From Sphaerolaimus hirsutus (lineage: Eukaryota > Nematoda > Chromadorea > Monhysterida > Sphaerolaimidae), in contig OZ038458.1 in the NCBI GenBank assembly GCA_964036195.1, positions 18,241,832 to 18,305,831 of the forward strand: a DNA stretch of 64,000 nucleotides, read 5' to 3'. The translations under genes and the position numbers were made by a program. Shown here one piece after another: positions 1-64,000 of the stretch. The notes beneath the pieces were generated by a model, which had not been told where the DNA came from, did not search any database, and worked only from the letters and a program-made list of their open reading frames with translations. How positions within the stretch are numbered: the stretch's first letter is position 1; every line of letters begins with the position of its first letter.

Positions 1-262
1 AAAATTTTGAAATTCCCAACCCTAATGGAGACTAGGAGAAAATGTGTACGTGGTGTGATATACACACACATGCTTGATAATTTTGAGGGAATTATAATTC
101 CCCTATTCGAATACCCCCTTCAAATAGAATAGTTTCTCAAAAAAATGTCTGACAAAAAAACAATTCCCAATGGGAATTACTCGAGGAAATATTTCATTCC
201 ACTATTTTTGCGAATCACCCCAGAGAGAAAAGCACCACCCATAATCATAAACCAACATTTAC

Positions 263-995
263 AGGCGAACTTCCTGCCTTCCTGGCGCTAGCGCCGCCCG
301 CAGGATCAAGAGCCGCGCCTGCCCAGCCACCGTTTCTGGCTTCGTCGCTGGAATCCTGCAAATTTAAGTGCATTGTGAGTATACATACATAAAATATGCA
401 TTGGAACTGTAGCAGGGACGTATCCAGGATTTTTGAGCGGTGAGCTGCTTGTTTACGGAGGCCGCCGGCCCCTAAAATTTTACGTGGCGGAATGGAATGG
501 CGGAGGAGTGGCGGAATGGCGCTGGCACCAATAGTAGGCGTAACGTTATGGCGCCATTGGCCTTGGCGCTAGCGCCATGGAACACCGTAAATATCCATAC
601 AAATGCAACAAACAGCACACAATTGAGTGTATGTTTAACGATTTCGGCCACAGGGAGAAAATCTACTGATAATAGATCGCGTCTGGTGAAAAATTCGCGC
701 AAATTTTTTTTGCAGACGTTGAAAGTGGCATTTTCCGGCCACTTTCTGGTCTCACCCCGGGAAGGGGGGGACTGCAGCCCCCCCTGGATACGGCCCTGAA
801 CTGTAGGTAGCTGAATAAACCAACTATCGCCATCCCGATGTCAGGATCGTCCGCAGCACCACCTGGACACAATCCTATCCTAACGGTCATATCGTATTTG
901 ATCGATGAATCCGAGTCAGTTGTTGCTATCTCCATGTCCACTTGCGAAGTATCGCAGTCGCCGTCGCCATCAGTACATCTGTCCGCATCTGCCAT
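263..995 (-). CDS. Tandem-family protein copy 7, 5' part, truncated by window edge
   Basis: Two phase-compatible exons are visible: 825-995 (begins at an ATG; 57 codons; donor GTTGGT) and 263-355 (31 codons; acceptor TTTGCAG, donor GTAAAT). Both begin and end in phase 0. The first is rich in Asp (MADADRCTDGDGDCD) and then has a beta-strand-like stretch, YDMTVRIGLCPGG, followed by DIGMAIV, resembling a strand pair in other copies. The second is a Ser/Asp then Gly/Ala-rich linker like the D exons. The intron between them holds a hAT-like element. The rest of the gene would lie left of position 1. Membership in the family is inferred from position, strand, phase and composition. The start codon is a guess, because other copies begin directly after a splice acceptor. 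Confidence 0.4.
413..798. mobile_element. hAT-like MITE (CAGGGACGTATCC ends)
   Basis: Terminal inverted repeats CAGGGACGTATCCAGG and CCTGGATACGGCCCTG are bounded by a perfect 8-bp duplication AACTGTAG (405-412 and 799-806). The 8-bp duplication and CAGGG terminus fit hAT superfamily insertions. It is 386 bp with no transposase, and sits in the intron between the two visible exons of copy 7. Related ends occur at 23949-24080, near 26808 and near 62460-62775. Confidence 0.9.
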
Positions 996-1304
996 AGCGA
1001 TGTAGTCTCTGAGTCCGAGACAACTGATAAACACTGAGACCTTTACCAGCGCGGAGATAACTGGGGCAATGAATCAGAAAACAGAACATGAGGTTGATGA
1101 CTATTCAGAGGTATTTCGAGGAAATACGGTATTTAAATGAGGTTTATTAACCAAAATGAGTTATGTTTAAAATCAATAACTTCTTTACATTTTATTTTCA
1201 TTCAACTTAATTAATTTCAAAGGTGACAAAGGCACAATTACAGTTGCAATGTAACTGCAAAAACAAAAAAACACACAGCGAAATTAAATTATGAATCTAT
1301 TGAC

Positions 1305-2236
1305 TAGTGATGGAAAAAGCGCCAGGCTTTCAGCGCCAAGCGCCAAAAGCGCCATGGCGCTTTTCCTACTTACAGCGCCAAGCGCCAATGGCGCCAGAGC
1401 AAAAAAGCGCCAAGCGCCAAAAGCGCCATGGCGCTTTTCTGGACCTCAGCGCCAAGCGCCAATGGCGCCATAGGGTAATGGCGCCAAGCGCCAATAGCGC
1501 CAGCGCCAAAAAATTTTTCTTCAATTCGTTTTTAGAGTTATGAATACATAACTGTGACGTACTGCTGATGTCGATGTAGTCTATTTAACTTTGGCCATTA
1601 AAGTTCAATCCACCATGTAAAGGGGGAAGGGAAATTCTGGGAGGGGATTCAGTGATTAGAAAAAATCCATTTTCTTGAAATCAATCATTTCTTGTGTCTT
1701 AATCATCAATGTTTATCAGTTGAGGCTTAAAATGAATAAAGGTGGATACAATACCAGTACATTTTTGTGAGAACTAAGGTATTTAGACAAATATGAGGAC
1801 CTTTGAAAAGGGCACCATTTTACACCTTTGATTGAATTCGATGCAAAAAAAGTTGTCTCCTAATATTAATCAATCTTTTATAAATAATGTAAAATTGTAA
1901 AATAATCAATCACCTTTTACAAAACCCTTACATCAATCAAAATTTATTCAGTTGCCCTCAAAGTTGATCAACTGGAGTTTCAATTTCACAGTATGATAGC
2001 AATTTTTATAATCAAGGTTGGCGCTTTTTTGGCGCCATTAAAAATGCCGGCGCCAGGCGCCAATAGTGCCACCAGAAAATGGCGCCAAGCGCCAAAAGCG
2101 CCATGGCGCTTTCTGAGATCCCGGCGCCAAGCGCCAATGGCGCCAGAGCGTTTTAGCGCCAAGCGCCAGGCGCGAGAGACCCTTTTGCTTTGGCGCTAGC
2201 GCCAGGCGCCAGCGCCATGGCGCTTTTCCATCACTA
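1305..2236. mobile_element. hAT-like MITE with GGCGCCAAGCGCC subterminal repeats
   Basis: The ends are TAGTGATGGAAAAAGCGCC and GGCGCTTTTCCATCACTA, with 8-bp duplication CTATTGAC at 1297-1304 and 2237-2244. Both arms carry many copies of the word GGCGCCAAGCGCCA around an AT-rich, non-coding centre. No transposase frame is seen. Further copies or fragments lie near 13513-13603, 28155-28380, 35065-35150, 49110-49165 and 62410-62900. Confidence 0.92.
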
Positions 2237-2244
2237 CTATTGAC

Positions 2245-3270
2245 AGACAAAATAAAGTTCAAAAAGATAAGCCAGATAAGCGTCTAGATAAGCCATTGAA
2301 TAAAAACTAGCCAACGATGTAAGCCGCATCGACTATCCCGCAATTACATCTAGTAAGAGTAAAAATATTAATCTTTCAACATTTTTCTTACAACATAATC
2401 TTTCAATATTCTAGAGAGAACCAATTAGGTAATTCACCAGTACATTACATGCGCCATAACGCATGTAAACTTGGTGGACATGTAGACGGATCAGTGTGAT
2501 GAAAAAATGCAGGGAAAAGGGCGTACATGTGCACCGGGCCTACATGTGCAGCGGCTTTACATGTACACTGGCACAAGGCCCATCGTACAACGAATGCTCT
2601 ACCAAAGAAAAAGCAAAAGCTCACACAAAAATACAAGTGTCACAAAATCCACACTTAAAAACCCTCAGCAAAGTAACGCAATGTTACAACCAACAATGCA
2701 AACTAACATTTAGAATTTTTTTAAACACCAAAAAAACAGTACACAACCTCGAGTTGGCAACAGTTGGCTCAGCCCCCCTAAAATTTTCGCTAAAGCGGGC
2801 AGCGAGTGGAAAAATCGTGATTCATTTATTCAAATTAGGGAAATCTACATAACAGGAAATGCCAATCTACATCGTGGGACTTGTAAGAAAATACGGACGG
2901 CGTCTAGATAAGCCATTGAATATAAACATTCTGGTGCCAAATATGAATTTACTTACATAGGCAGAAAATGCATTAGGCATTGGTGGGGAATTAAGTAAAA
3001 TGTATTGTAAATACAACAATGGGGACCCCAAAAATGGTCCTACCTAACTCAAATTTGAAAAATTTGTAGATCGATACTTTTAGAAGCACACCCTTCATAT
3101 ACAGCGACAGTCACAGTTTTGACAGCAATTTTAGGGATTTGTACCTACGGGGGCCGATCCACTGACATGTGTAGTATTTGATTGAATTACTACAATTCAA
3201 TCAAATACTACACATGTAAACATCAACATATCAAAAGCACACAACATATCAAATTTACGTGGCTCGAAAA
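2245..3270. other. Intergenic, no gene seen
   Basis: Spacer downstream of copy 6 and upstream of copy 7. It contains ACATGT/TGTACA-type short repeats at about 2510-2600 and a small palindrome at about 3175-3215 (ATTTGATTGAATT/AATTCAATCAAAT). I see no exon with splice sites. Confidence 0.5.
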
Positions 3271-6200
3271 TCAATTGGCCAAAATCAGAACGCTGCGATC
3301 GCTTATATCCCTCATCCACAAATTAACATGCATATGACCACCACCGAGATCAGCCGGATTGTCCACATCCAATGTCACCGTGATTGGCTCAATGTCGACA
3401 TACCCAATGACCGCGTCTCTATAAGCAAATTTTTACATGTTATACTCAGGCGACATTACACCCTACTTTTTTCTGAAGGTAACACTCCATCATGACGTCA
3501 TAACCGTCATTCACATTTGACACTTTACTTTACAGGACTTGGGACTGCCCCTGAACTGGTTCGGGATGAAGTGGAGTGGAGTGGGGAGTCAGTTCATAAG
3601 TTTTCAGTTGGCTGTCTGCCAGCCGAAGACATAAATCATACTAGGTACTAATGGTACTCATAAAGGTACTACTTGCAGAGAAGTACACTGTTCAGAAAAA
3701 GCACATTCAAACTAACGTGCTATCCTCCAGCCTAACAATTAACTCTTGGCTTGGGCGCCTGACCAGACGGTCCCTTGGAATGCGGCAAAGCACAATGCCG
3801 AGATTTGGCGGGCTACCATCAGACATCTGCGTCTCTGGCTCATCAACATTGAGGTTTGTTGCGTACATGACAGTCATCCTTATCGTAATGTTATTCTGCG
3901 CAACAAAAATTGACATTAAAAACAACATAAAACGACAAATGTGAAAATTATCGGGATTGAGGTTTTGGGATCGGGACCACAAAATCTGGAAATTTCTCGG
4001 GAATCGGGATCGGGATCGGATGTTTGAACCCTAATTACACCGACGTTTATTTTTTCAGAGTGGAAATTTTGAGGGGGTACATAGAGATTCAGCGACCCCG
4101 AACAGTTCCATTTTCTTGAATGAACCCTATTTTCCACAACAAATAATGCGAAAAAATGAAACAAACCAGAATGAACACGGCAGTGTGCCTGCCCCGATTA
4201 ATCAATCCATTATTGTTACCGTGCAAATCCGCTGCCGACGGCGGCCGGCCGCCCCCTGCTCGCTGATCGGCACCGCGCAGATTGGCTACCGGCGGCGGCG
4301 GTCCGCCCCCCGCTCCAGAATTGGCAAGTAGTACCGCAGGTACCGCAGGCACAATGAACGACATGTCTGGGGGCAGTCCCAGACCCTGTAAAGTCTGTAA
4401 AACCCTGTAAAATGTCAAATGTCATGCAAGTGTCAAAAATAAAATTACTGTAAAATGCGAAATGGCACATGTACAATTTTTATTTTGCAGTGCATTTTAC
4501 ATCACGTGGGACACTTTGCATGACATTTTACATTTCACATGGCACTTTACAGGGTCTGGGAGTGGCACCTGGGGAGCTGTCATCGGGTGAATCCGGTATG
4601 GGCGTCACCTCCCTAATCGGTGAGGTGCTCGCGTCCGTGTCCATGCCAGCCACGCGTGTCGATTCGCGATCATCATCTGACAAATAATGACAAAATTGAG
4701 TACAATGACCAAAAAAAGCTGTTTTTGCACTTAACCAATAGAACGACACCTCCAATAGAACGGCAGGTAGAAAAAACTTTGGAAAAGTTGGAATTAACTG
4801 TAGAACAGCGCTTTTCTACTAGAATAAATGTGATACCGTATTTCTTCTAATAGAACGGCATACCTCTTAATAGAACGGCACCTCCAATAGAACGGCAGGT
4901 TTTGGCATATTTTTGCACGCACGAAAACAATAGAACAGCAGTCTCCAATTGAAAGGCACCTTCAATAGAACGGCAGGTAGGAAGTATGTTGGGAGTGTGC
5001 CGAAACACAAAAATGAATCAAAAATGGATGGTAATAACATGCAAGCATTCAAATAGGTAGGTGTTAAATCTAAAATTGATACTTTGATATTGAAATATTG
5101 CTCAAGCTTTATTAAAAATAAGCTATTTTGAAATGAGAAATGTATGAAAAATAGAATGGCAGCCTCCAATAGAACGGCACCTCTAATAGAACGGCAGGTA
5201 AAAAAGTTGACGAAAAAATAGAATGGCGCTCTTCTATTAGAAGAAATATGGTATATTGATAGCTAGAACAAATACGGTAACCTACCATCGGAAGACCCGA
5301 GACGCGAATGCCTAGGCGCGGCGCGGCGTAATGACGGTACGGCGCGCCTGCTCTGATTACTGTCAATGTCATCTGATGACCAGTCCAAAGTAGGCTCCCT
5401 GGAGCCAGTGGCAAACGCCGTACACTGTCAACTGAAGCACCAAATCCATTGAAATTTGCAATGAATTTTTCATTAATTTCATAATTTTTTTCAGATTTAG
5501 CATGGAATATGACAATTCAGTTGTCAGTTCACAGAGATTGCCACTGAACCGGGAAGCGTCAGAATATTGTTCCATACTACATGTCCTCTCAGCATTGCTG
5601 TCGGAACTTTTGTCGCTGGCTGACTCCTTGTCATCCTACGTTTAAAAGTATATTTAAAAAACGTATAAACCTATAAAAAAACAACGAATAACAACACAAT
5701 AAATAGTGATGTGAAAAGCACAAATTTTTGTGCAACCCGCACAGATTTTGGGGTGTGTTAATTATAAAAGAAATGAAATTTTTGAGGCATCTGTTAGACA
5801 TCGTCACTATTGAGTTATATACATATAAATACTTATTGTATTTCCTCAAATTACCACGCAGGTGATTGTTTCTGAGTGAGAATTTTGAGGGGGGGGGGGG
5901 GGTAATTTTGCGCCATGGCACTTTTTGCTTTGAGTTAGTTGTGTATTACATTTTGTGATCTGTTAGATGCCATTTACCTTACTTTTTCAAGCTACCGTAT
6001 TACCCCAAAATACCCCCCATGAATTAACAAAATAAACTATTGTAACTCACCAACTCCGACGCCTTAGCCACCATTTTGTCCGCCCTTCTCACAATAATAC
6101 GCCGAATCTTGGGCCGCGGTTCGGCCACACGCTCCTCTTTGTCCTCGTTGTCTTCACTGTCACTGAGGACGTTGTTATCCCCCTTCACGCTGTCACTGAC

Positions 6201-6474
6201 GATATCGTTGTCATCAGTGACCTGGCTCTGTATTGGTTATACGGCGTTGAATCTTTTAGTAAACAATCTACCAATATAACCAGATGGAAAATGTATAAGA
6301 AGTTTGTTACTTGGGCACCGACACCCCCCATTGACATTGCATGGAATAGAAACGGTAACTACAGTAATTGGTAAAATAGAGCTCCCCCCTTGAGGTGAAG
6401 TGTAAGCCATGGTGTAACTAGTGCCCAAACACGAGATCCCGATCCCTGACCCGATCACACAACAAACAAACCAT
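3271..6474 (-). CDS. Tandem-family protein copy 6, with acidic N-terminal extension
   Basis: Phase-consistent exons in transcription order: 6451-6474 (tentative ATG exon, 8 codons, donor GTCAGG), 6051-6227, 5545-5635, 5286-5372, 4569-4676 joined across an inserted element to 4167-4366, 3717-3895, and 3271-3418 with the stop. The total is about 337 aa. The first exons are Ser/Asp/Glu-rich (DDNDIVSDS, SDSEDNEDKEE), with a basic patch (KIRRIIVRRADK) and later a Gly/Pro-rich segment. Exon 3717-3895 matches the B exon of the other copies (a strand-turn-strand pattern ending in phase 2). Exon 3271-3418 starts AVIG and ends in a strand like the A tail, so C and A are merged as in copy 2. The last two exons are firm; the 5' exons and start are less certain. 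Function unknown. Confidence 0.6.
4370..4568. mobile_element. CTG-flanked MITE inside a predicted coding exon of copy 6
   Basis: This 199-bp inverted-repeat element (inner repeat CCCAGACCCTGTAAA) lies between two CTG triplets (4367-4369 and 4569-4571). Read on the minus strand, the coding strand of copy 6, the junctions are CCCCAG|GTGCCACTCCC and GACTGCCCCCAG|ACATG. The element supplies GT and the duplicated CAG supplies the acceptor. Removing it as an intron restores an uninterrupted frame. A 3-bp CWG target is typical of some PIF/Harbinger elements, but the class is my inference. Confidence 0.8.
4829..5270. repeat. Inverted MITE with TAATAGAACGGCA word
   Basis: The outer ends TACCGTATTTCTTCTAATAG and CTATTAGAAGAAATATGGTA are inverted, with repeated TAGAACGGCA in the arms. 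It belongs to the same family as 52745-52870 and 57837-58220. It lies in an intron of copy 6. Flanking TA suggests a Tc1/mariner-like target. A further run of the same word extends left to about 4737. Confidence 0.7.
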
Positions 6475-6659
6475 ATTAGCAGGGACTGGCGGCTCGATCA
6501 AAATTGATGGAAACACGGGAACGCTGCGAACTGGTAAACAAAAACAGCATACCAAAGCAAAACAAATTAATCCAGATATGCGGATAAGTATGCGCAAATA
6601 TGGGAAACAAATCAACCCAAATGTGGCACCATGTGTAATGTCATTAACATAAACTGCCG

Positions 6660-7075
6660 GACGGAAATAATGGGACATCGATAATAAAAAAATCGCTTTT
6701 CATTCCGCAACGAAATAAATTCGATTCGCAATATCGAGTCATTTATTATTTACCCAACTGCACCACAAGTTCATAGCAAAAAACAAGACAACAATACAGC
6801 TGGAACTGAACAATCCACTAAAAAAAGAACACACTTTTAAGTGAAAGACACACTTGGAAAATGGTTTAAAAACGGTTTTAAAAAAAGAAAGACACACACA
6901 CACACAGCAACCGACCATAAAAAGAAATATTCCATCATTAAGAAATCAACACAAACTTCATCAGAAAAAAACCCCACAAAAATCAAACTAAAATGGAGAT
7001 TCACAACTTGTAATCAACAATTTCCAATTTTTCCGAAAATTGATTTCATTTAATTTTAAATGTTTTATGTTGCAT
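6660..7075 (-). promoter_or_regulatory. Putative promoter block of copy 6, shared with copy 2
   Basis: Upstream of copy 6. The block from about 6720 to 7060 is clearly homologous to 26590-26805 plus 27576-27720, upstream of copy 2, including the strings CAGCAACCGACCATAAAAAG and AAAATTGATTTCATTTAATT. A transposon cluster interrupts the copy 2 version. Because both lie immediately 5' of paralogues, this is probably a co-duplicated 5' flank. I see no unambiguous TATA box or initiator. Confidence 0.5.
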
Positions 7076-7273
7076 TCAGTTTACACGACTCAGTATTTGA
7101 GGGGGCTGTTGCAGATATATTTAAATGAAATTTGTTGGTTACTTACATACAGGCAACTTGCAACCCGATTCAATTCATTGCAAAATTATTTCAATAACGC
7201 AATTCGTAACTGAGTTGAGAGTAAGAGAGTTGACAATAAACCAACAATTTTCTATTTAAAGGGTATTCAAGGG

Positions 7274-7942
7274 TAGGGATGGTTAGGGTAGGGACGACCC
7301 CGCTTTTTTTAAAAAAAGTTCTTTTTTATAAAAAAACGCGCTTTTTTCGCTTTTTTTCAAAAATTGTCAAGACGTTACCTAAAAAGCTCCCAAATATGGT
7401 CCTGAGTCAATATATACAGGTATATCAGACAAGTGGCAGTACTTGTGATGATATATAACCATAGAATGGCTATGTAATCATCTGATGGCATTATAAGTGC
7501 TGATTTCTGCCAAAAACATCCAATTTTATGTCGACTAATTATGTATATCGCCGTTTTTGAATGTTTCTTGACTGCAAGTGAAGTTAGGCATGGAATAGTG
7601 CTTAAATTTGGCTACAAAAGATGGCTAATACATGACAGTGATGTTTCACACTGTAGAAAAGTGGAAGCACATCGGCTGGATATTATTTAATACATTGACA
7701 TATCTCCTCAACTTATTATTACATGATACCATGCAGGAATAAAAGCAATGCCACTAAAATGCTACAAAACCAATGAAAACAACCACCAATGGCAATTTGC
7801 ATGTGAAATAAAGCGCTTGCGTGCAAATTTTTTTGCATAATACCTAGTGCATGAGTACTAAAAAATTTTGCCAGCGCTTTTTTTTTTTAAAAGCGGCGTT
7901 TTAAAAAAAAAAGCGCTTGAAAAAAAGCGCTTGCCATCCCTA
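7274..7942. mobile_element. hAT-like MITE (TAGGGATGG ends)
   Basis: The ends TAGGGATGG and CCATCCCTA carry an 8-bp duplication TTCAAGGG (7266-7273 and 7943-7950). AAAAAAGCGCTT-type words are repeated in both arms. It is 669 bp and non-coding. It lies between copy 5 and copy 6. Confidence 0.9.
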
Positions 7943-8053
7943 TTCAAGGGTTCGCTATATCACTACATGGGGCAGTATTCAAGGGTAAATGAAAATTGTT
8001 GGTTACCTATTTACATACCGGTAAATTACCAAACAACACTATGCGGAATGCGC

Positions 8054-10782
8054 CTACTCGGTGCAGCGGGCGGAAATAATCACAAACGAGTGACCCACAG
8101 TGATGACATGAATCTGAACATACAGCGTGCCATCAGAGTCAGACTCGATGTCAGAATCGGACTCGGTGGACATATACATGTGGTCGGCAGAGCCGTACCT
8201 GCGGCTGTACCTAGTCCTCTTGACGCTCTTCTTTGTGGTGCCTTTCTTCGCGGTACGTTTCTTCACATTGTGCTTCTTGCTCCTTTTGCTCTTCTTCTCC
8301 TGCGGTACGGGAGGGACCTTATAAAGCGTTACTAATAAAGACCCCAGGGGTATCTTGAATTTCGACCCTCTGAGTGGTTGGATAAATAGCAAATCGCTCA
8401 TCCGGAGGGATATATAGCTGACTGGGGGGTTTGGGGGGGGGGGTTGGTTGTGGTGGTTCAATATGAGGGTGTACTAATACGCACATCTGCCTGTTACGCA
8501 CATTTGCCTGTTTTTTTCACTTGACACTTTTTCAAGTGATTTTCAGATATGAGTGAAAAAAGTTGCGCAATGACATTAGTAAACTTTTTTCACTTCACTC
8601 ATATCTGAAAATCACTTGAAAAAGTGTCAAAATGGCTATTTACCACAAAGTCCCAAACTCGCCTTTATGAGGCACATTTCGCCGCAAATATTCACCAGCT
8701 TGACGTTGCGCATGTAACCCGGCACCGCGCTGCTGCTCTGCACGCTGCTGCCCCGCTGCAATTATGTAATTATCATTATCGCAGTAAATACAGTAATTTT
8801 TTAAATAGAACCCCCTTGACATTAATTGTAGGCTTGGCGTCACACCCATAAAAAGCGCGTTTTTTTCCACTTTCCGCTGTTTTTGCCCGAAATACCCCCT
8901 TGGGGTAATACGGTAGCTTGAAACAGTTGCGTAAATGCCACTTAACTTATGCATCGAAAACTTAACATATGCCTCGAAAAATTGATTTGATTTATAATTA
9001 ACACACCCCAAAATTCTGTGCGGGTTGCCCAAAAAGTGCAAAAACATCCATTTTGATCTTTTGCAACATTGCCTGCTATAACTATCAAACATTGCAATTA
9101 GCAAAAAGTACATCCAACCTGGATCATGTTCTCCGCCCGTTGACTCAGTGACTCGACTTCGTCATCACCAATACCATCCTCTCGGTAATCTTCAAAATCC
9201 ATGTCAATCTTCTTAACCAGCGCCTGCAGCTTCTCCCGTGTGGCAGCTTGGCTGGTGAAATCGTCATCATCGTCCTTGTCCTCGTCAGCGATCCAGTGGT
9301 CGCGCATACATCGCACGCGGGCGATGATCGGCTGTCCGTGCGCAGTGCCAATCACGCCAGAACTATAACAAAATCAGTGATGGAAAAATGCGGGAAATGT
9401 ATCATGGCTACCGTATTTCCTTGATATACTCCCCTCGTTAAACCCGCCCCCCTCAAAAATCTTACTCGAGCGGACTGAACTTGAAAATCTATCATGCGAT
9501 GTGTGGTACAGCGATTCCTATGAATAAACATTCATTCACGCCCTAGCCTACACTAATTTGGCAGTCTTTCTGTAGGTGGAATTAAATCTGGCCCCTGGGG
9601 GTATTTCGAGGAAATACTGTACATGGGGAGTCTCATTCCAAAAACGCATATATCCACAATTTTCAATTTTTCAAAATCGCACTTTAAAGTTTGGCGATGG
9701 CCCGATGGCGCTATGTTTGGGCGACAACACTTGCCTTGAACTTTTCAGATAGATCCGACATTTCTCTACCATTTTTGTAACCACAAATTTTGTTGGCTGG
9801 GAAATATTTAGGGAGTTATGTGAGATTTTGTAAATCACCCAAAATTGGGAACAAATCTGAACATTTGAAATTAAATGTTGAATAACTTCGTAACGGTCAT
9901 CGTAGGCAAAAACCAATAACACGACTGCAAAACCCGTGTCTAAAAGTACCTCTACCTAAATTTTCAGATCAAAATATACACGCATATTTGTTTATAGTGC
10001 AAAACAGATTTGGAAATTCACGTTTGCATATTTGGAAATGAAACTTTATTTTGTATGGGAATTCCGGCCTCTCCGGCCGTGCATTTTTGGAAATGATTTT
10101 TTGGATATGTGCATTTTCGATATGAAACTCCGGCGGTCTGAGATGGATTTATGCATTTTTGATGTGAAAGTCCTGTTTTTCATAGGGGACTGGTCATGGA
10201 TATGTGAACTTTCGATGTGAAAATTTGCGATTTTTTTGAAAATTGGTACCACTGTATCTCGGGAACGAGATGGACTATAACGCTGATTTTTTTTCTAAAA
10301 TGTGAAAAACTACACGTGGAGACCAAATCCACGCTTAACTCGATTTTTCTGGATTTGGCGCTTGTGAACTTTTGGAATGGAACTCCCCACATGTGCCAGA
10401 GTTTATATGCCTACCAGCTTACGGTGGCAAAACCTCCAAAAAAGAGTATTTTTTCCAAATGAATTTTGGAAGTTTTACTCAAATTAATTTTCTAATTGAA
10501 TATTCAAGTATTTTCAGGCAATTTTCAATTTTTTGGAGAAATGTTGAATTTGAAGCTTTGAATGTATTCCTACCTGGGGGTCCCCTCTGACACTTTCTGA
10601 GTGATAGGAGTCCCCCTGGTGACGTGGTCGCGGTCGATGAGGAGCAGCAACAAACCTTCGCCCTCCGGGACACCGGAGTGGTCCTGGACACCGGGGCGCT
10701 CAAAAATCATGGTCTCATATTCGACCTCGAGCAACAGCAATCGGCGGTTCGCAACAAACGAGCAGTGCGATGACACGAGCAT
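8054..10782 (-). CDS. Tandem-family protein copy 5
   Basis: Coding exons in order: B 10574-10782, C 9119-9362, D 8663-8755, A 8054-8299, giving 263 aa with TAG stop. ATG lies directly after the acceptor CTTTTTAG. A non-coding first exon ends at 10981 (GTGAGT donor). B shows CSFVANRRLLLLEVEYE then GVPEGEGLLLLLI; C shows GVIGTAHGQPIIARVRCMRD followed by a long Asp-rich tail; D shows GYMRNVKLVNICGEMCLIK; A begins Lys/Arg-rich (KKSKRSKKHNVKKR), becomes Ser/Asp-rich and ends FVIISARCTE. The D donor is GC (GCGAGT) rather than GT. Basic then acidic CK2-like tracts suggest a nuclear protein. I do not recognise the family; no enzyme motif is visible. Confidence 0.85.
8337..8460. repeat. Fragment of CAGGGGTATCTTG / AGCTATCTAT element
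   Basis: The segment CCCCAGGGGTATCTTGAATT with TATAGCTG and a G-run matches the left arm of the complete element at 43085-43593. It lies in the intron between exons D and A of copy 5. Confidence 0.6.
8523..8628. repeat. Near-perfect hairpin in copy 5 intron
   Basis: Arms of about 42-45 bp: GACACTTTTTCAAGTGATTT near 8523 pairs with AAATCACTTGAAAAAGTGTC ending at 8628. They are separated by a loop of about 18 bp. It is probably a very short foldback MITE lying 35 bp from the D exon donor. Confidence 0.85.
9409..9621. mobile_element. TACCGTA-type MITE
   Basis: Inverted ends TACCGTATTTCCTTGATATA and TATTTCGAGGAAATACTGTA enclose CCCC-rich and GGGG-rich arms. It lies in the B-C intron of copy 5. 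It is one of many such elements in the window; TA at the outer edge suggests a Tc1/mariner-like origin. Confidence 0.8.
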
Positions 10783-10980
10783 CTAAAAAGGGAATTCAGG
10801 GGTGCAGTGCAGTGCTATAAGTGCAGTAGAACTGATGTTTGCTCCGATCTATATGTCTTACTTTTAGTGTGTTAAATTCCGTCCTTTTTATGCAAATTTA
10901 GCGAATTTAGAAAGTCTAGCAAAATATTCACACCCGACTTGGTGATCCCATACCCAAACATGATCAACCGAGAAACTCAC

Positions 10981-11045
10981 TTTTAGATAAGTTTTGAAGG
11001 CGAGGTTGTTCTGCTATACAAGGTAGGTCGATCTGCTGCGGTAAT
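10981..11045 (-). other. 5' untranslated first exon of copy 5 (5' end uncertain)
   Basis: The minus strand reads through an AAAA|GTGAGT donor at 10980, and a 198-bp intron then leads to the AG|ATG start at 10782. The extent upstream is not defined. Equivalent exons end at 36688 (copy 1), 26350 (copy 2), 23350 (copy 3) and 18075 (copy 4). Confidence 0.55.
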
Positions 11046-11400
11046 ACAAACACTGTAACGAGTTATGATTGATGCAAACCCAAAAATTCACAACAATATT
11101 AATATACATGCATGGCTGTACAGATATCTGTAACTGTCTGACACTGCAGTGAATGTTCAATTTAATTTTCAATTTCTATTTATTTGACAAACCGAGCCAA
11201 CAAAAAGCCGAGCCTTAAAAGGTGCACAAAGCACACAGCTACCGTGGAGACAAAAACAGCCAGTATACCATAATGCCAGTCATAACATAATGACAAACAG
11301 CCATAATGCAATGCAATAAAAATACAATACAATAAAAAACAATTACAAGCAACTCCACGCGTAATCAGAAAAAATGCATCAGAAATGGTGATGTGAAAAC

Positions 11401-13374
11401 TAGGGTGTCAAAAAATTTTTTTTACGGAAAACGGAAAACGGAAAGGTAAAATTTTTTCACTTTACGGAAAACGGAAAACGGAAAGGTAAAAAAAAAATTT
11501 CTGCCAGAAAACGGAAAACGGAAAGGTAAAAAAATTTCACTCAGCGGAAAACGGAAAACGGAAAGGTAAAAAAAAATTGTCGGCCGGAAAACGGAAAAGG
11601 GAAAAATGAAATGCCGGAAAACGGAAAACGGAAAGCAAAATTTTCACGGAAACGGAAAAAAAATAAAGTGAAATTAGCACGGTAATAGACAAATTTGCAG
11701 AAGGAAAACCTGCATGCAGGTTTGCCTGTTTGGCTTTGATTGTGGTAGCTGTACATTCTGCAACTATGGATCATGCCTGTAACTTCACTTGTAGTTCAAG
11801 CTTAACTGAACCAACAAAAAATCATCAAAAAGTAGCCATAGTGGCCATAGGAAAGGAAACACTATGACAATTTCACAGTCTAGAAGTAGTGGGAATCACT
11901 GATGACCACTGTGCAATTGATGACAACATTGCAGAGGAGATGATAATTAATAGCATAAAATTCAACGACAACCACAAATGGTACTATATTGACTGGCCAT
12001 ATAAAGAGAGTATCAGTGACCTGCCCACGGGAAAAGCAGAAGCCTTGGTGCGGTTTAAATCACTGATAAGAAGATTCAACAAAGATCCAAACTTATTTGA
12101 ACAATACCGGAAAGTTTTGGACAACCAACTAGAAAATGGAATAATTGAGATCTGTGATGACAAAACAGACAACAAGGGGATTCATTACCTGCCACACCAG
12201 CCAGTAATCACGCCGGGCAAATCGACATCATGCAGAATCGTGTACGATGGGTCGGCAGGTAAGCCCAGTTTCAACGAGTGCCTTTTTAGAGGACCAATTA
12301 CAACACCATTAGCACTGGGCCTACTCCTGAGGTTCAGGGCAGGCAATCTAGCATTAATTGCCGATATTGAAAAGGCATTTTTGCAAATAGGATTGCATGA
12401 CCAAGCTAGAGACTGCACATGATTTTTCTGGCTGAAAGATGCCTCAAAACCAGTAACTGAAAATAACTTAATAGTACTTCATCTTAAATGCGTACTGTTT
12501 GGACTTGTCTGCAGCCCAGCAATTTTGGGAGCAGTCATAAAATACCATTTAAATGTGACAATAAACAACATGAATGAATATGAAGAAAATGAAGGGGAAC
12601 AAAACCAGTTGGTGATGATAATAAACAACATTTACGTTGATAACTTCATCATGAGTGTCACGAATGAAGTTGAAGCTTTAGAACTATATTACAAAGTCAA
12701 AGCTTTATTTAACCAATGTTCTATGAACATGAGGGAATGGCTGTCAAACTCCAGATCAGTCATGAATGAAATAGCAGAAAACAACAGGAGTCCAAAGGTG
12801 AATAAAATTGTCGCAGTAATGGGCACGAAATAAAATCACCGAATGGACATGCTGGCAATATCAACACCAAAATTGCAAATTGACAGCATCACAACACCAA
12901 CCAGACAAAACTTGAAACAATTATTGGTGTCAGCTTATGACCCAATTGGGTTCACAGCACCTGTTTCACTGACCCTGAAATCCCAGTTGTCAATGCTGCT
13001 CCAAGAGACAAAAACAACACAATGGGATGAGCCAATTGAAGATAAATACAGATTGGAAAAACAATGGAAAAATGCCAGAAAACTGAAAATCAAGCCAGAA
13101 AATGGAAAAATGGCTTGGTAAAACGGAAACGGAAAGGTAAAATTTTTTCAGCCGGAAAACGGAAAAATGGGCCGGAAAAACGGAAACGGAAAGGTAAAAA
13201 ATTTTCAGCTGCCGGAAAACGGAAAACGGAAAGGTAAAAATTTGTCAGCTGCCGGAAAACGGAAAACGGAAAGGTAAAAAATTTTTGGCTGCCGGAAAAC
13301 GGAAAACGGAAAGGTAAAAAATTTTCCTGCGGAAAGGCGGAAACGGAAAACGGAAACGGAAATTTGACACCCTA
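11401..13374. mobile_element. hAT-like element carrying a captured BEL/Pao pol fragment
   Basis: The ends TAGGGTGTCAAAAAA and TTTGACACCCTA are flanked by an 8-bp duplication GTGAAAAC (11393-11400 and 13375-13382). Both arms consist of reiterated GGAAAACGGAAAGGTAAAA. The centre holds about 1.2 kb of BEL/Pao-type reverse transcriptase on the plus strand. A second copy is at 40055-41922. Confidence 0.9.
11889..13121 (+). pseudogene. BEL/Pao retrotransposon reverse transcriptase remnant
   Basis: Frames 11889-12422, 12525-12833 and 12843-13121 together resemble the protease-RT linker and reverse transcriptase of BEL/Pao elements. Visible motifs include CRIVYDGSAG, FNECLFRGP, LLLRFRAGN and LIADIEKAFLQI, the last being the first catalytic Asp region. 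A TGA interrupts the frame after the Arg-Asp-Cys-Thr segment at 12420, and more stops and shifts follow. There are no LTRs, gag, RNase H or integrase. The same TGA is present in the copy at 40055-41922, so the gene was dead before the host element multiplied. Confidence 0.85.
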
Positions 13375-13382
13375 GTGAAAAC

Positions 13383-13869
13383 GTAACCCCCACTGTAAAG
13401 TTTGATATGAAAATTGACGCCAAATAGTTGACACCAAAAATTCGCTAGTCCCCCCAATCGAGTGTAAATATTAGCTAACAGCCTAAAAAGCAATCCCAAC
13501 CCCCCACTGCAAAATGGCGCCAAGCGCCAGAATCTTTGCTTTTTTCAATTGCGCGGAATATTATTACAATGGCGCCAGAGCCATGGCGCTTTTACATCAC
13601 TAATCAGAAAGATGCATCACTACAAATAACACAACAAATTAAAAACCAAATTGGAATTGCATCTCGTTGGAAGTGTGCCAATAATAATAAAGGCATGCTT
13701 GTAAAAAGATTAAAAATATTGCTGTTGTGGATGTGTTACCTGAGGTATAACATCATTACATGAATGAATTTTGTCACCTTTTTTGACAATCGCATGCGTT
13801 ACACATTGTTGGCACGCTTCCAGCAGGAACCACGCGTGCAAGGTGTAAAGTAACTGGAGTAGGGTAGTG
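13383..13869. other. Intergenic, MITE fragments only
   Basis: Contains a fragment of the GGCGCC element (about 13513-13603) and no supported exon. CACGCGTG-type and GTTGGCACGCTTCCAG sequence at about 13810-13845 recurs near 15975-16300, which suggests another dispersed repeat. Confidence 0.5.
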
Positions 13870-13980
13870 TAGGGTTCAAACGGGATTGACTTTTTGGGAT
13901 CGGGATTGAGGTGTTGGGATTGGGACCACAAAATCCTGAAATTTCGCGGGATTCGGGATCGGGATCCTGTTTGAACCCTA
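13870..13980. mobile_element. Short TAGGGTTCAAACGGG MITE
   Basis: Ends TAGGGTTCAAACGGGATTG and GATCCTGTTTGAACCCTA are inverted around GATCGGGAT-type words. It belongs to the same family as 24290-24879, 30483-31103, 34028-34156 and 48741-49562. Confidence 0.8.
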
Positions 13981-14103
13981 ACTATGTGGACATTCAGTGT
14001 TCAACGAAAAAATTTCCAAGAAAAATATTCAACAAATTCAACAATTTTTACCAAAGTTTCTTAACAACTTATTTATCAATTTCGAAGTTCTAAACAACAA
14101 TAC

Positions 14104-17100
14104 TCATTCGATGCATCGCGCGGACACTAACACGAAATAACTCGACGTGATGACGCACAGTCGAATCTTCAGAATGTCACCCTCCTCATCAGTACTCACG
14201 ACTTCAGAGTCAGACTCTGTCTCTGAGTCGTCGGACTCCGAGTCGGTGGACATGTACGTTTCCTCAAAAGAACGAGGGGGCCAGCGACGGCGATGTTTCT
14301 TCGGACTGCGCTTCTTTGGACTGGGCTTCTTGGCACTGCGCTTGCGCGGACTTTTCTTGGTGCGTTTGGTTCGCTTGTTCTGTGTTCCGGGAGGAGCTAT
14401 TATTAAAGTAAACTTACCGTATATCCTCGAATAAGTCCCCTGGGGTGTTATTTTCATCAGAAGTTTTTGAGAGGGGAGTTATTTGAGAGGGGGGACGCTC
14501 AATTACTGTCAATAATAATATTTTGCCCACCTTCATAAGGCACTTCTCCTCCAGAATAGTCACTACCTTGGCGCCGCGCATATACTTGGGCATCTCGCTC
14601 TTTGCGCCGCTGCTGCTCCGTGCAATGTTGCCGCTGGTGCTCCTCTGCATGCTCAGCGTGGAGCTGCTCCTCTGCGCGCTCGGCATGGAGATGCTCCTCT
14701 GCATGCTCAGCCTGGGGCTGCTCCTCTGCGCGCTCAGCGTCGAGCTGCCTCCCTGCGCGGCAGTGCTAGTTTGTAATGTGTACAAAGCTAGATGATAGAG
14801 TTACGTTAGGGAAGGGTTTATGTGTATTTGGACCCACACACGCTAGTTGACATTGCAAATTTGTGTCAACTCAATGTCAACTAAATAACACAAAAATAAT
14901 TTTAAAAGCAGCACACTTAACAGAATCAATGAAAATTAAGTGCCATTATGTATGTAATATTCTATATGCTCTATCAGATAGGAATGTTGAAATGACAAAA
15001 TTCACAAAAGGTTAGTTGACAAATTGGTTGCATCAACTGCTAGATCACGTATGGATATTTTATAAAAATGAATTACCAAAATTCAGCAGGTTCCTGTAAA
15101 ATTGAGATATTTTAAAAATCAAAGAAAACGCCTGTCAAGTTTGACAGGGGATCAAATAGTGAATTTCGTCATTTAGTTATAAAATGAACATCATGTTGAA
15201 CAACCTTGCAAATCGTGTCGATATGAAATTCGTCGATTGAGTCGCTTCTGACTCGCAACATTAAAATTACGGGTTTCTTTCCCAGTATAATTTTGGTAAA
15301 AGCATGAAAACCACGTGTTCACGAATTGCAACTAATTAATTAACTCCTGCCAAATTGGCTGGAGGTCAAATATTGAATTTTACAATCATAGATATTCCAA
15401 AATAATCCAATCATGCAAAGTATACCAAGTTGATTACTCTTGGCTTGTGGCATGAAACTTACGGTTTTCCGATTTTTGAAGAAGTCTGCAAAAGACATAT
15501 AAACCTATTTTTGACGAGTTACCGCTAATCACACCTGCCAAATTGACAGGTGGTCAGATAAATTAGTCTTGCGAATTTATCACAGAATGATCCAACTTCG
15601 CGAATATACCTAAGCTAATAATGTCGATTAGCCCCCCCTAACTTGCAACATGAAACTTGCGGCAAGTGGACAATGGAATTTGTAAATCACTCCGTCTCTA
15701 ACAAGTGATCATGCGATCATCGAATAAAATACATTTTGATTGATTAAGGTATTTTTAACACCAATCCTTGCTTGATAAGAATCCTTGCTTGAGTTAGCGT
15801 ACGAGTTATCAACTGCCCTCTAACTTACTACACTTATATAAAAAACTGAGTTCAAGATTTCAGAGCTATAAAAATTAGGATCTAAAATACGTGCGAAACA
15901 TTTGATTGAATCCAAATGACACAGCACATACTCGGCGAACATGATACTCTGCCCCCGCACTCATTTATGTCTCACGTTGAAAGCGTGCCAATGATGATCA
16001 AGCATGCAATTTTTGTATAAAGATTTAAAACATCATTGTTGTGAATAAGTTCACATATAAGCGTCATAACAGCGATGACTTTTTCAACTTTTTTCTGAAA
16101 AACGCATGCAGTCACTTTACACGCTGCACGCGTGGTTTCCACTGGAAGCGTGCCAACGATTCTATTGCGCATGTAATATTCATAAAACGTTGAAAAAAGT
16201 CATATCAGTTATTACGCTATACGTTTATATATTCAGAACAATGATTTTTTCGTCTTTTATAACAAAATCGCACGCTTTATCATCTTTGGCACGCTTCCAA
16301 CGTGAGACATAAATAAGCGCAAGGGCAGAGTATCATGTCCGCCGAGTATAAATACAAAATAATTGATATATATATATATATATATATATATATCGGAAAA
16401 AATTTCGTCAATTGGATTGTAAACGAGTTGACTTCCATGTCACATAATTGTATTTACCCATAAAAGAATACTCGACAAAATTTGGGAATGCTTATTTGTT
16501 GACGAATAAAAAGTGAAAAGACAAGTGACTAGGTAAATCCTGTAAAAATGTAACCTGGCTCATGGGCTGTTGACTCGGTAAAGTGGCCTTGTCATCAAGA
16601 ATCCATCTGTTACGCATAAAGCGTACCTTCACACGGATCGGACGGCCATCCGACGTCCCAATGACGCCATGCCTGTATTCAAAATGCTCATGCCAAAAAT
16701 TAGCACACAAAACGCCACAAAACTAGGGTTCAAACGGGATCCCAATCCAGACTTTAACCTCCCGAGCATTTGTGCGATTTTGTGGTCCCGACCCCTATCC
16801 CAAAACATTTGAAAACTTAATGCTACGATGTCTACAATAATTTTATGCTATCCAAAAAAATTTCCCAGTTTTTCAAATATTGATAACACATGCATGCATG
16901 CACAATGGGTTTAACATGCGTAATGGCGCATGTCAAACCAACAATCAAGTCGGAAGGAAAAAATACCCATACTCACGTATCCTCAAACTCAGACACTTGG
17001 AGGGTGACGGGCGGCTCTGTGGTGACGGAGTCGGCGAGGACATGTAATTCCATCATACCTTCGTCATCCGGCACCCCCTTCAGTGGCGGTTTAGAGGTGT

Positions 17101-17176
17101 ACATGGCACCCATGTAGTGGACCTCAACAATCACGAGGCGCCTGTTGACAACGAAGCAGCAACGTTCGAGCCCCAT
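14104..17176 (-). CDS. Tandem-family protein copy 4
   Basis: Coding exons: B 16977-17176, C 16555-16672, D 14531-14752, A 14104-14379, giving 271 aa with TGA stop. ATG follows acceptor CCTCAG directly. A non-coding exon ends at 18075 (AAAG|GTGAGT). B: RCCFVVNRRLVIVEVHYMG then GVPDDEGMMELHV; C: GVIGTSDGRPIRVKVRFMRN; A: basic (KRTKRTKKSPRKRSAKK), then SDSESDDSETESDSE, ending FVLVSARCIE. The D exon is expanded to 74 codons by a tandem repeat encoding SMQRS/SAQRS-like units before the conserved KYMRGAKVVTILEEKCLMK. Phases match copies 1, 3 and 5. Family and function not recognised. Confidence 0.85.
14600..14752 (-). repeat. Coding tandem repeat in exon D of copy 4
   Basis: Imperfect units of GAGCATGCAGAGGAGCA type encode alternating Leu-Ser-(Met/Ala)-Gln-Arg-Ser. 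The frame is preserved throughout. Exon D of the other copies lacks it and is 26-34 codons long. Confidence 0.8.
15030..15720. repeat. Three degenerate ~190-200 bp tandem units in copy 4 C-D intron
   Basis: The landmarks CCTGCCAAATTG-CAGG and CATGAAACTTACGG recur about every 190-200 bp (near 15130, 15346, 15530 and near 15255, 15455, 15640). Single related units occur near 21350-21600 and 33230-33460, in introns of copies 3 and 1. Confidence 0.6.
16366..16392. repeat. (TA)n microsatellite
   Basis: About thirteen TA dinucleotides in the C-D intron of copy 4. Confidence 0.95.
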
Positions 17177-17786
17177 CTGAGGCGGGGGTGGGTGGTTAGC
17201 GGTTTATTCGCAGCGGGGTGGGGTTAGTGGAAACGAGCATGTGCCTCTGTGCATGGTTACCCGGCGAGCATTTTTTGCTGCCCGGTGTGCATGGTTGCCC
17301 GGTGTGCATGGCGGCCGCCCCTCCATGCACACCGGACCCCCATGCACACCGGACATGCACGCCGGGTAGGGAACATGGAGGTCGGCTGCGGAAATACATC
17401 ATGTGAGCAGGGCGGCAAACACAAAAGATATCGTACGCAATCCTATTGTTTGCCTTTGTGTTCGCCGCCGGCATTTGAGGTCATAGGTGGGCATACCGGA
17501 CAGCAGCATATTGAAAAAGCAAAATTTCAGTCACGAAGTAGTGTATGCCGGGAGGGGGGGGGGGGTAAATGAGCAAGAGAAATGAAAAAAATGCTGAATA
17601 ATGTAGAGTGGCGTACTGCGCGCCACTTTTAAACACATTTTCGCGTTGTGCTATGCACGCATTGCAGAATGCAAATGCATGCACTTCATGTGGCGTATTG
17701 CCAGCGCGGAGTAATTATAAAATAAGTGTGTTCGCAGTTCGCAGTTCGCGGTTGGCGCGTGGCGTAATGTCATAAATAGGTGACTC

Positions 17787-17960
17787 ATTGGTGTCGTAAC
17801 GTTTGTTGTGCTTTCTTTTGTGTCATGGGTAGGGTTCAAAGGGATTGACTTTTCGGAATTGGGACCACAAAATCCCGAAACTTCTCATTTCACTTCAATT
17901 GGAAAGTTGGAATTGGAAGTTAAGGGCTCATATTTATGACCTAAAAAATTTATGAGTGGG
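17787..17960. repeat. Duplicated fragment of copy 3 exon B end plus adjacent TAGGGTTCAAAG element
   Basis: The plus-strand string GGTGTCGTAACGTTTGTTGT near 17791 repeats, in the opposite orientation, the exon B / intron junction of copy 3 (around 22600-22625). The following TAGGGTTCAAAGGGATTGAC element is also shared (22420-22580). It lies in the 5' UTR intron of copy 4. Confidence 0.7.
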
Positions 17961-18074
17961 CCACTGGGATAGATATTTAGATAGCTGGCGGATTTGGGGG
18001 GGGGGGGTAACCCCCTCCCAACCACCCCCCCCCACCTACTAAACCCCTGGCCCACGTACCAACATGAAACTCAC

Positions 18075-18170
18075 CTTTCTAGGTTCCTGATGTCCGTTCC
18101 TCAGGTCTAGATATGGCAAAACTAAGAACCCTGCGATTGCGAACCAAAAAGCTGAAAGTAAACAAAAAAT
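18075..18170 (-). other. 5' untranslated first exon of copy 4 (5' end uncertain)
   Basis: Ends at donor AAAG|GTGAGT. The region reading TTCGCAATCGCAGGGTTC is similar to the corresponding part of copy 3 (near 23390-23440). The upstream AT-rich flanks of copies 3 and 4 also share GACAC...AACTTGAACACAC-type sequence (18300-18350 versus 23600-23660), which suggests a common duplication. Confidence 0.55.
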
Positions 18171-18456
18171 CCCAAAGAAAAGTAAATATCAGGATATATG
18201 TGACAAGGGTTACAGTACAGGGGAAAATACATTTCAATTTTAAGTTTTATTATTCTTTACGAAACCCATACAATTGCCGTGCACAAAAATTACTTGACAC
18301 GATAACACTTTAAAGTGTAACTTGAACACACGTAGAATACAAAATACACTGAATACTGTAAAAACTGTACCGAATGCGGCGAATGCTAGGTCGCACCATT
18401 TACCATGTAAATACTATCAAAAGCGCACAAACATGACAAAATGCCATTTTTTTAAG

Positions 18457-18537
18457 TACCGTAATTCCTCAATTAAGTCCCCAGTTGGAATTTTTTTCTC
18501 AGAATTTTTGAGGGGACTTATTAGAGGATTTACGGTA
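18457..18537. mobile_element. 81-bp TACCGTA MITE
   Basis: Ends TACCGTAATTCCTCAATTAA and TTAGAGGATTTACGGTA are inverted, with TA at the outer edge. It is one of the shortest complete members of the TACCGTA group. It lies between copies 3 and 4. Confidence 0.8.
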
Positions 18538-19026
18538 GTACATTTTAAGAAAAAGGTACACATAAAACCTAATAAACACATACCGTAATTTCTTGAATAA
18601 TCCCCTGGGGGGTTACCCAAAAGTTTGGGCTACTATCCCCTAACCCCCCCCCCCCAAATCGCCCAGCTATCTGCCTATCTGGAGCGATTTTTGAGAAACT
18701 ATACCCCTGGGAAATTCAAGATACCCCTGGGGGTAACTATTCGAGGGGAAAAGTAGTATTTCCTCACTTGTCCATTCAAGCAAATACGGTAGATAGGTGA
18801 CATAGAACATCAGATACAACTACACAAAAAAGCCAAACTTTTAGACGTGAGCAATCAAACTCAAACACAACATATCAGAAAAATCCCTGCAAAATCTGCA
18901 AAGTTCATTGCATTAACTAGGTACTCAAAAATCGAGATTTGATAGAAAACCGGCAAAATCTGACAAATTGACTGAAAAATACTGAAATTTCTCGAAATTT
19001 CTGCGTTTGAACCTTACAAAAAAACC

Positions 19027-22000
19027 TTACTCCTTGCAGCGGCCGGAAATTATCACGAAAGTGTCCCCCACGGTCATCAAGTGAATGGTCATATAAAGGT
19101 AGTCATCATCATCCTCCCCCTCAGAAATAGGGCCCTCAGAGGACACGGTGTCATCGTCATCCCCGTCGAAGTCGAGCAAGGTCCGTCTGGCCGAGCTGCT
19201 GCATGCAGAACGGCGGCGGCGGTCGCGCCAAAAACGCTTGTTGCGCCGGCCGGCCTTCTTCGAGCCCTTGCGTTTCTTGTTCGGCTGCGTGTACAGAAAG
19301 GATGAAAGAGTACCCCCTTGTAATTAGGGTTCAAACGTTGGTGTGCCTCTCTGCATGTTAAGTTTAATGCATGCATGCAATGGAATCAAATATAAATATC
19401 AAATTTATCATTCGATTTGGATTGTCAAGTTCTAGCTGGCTTCTCACATTTTCGTGAAAGCTGAACCAGTTTTTATCATGTTACAAGCTAAATTTAGATG
19501 AGTCCTTAAACACTAGCGAAGTGCCGTGTACTTACTGTTGCATTACGACGGTAATCGCGACGTCCATTATTTGAGACACTTGCCATCCGGCAGGTGTTAT
19601 GCTATCGTTGAAGTTTTAAGGCCATTTATTATTTCTATTAGAATTTCCTGATGTAAAGCCAGTCTGCATGTAGCACTGGTCCGCATGTAAGCCTGCTCTG
19701 CATGTAAATGCATGCTACATGCGGACCGGGCGGGGGATTAGCGGCGCCGGTTCACATGGTGCCTTGTGGGGGGGGGGGCGTGCATGTGGAACGGGCGGGG
19801 GAATAGCGGCGCCGGTTGACAACACAGTACTGACAACGCCGCTAATCCCCCGCCTGATCCGCATGTAAGCCCGGTCCGCATGTAGCATGCATTTACATGA
19901 AAGGCAGGTTTACATGCGGACCAGGCGGGCTTACCTGGGGGCAGTCCCAAGCCCTGTAAAGTGTAAAGTAAAGTGTCAAATGTAAAGTCAAATGCAAAGT
20001 CAAGTGTCAATCAAAACAAAAAAGAAAAAGATTTTATTAGTGAACTTTGCATGACAATTGACACTTTACTTTGCATTTGACTTTACATTTGACACTTTAC
20101 TTTACATTTGACACTTTACTTTACACTTTACAGGGCTTGGGATTGGCACCAGTGCTACATGCAGATGTTTTGGTTGTGGGAGTTATTCAAGGGAGAGTTA
20201 CTTTTCCTCACCTCGCCAACGGGGAGTTATTCAAGGGGGGAGTAATTTTAGGTGGGATTTTATTCGAGGATTTACGGTCACTTTGATCACCCCAAGGTAA
20301 ATACATGAAATGGGCATTAAATTGAATTAAAAAAATTATTAGCATACTCACCTTCACAACACACCTTTCACCGCCAATCACTTTGATCACCCCGCCGTTG
20401 TGGTTCACCGGCTGCTGGTTGCCAGAGTCCTGCGTGGGGGGGGGGGGGTTGAGCAAATCCTGGATGCACAAGTAAACCCGGCCTGATGCCCTGCAAGGAG
20501 CACACTTTAGGGCTCGAACTGGACTCAAGTCGCGACTTGAGCAAAAACAGGGTACTGACTCGACTCGTCTGACTCGACTGGAAAAATATGGCCCAAACTC
20601 GAGACTCGAGGTTTTTGCCCGACTTGACTGGTATTGGATTGAATGGTGTTAAAACTAAAGTTTAATGCATGCATGCATGCAATGGAATCAAATATTAATA
20701 TAGAATTTATCGAATGTTTCTCACATTTTCGTGAAAGCTGAACCCGTTTTTATCATGTTACAAGCTAAATTTAGATGAGTCCTTAAACACTACCTAACTT
20801 TGGCTGTTGCATTACGACAGTAATCGCAACGTCCATTATTTGAGACACTTGCCATCCGGCAGGTGTTATGCCACGGTTGAAGTTTTTCAAGGCGATTTAT
20901 TATTTCTATTAGAATTTCCTGATGTAAAGCCGGTCTGCATGTAAGCCCGTCTGGTCCGCATGTAAGCCTGCTCTGCATGTAAATGCATGCTACATGCGGA
21001 CCAGGCTTACATGCGGATCAGGCGGGGGATTAGCGGCGCCAGTACTGTGTTATCAAATGGAGCCGCTATTCCCCCGCCCGTTCCACATGCACGCCCCCCC
21101 CCTACTGAAATGAGTTATTCTTAATTCCCATCAACTGCAGTTGACCAAAACATCATTATGGTAAATTCAAATGTGTTCAAAATTTGTGGTTGCGGGGTTC
21201 AAATGTGTTCAAAACAGCCGTCCGGTGCACAAGTAAATGCCCTGCACAGTGCACAAGTACCGGCAGTAAAAGGTTGTGGAAATGAACCGCCTATTTACCA
21301 CGCCCACACCCTTTAGACATATTTAGAATTATTTACCTACTAAAATTCTGGTTGATTCAATCTATGAGCATTCCACACATAGCAATATATAAAATCGACT
21401 TATCAAAATTCAGTAGATTTTTACAGGATGATAAAAATTATCTGAGATCCTAAAGAGAGTGTACCTGCCAAATAGCAGGCAATCAAATATTCCCAGATAT
21501 GGTTAGAGGAACCGCAGAATGGACCTCTTCGAGAGTGCCCAAGAAGTGAAAGCCCACCTAGTTAATTCTAGCTTATCACATGAAAATTTCGCCTCGGGCT
21601 ACATATATAGCTGAGCGGCCCCCGTAAACAAGCAGCCCCCCCACTCAAAAATACTGGATAGCCTGCAATTGAGGCGTCTAATTCTAAAAGTCGACAAGTC
21701 CACAAAATGGGATTTTGAGTAAATGGACTTATCACATTTCTTGCGTTTTTTCCCATAAAAAAGGCTACGGAAGGTGGACTTATCGACTTTTAGTTCCCTT
21801 ATTCCGGGACTCCAATCCCGATCCAATCCGTGCCGTGACTAAACTAACTTCGGTTTGATCGGCTACTAGCAAGGGGTCATCATCGATGTTCTCCTGATCC
21901 ACATTCATGTCAGAGAGCGCATCCTCCTGGTCACCGCCATTGTTATTTTCGGGCTCGTCCGGTATCCATCTGTTGCGCATGAAGTACGCTCTGATAACGA

Positions 22001-22818
22001 GGGGGTAGCCGTGCGCGCTTCCAATCACAGCCGTACTGTAAAAAGAGAAACAGATTGAAACAATATCAGATCCTGACGAGAAAAGTTGACGAGCCAGAGT
22101 TAGCGCTGAGCCGGTGCCCAAGTAAACCCGTTGCACAAGTATGGGGGCGATACTTACCCTGTAAAATGTCAAATGGCAAATGGCATGCAAAGTGTCAAAA
22201 GTCATGGAAAATACCCTGTAAAATGTGAAATGGCATGCGAAGTGTCAAAAGTCATGGAAAATACCCTGTGAAATGTGAAATGGCATGCGAAGTGTCAAAA
22301 GACATGGAAAATACCCTGTAAAATGTGAAATGACATGCGAAGTGTCAAAAGTCACAGAAAATGCCGTGTAAAATGTCAAATGTCATGCAATGCAAAGTGT
22401 CAAAAGTCATGGAAAATGCCCTGTAAAACGACCCGGAATTGGACTTGACATTTTTTAGGTCATAAATATGAGCCCTAAACTTCCAATTCCCAATTCCAAC
22501 TTTCCAATCGAAGTGAAATGAGAAGTTTCGGGATTTTGTGGTCCCGATTCCGAAAAGTCAATCCCTTTGAACCCTACCCTACCCTACCGACACAAAATAA
22601 AGCACAACAAACGTTACGACACCCTCCGCCAGCTCCATCGTTACACCAAGAGGGTAATCCATTACCACACTATCGCGCTCAATAAAAACGAGCATCAAGC
22701 CCTCCCCCTCCGGCACACCCGCTGGATCTTGAGTTTGGTCCAAAATGTTTGAGCTGTATTCCAATTCAGCAATGACCAGGCGTCTGTTCTTGACAAAAGA
22801 GAAGCGGGCGTAAGGCAT
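19027..22818 (-). CDS. Tandem-family protein copy 3
   Basis: Coding exons: B 22613-22818, C 21849-22035, D 20352-20429, A 19027-19284, giving 242 aa with TAA stop. ATG follows acceptor TTTCCAG. A non-coding exon ends at 23350 (GTGAGT). B: RFSFVKNRRLVIAELEYSS then GVPEGEGLMLVFIERDS; C: AVIGSAHGYPLVIRAYFMRN with an acidic tail (DMNVDQENIDDDP); D: GGVIKVIGGERCVVK; A: KKRKGSKKAGRRNKRF, then acidic (DFDGDDDD, EGEDDDD), ending FVIISGRCKE. The B donor (AC|GTTTGT) is taken from phase. Same exon phases as copies 1, 4 and 5. No known family recognised; basic/acidic tails suggest the nucleus. Confidence 0.85.
19357..21045. repeat. Direct duplication of ~380 bp spanning copy 3 introns
   Basis: 19357-19735 and about 20655-21045 share long stretches, for example AATGCATGCATGCAATGGAA and TTGCCATCCGGCAGGTGTTATG. 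The two units bracket the CWG element (19938-20149) and exon D (20352-20429). GCATGTAAGCC/GGCTTACATGC words form an inverted cluster in each unit. Confidence 0.7.
19938..20149. mobile_element. CWG-flanked MITE (GTGCCAATCCCAAGCCC ends)
   Basis: It lies between CTG (19935-19937) and CAG (20150-20152). On the minus strand it starts GTGCCAATCCCAAGCCCTGT and ends GGGACTGCCCC before CAG. It lies in the D-A intron of copy 3. Same family as 4370-4568, 51765-51976 and 59276-59433. Confidence 0.75.
22150..22430. repeat. ~50-bp tandem repeat, about five units
   Basis: The unit contains CCTGTAAAATGTGAAATGGC, ATGCGAAGTGTCAAAAGTCA and TGGAAAAT, with a period of about 50 bp. The words are those of the CTG-flanked MITE arms, so this is probably an expanded arm. 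It lies in the B-C intron of copy 3. Confidence 0.85.
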
Positions 22819-23948
22819 CTGGAAAGAGGCAGTGGCGCGTTCCACATCTTGATTAAAATGCACAAACAAATACTGTATATCCTTGGACAAGTCCCCCGCG
22901 GAGTTATTTTTTCATGAGAAGTTTGTGAGGGGGATTCGAGAGGGGGACTTATTCGGTGACATACGGTAATTGAGAATGTAACGGGAAAATACAGGGGTGG
23001 GCATTTTCAGTTGCCGCTGGAGCTATCAAAATGAAATTTTAACACAATAGACTCCATAGGACACCCATTCTGAAGTTTGCAACCCAAAAGGCCACATTTT
23101 GGGTGAGTTGTGGAACACACAGTTTTTAGTGTAATTTTGTGACTTGGCGTCACCCATAGGTAAATCGAGGGTGCCATTTTAGGGGGGGGGGGGGTCACCG
23201 GTCCTGGTGTCGTCCCATTCTGTCGTACATTGGCCGATTTTGATGGCCTTTGAGTTTGGGGTTTGGGATTGGGGCTACGACCAAATTCTTTTTTTATCTT
23301 GAATAGTTCCCCAGTCCCGAGATAAGCCCACCCCTGTATATAAACTCACTTTTCAGTGGTTTGCAGAGGTCAGGTGGTACTATGTGGCAAAAACGACGAA
23401 CCCTGCTAGCACTGGAAACTGCGAGAGCTGATAGTAAACCGAGAAGACTAACAAAATGAGAAATAGGCTAAATAAATATGTGGGTATCAGTGACCGTATG
23501 TTGTTACATACATAAATACATAAAATATAAAATTACAAAATAACTTTGTTTTCTTTTATTTTATACAACAACCACAAAGGACACAATGCATAGACAAAAA
23601 TCACACACAAAATGACACTTAGTGAAAAAATAACTCGAACACACTAGAAAATACTTTTTAAAAAGAGGTGCTGTGCTCATTTTTGCCCGGTGCTCATCGC
23701 ACGATGAGCACCGGGCAGGGTGCGTCCATGCAATGTAATGTAAATATGAGGGCACGATGAGCACCGAGCAAAAATGAGCACCGGGCACCGCACGATGAGC
23801 ACCGGGCAAACATGAGCATGGCGTAAACTTTTAACTTTTAAACTTTTAGGAAGCACTTTTAAAAAGGTTTTAAACAACGTTGCACATAGAAACGTTGAAA
23901 AAAACCAACAACTTAATCTGACGAGGAAACACAAAACATCATGTCAAG

Positions 23949-24080
23949 CAGGGACGTAGCCAAGATTTTTGAGCAGATTGTATACATAAATATTTCGGAG
24001 GCACAATTTCTGGCACATTTTTTGGTCAGCCCTGGGATGGGGGGGGGGTGGGGTGGCCGCCCCCCCTGGCTACGTCCTTG
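23949..24080. mobile_element. 132-bp hAT-like MITE (CAGGGACGTAGCC)
   Basis: Ends CAGGGACGTAGCCA and TGGCTACGTCCTTG, with 8-bp duplication ATGTCAAG (23941-23948, 24081-24088). It lies just downstream of the copy 2 stop. Confidence 0.92.
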
Positions 24081-24137
24081 ATGTCAAGTCAAGACTATGT
24101 GAAACAAACTATTTTTCAAACAACAAAAACACAAAAC

Positions 24138-25810
24138 TCAAAACACAGAGCGTGCACACATTATCACAAATGTCTCCGACGTGATCAGGAACACCCGCAC
24201 GCGCAGCGTGTCATCCACATCAGGAAGATCGACTTCAGGTTCTTGGTTCTGTTGGGGATCAAATCCATTCAAGACGTTGCGCATGTAGCTAGGTTTCAAA
24301 CGGGATCCCGATCCTGATCCCAGATCCCGTGAGATTCCGGGATTTAGCAGTCCCGATCCCGATCCCGAAACCCCAATCCCGATCCCGATCCCGATCCCGA
24401 AATCCAAAAATACCAATCCCGATCCCGATCCCGAAAACTTTCAAATCCCGATCCCGAGAATCTCCCAAGTCCGGGATCCCGATCCCGGAAAAAATAGTGG
24501 AAATTATAAAAAGTGAAAAAATGACATTTTTGCATGCAAAAATGTGAACACAAACCCCCAGCGTCCATTTTATGTCACTTTTCTGGCATCCAACAGTGTT
24601 TTGAGACCTTTATGAACAACTGTGAATGCCAGAACAGTGATAAAAATCTCTATCCCTAGACCCCAATCACGATCCCGAAAAAATGACAATCCCAATCCCG
24701 ATCCCGATCCCGTGACCCCAATCCCGGCCAATCCCAATCCCGATCCCGAAATCTCAAAATACCAATCCCGATCCCGATCCCGATCCCGAAACCCCAATCC
24801 CGATCCCGATCCCGAAATCTCAAAAAGTGAATCCCGATCCCGATCCCGATCCCGAAAAGTCAATCCCGTTTGAACCCTACATGTAGCGCGCACGCACTCT
24901 GATCGGTTGGTTGTGCGCAGTACCAATCACTGCAGTTCTGCAAAGTAATATAAAAGTTCAGGACGAGATAGTACACAGCTTTCACAGCGGGCCTTTGCCT
25001 CTGTGCATTTTTACCCGCTGTGCATGGTTACCCGGCGTGCATTTTTGTATTGGCTAAGAGGAGGAGAGGGGAATTGAGCTTGAATTTTCTACTAAATCAG
25101 CAACTTGCTAATTAAGACTAAATTAAAAATGGTTCTTTGACAATTTCAAACTTGACATCACCAAAATATCTCATATACTCCACATATGCTCATGAGTATT
25201 TTCAGCTAACCATTAACATTAAAGGCTATCTACTCATGGTGCATATTCATAATCTAGTTGGACAACGTGTCTAATTCGTTTATCTTCGATATGATCGATT
25301 GCTCCAAGTTGAACCCGTAATTCATAGGTTTCAATTACATTTAATCGGCTTATCTCACGACCGTCTCTATCGAATTATGAATACACTCGGACGAATTTCT
25401 ATTTGTCCTAGCGCTCAATGGATAATATTTCTGTTTGGTCAAGCACAAATTTGGCCACTCTGTGCACAAGTGAAGTGGACAAGTATGGGCACTTTACTTG
25501 GGCACCTGTATTTATACTTGCGCACCGACCCATCTGGATGTGCCATCTCGCTATGCCCACACATAATACCCCACAGAAAGCAGAAAAGTGCCACCACTCA
25601 CTGTTCGACAGACTCGGTCAGTTCCAGGGTGACCGGCGGCCCATTATCTACAAAAATTTCGCTGACGTATAGCCCGATCAACCCCTCATTGCCAGGAACT
25701 CCACGTGGATCTCCCTGCTGCTGCACGTTGTCCGGGGTCATGTATTCGACTTCCACGAAAACCATACGGCGGTTGACTTCAAAGGAGCAGCGGGCGCGGG
25801 TGAGAGGCAT
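24138..25810 (-). CDS. Tandem-family protein copy 2, compact form, last exon interrupted by a transposon
   Basis: Exon B is 25602-25810 (ATG after TTTTCAG; ends CA|GTGAGT). The second exon is 24138-24937 with C and A merged; without the inserted element (24290-24879) and one 8-bp duplication it is 202 nt, giving a 136-aa protein. B: RCSFEVNRRMVFVEVEYMT, GVPGNEGLIGLYV; then AVIGTAHNQPIRVRARYMRN, an acidic stretch (EPEVDLPDVDD) and TLRVRVFLITSETFVIMCAR. There is no D exon and no Lys-rich block. Unspliced, the insertion brings an immediate TAG after ARYM. Spliced at the GT and AG formed at its ends, the frame is kept with two extra codons. A non-coding exon ends at 26350. Whether it is functional is undecided. 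Confidence 0.65.
24290..24879. mobile_element. hAT-like MITE (TAGGGTTCAAAC) inside copy 2 coding exon
   Basis: Ends TAGGTTTCAAACGGGATCC and GATTGACTTTTCGGG (minus-strand start), with 8-bp duplication CATGTAGC (24282-24289, 24880-24887). The arms are reiterated GATCCC words. On the coding (minus) strand the junctions read TACAT|GTAGGGTTC and AAACCTAG|CTACATG, i.e. potential GT-AG splice sites made partly from the duplicated target. Confidence 0.92.
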
Positions 25811-26349
25811 CTGAAAAGTTACATGCCGGGTTTCCGGGGTACACAAGCAATACATATGCTCATACGTTTACTCAATGTATACGCATGATAGAGTTCAGAG
25901 TAGGGATGACCAGTGCTTTTGTTCACTCGCTTTTTTTTCAAAAACGCCGTTTTTTTAATAAAAAAAAGCGCAAGGGTCGCAGCGCTTTTTTTTAAAAAGC
26001 AGTGGCCTGAAAAGTGCCTGGAAGAGTGCCAAAGTCATGGAAAATGCCCTGTAAACTGTCACGCGAAGTGACAAACGTCATGGAAAACGCCATGTAAAAT
26101 GTCATGCGAAGTGCGATGTTCAAGTAAACCCGGCCCGCCCCGCCCCAACCGTGCCCAAGTAAGTGTTGCGCAAGTCCCCGGTGCACAAGTCCACATTTTA
26201 CAAGTGTTACGGGCATTTTACTTGGGCACCGACCCACGCCCGATTAATCCAAGGGGCTGTCTCGGAGAAATACGGTAGAAAATAGGTTAGTCTCACTAGT
26301 ATCAAAAAAGTTCAGCATGCTTAACAACTCTGATGCACACTCTACTCAC

Positions 26350-26470
26350 TTTTGCAGAGTGCGGCGAATTGGAACCTTTTGAACGGCGAATTTTAGGGGC
26401 GAATGCCGAACGGGCGTCGAACCATTCGAAAAAAAACACGGCAAACTGCGAGAAACTGGGCTGAGCCGAA
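26350..26470 (-). other. 5' untranslated first exon of copy 2 (5' end uncertain)
   Basis: Minus strand TCTGCAAAA|GTGAGT donor. Intron 25811-26349 runs to the AG|ATG. The exon end and intron are duplicated at about 30110-31165. Confidence 0.55.
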
Positions 26471-27095
26471 AGTTCACCAAAAACACAAAATAAAATTAAA
26501 ATTAATAAGTAAATAAATCTATGGTTATCTAGTGTCTATGCCACCTTATGGTTGTTAAAATATTGTTTCATTTAAATTTCTATATCGATTAATTGTTTAT
26601 TTCGATTCATTTATTATTCACCGAACTGCGCCACAAAAAACTTCATAGCAAAACAACATGACAAAAGTACAGCTGGAAGTGAACAAACCACTTAAAAAAG
26701 AAAACACTTTTAAGAAAAAAACACTTGGAGAAAGGTTTATAAAACAACTTTAAAGAAAGTGCAAACCATGCACACAGCAACCGACCATAAAAAGAAATAT
26801 TCAATCAGAGCCGTATCCAGGATGGGGGGGGGGGCTGCAGCCCCCCTTCCTGGGCAAGATGGAAACACACGGGATCACATTAACTTCAGGTGTATTCAGG
26901 GAGGGTGCACCCTGCACCCGAGGGTGCACTGTTTTGCACATACGCCTGTTTCGCACAAACGCCCGTTTTGCACATGGATGAAACCTGTTTCGCACAAACA
27001 CCCGTTTCGCACATAACTGATGCGTATGTGCGGAACAGGCTTATGTGTGAAATAGGCCTGTCCCGGTGCCCCCCCCCCCGCTTAAAAAACCTGGA

Positions 27096-27575
27096 TACCG
27101 TAAATGCTCCAATAAGGCGACTGTCGGTTTATTGTTTTCAGCACATTTTTGGGGGTTGCATTTTTGGAGGGGTCGCGTTATTGGAGAGGGTCGCATTGTT
27201 AACAAATCAACAACTTAACTGTTTAACTCGTTTAACTCGTCATTCAACTCGTATGAGCATGGCATCGTAAAGCAATATTGTAAAGCAATAATCACCACAA
27301 AGTCACAAAATTTGCTAAATTTGGGGTAAAGTTTGCCGAATTTAGCAGCGTCCGACCATAGCGACATCATTTTCAACGTCCGTTTTTTGTTTTTTATTCT
27401 TCTTGGGGGTCGCATTATTGGAGGGGGTCGCATTATTGGAGGGGGTCGGATTATTGGAGGGGGTCGCATTATTGGAGAGGGTCGCTTTATACTTACACAA
27501 CGTGCCAAAGGGGGTCGTACTATTGGAGAGGTCGCTTTATTGGAGGGGGGTCGTCCTAATAGAGCATTTACGGTA
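27096..27575. mobile_element. TACCGTA MITE with GGTCGCATTATTGGAGG word
   Basis: Ends TACCGTAAATGCTCCAATAA and AATAGAGCATTTACGGTA. The right arm repeats GGGGGTCGCATTATTGGAGG about seven times. Non-coding; the Gly/Ile/Arg repeat frames it creates are artefacts. Confidence 0.85.
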
Positions 27576-28154
27576 AGTTTCTGTATTCAATCATTAGGAA
27601 ACCAACACAAACGCATCAGCAAAAAACTCACAAAAATCAAAGGAAAGTGAGATACACAACTTCCTAAGTTTAATCAACAATTTCCTATTTTTACGAAAAT
27701 TGATTTCATTTAATTTATCAGTTTACGAAGAACTTAAGTGAAATCCAAAATCATAATATCGATTTATCCTGATTGGTATCGGATTTTGAGTTTTCATGAT
27801 CGGGATCGGGATAATTTTTGGTACCGATAATTTTCGGAATTTTAGTCTAATTTTAGTCAGGATTCCAAAAAAATGCAGCTATAGATTTACCAAGGGTTCA
27901 GAATGGTGGGTTGGGGCGGGTTATACCCAAAAGCTCCAGCTATCTATCTACTGTATATCCTAAGTATCGACTAAGAACCCATGAGAGTTAATATTTCATC
28001 ATAAGTTTTGGAGGGGGATGTTATTAAAGGGGGGAAGTTATTTTATCCTAAGTTAGTGTTCATCAGCATCTTAATCATTCAAACACACGTTGTGGATACA
28101 CATACCCATGGCCGCTCAGCTATTTATACCTGATTTATTGATCTATTGATTTAG

Positions 28155-28380
28155 TGATGTGAAAAGCGCCAAGGTTTTGGCGTCAAGCGCCAAAAGCGCC
28201 ATGGCGCTTTTCCCATGTGCGGCGCCAAGCGCCAATGGTGCCACACGACTTTAGCGCCAAGCGCCAAAAGCACCATGGCGCTTGTTGCTCTGGCACTAGC
28301 GCCGAGCGCCAGCGCCGAGCGCCAGCGCCGAGCGCCAGCGCCGAGCGCCAGCGCCGAGCGCCAGCGCCATGGCGCTTTTA
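28155..28380. mobile_element. GGCGCC-word MITE fragment
   Basis: AGTGATGTGAAAAGCGCC at the left and GGCGCTTTTACATC at the right, with GAGCGCCAGCGCC reiterated five times in the right arm. Related to the complete element at 1305-2236; the target duplication is not clear. Confidence 0.75.
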
Positions 28381-28494
28381 CATCCTTTAATCCTTTAATC
28401 CTGATACCGATCCAAAATATCGATATCAAAATATCAAGAGCGATTCATATCGAATATGGAGGGTTCGATATGGAATATTGAGTTTCAGGAAAAA

Positions 28495-28962
28495 TACCGT
28501 ATTACCTCCAATATAAGGCATCCCTCTAATATAAGGTACCCTCTAATATAAGGTATAACTTTTGGCTATTTTGAACGCGACAAAATAAATATAAGGTACC
28601 CTCTAATATAAGGCATATCTCTAATATAAGGCACAGCTGGCTGCGTGCCAAAACGCTCAAAATCATAAAAACGGTCCCCAAACATGGCGGAAAACGATGA
28701 AAATGGCGCGGAAGGGCACTGCGATAACTCTTCGTCGACTTCTGCCATTTTGTAGTGATACTGTACCTATTTCGTACATTCCAGTTTGAAAAAAATGAAT
28801 TGTATCGTTGTTCACTGTTGGTAAAATTTGTTTAAAATCTGGTGAAAATAATTGAAGGTACCCTCTTATATAAGGTACCCTCTAATATAAGGCATAACTT
28901 TTGGCTCGAAAAAACTGACGAAAACAATAAAAGGTATACCTTATATTAGAGGTAATACGGTA
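28495..28962. mobile_element. TACCGTA MITE with TCTAATATAAGG word
   Basis: Ends TACCGTATTACCTCCAATAT and ATATTAGAGGTAATACGGTA. CCCTCTAATATAAGGTA is reiterated in both arms. A diverged relative starts near 47850 in EPRS intron 5. Confidence 0.88.
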
Positions 28963-29104
28963 TCAAATATTGATATCAAAAAGTCATATCAGCTCCATGT
29001 CAACTCCGATCCCGATCACCAAATTGCATTCCCGATACCCAAATTTCGTACCCGAATTTCACAAAATACCCGAATTATAAAAAATGTCACTCTAAAACAT
29101 TCTA

Positions 29105-32100
29105 TTACGTGCAGCGGGCCATAACTATAACATATTTATCCGCAACGGTGCACAGATTCAGATGCAGCTGCATGTAAGGCAAGTGTTCGCCATCGCTGTC
29201 ATCAGAGTCCTCACTCTGATCGGGACGCTTCGGCTTTTTCTCATTGCCACCCTTTTTAGCAATCTTCCTCTTCCTATTCTGCGTGTTCAGGAAGTGAATT
29301 ACTCGTGAAAAAAATAAATAATCAAGGAAATCGCGAAAGTCCAATCCCGATCCCTAAATTTGAAAAACTAATCCATTGGCGCTGAGCCGGTGCGCATGTC
29401 AAACAGGTGCCCAAGTATGTCTGGTGCCCAAGTATAAATTCCGGTGCCCAAGTACTCCCGGTGCCCAAGTAAAGTGTCTGTACTTGGGCACCGGGCGGCT
29501 CTTACTTGTGCACTGGGCAGGTGCAAACGCGAATATATAAAATTAGACTCCCAAAAATAGGATTGAGATTAATTACCTAGTAGAAGTGAATGTGGTAGAA
29601 GTGAAAGTGAACAACAAACTACTTTATATGGCTGATTTATAGTAATTGCCTAACAAAATTCTAGACGTGAGAAAATACGCTCAGAATTCGATACTATTAT
29701 GTCTAGATTTAATACAATTGACAGATGTCTAGACAATTAAGGCACCAACAATCGTCTTAGCAGACAACTAAAAACCGAACCCCTCCCCATAAGCATTAAA
29801 CTAATAAAAATATAAATATTTGCGTGTTTATGTACATAAGCAACCTACCTACAAAACACCCAAATATTTATAATATTGCACTCCCAAAATAAATTGCAAT
29901 ATTAGATAATTATTATAAATTGCAAAACACCCTCTGAAAAAATAAACCCCCCAGGGGGTAATTTGAGGAAATACGGTACTGATTTTGATTTACTGGTATA
30001 GTACTGATTTCAAATCAAAATCCCCATGTGATTCGTAAAACATTGCTGAATTGCTGTGCAAGTAAAACAAAGTTCTAAGTAAAGCGAAAAATGAAAAGCA
30101 AACAATGTAAAATGTCACGCGAAGTGACAAATTCATGGAAAATGCCCTTCAAAATGTCAAATGTCACACGAAGTGTCAAAAGTCATGGAAAATGCCCTGT
30201 AAACTGTCACGCGAAGTGACAAATGTCATGGAAAACGCCATGTAAAATGTCATGCGAAGTGCGATGCTCAAGTAAACCCGGCCCGCCCCGCCCCGACGCA
30301 ACCGTGCCCAAGTAAGTGTTGCGCAAGTCCCCGGTGCACAAGTCCACAAGTACGGGCATTTTACTTGGGCACCGACCCACGCCCGATTAATCCAAGGGGC
30401 TGTCTCGGGGAAATACGGTAGAAAATAGGTTAGTCTCACTAGTATCAAAAAAGTTCAGCATGCTTAACAACTCTGATGCACGTAGGGTTCAAACGGGATT
30501 GACTTTTCGGGATCGGGATCGGGATCGGGATTCACTTTTTGAGATTTCGGGATCGGGATCGGGATCGGGATTGGGGTTTCGGGATCGGGATCGGGATCGG
30601 GATTGGTAATTTGAGATTTCGGGATCGGGATCGGGATCGGGATTGGCCGGGATTGGGGTCACGGGATCGGGATCGGGATTGGGATAGGCATTTTTCCGGG
30701 ATCGGGATTGGGTTCTAGGGATATAGATTTTGGCCATTTTTCTGGCATTCACAGTTGTTCATAAAGGTCTCAAAACACTGTTGGATGCCAGAAAAGTGGC
30801 ATAAAATTGACGCTGGGGGTTTGCATCCACTTTTTTGCATGCAAAAACGTCATTATTTCACTTTTTATAATTTCCACTAATTTTTCCGGGATCGGGATCC
30901 CGGACTTGGGAGTTTCTCGGGATCGGGATCGGGATTTGAAAACTTTCGGGATCGGGATCGGGATCGGGATTGGTATTTTTGAGATTTCGGGATCGGGATC
31001 GGGATCGGGATTGGGGTTTCGGGATCGGGATCGGGATCGGGACTGGTAAATCCCGGAATTTCACGGGATCCGGGATCGGGATCGGGATCCCGTTTGAACC
31101 CTAGATGCACGCTCTACTCACTTTTGCAGAGTGCGGCGAATTGGAACCTTTTGAACGGCGACAAGTTAAGTCGTTGTTAATTTAAGTCGGAAGCTAACCA
31201 AACCGTCAAAATAACACTTCTATTTATAATAAACCCTTCCCAAAAATAATCTGAGTTGGCAAATTTAAATTGTCAAAATGGAAAATGACATTATGTGTCA
31301 CTTGCCCTACTTTTACTTGATATTTATTAATCCTAGTTGCAAAATTCGAGCGAGAACCAAGTTCCCGAATTCATGAGCCGAATATATAATACATGTTAAA
31401 AGTTTTGAGATTAGTTACCTAGTAGAAGTGAATGTGGTCCCAACAACAAACTACTTTATATGTCTGATTTATAATAATTGCCTAACAAAATTAGAGACGT
31501 GAGAAAATACACTCAGAATTTGATACTATTGTGTCTATATTTGCTTTTTCGGCAGGGAAGTTAGAATTACTACTAAATTTTCTACTATTTCTACATTCTT
31601 ATATAAGGCTGTAAAAACTTATAAATGGTGTTTATTGTTCACGTTTTCACGTTTTTCTCGCAGAATTTTCACTCTGAAAAAATAAACCCCCCGGGGGGTC
31701 ATTCGAGGGAATACGGTATACTAGGTAATTATTTTCGCAAAAGGATGCAAAATGTCAATTACAGGATGGGTGATACATGCGATTTAACCCCAATGCTTAT
31801 ACATAGAGCACTTATATAATAAGTGACCTTCAAAATACAATGAGCAAATATTCATGTAGAGGTAAAATATGCTAATTGTGCTGTAAATCGGCATAAAAAC
31901 AGGAAAAAATACATTTATCATTTCCACAATGGAAATGCCCAAATAAATTATCTTATGGGGTAGTACTGATTTTGAATCAAAATCCCCATGTGATTCGTAA
32001 AACGTTGCTGTGCAAGTAAACAGCCGCCCGGTGCACAAGTAAGGGCACTTTACTTGGGCACCGGTCTTTATACTTGGGCACCGGTTTTACTTGGGCAACG

Positions 32101-35100
32101 CCACGCCTTGGGCCTTTACCGACCCACGCCCTTCTGATTCAGAGCCCTTATCCCCTATCAAAATTCGTTTAAAACGTTTTCATACTCACTTTCATGATGC
32201 GCTCACTGTCTGTCATCGTGGCCTTCGTTTTGCCGTTGCCATTGCGCATGTATACCGGTGTGGAGGTACTCGACACGCAACTGCCGAGATTCTGCATCAA
32301 AAAGCTATTGATAAATAGAAGTTTTGAGTCTCTCGAGTCTCCTGTCTAAATGTTACGAACAACTAAACGAAGATTGACGCCAAATAGTTAACGCCAAAAA
32401 TTCGCTAGTCCCCCCAAGGGTTGGAAAAAAACCCTTGACTTTTTGCCAAACCAGGACCGCAGTCCCGTTTGAACCCTACATCCAAGGTACGTACCTGGGC
32501 GGATGTTTACTTGGGCACCGGTCAGGTGCAAGCAAAAGACTACCGTATTTCCTCGAAATACCCCCCCTCAAAATGGACACTATGAACTTATAAACCCCCC
32601 CTCGAAATACCCCCCCCCAAATTTAGTGTATAGAGAACGTAAATGACAAAGGCTGCGGTTTGTCATCCCGGCAATGCAAAACACACGTTAAAAAAGATGA
32701 CTCTGTTATGTGAGAACAGTGTTTGTACGTCTACACACTTATAAATGTCTTTAGAGTCTTATAAATGGCGATTTTTGTTGCCTTTTTCGACGTCTGCGTA
32801 CGTTTCAGACGACATTTTAGTACTGGAATTTCAAAAAATTTCTGCCGAAATAATAAACCCCCCCCTCGAAATACCCCCCCCCTCGTTTAACCCCCCCTCA
32901 AAATTCTCACTCTGAAACAATAAACCCCCCGGGGGTATTTCGAGGAAATACGGTAGTTGACTAGCTTGTATTTATGACCTGAAAAAACTATCATGTCCAG
33001 GTAACATTCTGGGTTGTGAACATGAACGCTAGTTCACTAGCGATCACCTTCACAGATGTTGCCCGGACTCGATAGTTTTTTCGGGTCGTAAATACAGACT
33101 CCAATCAAGTGAGATTAATTATTAATATGTTTACATGTTTACATTTATCCAATGGACACATTGTAAAATTATACTATTGAATTTTGGTCGAGCAGCGAAA
33201 TCTGCGAATGACCTACTAGCCGCTATATATAATATAGGTCCATCAAAATTCTATGAAAAAATCCTACATAGTGATAGTGATAAAGCTACTTATAATTAAA
33301 GAGAGCGCCCGTCAGAATTGACGAGGAATCAAATAATGAATTTTGCCAACTTGATTGCAAAATAAATGTTCATTGTAAAAACACTAAGAATAAAAACGCC
33401 GATTGGCTGATTCCAGCTCATAACATAAAAATTACGGGTTTAGCCTTTGATTAGATTGATAAGGACATTTTATCACTTAATAGCTAATCTCACGCTAATC
33501 AACCACTTAGCACAAAGACTGGTGCCCAAGTACGCCCGGTGCCCAAGTAAAGTGCGTGTACTGATGGATCTGTGCTGGTGATCATGGAAAAATCATCAAA
33601 ATTACAATTTTACAAATTTATTTAGAATGTCATAATTATTGAAAAGTAATTGTAAAGTTGAAATGTCATTGTAAAAGTTGAAAAATGTATGATAATTGGT
33701 GAAAAATGTAGAAAATGACTGGAATGTTTGTCGAATGTGTGAACCCGCAAAGGTAACGTTTTAATGAGCCACTACTTACAGCCAAAAACAGTCTTCGATG
33801 TGATACTTTATGTATATATGAATATTTATTTATTTATTATATATTTATTTGATGTAGGCATTCAAGGCACTTTTGGAGGGGGTTTTCCAATGGAAAACCC
33901 CTATAAAACCCCCATGTGTGAACATGAATGCTAGTTCACTAGTGATCACCTTCACAACCCGGAATGTTGCCCGGACTCGATAGTTTTTTTGGGTCGTAAA
34001 TACAAGTACAATGTTCGTATTTATGACTAGGGTTCAAACGGGATTGACTTTTCGAGATCGGGATCGGGATTGGGGTTTCGGGATCGGGATCGGGACTGCA
34101 AAATCCCGGAATTTCACGGGATCCGGGATCGGGATCAGGATCCCGTTTGAACCCTATTTATGACCCGAAAATTATCGAGTCCAGATAACATTCCAGAAGG
34201 TGATCGCTAGTGAACTAGCATTCATGTTCCTGTTTGAAACCTAGTCAAGTACGCAACCGCCACGGTGCACAAGTAATGCACAAGTAAAAAGCTGCACTGT
34301 GCACAAGTAAACATCCGCCCAGGCACCGGGCATACTTCGGCACCGGGTATTGAAACTTGGGCACTGACGAACCGTCCATCCATCCAACCCCCTACAAAAT
34401 TCAAATTCAAAACCCACCGGGCTCATGGTAATTGGCTCATCTGACTCGTCGAATTCGTACAAGTCGCCCCGGCCCGTTTTATCCTCGAAAAGATCCTGCT
34501 GATCCTGCCCATCATAATTGCAATTTTGGTCAGACCATTCGTCGCGCATGAACCACGCACGGGCAGTAATGGGTTCCCCAAAGGCACTTCCAACGACGAT
34601 ACTTCTGCAAAAAGAACATTGAGGAGTGACGACACCAATTACGCTACCAGCTAAATTACGACGACACCAATTACCAGCTAAAGTAAACTCGATAGCTCCA
34701 CCTAGGGTTCAAACGGGATCGCGATCCCGTATCCTGTGAAATTCTGGGATTGAGCAGTCCCGATCCTGAAACCCCAATCCCGAAACCCCAATCCCGATCC
34801 CGAAATCCAAAAATACCAATCCTGATCCAGAAACCTTTCAAATCCCGATCCCAAGAATCTCCCAAGTCCAGGATCCCGGAAAAAATAGTGGGAATGATAC
34901 AGTTGGGCAAAAACCAAACAAACGGCTGGCCGTGGCAAACAGACACGACAGAGCAGTTTGGTTGATTGTCGTCCTTAGCGGGCGGGGCTGGCGGACCCCA
35001 TCTGGGGGCACTCACAGACCCTGTAAAATGCCATGAAAAATGTCAAGCACGCTTTGTGGTGAGACTAGTGATGGAATGGCGCCATCGACGCTTGGCGCCC

Positions 35101-36449
35101 TTTTCCTGTGGCGCCTGGCGCCCACTTTCTGAAAGGCGCCATGGCGAAACATTTTTGTCTATAAACTCGATAGCTCCACCTAGGGTTCAAACGGGATCGC
35201 GATCCCGTATCCTGTGAAATTCTGGGATTGAGCAGTCCCGATCCCGAAATCCAAAAAAAACAATCCTGATCCAGAAAACTTTCAAATCCCGATCCCGAGA
35301 ATCTCCCAAGTCCGGGATCCCGGAAAAAATAGTGGGAATTATAAAAGATGGAAGCAAATGACAGTTTTGCGTGCAAAAATGTCAACGCAAACGCCCAGCG
35401 TGAATGAACAGTGACAGTGACAAACAGTGAGGAAAATCTCTATCCCTAGACCGCAATCCCGATCCCGTGACCCCAATCCCGATCCCGAAATCTCAAAATA
35501 CCAATCCCGATCCCGATACCGAAACCACAATCACGATCCCGAAATCGTGAAAAGTGAATCCCGATCCCGAAACGTCAATCCCGTTTGAACCACCTAGGGT
35601 CGGCCGATGTTTGTTTTTATAAACGTTTTTTTTAAAAAACAACGTTTTATTTATTAAAAAAAATGACGTCCGAATGACGTTTTTAAAAAAACATTGGCCA
35701 AAATTTTTAGTACTAAGCACTAGGTATTTTGCAAAATTTTTGCACGCAAGCGCGCAATTTCACACACAAATTGACATTGGTGGTTGTTTTCATTGGTTTT
35801 GTGGCATTTTTAGTATCAAAGTATTCATTTCTATGTGCTACCATGGGTTAATAAGCCGTCATATGTTGCTGTAGTATGTAATATTGAGGTAATGTGCTTC
35901 CATGTACCTCCAGAGTGTGTAAATTCACTCCCAAAGTACCCACCATTTTTGGTGACTGGTCAGAAAGATAACACCGTTCATGCTGTAAACGACATCGAAA
36001 AACGTGGACGAACTCGAAAAACATTTTTACGCATAAACCGTATTGGGCAAGGGTTGTTACTCAAAGCGTGCCCGCTCAGGCCACTCTCAAAGTTTAAAAT
36101 GCAATTTTCACAAAACTGAAAAACGTGGAGTTATCGAGTTACGGAAGGGAACTCCTCAATTACGCTACCAATTACCAGCTAATTACGCAACACCAATTAC
36201 CAGCTAAAGTACCCACAAATCACCCACCACTCACTCAGCAGCCGGATATTCGAAGATATCCATTGTGGTAACCTCAGACAACCTCGTCATGTTGTTCCGC
36301 ATATCAGCTGCTGCATTCAGCATCAGCAATCCCTCGTCCTCGGGAACCCCGTCACTGTCCCGGACATGTTCGAAAACATTAGCAGAAAATTCGACCTGCA
36401 CGAAAACGAGCCGCTCATTTGCCACAAAAGTGCACTCCGCGACCGGCAT
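29105..36449 (-). CDS. Tandem-family protein copy 1
   Basis: Coding exons: B 36235-36449, C 34418-34604, D 32190-32291, A 29105-29278, giving 225 aa with TAA stop. ATG follows acceptor CCTTTTCAG directly. The non-coding first exon ends at 36688 (CCGAA|GTGAGT). B: CTFVANERLVFVQVEFSAN then GVPEDEGLLMLNAAADM; C: IVVGSAFGEPITARAWFMRD with an acidic tail (DESDEP); D: VYMRNGNGKTKATMTDSER; A: basic (NRKRKIAKKGGNEKKPKR), acidic (SEDSDDSDGE), ending YVIVMARCT. This is the array member nearest DNAJA2 and the longest because of transposon-filled introns. Not a family I recognise; a nuclear acidic/basic protein is inferred. Confidence 0.85.
30110..31165. repeat. Segmental duplicate of copy 2 5' UTR exon/intron, with a later hAT-like insertion
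   Basis: 30110-30482 plus 31104-31165 reproduce 26010-26390 almost exactly, including GCGGCGAATTGGAACCTTTT and the UTR donor. It lies in the D-A intron of copy 1, on the same strand. The duplicate is split by the element at 30483-31103, which copy 2 lacks, so the insertion came after the duplication. Confidence 0.85.
30483..31103. mobile_element. hAT-like MITE (TAGGGTTCAAACGGG)
   Basis: Complete 621-bp copy with 8-bp duplication GATGCACG (30475-30482, 31104-31111). The arms are GATCGGGATC words. The 26330 region shows the corresponding empty site. Confidence 0.95.
32541..32955. mobile_element. TACCGTA MITE with GAAATACCCCCC word
   Basis: Ends TACCGTATTTCCTCGAAATA and TATTTCGAGGAAATACGGTA are a near-perfect inverted repeat. 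It lies in the C-D intron of copy 1. Confidence 0.88.
34028..34156. mobile_element. 129-bp TAGGGTTCAAACGGG MITE
   Basis: 8-bp duplication TTTATGAC (34020-34027, 34157-34164). It is nested in another repeat recognised by GTTCACTAGYGATCACCTTC at 33030, 33940 and 34200. Confidence 0.93.
34700..35600. repeat. Cluster of GATCCCGAT-word MITE copies in copy 1 B-C intron
   Basis: Two overlapping direct copies start at TAGGGTTCAAACGGGATCGC (near 34703 and 35180); the second ends near 35597. Between them are fragments of a CTG-type element (near 35000) and a GGCGCC element (35065-35150). Confidence 0.75.
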
Positions 36450-36477
36450 CTGAAAAGGGTTTTGATAAAGTTTCAGG

Positions 36478-36600
36478 TTGTTTAATGAAGTTTCAGGCGG
36501 TTTCAAGCAGTTTAATGAAGTTTCAGGCGGTTTCAAGCAGTTTAATGAAGTTTCAGGCGGTTTCAAGCAGTTTAATGAAGTTTCAGGCGGTTTCAAGCAG
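36478..36600. repeat. 30-bp tandem repeat, four units
   Basis: Four nearly identical units of AGTTTAATGAAGTTTCAGGC plus GGTTTCAAGC lie in the 5' UTR intron of copy 1, ending about 20 bp from the AG|ATG acceptor. There are no spacers and this is not a CRISPR array. Confidence 0.95.
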
Positions 36601-36687
36601 TTTACGAATTTTTCTAAAATATTTGGCACTGTTCCAAAAAGAGCAAAGAGCGAAAGCAGCACGAATAAAACTGCGCCAGCAACTCAC

Positions 36688-37159
36688 TTCGGATTGTCGG
36701 CCCATCAGCGATAAGGAACGTCCAAGGAAGTGCGCGAGGCTATTTTTCCTTTTTTTTAATTTTTTCAGTCGCGAATTAGGCGGAGCTTATGGCTGTAGTT
36801 CTCGTAAAAGGCGTGGTTTTAACGTGAATTATTGGTCCCAATGTATAAAACATTACTTGACGTAAATTACTGGTTGATGTAAAGTGCGTAATTTTGGCAC
36901 TACGCCATCCCGCCAAAATTTTCCTAACCCGGATCGTTCCAGTACCGACAACTGCAATAAAAATAATTGCAGAACGAGTGAGCCGTAACCCATTTTCCGT
37001 CTGATTCGTTAACCGGTGATTGGTTTTGTCTCTGTATCCTAGCGAAACAAATATCACACCATTTTCAGGATCAAACTTGAACAAAAGTTACGCATTCCCA
37101 TAATTCAGATCTCGCCACGACGTTGCAAATTTAACCACTAAATAGTAAATTCATCAAAA
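36688..37159. promoter_or_regulatory. Divergent promoter region between copy 1 and DNAJA2
   Basis: The 5' UTR exon of copy 1 (minus, ending 36688; 5' end perhaps near 36790) and the DNAJA2 start (plus, 37160) lie head to head within about 470 bp. TATAAAACATTACTTGACGT near 36843 is TATA-like on the plus strand; otherwise no motif can be assigned. No transposon is recognised here, unlike neighbouring spacers. Confidence 0.4.
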
Positions 37160-40100
37160 ATGTTTTTCATGAATGGTGGTGGCGGCGGCCCATCTGGCGG
37201 CCCAGTTGACACGACTTTGTACGATTTACTTGGCGTGCCGCCAGGTGCCAGCGATGAACAGATCAAAGCGGTTTGTATAATTTGTTGTTGTGATACTTAG
37301 TTTTGCTGTCATTTGTGTGCAATCTTTTGATGACTAATTTTTTCTTTGCAGTCATACAAAAAGTTGGCCAGGGAGTTTCACCCAGATAAAAACCCGCAGA
37401 ATGGAGAAAAGGTATGTATAACTTTGTGTAAAACTGTTTGTCTTTCAATGCTTGTTTACCAATTCTTTATATTTATGATGCTCCCGTGATCATGTTATGA
37501 TACTAATGTCCCTGCGCACACGAAATTTGGACTAGTTATCACACGAAATTTGGAAAACTCATAAATGAGCGTGTTTGAGTTTTCCACAATGAGTCATTTT
37601 TCATCCCGGTCAACTGTAGTTGACGGAGATTAAAAATTACTCATTATGGAAAACTCAAACATGTTCAAAGTTTATTTATAAGTTTACGAAAATTCGTGTG
37701 AAAGCTAGTGTGCGCAGGGCCAATAAATCTAGAATCGAAAAATTCTAAAAATGCCAGATGGGGTCTGAAAGCGAGCACGTATGGCGTAATAAATTATGTA
37801 TAGCGTCTAAACTGTACCGAGAAACCCCGCTTTGAAAAAACACACATTTTGCGCCACCCCCAGTACCCCCATTACCTCCCCACTTAACCCATCCCCCCAT
37901 TTCGCAGTTCAAAGAGATCAGTTACGCCTATGAAATCTTGTCGAACGCGCAACGCCGCCGCATGTACGACATGCGCGGCTTGGACGGCATCAAAGAAGGC
38001 GGAGTCAGTGATCGCGGCGGCGCTGGCATGTTTCCAGAAGATTTGCTGTCCCACTTGATGGGTGGCGGGGGTGGCGGTTTATTTGGGGGTGGCGGCGGCA
38101 TGAGGGGCCGGCCTAGAAGACAGAAGGCCCAGGATACTATTCACCCGTTGAAGTGCGGTTTTGGGGTTTTCTGGAAATTTTGTAACTTTGTTTTAAATGG
38201 ACTATTTAGTGCCTACCGATTTACAGAGTTTCATTGGAAGAACTTTACACTGGAAAAGTGTCAAAGTTGCAAATAACAAAGGATGTTTTGTGCCCCACTT
38301 GCCATGGGTGAGTTCATTTTATTACTAAACTTCACCAGATAAATTTTACAAAGAAAATAACTCGCAGAACTGGAAGCAACCGGCCGAATGCACAGGCTTC
38401 ACAGGTAAGGGTGGCCTGTATTTTCGGAAAGTGTAGCTTTTGGATATCAACATTTGAAAATGCCCAGTGCTAAAGATATCCTATACAATTTATACGTATA
38501 TATTGCGCTTTTGTGTTATTCTTGATGACGTTTCCTATATGAATGAGTGTTGTTCATCGACAGTGAGGTCTACTGGCCGCACACTTCACAATGAAATCTA
38601 CCAAATCTTGCCTGATTGTAAAACCAAGAGGACGTTTCTCATCACATCACTCAAATTGGTTTACCATCGGTGAATACTGAATTTGGTGCATAACCCCTAA
38701 CATGACGTCATCAAAATATGATAATCTTCTCTGAAACATGCATTCTACTCTGCGAAAAGTCATCCTTAAGCGCATGCTCTATGCATGTCCCAATTTTTCA
38801 GCTCCATAAAAACATTTTTCATTGTGTAGATTCAGTCTAGGGAGTCTAGGGATGGCACTTGATTTTAACTGATTGAAAAATCTTATAAAAAATCTATGTG
38901 GAAGCTGATTCAAAAATAAAAAAGGCGAAATTTCTAGTAGACGTGCACCAAGTATTTTGAAGGAAAAAAATTGGTGGCACATTGGTGGTTGTTTGTTACC
39001 AACCCTATATCCATCACTCACACACCTCAGGCGTGCGCCGGCTGCCGCGGCCGCGGCATCAAAGTGACCATGCGTCAACTGGCGCCGGGCATGATGCAGC
39101 AGATGCAACAAGTCTGTCCCGACTGCCACGGCGAGGGCACCATGATCGCCGACAAGGACAAGTGCAAGAAGTGCTCTGGCAAGAAGACTGTCAAACAGCA
39201 GAAGGTTTTGGATGTGTCCATCCCGCCCGGGAGTAGAGATGGACAGAAGATAAAATTGGCTGGGGAGGGGGATCAGGAGGTTTGTTGGGGGTTGTATTGT
39301 TCTGGTTCGATTAGGGATGGCCAGGGTTTTTTTGAAATGAAAAACCCTGTCGTTTAAAAAAAACCTTTTTTGGCCATCCCTAGGTTCGATTAAGTTGGGT
39401 TTCCAAAAGTTTATATGCAATGCAAGAATATGTCTGGAAAATACGTTTTACACGTTACGTTTAATCCACTAATTGGGCAGTAATGGCGAATTGTTAATCT
39501 CATCACATTGGCTTAATTAAGTCATTTGCACATTCGGGCCAGTGCCGCACCCTGTAATATGTCGTTTAAAAGTGAAATATCATGCAAAATTTCAATTTGC
39601 AGTAAAAATCAAGAGAAAAATTGCCGCGCACGTGTCATTTTACGCATGATGNNNNNNNNNNNNNNNNNNNNNNNNNNNNNNNNNNNNNNNNNNNNNNNNN
39701 NNNNNNNNNNNNNNNNNNNNNNNNNNNNNNNNNNNNNNNNNNNNNNNNNNNNNNNNNNNNNNNNNNNNNNNNNNNNNNNNNNNNNNNNNNNNNNNNNNNN
39801 NNNNNNNNNNNNNNNNNNNNNNNNNNNNNNNNNNNNNNNNNNNNNNNNNNNTTCATTTTTCCGTTTTCCGTTTTCCAGCCGACAATTTTTTTTTACCTTT
39901 CCGTTTTCCGTTTTCCGCTGAGTGAAAATTTTTTACCTTTCCGTTTTCCGTTTTCCGGCAGAAATTTTTTTTTACCTTTCCGTTTTCCGTAAAGTGAAAA
40001 AAATTTACCTTTCCGTTTTCCGTAAAAAAATTTTTTTGACACCCTAGATGCCATTAGGGTGTCAAAAAATTTTTTTTACGGAAAACGGAAAGGTAAAAAA

Positions 40101-43100
40101 AAAATTTCTGCCGGAAAACGGAAAGGTAAAAAAATTTCACTCAGCGGAAAACGGAAAACGGAAAGGTAAAAAAAATTGTCAGACCGGAAAACGGAAAAAT
40201 GAAATGCCGGAAAACGGAAAACGGAAAAAATAAAGTGAAATTAGCACGGTAGTAGACAAATTTGCAGAAGGAAAACCTGCATGCAGTGCATGCTGGTGCT
40301 TTGATTGTGGTAGCTGTACATTCTGCAACTATGGATCATGCCTGTAACTTCACTTGTAGTTCAAGCTTAACTGAACCAACAAAAAATCATCAAAAAGTAG
40401 CCATAGTGGCCATAGGAAAGGAAACACTACGACAATTTCACAGTCTAGAAGCAGTGGGAATCACTGATGACCCCTATGCAATTGATGACGACATTGCAGA
40501 GGAGATGATAATAAATAGCATAAAATTCAACGACAACAACAAACGATACTATATTGACTGGCTGTAGAAAAGAGAGTATCAGTGACCTGCCCACGGGAAA
40601 AGCAGAAGCCTTGGTGCGGTTTAAATCACTGATAATTCAACAAAGATCCAAACTTATTCGAACAATACCGGAAAGTTTTGGATGACCAACTAGAAAATGG
40701 AATAATTGAGATCTGTGACGACAAAACAGACAACAAGGGGATTCATTACCTGCCACACCAGACAGTAATCACACCAGGCAAATCGACATCATGCAGAATC
40801 GTGTACGATGTGTCGGCAGGTAAGCCCAGCTTCAACGAGTGCCTTTTTAGAGGACCAATTACAACACCATCAGCACTGGGCTTATTCCTGAGGTTCAGGG
40901 CAGGCAATCTAGCATTAATTGCTGATATTGAAAAGGCATTTTTGCAAATAGGATTGCATGACCAAGCTAGAGACTACACATGATTTTTCTGGCTGAAAGA
41001 TGCTTCAAAACCAGTAACTGAAAATAACTTAATAGTACTTTGTTTGACACGCATACTGTTTGGACTTGTCTGCAGCCCAGCTATTTTGGGAGCAGTCATA
41101 AAATACCATTTAAATGTGACAATAAACAACATGAATGAATATGAAGAAAATGAAGGGGAACGAAACCAGTTGGTGATGATAATAAACAACATTTACGTCA
41201 ATAACTTCATCATGAGTGTCACGAATGAAGTTGAAGCTTTAGAACTATATTACAAAGTCAAAGCTTTATTTAACCAATGTTCTATGAACATGAGGGTATG
41301 GCTGTCAAACTCCAGATCAGTCATGAATGAAATAGCAGAAAACGACAGGAGTCCAAAGGTGAATAAAATTGTTGCAGTAATGGGCATGAAATAAAATCAC
41401 CGAACGGACATGCTGGCAATATCAACACCAAAATTGCAAATTGACAGCATCACAACACCAACCAGACGACACTTGAATAAATTATTGGTGTCAGCATATG
41501 ACCCAATTGGGTTCACAGCACCTGTTTCACTGACCCTGAAATCCCAGTTGTCAATGCTGCTCCAAGAGACAAAAACAACACAATGGGATGAGCCAATTGA
41601 ATATAAATACAGATTGGAAAAACAATGGAAAAATGCCAGAAAACTGAAAATCGAGCCAGAAAATGGAAAAATGGCCTGGTAAAACGGAAACGGAAAGGTA
41701 AAAATTTTTCAGCCGGAAAACGGAAAAATGGAAACGGAAAGGTAAAAAATTTTCAGCTGCCGGAAAACGGAAAACGGAAAGGTAAAAATTTTTTGGCTGC
41801 CGGAAAACGGAAAACGGAAAGGTAAAAATTTTTCGGCTGCTGGAAAACGGAAAACGGAAAGGTAAAAAATTTTCCTGCGGAAAGGCGGAAACGGAAAACG
41901 GAAACGGAAATTTGACACCCTAGATGCCATATAAAAGTGAAATATCATACAAAATTTCAATTTCGCAGTAAAAATCAAGAGAAAAAATTGCCGCGCACTT
42001 GATATTTTACACAAGATGTTTACTGGGTCTGACGCCGGATAACCCGATTGAACACATCATACCTGACCTTACAATTTATCGATAAACTCTCAGCCGGACG
42101 TGGCGCCGGGCGACGTGATCATCGTGGTGTCTCAGAAACCCCACGAAATTTTCCGCCGCACCAATGCCGATTTGATAATCGAGAAGACCGTCACGCTTTC
42201 CGACGCTTTGTGCGGCTTTTCGTTCAGCTTGAGGCACCTAGATGGGCGCGATTTGCTCATTACCACTGAGCCTGGGGATGTTCTGGAGCCTGGTGAGTTT
42301 GGATTTTGTGGGTGGCTGATGCACCGTGGGATTTTATCTTTCATTGAGAATTTTGTATGAATTCAATTTAGCTGTGACTGCCGGAATTTGAAAATGTTTC
42401 GCGTGCCGTAGCTTCTCTGTATTTTCAATTTAATAACTTGTAGCGTTGTACTAAATTTTTTCTACCCGTAAAACGAATTCTTTGCAAGTCACCGGTCCAC
42501 GTGCACTGTTTGATCTCCATCGACTGTAACTGCCGAACACATCATTGCAGTAAACTCAAATGCGTTCAACGTTGATTCATAAGTTTTCGAAATTTTTGAA
42601 ATTTCGGCGGTAGACTTGAGTATGCACGGGCATAAATTCGCATTAAAACAGCCACATAAATAACGCTCCAAAATAAACACCCAAAACCGGCAGGCTGCAT
42701 CCGAGGCATCCCGGGCTTGGGCATGCCCAAACTGCGGCAGCAGGGCACCTTCGGCACGCTCTACATCAAGTTCGACGTGACCTTCCCCGACAGCCATTGG
42801 GCTGACGACAAGACTTACACGCACCTGGCCAAGCTGTTGCCCGGCGCCAAGCTGAACAAGCCGCACGGCGACCCGGAAGCGGAAGAAGTCAGCCTCATGC
42901 CGTTTGACGCCAACAAATATGATGGTAGGGTTTTTTGTGTGTTGGCTGTTGGCTAGATGAATCTGGAATGGATTTTTAAGTTGTCACGATTCGAATATTT
43001 TTACCGCCTTTGGATTTTGAGAAGAATTAACTATAAAAGAGGCGTTGGCTCTCGCTGTTGTTTCTCGCATCATTCCTGTTAACACAGGGGTATCTTGAAT

Positions 43101-43881
43101 TTTGACCCTCCGAGTGGTTGGATAGATAGCAAATCGCTCCTCCGGAGGGATAGATAGCTGAAAAATTTTCTGGGGGGGGGTTGTGGTGGTTCGATATATA
43201 GGCTTTTTCGGGGCATAGAAGGAAGAAAAGGGCGAAAAATCGCTAAAAGTAGGTGTAAAACAGCTCAAAATGGGTATACAAGAGCATATAGTACTTAAAA
43301 TAGCTGAAAATAGGCAGTTAGACGCATGAACCAGTGATTTTGGAGGTGAAAATCTATATATAGGTATGAAAAATAGCGATTTTGAGCGAAAATTGGGGTA
43401 TAGTTTCTGAAAAATCGCTCCAGATAGGTAGATAGCTGAGCGATTTGGGGGGGGGGGGTTTAGGGGGTAGTAGCCCAAAATTTTGCCTCCGGGATAGATA
43501 GATAGCTGAGCGGCCTCCAGGATAGATAGATAGCAGGGCGGTTTTGGGGGGGGTAACCCCCGCCCAACCCCCCCCCCCCATTCGAGACCCCTGTGTTAAC
43601 ATTTTGTGCACTGTTTCAAATCTTGCCACGTGGTCGCATATTCAAAACATGAAAACCTTTACACACAGTGGCCACATTCACGATCACTCTTAACTCTTCA
43701 CAACCCAAAACGAACCACCCTGTATTTATGTATTCACACTAGTACACGATATGTACCCGCCCTTGCAGGCGCCCGGGCGGGCGGCAGGCGTGAAGCTTAT
43801 CACGGCGACGAGGAAGAAAGTGATGATGATGAAGGGGGAATGCCGCACGGGGCCCAGCGGGTGCAGTGCGCCCACCAGTGA
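37160..43881 (+). CDS. DNAJA2: DnaJ homolog subfamily A member 2 (type I Hsp40)
   Basis: Co-chaperone that stimulates Hsp70 ATPase and delivers clients; cytosolic and membrane-associated. Nine exons: 37160-37270, 37352-37411, 37908-38152, 38227-38307, 38368-38404, 39031-39279, 42094-42292, 42694-42924, 43769-43881. They give 441 aa (human DNAJA2 is about 412). The J domain has LYDLLGVPPGAS and the HPD motif at about residues 47-49, followed by a Gly/Phe-rich segment. The zinc-finger region carries CPTC, CAGC, CPDC and CKKC (about 161-226; first exon junctions inside it). The substrate-binding domain follows. The C terminus ends VQCAHQ, a CaaX-type prenylation signal identical in form to vertebrate DNAJA2. 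All junction phases agree. Intron 6 holds hAT-like insertions and the assembly gap. The N terminus is slightly Gly-rich before the J domain. Confidence 0.96.
37508..37720. repeat. Inverted-repeat MITE (CTGCGCACAC / CTAGTGTGCGCAGG)
   Basis: It lies in DNAJA2 intron 2, with ends GTCCCTGCGCACAC and CTAGTGTGCGCAGGGC. The inner text AACTCATAAAT and AAAACTCAAAC is shared with elements in EPRS introns (50062-50289) and, more distantly, 42500-42640 and 54861-55102. Confidence 0.65.
39312..39382. mobile_element. 71-bp hAT-like MITE in DNAJA2 intron 6
   Basis: Ends TAGGGATGGCCA and TGGCCATCCCTA, 8-bp duplication GGTTCGAT (39304-39311, 39383-39390). It starts about 30 bp after the exon 6 donor and is among the smallest complete elements here. 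Confidence 0.93.
39652..39851. other. Assembly gap, 200 N
   Basis: Exactly 200 N inside DNAJA2 intron 6, at the edge of TAGGGTGTCAAA elements. Sequence left of the gap (39560-39650) is repeated at 41935-42017. Confidence 0.99.
39852..40046. mobile_element. Partial TAGGGTGTCAAA element beside the gap
   Basis: An arm of TTTACCTTTCCGTTTTCCG words ending GACACCCTA, next to GATGCCAT (40047-40054), which is also the left target copy of the next element. Confidence 0.8.
40055..41922. mobile_element. Second hAT-like element with BEL/Pao pol fragment
   Basis: Same family and layout as 11401-13374. 8-bp duplication GATGCCAT (40047-40054, 41923-41930). It contains the decayed pol at about 40430-41682 and lies in DNAJA2 intron 6. 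Confidence 0.9.
40430..41682 (+). pseudogene. BEL/Pao reverse transcriptase remnant, second copy
   Basis: Closely similar to the remnant at 11889-13121, with the same in-frame TGA after the EKAFLQIGLHDQARD region and an extra TAG near 40565. Motifs CRIVYDVSAG, FNECLFRGP and ADIEKAFLQ are visible. Not functional. Confidence 0.85.
43085..43593. mobile_element. hAT-like MITE (CAGGGGTATCTTG; AGCTATCTATC words)
   Basis: Ends CAGGGGTATCTTGAATTTTG and ATTCGAGACCCCTG, 8-bp duplication TGTTAACA (43077-43084, 43594-43601). GATAGATAGCTG is reiterated. It lies in DNAJA2 intron 8. Related copies: 8337-8460, 61590-61720 and 63425-63960. Confidence 0.93.
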
Positions 43882-45604
43882 AGTGTGATGTCACTGCGTT
43901 TTGGCTAGGTGCCAAGGGGGTCGGAGGGTATTGGTCGATGTGTTGGATGGTCATTTGTGTTGGGTTTGTTTGTGTTGATGGATCAGTGTGTCGGTTGGAG
44001 AATACTTTTTTATCGATATCGTCAATTTCGATAAATATCCGATATGTCGATATTGATGTTTCTGTAATATCGTCCGAACCCCGGGCCAGGCGGTTGACAA
44101 ACATACGTTCTTGTCCTTTCGCTAGTTAAATCTGTTCAAAATGCACTGCTATTGATGATGGAATATGGTGGAAATTTTTTTGTAAATGTAAAGCGTTTGA
44201 GATTACTTGATGTGTCGAAATTTCATTGAAATGGATAGAAATTCAGTTTGGTCCAATCATGTCGTCTTTGAAGACTTCATGCAAAAACGTATTTTCCATG
44301 TTCCATATATCACGCATGTGCAACTAAATGCTATTTCCCATTTTTGTGTATTGAGCTTCTGTTGTCGTTTGAAAATCAATTTGAAAGACAATGGTTCAAA
44401 TGTTTCCTATTAGTGAGACTTTGCTCAGCGCCGTGGTGATTTTTTCATGCTCTTGTGGTATACTTCTTTTGAATGTGCATGTGTTCGAAATTGTTCAAGT
44501 TTTGCTGTAATTCGTGTCACATTCGAACCCATAGGCTGTGTTCTGTTGTTCGATTTTTGTTTAATTTGAATACATAAATTTGCAAGCTGCTTTAAATTGA
44601 TCAGACACTGTCGCTGGGAAAAATCCTTGTTTGAAGCATCTACTGGATTAGCGTTGTTTTTCTTGTTGAAAAGTTTTGATTGAGTACACTAATGAATGGT
44701 GTGTCAATATTTTTTTCCGAATCTTTCAAGAACTCACTGATAACTATCTACCCTGATGCTAATTCCGCAAGTGGATAAGTTACGATAAAGTGGTTAAGTT
44801 GAGTGACAAATAAACCTGAAGTCAAGTGAAATAAATAAAAATTTATAGTAAGTGCGAGTGTGACAAGTGATATTTTTTCTATTTTTTCGTTATTTTGCAA
44901 AATTTTCTTATCACATAAATAAGTAACTTGGCACTTCTGTATTTTTTGTCACTTGAATACTTGCGGAATCCGTACCTGAGTCCTTTTCTGTCACATTTTT
45001 TCAATAAAATGCAATTTTATGGCATCCAAACATAAATACAGCGTTGATTGTGGATCATCGTTACTACCGTTTTGGGTGTTCATATGTTTCCACCTTCAGC
45101 CCATTTGGAAGCCATTCTCAAGACTCGAAGTATGTATGTACTATAAAGTTTACTATATTTGAACTAGCAAATATTAATAGGAATATTGGCGAATTGATAG
45201 TGATAAAATTACTGACACTGAATTTTTTTAATGAATGAGGTCAAATGAATGTGAAATCAAATAAATGTGGTAAAATGGAAAAATCGTCGTATTTAGTTTA
45301 ATTGGTTCTGGTCACTGTTCTGTGCGATTTCCTACACACATGATGTTGTGCTTCATTAGATGTAAATGTTTTACTTGTTGTTTTTTTGCATTTGCCTTAA
45401 ATTGTCCAAAAAATACAACAGTTTCAGCGCGTTTCCGGCGCTATCCTAGGCAACGATTGCATCATATTTAGATAAACGGTTAGTAACTAAATATATATAT
45501 TTTTGCTATTACATCATTTTGCCTGATAAGCAGAGACATTCTTCACCCATTTGCAGGTGCTTATTCTAGTCAATTTGAATCTAAAAATCGTGGAAGTTTC
45601 TACC
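43882..45604. other. Intergenic between DNAJA2 and EPRS
   Basis: Probable DNAJA2 3' UTR at the left (AATAAA-like sites cluster at 44805-44830) and EPRS 5' flank at the right. It contains the CTG-flanked element at 44756-44975. No other gene seen. Confidence 0.5.
44756..44975. mobile_element. CTG-flanked MITE (ATTCCGCAAGTGG ends)
   Basis: It lies between CTG 44753-44755 and CTG 44976-44978. Inverted ends AATTCCGCAAG and CTTGCGGAAT. On the minus strand it starts GTACGGATTCCGC after CAG and ends before CAG. Same group as 53280-53433 and 54107-54309. Confidence 0.8.
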
Positions 45605-48600
45605 ATGGCGGATACCAGTGCCCGTTTTGCGCTGAAATGTGAGTGATTTCTAGCTTTTTGTATACTGATCAAAATCTATTGTCGACGTTGTGGCGGTGAT
45701 GTGAATGATGGGCAAAAATTCTTGGTTTTTCTAATAGGGTATGGTAGATTTCATTGTGAATTGTACAGTTATACAGGCAAAGTATGGGTAGAATCCTACC
45801 ATAATTCAATGAATAAAATCGTGCTAAATTTCTTAATAAATTATTCGATAGTAAAAACGAAATATAATGATAAAAACTGTATAATTTTGTGTACATTATT
45901 CAGATGGGTGATGGTAGGTTTCCATACTAAGTTTGATGTCCACCGAGTTGACAATTTGTTCGGTCGCAGGTGCGACGCTGACTGCTGATGTATGCGGCAA
46001 AACGTTTGATGAACTTGGCCTCAAAGTTGATAAAAATGGCAGCTTCCACATGGAAGGGTGGGTGTCAACTTACTGTTTTCCTGGTGGTTGGATTCTCTGG
46101 ATTTTTATTTGCGAAACGTTTTTTATGTGTACTGGTATGCAGGTGGATGTTCGGTGTAGTGGGCCGAAAACGCCCTCTCATGTGCCAAACAACAGAAGAT
46201 TTCGATTGTCAAGTACACTTGAATGTTCAAAAAATTGTAAATTGACCAAAATGCGACGAGAATGTTATCACTTAGACGTTACTTTCTGGAACTTCTTTTT
46301 TTGTCACTTCACAAAGTGCCCAATATAATCTAGTCACTCTTCCATCACACCACCCCCCTTTATCACCACCAAAACCCCCCAACTACAGTGGCTGCAGCCT
46401 GCCCTCGTGCGGCTGCACGGCGGCGCGGCACATCGCTCGCCAATCTGGCAAAGTGTCGCTGCTCGGCGACGCGGCCAGTCGTCCAACGGTGGACAGCTGG
46501 GTGAGCCTGGCGCAGATGCTCGTGTTGGACGGCAAGGCTGGGTATGGGGCCGTGGAACAGGCGCTGGGTCATGATGGGGCGGGGGGAAAGGTGGGTCGGC
46601 TATAGGGGTGTGTTACTGAATTTATGTATTTTATCCAATCTACGTGCGGTCTCATGACCCTGCACTTATGACGCAATGTACAATATCCCATCCGAATTTT
46701 ATAAAAACACAAAAACATTCTTCCACTTATCGTTGTTCTCCCAATGGGTGTCAATCTGGTGCATTCACGTGACATTAATCATCAAAATACTATAATACTC
46801 ATTGTATAACGTTCCTCGTTCCAGATCCTTTGTATAACGTATGTGGCCTAATCTAATCTCTGTCGTGACACCCGCACTCTCAGTATCTAGTGAACGACAC
46901 CTTGAGTCTGGCCGACATCGTCATGTTCGCCGCGCTCGACGAGCTGTTCACCGGCACCGACGGCAAAGCTTTTGCAGCAAAGCATCCGAACCTCGCAAAA
47001 CGTTATGAAATGTTGAAGGGGCTTCAAGAATTTGCGAGTGGAGCGAAGGGAAAGAAGGGACAGGTATGTGCTTCTGCGTACTTAGATATATTTAGATTGC
47101 ATTTGCGAATAGAGTTGTGCAAAATCATACGGCGGGTTTCACACTGTTTTTCTGACGACAAAAATGTTGAGTTTTGAATAATTTTTCTGTCATGAGAATT
47201 GAAGATTCAAATTGCGTTATGTTTAAATCATGATCAGCCACGTTGATTAGAGCAAACATCAAACTTCATATATGACGCTATCATGCTGGGGGGGTTGTTT
47301 GGGGTATTTGTTCTATGCAGCTTCGTGTAAAAGCTTAAAATACACCCCACGGAAAAATCTGCACGCGTAACTCCGGTTTACTCTTTAACCCAAACACTTC
47401 CAAAACAATTCCATCCCAATAAAACACCCAATCCCCAAAAATAGGCGCCCCCAATCGTTGGCGGCAGCGGCACCAAAAAGGCACCCAAAAGCGAGTCTAA
47501 AGGCATCGCCAGCGGGTCGACGCGGGAACAAGCCAAATTCGTCTCGTTGCCCGGCGCCGAGCACGGCAAGGTCGTGGTGCGCTTCCCTCCCGAGGCCAGC
47601 GGGTTTGTGGGGGGTTTTTTGAGGGGGGGGGGGGGTGTTTGGGAAACTCGATAAAACAATGTTGTGAAGATTTGGGTTCCTGATGGGTTTATTTTGAGTC
47701 CAACCCGACTCGGCGTGAATTTTTGAGGTGATTTTATATGTAAACAGTGGTGTAAAAGTGATAAGTGGTTTCGTTACGTCTGCATTCATAGGTGAAATGA
47801 CTAGTAACCAATTAAGTGAGGAGTAAATTTCTGTGTAAAAATAGCTGTTACCGTATAACCTCCAGTATAAGGTATACCTTTTTACAGCCTAAGTTATACC
47901 TGGTATCAGAGGGTACCTTATATAGGAGGTATACCTTCTATTGGGGGGATGCTGCAATTTTTCATCTGAAGTACCGATTTGCAAACAGTCGCGCGTGCAA
48001 TGACAAATTTAATTAATGCTTATTTGATCACAGCTATCTGCACATCGGGCACGCCAAGGCTGCATTGCTGAACGCCCACTATCAAAAGTCGTTCGCTGGA
48101 AAACTTATAATGCGATTTGATGATACAAATCCAGCCAAAGAGTCCAGTGAATTTGAGCAGGTTTGTGACCTTTTGTGTCTCTTTGTTTGTTTGCAGGGGT
48201 TCGCAAAACCCATTTATTTTCTTACGGGATCGAACCATTACTGCATAATAGGGTAACTGTTATCTTTTGTTTTCGTTTGAATATTTGAGTCCACATAGGG
48301 GTGGAATTCCTGCAGATAATTCACGATTTTTTTAATCAAATTTATTGACCCAAACCTGGTTTTGCATTGATAGTTGCACTTTCATTTGTCGTAATCGGGA
48401 TTCTAGACTAAAAATTCACACAATTTCTTGACTTGGTATCTTGATCGAAGGTCGGGATCAATTTTTAACCTCGAATTTCTTGAAAATTAAATCAGGTTTC
48501 ATTTCCAACCCGCCTTGCAATTCAGGAAATTCTGGCCGATCTGGAATCTCTGCACATAAAACCTGATATTTGGTCGCATTCATCTGATCATTTTGACACA

Positions 48601-51600
48601 ATGCTGGAATTGTGCGAAAAATTGTTGAAGGAGGGAAAAGCTTATGTGGACGCTACTGATGCCGAAACTATGAAAAAGGAGAGGGAAACTAGAACAGAGA
48701 GCAAGTATAGGAATAATGGTGACTTTTTGGCGGTTTGAAGTAGGGTTCAAACGGGACCGCGGTCCCGGTACATGGTTCGGCAAAAAGTCGGGACTGGGGC
48801 GGTCCCGGTCCCGACAATTAAAAAAATCCAGTCCCGGTCCCGACCATCCAGTCCCGGTCCCGGTCCCGGTCCCGGAATTTTATAGCGGTCCCGACAAGGG
48901 ATGGAAAAAACGTATTTTTCAAAAAATTTTGCCAGAAATGGCACTTTTCTAAAGCGATTTTGTAGGAACATCTAAAAATTTTTTGCGCGCAAGCGCGCAA
49001 ATACCCAGCCAATGATTACTAGGTATTTTTCTTTAATGTGACAGCGTTAGAAAGGTCCCCAACATGATTCTAGTACGAAAAGTATATAAAGATACCTATA
49101 TTGTAGACGTTGGCGCCAACGACAGCGCCAATACTGGCATGGCGTTGGCACCGACAACTGGCGCCCCCCCTCCCAAAAAAAATCCTGCGTACATTGCGTT
49201 TCATCATATATTCACAACTTCAAGTGAAGATGGCAATGGAATACTGCCTGAATAATGTTAAGAAAAGACTAATACATTGAGAGTGGTCCTTCGCACAGTG
49301 GAGGTGTGTGGAACAACATTGGCTGGATATTACATACCGATAAGGTTCAAACAATACCACGGTGCCGGTACCTGGTTCGGCAAATCCCAGTCCCTGGCCC
49401 GACCCCCCAGTCCCGGTCCCGGTCCCGACAATTGAAAAAAGCCAGTCCCGGTCCCGACCCCCCAGTCCCGGTCCCGACCCCCCCAGTCCCGGTCCCGGTC
49501 CCGACATTAGATAATTTCTGGTCCCGGTCCCGGTCCGAAAAACTGGTCTCGTTTGAACCCTAGTTTGAAGTTATGTTCAGTAGCCTTGAAATTCAGAGTG
49601 GGCTTCTGTCGGAGATTTTGCGATCCGAGGTTAAAAATAACACCGGTAAACTCAGATGCGCTCAGAAGCTAAAAAATTAGTTTACCAAATTCCTAGTTTA
49701 CCGTTGGTCTAAAGTGCGTCAGAAGCCCACTCTGAATATCAAGGCTACTGAACATAACTCAGTCGAATCGACTTTTTCACGGTGATTTTTAATTCGAGTG
49801 TTTTTTTAATAAATTTTTATTTTTATTTGAAAATTCAGACCCCGACACAAATTTGAAAATGTGGTCGGAAATGGTCCGTGGCACGCCGGAGGGGCAAAAA
49901 TGCGCCGTGCGCATGAAAATCGACATGAATTCGAACAATGGCTGCATGCGCGACCCCACCATTTACAGATGTAAACCCGAGGTGCACGTGCGCACAGGGG
50001 ATAAGTACAAGTGAGTTATTCATCGGAAACAGCCTTATCACAGGGTCCATTTCCCAATTGAAAGTATGTGCCTAGTTTTCAACTAAAATTTTGAAAACTC
50101 ATAAATCAGCTTTGAACGCATTTTAGTTTTCTAGAATAAGGGGTTTGACGGACACCTCATTCTAGAAAACTGAATGCGTCTAATGTAATTGCCGGAGACA
50201 AAAAATGTATCATTCCAGAAAACTCAAATGCGTTCAAAGCTGATTTTTGAGTTTTCGAAATTTCGGTTTAAAACTAGTGTATGTGGGCAGTATTGCTCAA
50301 TGTTTGTTTTACAACAACTCCCATACCGATTTTCAGGGTCTACCCCACCTATGACTTCTGCTGTCCAATTGTAGACAGTCTGGAGGGTGTTACGCACGCG
50401 CTGCGTACTACTGAGTACCATGATCGTGACGAACAGTATGCTTTCATTTTGGGTGTGTTTGTTTGCGATTTGGTTATTTATACTCGTGTTTCACAAAATT
50501 GAATTTCCGTATGAACTTCACAAAAAAATTCTGACGACATAGTAACCCCCTCCCCCTCGAATAAGCCCCCTCCGAAATACCAAAAATTTCCACTCTGAAA
50601 AAATCCCTGTGGGTATTTCGAGGAAATGCGGTAGTTGTTTATTGTGTGAAGTTGCATATTGCATTACAAAATCGAAACTTTTCGGTGGAAAATGGAACTT
50701 TTTTCGATGTCCTACATGGTAAAAGCGGGTGTAAATATGGGGAAAGAAACGACAATTTTTACAACCGTTCTTACACTCTTACACACTTAAATATTAACCT
50801 TACCACTCCCCACACAGACGCCCTAAACATGCGCAAACCCACAATCTACGACTACGCCCGACTCAACATGACGCACACGGTGATGTCCAAGCGCAAGCTG
50901 ACTTGGTTCGTGCAGAACGGACTGGTCTCCGGGTGGGACGACCCCCGGCTGCCCACTTTGAGGGGTGTGCTCAGAAGGGGTCTGACTGTGGAGGGGTTGA
51001 AGGAGTTTGTGCTCGCTCAGGTGAGGGGGGGGGGTTGGGTTTGTTTTGGGTTTTGGAATGGAATGGAATGGGGGGTGGTAAAGTATATTTCTGACAAGTC
51101 GTGAGTTTATGTAACTTGTCAATGGAAATGAGCCGATTCCAGATAGGAACAAGTGGCAAATGACAAGTGAAGTTGTATTGGTGAATACGTCATGTGATTG
51201 ACATGTAAATTTGTAAAGGGAAGTGTTTGTCGTGTTGCCAATGTGTTAGCCTGTTAATTTTTTACGTTTAAGTTTTTCCAGCCCATTTTTCCGCTTTCCG
51301 TTATCGTCTTTCCGCAGGAAAATTTTCTACCTTTTTGTTCTCCGTTTTCCGCCAGATGAAAATTTGTTACCTTTCCGTTTTCTGTATAAAAAAATCTGAC
51401 ACTCTAATTTCATGCTTTATGAAAACTGGCAAAGTGATGTTTCAGTTTTGTTACGTATACATTGAAATGTGTTAACTAGTTGTCTATAACTATTTAATGT
51501 CATGCCAGATTCCTCTGTGATGACTTATTTTCAATATTTGATCGCCCTATATCACTGAGATTGGGCGCTTGTCACGTTGAATGTGATAAGTCGTTGGGTG

Positions 51601-54600
51601 GAAAAGTTAGGATATTGGTATTGTGATCGGAGGTGCCAACACAAGAAATAAAATAAAGTGCAAGCAAAAACGGGCTGAGCCCCCTCCCCCCCATCTCCCC
51701 CTTCGCCGGGCTCCGTAAACAAGCAGCCCCCACCCCTCCCTCAAAAATCCTTTATACTTCCCTGGTGGCAATCCCAAGCCCTGTAAAGTGTCAAATGTAA
51801 AGTCAAATGCAGAGTAAAGTGTCAAATGTAAAGTCAAATGCAAAGTAAAGTGTCAATTGTCATGCAAAGTTCAGTAATAAAATATTTTCTTTTTTTGTTT
51901 TGATTGACACTTTACTTTGCATTTGACTTTACATTTGACACTTTACTTTACACTTTACAGGGCTTGGGACTGCCCCCAGGTGGCAGTCTCAAGCCCTGTA
52001 AAGTGTAAAGTAAAGTGTCAAATGTAAGGTCAAATGCAAAGTAAAGTGTCAAATGTAAAGTGAAATGCAAAGTAAACTGGCAATTGTCATGAAAATTTCA
52101 GTAATAATATATTTTCTTTTTTGTTTTGATTAACACTTTACTTTGCATCTGACTTTACATTTGACAGAGCCTGTGCCTCTGTGCATTTTTACCCACTGTG
52201 CATGGTTACCCGGCGTGCATTTTTCGCTGCCCGGTGTGCATGGCGGCCACCCGTGTGAGTAATGTTTCACGTTGAGTTCTATTAACGTCGACTGCCTGGC
52301 GTATCCAAATTTACCGGTATGGTACGGAACGGACCTTTACGGTCTCGGTACGGTCTTGCTGTAAAAGCAAGTTTCAGTTTTTTCAGCCGCCTTATTTTTG
52401 TAGGGTGGTTTATATAGTAATTTAAAGCGTAACGTGTTTGCAGTGGCCCATTCTGGATTTGTGAGCGGGGTGCGGATTGTTTACGGAGGCAGAGGAAGGG
52501 GGTGCGGCGAACCCCCTCTAAAATTTGACCCGGGTAGATGGGAATTGCGCCATGGCGCTGGCGCCTTTCTTTTTACCTTTCCATTTTCAGGCAGCTGAAA
52601 TTTTTTACGTTTAAGTTTTCCAGCCCATTTTTCCATTTTCGTCTTTCCGCGTTTTCTGTAAAATAAATTTTCTGACACACACTAATTGCCGCTCCACACA
52701 GCGATTTTAAAAACAAGTTCGAACGTTTTTTGGCAAAGTATGAATACCGTATTTCTTCTAATAGAAGGACTCCGTTCTATCTTTTTTGGTCAACCTCCTA
52801 TAGAACGGCTGGTAACAAAGTTGACGAGAAAAAATAGAACGGCGCTCTTCTACTAGAAGAAATACGGTATTCATACATTGCCAAAAAACGTTCGAACTTG
52901 TTTTGAACTCGCTGTGTGTGAAGCCACAATCCAGCCGTGCTCGCGCATGTTTTATGAAAACTGGCAAAGTGATGTTTCAGTTTCGTTACGTATACATTGA
53001 AATTGTATTTTTCGGTCTTATAACTATGGAACGTCAGGCACGATTTATTTGTGATGACTTCTTTTCAATATTTGATCGCCCTATATCGTTGAGATTGGGC
53101 GCTTTTCACTTTGAATGTGATAAGTCATTTAGTGGGAAAGTTAGCGGATAGTGGTAATGTGATCTGAGGTGCCAACACATGAAATAAAATAACGTGCAAG
53201 CAATAACTTACTGAGCCCCCCCTGTACGCCGGGTTCCTTAAACAAGCAGCCCCCCCCCCGCTCAAAAATCCTGGATCTGGGGTCAGTTCCGCAAGTGGAA
53301 AAGGTTAAGAGTTAAAACTTAAGAGTTGGGTAAAATGACTAATGACTTTTAACTTTACTCTTAACTTATCATTTATCATTTTACTCAACTCTTAACTCTT
53401 TACTCTTAACTTTTCCACTTGCGGAACCGGCACCTGGTCTGGTTAGATAGATCGTTTCTTTATTTTGCAGCATGTTGCCCACCAATCACCGAGGGGGGGG
53501 GGAGTATTTTCCTCAGTCGGCCAATAGGGGGAGTTATTCGAGGATTTGGGGTAGATATCTGGCGCAAGATTCTAACCAGTGGTTTATGTAGTGGGGGAAT
53601 AAACTTAACCTACGATACCCTATTTTCTCTCAAGATGGCTAGTTTTCAGTTGTTCAGCTTGTTCGCCTGCCAAACCCGCAAAGGTTACGTTTCAAGTCAA
53701 AATATATTAATACAAACTTATGGCTCTGATTATGCGGTTAATTACCGGTACGGTATGGTACGGTACGGACCTTAGACGGTCTTCGTACGGTTTAAATAGT
53801 ATTTTAACTGCCCTACTCTTGTAGGGTGGCCCAGGGTCAACTTTGAAATTTGAATGCATTGTAGTTTACCAGGGTGGGGTTTTGTGAACTACTGCTGACA
53901 GATTGAAAATGACTCATTGGCGGCCCACACGTGTGTCGACTGTCAACTAAGATTTCAGCTTTATGTGCCGCAGAGGGATTTTCCAATATTGCCGTAATAT
54001 ATATTTTTCAACATTGCCGCATGTGCATTTGGAGATTGCCCTGACACGTGAAGCCGAAATCTGCGTTGACACACTTGTGTCAACTTGTGTGTGGGCCGCC
54101 ATTCTGGGGCCAGTTCCGCAAAATGTGAAGTCAGAAGTGAAATGGCAAAGGCGAACTGAAATGGCAAGTGAATTGAGAAGGAAATTGGCAAAAGCGAAGG
54201 GAAATTACTAGGGAAATTTTATTTTTAATTTTTTACTTCGCTTTTGCCAATTCACTTGCCATTTCACTTCGCCTTTGCCATTTCACTTCTCATTTTGCGG
54301 AACTGGCACCTGGTGAACTTAAATGGATTCAAAGGGGATTTATTAGTTTTGAATTTTCGGTAGTAACTAGTGTGTAGGCGCTGTCACCTTGATTGGAAAA
54401 AATTGATCATTTCTCTTTTTTAATTTATTTTTTACTGTAGTTAATAGATTCTGTATCTGCAAAATAGCAAAATTAGGAAATTTCAACCGCCACTGGTTAG
54501 CAAAGTTGAATACGAAATGTTGTCGATTGTACCAGTGTTACTTTCCAGACTATTTAGTATATTAGAACAAAACAAATCTCAAAACAAAAGTTGACTTTTG

Positions 54601-57600
54601 GTATTACACTTTCATTCTACTTTAAATACAAACACTTTACAGGGTGGCTCACGTTCGGTGGTCATGATGACGTGGGACAAAATTTGGGCTTTCAACAAGA
54701 AAGTCATCGACCCAGTTGCACCCAGATACACGGCGCTGGATAAATCGACATTGGTGCCCGTGACCGTCGAGGGTGCCACAGATGAAACTAAATATGTCCC
54801 ATTGCATCCGAAGGTGACTTTTTATTGACCCGATTAAATTGATCGATCGTAATTAATATTGGCCCTACACACTAGTTTTCACCGTGACCGATGTGAAAAC
54901 TGAAATGGCGACATGGCGACATCCCGCCTACTCGTTTTGTGTGCTATATGTGATTTAGTTTTAAAAATTTTAAATTTTAACTTTCATTAATTTAAATTCC
55001 AATTAAAATTAAATAAAATCATTCAACCGTGTTCATTAATTTGCATTTGAAAATTTTTCAGTTTTCACACGAAGTCACGGTGAAAACTAGTGTGTGTAGG
55101 CACATTAGCGTGGCCAACTTGTGCAGGGTTCCCCAGCGGGTAATGTAGCCAAATAGATTTTTGATGGTCCAATGTTCTCTGGAACCCTTTGCGCACGAAG
55201 TTTTTCTCGGTGGAAATACGCCGCCTTCGCTAAATTCTTAACCAATTAGGTACCAGCTTTTACCATACATAGTGATAGGCGAGCACCAAGCACAGTCACC
55301 CAAGCAAAATGATAGCAATATAGGGTCGGTAAAACATGGGAGAAATAAATTACCAGTGGCGCCGCTTAAACTTGGCGTCGCGCCAGAAATAAATTAGAGC
55401 CAGCTCACTTCGAAACTCTCCATCAACCAAAAAAAAATCAACAAAAAACAACAGACCGCCTCGATCGGCGAGAAGCAGCTGCGCTACGGCGGCCGCGTGC
55501 TGGTGGAATCGTCCGACGCGCAATTGTTCAAGCCCGGCGACACGGTCACGTTCATGAATTGGGGCAATGCGGTCGTGAAAAATGTCGAGAGGGATGCCGA
55601 TGGGGGCATTGCCAACGTAGTTGTGAAGATGGATTTGCAAAATACGGTCGGTTTCGGGGGTTGACAGTGTTTTTGGGTTCTGCATTCTGATGTGGTTTTT
55701 ATGTGCGATTTTTACAGTTATTTGAAGTTATTTGTGTGGTATTGTTCTTTGATGTGCTCACGGTCGGCAGCTGTCTTTCGATTTTTCAGTCTCTTCATTC
55801 ATTCAAGGCATTCAAAAAAATAACGAAAAGTTGACATATTTTAAAAACCCCAAAATAAGATCTCTCTCTTTTCCGCCGCAGAACTACAGTAAAACGCTGA
55901 AAGTGACTTGGCTGGCTGACAGCGATCTGTTCCCAATAACCTGCGTGCATTACGACCACCTAATCACCAAGGACGTCATTCCCAAAGATGACGATTGGCA
56001 GAAATATATAAATTATGAATCTGAGCATAGGTGAGCCTGATAATGATAATTCGTTGTTTTCTTCCGTGTTTCTTCTAATAGAACGGCAAGTTTTGATAAG
56101 TCTGTCACCCCCGAAAAAAATAGAACGGCAGCCTCCAATAGGATGGCAAGTAAGTAGATGTGTCTGCCTGGAAGATCGCCAAAGAAAAAATTTAAGTTGG
56201 AACGAGAAGCGAGAATGCTAAAGCTTATTTTAGTTGTTTTTTTATTTCAACTTGATGCTCTGATATTAAAAGTTTCATTTAAGTTTATTTTTCATTAAAA
56301 TTTTCATTTAAAAAAAATACGTTCAAATGAAAAAATGTAGTGGAAAAATAGAATGCAGGTTTAAATATGACGAAAAATAGAAAGAAAAAAAAACTATTTA
56401 AAACAGAATAACTAAGTCAGAGAACTTAAAATGTGCTTGACATTTTTGCACTCAGATTTGCTCTGTTGGGTGAGCCGGGCATGGTGCACTTGCACAAGGG
56501 GGACATCATCCAGCTTCAAAGAAAAGGCTTTTACATTTGCGACCAGCCTTACGTGCAAAAGAGCGAATTCACCGGTAATGAGTTGTCTATGGTGCTAATT
56601 CATGTGCCTGATGGGAAGGAGAAGGTATTTTTGGGTGGTTACCCATTTTTGGGAGAAATGATTTGGAAAAGGTCCCAGGCCTGTAAAATGTGAAATGTCA
56701 TGCAAAGTGTCGAAAGTCATGTAAACTGCCCTGTAAAATGGCAAACTGGCAGATGTTTGACATTTTACAGGGAATTTTACAGGGTCAGGGAGTGGCGCCT
56801 GTAAATAAGTACTGCCGCTACTCACACTGAAAATTTTAGTCCCGCGCCCGAGCGTTTTCGGTCCTGCAAGTGCGAGAATGTTATTTAAAAAATTGTTATT
56901 TTTGAAAAACGACATGTCCATCATAGAGAGTTTGAAGGACTATAGAGTCTTTTTTGCACGCTTCATGTAGACCATCAGTGCAAACGTAAAATATTTTTCT
57001 TCTATTTTTAGGAACTCCCAACGGCTATGAAAAAACCGGCCAGTTCAAAATCGATGGTCGCGGCTGATTCCAAGCCAGTAATTGCTGATGGCCCAGCGAA
57101 AAGTGGTGATAAAGGTGTTGAATTGTTGCTCAAAATCAAAGATATTGGCGAGAAAATTCGTGATATGAAGCAGAAAAAAGCGACAAAGGTCTGTATGTTT
57201 GTGTTTTCTTTTTCTTCTTACTTTTTTGTCATTTTTTTCATTCAAAGTATCATTTCACAGGCTGAATTGGATCCATTTATCAAAGAGTTGGTTTCAACGA
57301 AAGGCGAATATAAAAATCAGACTGGAAAAGATTGGGCACCGGATTTGGTTGAGAAGTTGGCCAGTCAAGCGCAGGTGTGTGTTCATGATTTTTTTCCGGG
57401 GTTCTAAATCTCTATCTGTTACCTTCCCCTCTATCGTAAAAACTACCGGAAACTTGGTGCGGAAATGATATACCCCTTGAATAACCCCCATGTTTTATGC
57501 AATAAGAAATATTTAGAATGCGTCGTTTATGAAAAGTTTGGTCCATAAAATGCAGTCGCGGCAACTTGTAATAAGTATTCATGTACAGCTTTATCAACCC

Positions 57601-60600
57601 TATCTGAATGCGTAATTTTCGTTTTCCGTGTATTATAAATATTTCAAATGGTGTTGAATTGCTGTTCCGCGCATGTTCACCGTAAATTATTGCCACGTTA
57701 CTACCAATTACTACCATGAAATATCCCCCATGGGCAATTTTTCAAAACTGAGACAAGTGGGCATTTTCAGATCCGATGAAAATAACGCCATTCTGTTATC
57801 ATGCAGTTGAAGTATTTTGGATCTATTACCGTATTTCTTCTAATAGAACGGCGCCGTTCAATTTTTTTCGTCGACTTTTTTTACCTGCCGTTCTATTGGA
57901 GGCTGCCGTTTTATTTATTCATCAGACATTTTCACAAGATTTTCATTTGAGCATAGTATTTTTAGTGAAACATGAGCGACGTTTTAACATCAAGAGCATC
58001 AATCCAAATGTGAGAACAATACCTGAATCATAGTTTGGTACATCCTTGATGTTCTCGCCACTAATTTTTCAAATTCTTTTGTGTTTTGGCACTCTTACAA
58101 CGTAGTTTCTACCTGCCGTTCTATTGGAGGCTGCCGTTCTATTCTTTTCGTGGGTGTAAGAATGTGCCAAAACCTGACGTTCTATTGGAGGTATGCCGTT
58201 CTATTTGAAGAAATACGGTATGTATCTCAAAAGAGTTTTCTGTCACTAGTGAATACCCTCTACCCTCGACATAAAATGCGCACGGTGCCCAGTCGTTACT
58301 TTTATATTCTTCCGCGCATTTTTGCGCGAATAAAATCATGCATGCGACCAGATTTTGCTGCGGGAAAAATCGATTCATGCTGCAGCTTGCATCAAATTCT
58401 GTCGTCGCTCTTTCACCACACATGTTTACTTTGAGTGTGAGGAATACACATTTACGTACATTAATACATACATACATACTTCATACCTAGACATTTAAAT
58501 ATTGACATTAAATACACGTGTTTTTTCCTCCATACTATTCAATGCCGTCTGTATTTACATGGTAAATATATAGGTATTTACGTATTTCGCTTAAATATGA
58601 AATGTGTTGGCACCTGAAATTTGTTTGCTGTGTTTTTGACTGGCAGTCAGCTGAATTCGTAAATTTTATTGCGTTTTTACGACACCGCGCTTTTTTGGCG
58701 TTTTATAGCTGTTCATGCTACATATTCTATGTGCAACATGTGCATAAATTTTTTCAATTTTAGCGAATTCAGTTTTGTGAATTCATTACATGTTTCTGTA
58801 GAATCGAAAAACTCAAGAAATGTTACACAGGCACAGTACAAAGTTGAAACAGTGCCAATTCTGAACACAGCGTAGTCATATCAATAAAAACTGCTCTTTC
58901 CTTTTAGTCATTGTTACGTTTTCGTACACTTGCGCTGTCACTTTAGCGAGATATTTCACTAGTTTTTTTTGTGCCAACCGCATTACTGCCGCGCATCCGA
59001 CCGTATTTTGAAATAGGTAGTAAACAAACAAGTGGTTCATGTGCGCGCACAACCCCGGTCCTATCCAATTTTACACAAAATCCAAGTGACAATGAATAAA
59101 AAATCCATTTTAAATCAACATGTCTTATTTCAAAATATTACAGCTGCCAGCGGCGAGTGATTCCGATAATTCGGCAGATGCCATTTTAGTCAAAATCAAG
59201 GAACTTGGCGATAAAATAAGGGAGCTGAAACAGCGCAAAGCCGATAAAGTGAGTTTATTTGTCGGTTTTTTCCAGGTGCCACTCCCAGACCCTGTAAAAA
59301 GCCCTGTAAAATCTCAAATGTCATGCAAAGTGTCAAAAGTCATGGAAAATGCCCTGCAAAATGGAAACCGAGTTGCCATGTTACAGGGCATTTTCCATGA
59401 CTTATGACATTTTACATGGACTCGGAGTGCCCCCTGGAGGAAATCGGTACACATTGTTTACGCGGATGTGGTATATCTCTGAAATTAAAGCTGTAATATT
59501 GTCGGGACAAAATGTTACGAAATTTTTTAGGTTGAAAGAATTGCAGCTAGGTATTTATATTAGATCTGATATGGTTGATTTATGTGTGTAATTTATGCAT
59601 ATATAACGACTTATAAAAATACCTGCATTGTTCATTTTGTGTATGATTCACCAAGTCAATTCAGCTCTAAGTCAGCTGTAAACTCTTATGTAAACACCTT
59701 CCCGATCAAGTCCGGCCCCCCATTTTTTATTTTACTTCTGACGTCCTATCTCCTGTTCTAGGACGCGCCAGAAGCTGAAACGTGGGGTAGATATTGGCGC
59801 AACCCCCCCTCTACTTCGCATGAATTGAAGGGGTCGCGGCGACCCCCTACAGGGTGGGTCGCCGAGTGCAAAAAAAAATTGCAGCTTTTTTAGTGTCCCA
59901 CACAGGTCCGGCCCCCACTGATTTCTTTCACTGCGGGTGCCGTACCTCCACCTGTGGGAGGGGTATAAATCTAAAATTTTGGGGACGTGTCGCCAACACC
60001 CCTCCCCTACTATACACTGGCCAGGCGGTCTTTGGCAACTCACCACAGTGTGGGGTGCAAAGTTTAAAATTTATTAAAATGTTACTGTCCCACACAAGTA
60101 CAGCATCCAATTGAATTTCAAAAAATGGACACTTTTGTGTTGTTTTAACACTAATGTGGTTGACAATGTGAAATAAGCATGAAATATCCTCTAAAAAATA
60201 TCTTATCCAACCTAAAACTGCCCACTACATGAACCCCTCCCCCAAGTGGGTGACAAAAAAATCACTTTTTACAACTTTTTTATCAGACACTTGAACTGCT
60301 GGTTTACAATGATTTATAGAGGAGGGTTAAAGGTTTCAAATTGTGTAAAAAACCTTACCTCAAAAACGCCTTCATAAGAAAATTTGCTGGGGGTGAATTT
60401 CAAATTGTGAATTTTGCCTATTTTTGTTCCCGCAATGGTGTCATTTTTACAATTTGAAATTCACCCCCAGCAAATTTTCTTATGAAAGCATTTTTGAGGT
60501 AAGATTTTTTACACAACTTGAGACCTTTAACCCTCCCCTATAAATTATTGTAAACCAGCAGTTCAAGTGTCTAATAAAAAAGTTGTAAAAAGTGATTTTT

Positions 60601-63164
60601 TTGTCACCCACTTGGGTGAAGGGGTTCATGTGGTGGCCAGTTTTAGGTCGGACAAGATATTTTTTAGAGGATATTTCATGCTTATTTCACATTGTCAACC
60701 ACATTAGTGTTAAAACAACACAAAAGTGTCCATTTTTTGAAATTCAATTGGATGCTGGACTTGTGTGGGACAGTAACATTTTAATAAATTTTAAACTTTG
60801 CACCCCACACTGTGGTGAGTTGCCAAAAACCGCCTGGCCAGTGTATAGTAGGGGAGGGGTGTTGGCGACACATCCCCAAAAATTTTAGATCTATACCCCT
60901 CCCACAGCTGGAGATACGGGACCCGCAGTGTAAGAAATCAACCGGGGGCCGGACCTGTGCGGGACAGTTAAAATGCTGCAAATTTTTTTCACATATATGG
61001 CGACCCCCTCTATAGTGAGTCGCCGCTGCCCCATTTATTCATGTGGGGTAGTGGGGGGTTGCGCCTATATACCACCCAAGTTTTAGTTTCCCACCCCTCC
61101 CGCAACCGGAGATATGGCCTGCGAAGTGAAAAAAAAAATAGGCGGCCGGACTTGATCGGGAAGGTGTTTATGATTCACCAAGTCAATTCAGCTCTAAGTC
61201 AGCTGTAAACTCTTATGTCAACATTTTGCGCCCCACTCTTACAGAAAGAAATCGAACCCCTGGTAGCCAGTTTACTGGAAGAAAAAACAAAGTTCAAATC
61301 CCTCACTGGCAAGGATTGGAAGCCGGACCTAATTAATTCCGTCAACGCCACAAATCAAGTTTCCGAACCTTTGATAAAAGTGCAAAAAGCGCCTTTGGTG
61401 CACGCTGTGCCGCCGGCGAATAATATGAATACCGATTCGAATGGAATTGACGCAGTGCTGCAGAGAATTTTTGGGATCGGCGATGAGATTAGAGATATGA
61501 AAATAAGGGGCGCTGAGCAGGTTTTGTGAGAATTTTTTGTAAATTGCTGATATTTTCCTTCAAAGTGACCATCTTTTCACCAGCTGTCTCATAGATTTTG
61601 ACCCTCCGGGGGGTCGGATAGATAGCTGGGCGGCCCCCGGGATAGGTAGATAGCTGGACGGTTTGGGGGTAACCCCCCCCCCCCGAACCCCCCGCCCTAT
61701 TTGAGACACTTGGTTTAAAAAAGCTCCCTGAACAGCCCCCCATTGGAAATCCTACTTTACAAAGAGCAATTTGTACACAAACTTGCAGCACGAAGTGGAC
61801 GCGCGCGTGCAGCAGCTGCAAGCAGAGAAAGCCAAGTACAAGGATTTGGCTGGCAAACCGTATGATCCCAGGGAACACGATTCTATCAGACAGGTGATTA
61901 GATTTTGTGCTTTTGTGGCGCTTTGAGTAAATCAATTGAGTTCTCAACTGGTGTATGTAAATCACCAATATGCAGAAGCAAACCGGCAATAACCGTCCAT
62001 GCATTTACACAAAATATGTCACCTTATTGTTAGGTTATCATTGATAACGCCAACATTATTTTTTCTACCAGTTCAAACATCTTCACGTACCTTGAGTGAT
62101 TGAACAAAATTTTTTTTTATAAGTTATTCACCACACCACCTGCCACCGATAATCTCCTGCCCCAAACTGTCAGATGTTAGCGGAGGCGTCCACGGCAGCG
62201 ATCGCGGTGGCCATGCCGCACGGCGCCGACCAGCCCGACTCCGCCCCCGGCAAGATCAAGCCCGCCCCCTGCACCATGGACCACGCGCATCCGGTTGGTT
62301 TTTTGGGGGTGGGGTGGGGTTTTTCAGAGTGTTTGTGTGTTGTACGCTTCTAGGCGATTGATCGACACACATGCAAATGTTTTTCCCGGTTCTCGTTCCC
62401 ACGAGACCCTGTGGTAGTGATGGCGCCACGGCGCTGACGCCAAGGCAAAGGTGCCACGGAGTTCTTGGATTTTTGAGCGGAGGGGGGCTGCTTGTTTACG
62501 GAGGCCGGCGAGCGGGAGGGCGGCTCAGCCCCCCCCCTAAAATTTTACGTACAGAGTGGCGGAATGGCGCCACTAGTAGGCGCAACGCCATGGCGCCATT
62601 GGCGTTGGCGCCAGCGCCATGGAACGCTGCATATGTATGTAAATATACATACAAATACAGCAAACAGCACACAATTGCGTATATTTATAACGATTGCGGC
62701 CATATGGCGCAAATCTGCTGATTTACATCACGTCTGGTGAAAAATGCAGCCCCCTCCCTGGATACGGCCCTGGCTGGGAGTTGGAGAAACGCCATGGCGC
62801 TTTTGACACTTGGCGCTTTTTTGCTCTGGCGCCATTGGCACTTTTCGCTGGGGTCTGAAATACGCCGTGGCGCTCTTGGCGCCAATGTCCTGGCGCTTTT
62901 AGTTCACTATCTCGCAGGGCCCCATTAAAAAAGCATTTTCCATCTCCAGGTCGGTCTATCGGAAGCAGATTGCTGTCTGCTGACAGTGAAGCATCTGGGA
63001 GACAAAATCCGCGACCTGAAGGCAGCCAAGGCGGATAAGGCGCAGGTGGACGCGCAGGTGAAGCTCATGCTCGCAGAGAAGGACAGGTACAAGCAGCTCA
63101 CCGGCGCCGACTGGAACCCCTCGCTCGTCCAGCAAGTCGTCCACCCCGCTAATGAGCCCAAAGG
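45605..63164 (+). CDS. EPRS1: Bifunctional glutamate/proline-tRNA ligase, 5' part (continues beyond window)
   Basis: Charges tRNA-Glu and tRNA-Pro in the cytosolic multi-synthetase complex. Twenty-one phase-consistent exons give 1088 codons: 45605-45638, 45970-46057, 46389-46590, 46884-47063, 47445-47602, 48034-48160, 48526-48718, 49839-50010, 50337-50452, 50818-51020, 54643-54813, 55455-55646, 55882-56030, 56456-56624, 57012-57188, 57261-57374, 59144-59248, 61245-61520, 61789-61893, 62174-62293, 62950-63164. Domains: diverged GST-like N terminus (about 1-165); GluRS core with GYLHIGHAK (221-229), FDDTNP and MSKRK (446-450); beta-barrel anticodon-binding region (about 500-715, including [12 protein letters not shown]); then four WHEP repeats (about 745-1080). 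Exon 21 ends in phase 2 with donor GG|GTTAGT. The ProRS catalytic domain expected next is outside. Introns carry many MITEs. Confidence 0.96.
48741..49562. mobile_element. hAT-like MITE (TAGGGTTCAAACGGG; CCCGGTCCCGGT words) in EPRS intron 7
   Basis: 8-bp duplication GTTTGAAG (48733-48740, 49563-49570). It is 822 bp, inserted 22 bp after the exon 7 donor, and makes up most of that intron. Other repeat fragments (for example a GGCGCC piece at 49110-49165) are nested inside. Confidence 0.93.
50062..50289. repeat. Inverted-repeat MITE in EPRS intron 8
   Basis: TATGTGCCTAGTTTTCAAC on the left and AAACTAGTGTATGTGGGCAG on the right, with AACGCATTTTAGTTTTCTAG inside. Related to 37508-37720. Confidence 0.6.
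51765..51976. mobile_element. CWG-flanked MITE (GTGGCAATCCCAAGCCC ends)
   Basis: Left CTG at 51762-51764, right CAG at 51977-51979. On the plus strand it reads GTGGCAATCCC to GGGACTGCCCC then CAG, again intron-like. A second, truncated copy follows immediately (GTGGCAGTCTCAAGCCC). Confidence 0.75.
52712..52904. repeat. Large palindrome around a TACCGTA MITE
   Basis: The MITE (52745-52870, TACCGTATTTCTTCTAATAG ends) is flanked by inverted arms ACAAGTTCGAACGTTTTTTG and CAAAAAACGTTCGAACTTGT. The symmetry therefore extends about 32 bp beyond the element on each side. Confidence 0.85.
53280..53433. mobile_element. CTG-flanked MITE (GGTTCCGCAAGTGG ends)
   Basis: CTG at 53277-53279 and 53434-53436. 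On the minus strand it starts GTGCCGGTTCCGC after CAG and ends GGAACTGACCC before CAG. Inner AAGAGTTAAGAGT-type words are inverted. Confidence 0.85.
54107..54309. mobile_element. CTG-flanked MITE (CAGTTCCGCAAAATG ends)
   Basis: CTG at 54104-54106 and 54310-54312. On the minus strand it starts GTGCCAGTTCCGC after CAG and ends GGAACTGGCCC before CAG. The arms reiterate GAAATGGCAAAGGCGAA. Confidence 0.85.
54861..55102. repeat. Inverted-repeat MITE in EPRS intron 11
   Basis: Ends GGCCCTACACACTAGTTTTC and GAAAACTAGTGTGTGTAGGC with an AT-rich centre. Distantly similar to 37508-37720. Confidence 0.75.
57837..58220. mobile_element. TACCGTA MITE with TAGAACGGC word
   Basis: Inverted ends TACCGTATTTCTTCTAATAG and GTTCTATTTGAAGAAATACG (then GTA) lie in EPRS intron 16. 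The rest of this intron (58221-59143) has no recognised feature. Confidence 0.85.
59276..59433. mobile_element. CWG-flanked MITE in EPRS intron 17
   Basis: CAG 59273-59275 and CTG 59434-59436. Plus strand start GTGCCACTCCCAGACCCTGT. It lies 27 bp after the exon 17 donor. Confidence 0.75.
59643..61218. mobile_element. 1.48-kb foldback element with ~49-bp direct repeats
   Basis: Long inverted repeat 59692-61169 with ends AAACACCTTCCCGATCAAGT and ACTTGATCGGGAAGGTGTTT. Most of the element is two arms of about 700 bp. It is bounded by direct repeats 59643-59691 and 61170-61218 (ATGATTCACCAAGTCAATTC...). It lies in EPRS intron 17. No transposase frame is seen. Confidence 0.85.
61590..61720. repeat. 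GATAGATAGCTG-word element fragment in EPRS intron 18
   Basis: TCTCATAGATTTTGACCC at the left and CCTATTTGAGACACTTGG at the right. Related to 43085-43593. Confidence 0.65.
62294..62949. other. EPRS intron 20, MITE fragments
   Basis: Holds a GGCGCC-word fragment and a GTATCCAGG/GATACGGCCCTG hAT-like fragment (about 62400-62900). No exon is seen. Confidence 0.6.
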
Positions 63165-64000
63165 GTTAGTCTTAAAACGAAAGGGTTTTTTCAGGGGGGG
63201 GGGGGGTTACCGGGTCAGAATCGTAACTGTCTATTTATAGTGATTTTTGGTGTCAATTTTTTTAGATGTTTTGTAAAAAAATTTGCGCTGAAACGCGCAA
63301 TTTTCATCAAACTGGATGTATTTTGAGCAGATATGTCTCTGAAGTCTTAAATACACAAAATAAATACACATTCAAGGTGTGCCCGTCGCTGTGTGCCTAA
63401 GGCATACCCTACATACCGTATTTCCTCGAAATACCCCAGGGGTCTCCTAGGGGCTGCCCCCCCCCCCAAATCGGCCAGCTATCTATCTATCCCGGAGGTC
63501 GCTCAGCTATCTATCTATCCCGAGGCAAAATTTTTGGCTACTACCCCAAAAGACCCCCCCCCCAAATCGCTCAGCTATCTATCTATCTGGAGTGGTTTTT
63601 GAGAAATTTTGCCCCAATTTTCGCTCAAAATCACTAATGTTCGCACCTTTTTATAGTTTTTCACCTTCAAAATCGTGCTTTCCGGCTATATACATGGTTA
63701 TATACCTATTTTTAGCCATTTTATACCTACTTTTGGCTACTTTTAACTGATTATTAGCGATTTTTTCCCCTTTCTGCCTTCTTAACCTTGAAAAAACCTA
63801 TATATTGTGCCCCCGCCAGCCCCCCCAAGCCCCCCCAGCCCCCCCCACCCAGAAAATTTTTCCAGCTATCTATCCCTCCGGATGAGCGATTTGCTACCTA
63901 TCCAGCCCCCGCGAGGGCCAAAATCCTGGAGACCCCTGAAATACCCCCCCCCACTCAAATATCCCCTCAAAATACGAATACTACGTATTTCCGCACTGAT
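63165..64000. other. Start of EPRS intron 21, MITE-rich, to window edge
   Basis: 63415-64000 contains a TACCGTATTTCCTCGAAATA end, CAGCTATCTATCTATCC words and C-runs, i.e. nested or hybrid MITE sequence. No further EPRS exon is seen. Confidence 0.6.

Follow-up and report, generated by a model that had tools for sequence, protein, structure and literature searches.

Merlin transposons are short elements with a single transposase gene. The superfamily is defined (PMC8101967) by 5'-GG ends, a target-site duplication (TSD) of 8 or 9 bp and a DDE_Tnp_IS1595 transposase, and its inverted repeats measure 24-462 bp. Teratorn of medaka, a giant element of 41-182 kb with a transposase and inverted ends, is described in a review of giant transposons of eukaryotes (PMC6431247), as are Pack-MULEs, in which pieces of host genes lie between inverted ends and are moved in trans; the word 'Merlin' is absent from the review's main text. 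Teratorn is a piggyBac-herpesvirus fusion. Within the scope of our literature search, which covered mainly open-access journal papers, no title or abstract dealt with a giant or cargo-bearing Merlin.

Here we analyse a window of 64,000 nucleotides from the nematode Sphaerolaimus hirsutus (contig OZ038458.1), in which a preliminary description had reported a tandem array of at least seven copies of an unrecognised gene family. That description missed the setting of the array, which is carried as cargo by a giant DNA transposon. We give a probability of about 0.75 to our main reading, that this transposon belongs to the Merlin superfamily (IS1595/IS1016-like DDE transposase) and carries the array.

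The element resembles Merlins in its imperfect inverted ends with 5'-GG, its 9-bp target duplications and its DDE_Tnp_IS1595 domain with D-D-E, but differs from them in its 127 kb, its apparently spliced transposase gene, its intron-containing cargo genes and the existence of a 16-22 kb sister class without a detected transposase. Similarly, it shares with the Starship elements of fungi the character of a giant cargo-carrying transposon, but the classification of Starships rests on a tyrosine recombinase, whereas the present element has inverted ends, a 9-bp TSD and the domain of a DDE transposase. With Teratorn it has in common giant size, a transposase, inverted ends and an animal host; Teratorn, however, is part herpesvirus, whereas no viral gene, herpesvirus hallmark genes included, turned up in the 30 of 132 longer ORFs scanned here. 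Like Pack-MULEs, it carries host gene pieces between inverted ends, but the elements here have no MULE match, are much larger, and have a cargo family that is amplified inside the element.

Extent and ends of the giant element

The element occupies C14:18151295-18278777, 127,483 bp in the assembly including one 200-N gap at 18189311-18189510, because of which its true length is uncertain. Its right-hand 36.9 kb correspond to window positions 1-36946 (minus strand), which other copies match at 99.3-100%. The right terminal inverted repeat, at 36923-36946 on the minus strand, reads inward GGTACTGGAACGATCCGGGTTAGG, and the left end reads GGTAATAGAACGATCGGGGTTAGG; both start with GGTA and 21 of their 24 bases are identical, while likeness further inward is seen in gapped alignment only. 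The perfect 9-bp TSD GACAACTGC occupies 36947-36955 and is repeated directly outside the left end. At the five sites compared, likeness among copies stops at 36946 and the flanks are unrelated. No extra copy of the 24-base end is present within the giant with up to 7 mismatches allowed; a looser scan with 15 bases gave two weak sites there (3 mismatches).

Copies on C13 and C2 had seemed to have variable left ends, an interpretation that we rejected, as 200-N gaps are found instead. A BTB-like ORF at C14:18149318 was likewise discarded, being in the host flank and a single match only. A younger insertion at 11401-13374, with the 8-bp duplication GTGAAAAC, is missing from the four other copies compared.

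Copies across the genome and evidence of mobility

A genome-wide search with the pattern of the ends found 64 ends (32 left and 32 right), compared to 0 in the reversed control, and all 64 begin with GGTA, as those of the window's element do. Exact 9-bp duplications were found at 16 of the 19 end pairs examined, the window's included. Over 55,271 aligned bases, nested repeats included, the window and the other copies show 26 mismatches (gaps uncounted); large stretches therefore moved as a unit, and the near identity of the giant copies suggests that movement was very recent. Only two giants have both ends assembled, and a TSD is found in the window's only; the 130-kb sister giant lacks one, perhaps through a scaffolding fault. 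We consider the case for the element's mobility to be strong.

The same ends also bound a sister class of elements of 16-22 kb. Host-type genes are present in both classes. The giant carries a KMT5A-like SET gene (E 8e-20 on two joined pieces), and two of the 16-22 kb sisters, which were partly read, have DDX39B-like and KH pieces; Pfam was silent on the two DDX39B-like pieces singly, and a PDB search with the pieces joined recognised them.

If the array were a host tandem gene family that arose by ordinary segmental duplication and is not itself mobile, we would expect tandem paralogues with conserved intron phases, and these are indeed present. However, many sites show the same ends along with inverted repeats and TSDs, which contradicts this explanation. 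Moreover, matches to the family across the genome fall, by coordinates, in the giant element, and no free-standing copy was found in the genome. We regard a host family of this kind as scarcely credible.

The transposase and probable assignment to the Merlin superfamily

Two joined pieces match PF12762 (DDE_Tnp_IS1595) with an E value of 6.9e-12, and PF12762 scored directly on the DNA gives 35.8 bits (cut-off 27). The transposase gene is apparently spliced, and its last exon is identical (100%) at six places with giant sequence. When aligned with two PF12762 proteins, the three acidic residues are in place (IDE, ISD and IEGVW), such that the D-D-E is intact. Measured against the definition of Merlin, the window's element has inverted 5'-GG at both ends, a TSD of 9 bp and an inverted repeat that reaches the length given (with the 21 identities in 24 bases). 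Because the DDE_Tnp_IS1595 transposase, the GG ends and the 9-bp duplications occur together, the assignment to the Merlin superfamily is fairly strong, and the 127-kb size looks unusually large for a transposon of this class.

The IS1595-type enzyme could be a passenger, because DDE_Tnp_IS1595 found no match within 14 sister elements of known limits, which have the same ends; indeed, because host-type genes occur in both element classes, the transposase gene could be cargo too. The mobile element would then be as described, but it would be moved by a different, unrecognised enzyme whose target cut has a 9-bp stagger. However, the GG ends, 9-bp TSD and transposase domain all fit Merlin, and the giant holds no separate copy of the ends at 7 mismatches or fewer. 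MULE transposases are another candidate that gives a 9-bp duplication, but none of the eight genome matches of PF10551 is inside an element. We therefore consider a passenger transposase unlikely. The transposase gene may lie within a nested element bounded by ends of another kind; the only inverted repeats found in its surroundings were not attributable to that gene.

Under the Merlin assignment, we propose from sequence features that the IS1595-type transposase, or a close relative, would bind the ends and excise the whole 127-kb unit, which would be joined to a target cut with a 9-bp stagger. The sister elements, with the same ends and no detected transposase, would be moved in trans.

Structure of the array genes

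The preliminary description assigned to copies 1, 3, 4 and 5 a layout of four coding exons (B, C, D, A) with identical phases and their own ATG and stop, and all four of these genes hold up: the models at 36449..29105, 22818..19027, 17176..14104 and 10782..8054 are open from B through A, with ATG and stop, and intron phases are 2/0/0 in each. With exon ends picked by hand to fit splice sites, the acceptors are AG in 12 of 12 cases (the start of exon D of copy 4, at 14752, was revised to give AG) and the donors are 11 GT and one GC, the latter in exon D of copy 5. Seven copies inspected at their start read AG|ATG there, possibly with a 5' non-coding exon or a spliced leader in front.

All exons are on the minus strand. 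Copy 1 has exon B at 36235-36449, with its ATG 497 bp inside the terminus, exon C at 34418-34604, exon D at 32190-32291 and exon A with the stop at 29105-29278. The corresponding exons, again with the stop in A, are at 22613-22818, 21849-22035, 20352-20429 and 19027-19284 in copy 3, at 16977-17176, 16555-16672, 14531-14752 and 14104-14379 in copy 4, and at 10574-10782, 9119-9362, 8663-8755 and 8054-8299 in copy 5. Exons B, C and A of these copies are supported by both model and profile, and exon D by the gene model. Copy 2 (k2) is compact, with exon B at 25602-25810 found by profile and a fused C/A exon at 24138-24941, the start of which is approximate, broken by a GATCCC-type repeat.

Leave-one-out profiles, which covered exons B, C and A, were run against the 4726 six-frame ORFs of the element, with the near twin of copy 2 omitted too when that copy was scored. 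Exon B was recovered in copies 1-5 (E 5e-16 to 2e-23), exon C in four copies (E 6e-8 to 7e-15) and exon A in four copies (E from 4e-3 in c4 to 9e-13). Thus, five of the seven copies in the preliminary description are well supported, including the compact copy 2. Its compact copy 6 is marginal, perhaps corresponding to a possible diverged exon B at 3716-3928 (minus strand, E 0.87), and its partial copy 7 is unsupported, because below 8 kb there is no further minus-strand match to the family at E≤5.

The part of the element that lies to the left of the window contributes a further compact copy (C14:18167245-18166552), and fragments of another two (18191310; 18188972-18186420) flank the 200-N gap. 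The sister giant at C14:13.41-13.54 Mb has matches to nine copies, three of which lie in the stretch hidden by the gap in the window's giant.

Signs of selection on the array family and nature of its proteins

The conservation of the coding blocks had been taken to argue for selection on the proteins, with dN/dS proposed as the check. By the NG86 method, exon B gives 0.12 for c3 versus iii, 0.39 for c4/c5 and 0.48 for k9/c5, and c5 versus i gives 0.17 (exon A), 0.41 (exon C) and 0.55 (exon D), in a set in which two comparisons are undefined and several dS values are saturated. The range of 0.12-0.55 makes the old copies look to be under purifying selection, but exon B of the compact pair k9/k2, at 0.93, counts against selection. 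A clear match of the blocks to a transposon-encoded protein, which the preliminary description had named as evidence against its reading, exists only in that the genes reside in a transposon.

As first described, the copies are arranged in tandem on one strand and the family has no recognisable relative. Searches of PDB, PHROGs and 5.8 billion proteins found nothing, Pfam gave no match at E≤10 for four trimmed cores, and the full proteins had three Pfam matches, all below cut-off (E 0.018-0.12). The same protein database gave only two relatives of the transposase, and is thus poor in this lineage, such that the array family may well exist elsewhere. A nucleoplasmin-like fold, suggested by eye, was rejected (hhalign probability 0.2%, with a thin two-sequence template); the corresponding search found nothing in the genome and nothing in control genomes either, and is hence uninformative.

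A size above 100 kb and several genes without recognised relatives would also be expected of an endogenised large DNA virus, or of a virus-transposon fusion like Teratorn. However, Pfam found no viral hallmark gene in the 30 of 132 longer ORFs and the chosen pieces to which it was applied, the array core has no relative among IMG/VR viral contigs, and the array genes contain introns, all of which makes a viral origin very unlikely.

Discussion

For the probable giant Merlin, we propose the following role for the array. Its genes point inward from the right end, all on one strand, and are predicted to encode a compact core of ~115-135 residues, read as mostly strands, a loop of which, in the long forms, has acidic, then lysine/arginine-rich, then acidic stretches inserted into it. 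The products would be nuclear proteins made for the element's own benefit, and the simplest role would be in chromatin or DNA binding, by which the element stays expressed or silencing is countered. Such a role would fit the presence of the KMT5A-like SET gene in this giant, but the case for a nuclear or chromatin function is weak and we hold it tentatively. More broadly, the element might be an animal counterpart of Starships, an active giant Merlin with an amplified nuclear-protein family and chromatin-type genes (the KMT5A-like SET gene and a TASOR-PIN-like exon) that it would use to escape host silencing, a view that we regard as doubtful.

If a 127-kb Merlin has moved together with its introns and nested repeats, then transposons of a simple cut-and-paste class are able to carry very large cargo in an animal, and a private gene family can multiply inside a transposon. 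The near-identical copies open its activity, its presence or absence among individuals and the response of the host to direct testing.

The array as part of a giant transposon

An ordinary host gene array is rejected as an explanation; the array is cargo in a giant transposon that has multiplied recently. In genome searches that score only the best candidates, the query with the copy-5 protein yielded 127 exon matches, spread over many chromosomes and contigs of the 348-Mb host genome in sets alike in order and scores, and a second family search gave 111. The window itself, at C14:18241832-18305831, is eukaryotic. Fetched copies are 99.3–100% identical to the window, introns included, and 18 overlapping loci differ from it by 26 mismatches in 55,271 aligned bases (gaps not counted). 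At five sites the likeness ends at the same base, window position 36946, beyond which the flanks are unrelated. By their coordinates, the matches of both searches lie beside an end of the giant's form or on a contig with such an end, with two exceptions, on C92 and at 26.70 Mb of C6; no end was detected there, and the fetched loci are 99.9% identical to giant sequence. A distant host gene related to the family is possible.

The giant spans C14:18151295-18278777 (C14 is contig OZ038458.1), with its left end at C14:18151295. Its two ends are inverted repeats, alike in 21 of 24 bases, and GACAACTGC flanks it at both ends. A pattern search allowing up to 3 mismatches found 64 ends genome-wide, while a reversed-pattern control of the same genome found none. 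These are 32 left ends and two types of right end, 16 each: the C-form, which is the window's, and the G-form. Position and orientation allowed us to assemble 20 pairs, comprising 14 G-form pairs (13 measuring 16.3–22.4 kb, the other 5.0 kb) and six C-form pairs (127,483 bp, 130,541 bp and four of 2.1–3.6 kb). A further 24 ends have no partner in the assembly, and in two unpaired copies, on C13 and C2, the sequence enters a 200-N gap.

An exact 9-bp duplication is present in 16 of the 19 pairings with flanks compared, including 12 of the 13 G-form pairs compared (14 in all). The C-form cases are the window's element, a 2.1-kb element on C6, a small element on C15 and a tandem pair, compared by its outer flanks. 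The 16.3-kb element on C2 has no exact duplication and shows an 11-base shared stretch, shifted two bases; no 9-bp duplication was found for the 130-kb copy, and none is shared by the sequences on either side of the tandem pair's first member. This pair (C6:13588397-13595910) consists of two 3,601-bp C-form elements spaced 312 bp apart, with the duplication at the outer flanks.

The two forms are alike at their ends. Fetched left ends agree closely over 54–62 bp across both forms, and 13 of the 14 G-form right ends fetched (of 16) align to the window's end over 249–377 bp at 89.6–96.0% identity; the other, at locus L053, aligns with a sister end but gave no alignment to the window's end at this threshold. 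Outside the fetched G-form right ends, the flanks differ from one another.

Proposed mobilising enzyme

A DDE_Tnp_IS1595 domain is encoded in the left part of the giant (E 6.9e-12, two joined pieces), a match that is over the cut-off on the DNA alone, and its acidic triad aligns with that of two database proteins of the family. Copies of this transposase's last exon at six places show 100% identity; one is in the window's element, and each lies beside a left end or on a contig with one. Identity does not exceed 57% in the remaining 29 genome matches to this exon, none of them inside a G-form element of known limits; a genome search with the DDE_Tnp_IS1595 family gave 23 matches. A MULE transposase was rejected as the mover, as all 8 genome hits are outside the elements. 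Merlin elements are defined, in the portion of PMC8101967 that describes them, by GG ends, 8/9-bp duplications and a DDE_Tnp_IS1595 domain. Because all three agree, the giant fits this label in each tested feature and most likely belongs to the Merlin superfamily. We infer that the DDE_Tnp_IS1595 enzyme moves the giant, and also the G-form.

Other contents and neighbours of the element

Also in the giant is a SET gene resembling KMT5A (E 2.3e-15 to Pfam SET; E 8e-20 to PDB KMT5A, two joined pieces). An exon matches the TASOR PIN domain below the cut-off of 27 bits, scoring 21.8 bits, or 20.8 bits as a single ORF. The TASOR PIN family occurs at six places in the genome, none above the cut-off and five with an internal stop; each of the two giants has one of these, and another is beside giant sequence on C6. 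Pfam searches of 30 of the giant's 132 longer ORFs brought up nothing beyond the TASOR piece and a PIN-like match to DDX60 that stayed under the cut-off. The first 6.6 kb of two of the 14 paired G-form elements each contain one DDX39B-like helicase piece and one KH domain, and in one element two joined DDX39B-like pieces give E 9e-39 against the protein in the PDB.

Long tandem repeat blocks lie within the giant at C14:18157045-18162000 and 18172900-18177370. A 1,426-bp stretch near its left end (L050:5045-6470, the locus containing that end) is 99.93% identical to window 34612-36037, near the right end, which is most of copy 1 intron 1. Window 11401-13374 is a 1,974-bp insertion with ends TAGGGTGT...ACACCCTA and an 8-bp duplication, GTGAAAAC; it is missing in the four other copies compared (L012-L015), and ORFs inside it (11868-12833) read like a candidate BEL/Pao reverse transcriptase. 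Two genes that look like host genes adjoin the giant on the plus strand: one for a DnaJ protein (window 37836-39357; PF00226, E 3.8e-5), the other of the aminoacyl-tRNA-synthetase type and with WHEP repeats (46000-63240; PF00458, E 2.8e-7). Both matching pieces score slightly below the Pfam cut-offs.

Gene models and proteins of the array

We rebuilt four long genes on the minus strand, with exon ends set by hand, and recovered the coordinates proposed in the preliminary description for copies 1, 3, 4 and 5 (36449-29105, 22818-19027, 17176-14104 and 10782-8054). All four models have intron phases 2/0/0; beginning exon D of copy 4 at 14752 gives an AG acceptor in frame, in place of the non-AG acceptor of the first placement. 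The proteins of copies 3, 4 and 5 are 33–37% identical to that of copy 1. Leave-one-out profiles searched against 4726 ORFs recovered exon B of copies 1–5 (E ≤5e-16), exon C of four copies (E ≤6e-8) and exon A of four copies (E 4e-3 for copy 4, ≤4e-5 for the others). Of the at least seven copies proposed, copies 1–5 are well supported; the match for copy 6 is marginal, at E 0.87, and copy 7 had no supporting match in the profile search. The second profile set, used for copies 6 and 7, was built with the copies themselves, and its scores alone prove nothing. In copy 2, the second exon is broken by a repeat. AG immediately precedes the ATG in all seven copies whose start was inspected, which makes a spliced leader or a non-coding 5' exon likely.

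Selection on the proteins, proposed from the conserved coding blocks, appears to hold among old copies, with dN/dS of 0.12 (exon B, copy 3/iii), 0.39 and 0.48 (exon B, copies 4/5 and k9/copy 5), and 0.17, 0.41 and 0.55 (exons A, C and D, copy 5/i), but not in the young pair of compact copies k9 and k2. The values are rough because two comparisons are undefined and dS exceeds 1 in four pairs. Exon B of k9 (C14:18167040-18167245) and k2 (window 25602-25810) is 91% identical with a dN/dS of 0.93, while the ∼310 adjoining bases, mostly intron, hold one mismatch, the k2 insertion aside. Exon-wise conversion from another copy would explain this, as would fast N-terminal change or diversifying selection; each is possible.

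The compact copy k9 displays the core, 135 residues from exon B and a fused C/A exon. In the long forms, an acidic stretch, exon D, a K/R-rich stretch and a second acidic stretch are inserted into a core loop, the one preceding the last two strands (strands assigned by eye). Coding-like minus-strand ORFs at C14:18165060-18165767, whose strand pattern resembles the core by eye, are possibly a very diverged member. Searches with the family, unrecognised at the outset, found no relative in the PDB, PHROGs (two cores searched), viral contigs or a large protein set, and no Pfam match over the cut-off. It is a new gene family, and the composition of its proteins suggests that they may act in the nucleus.
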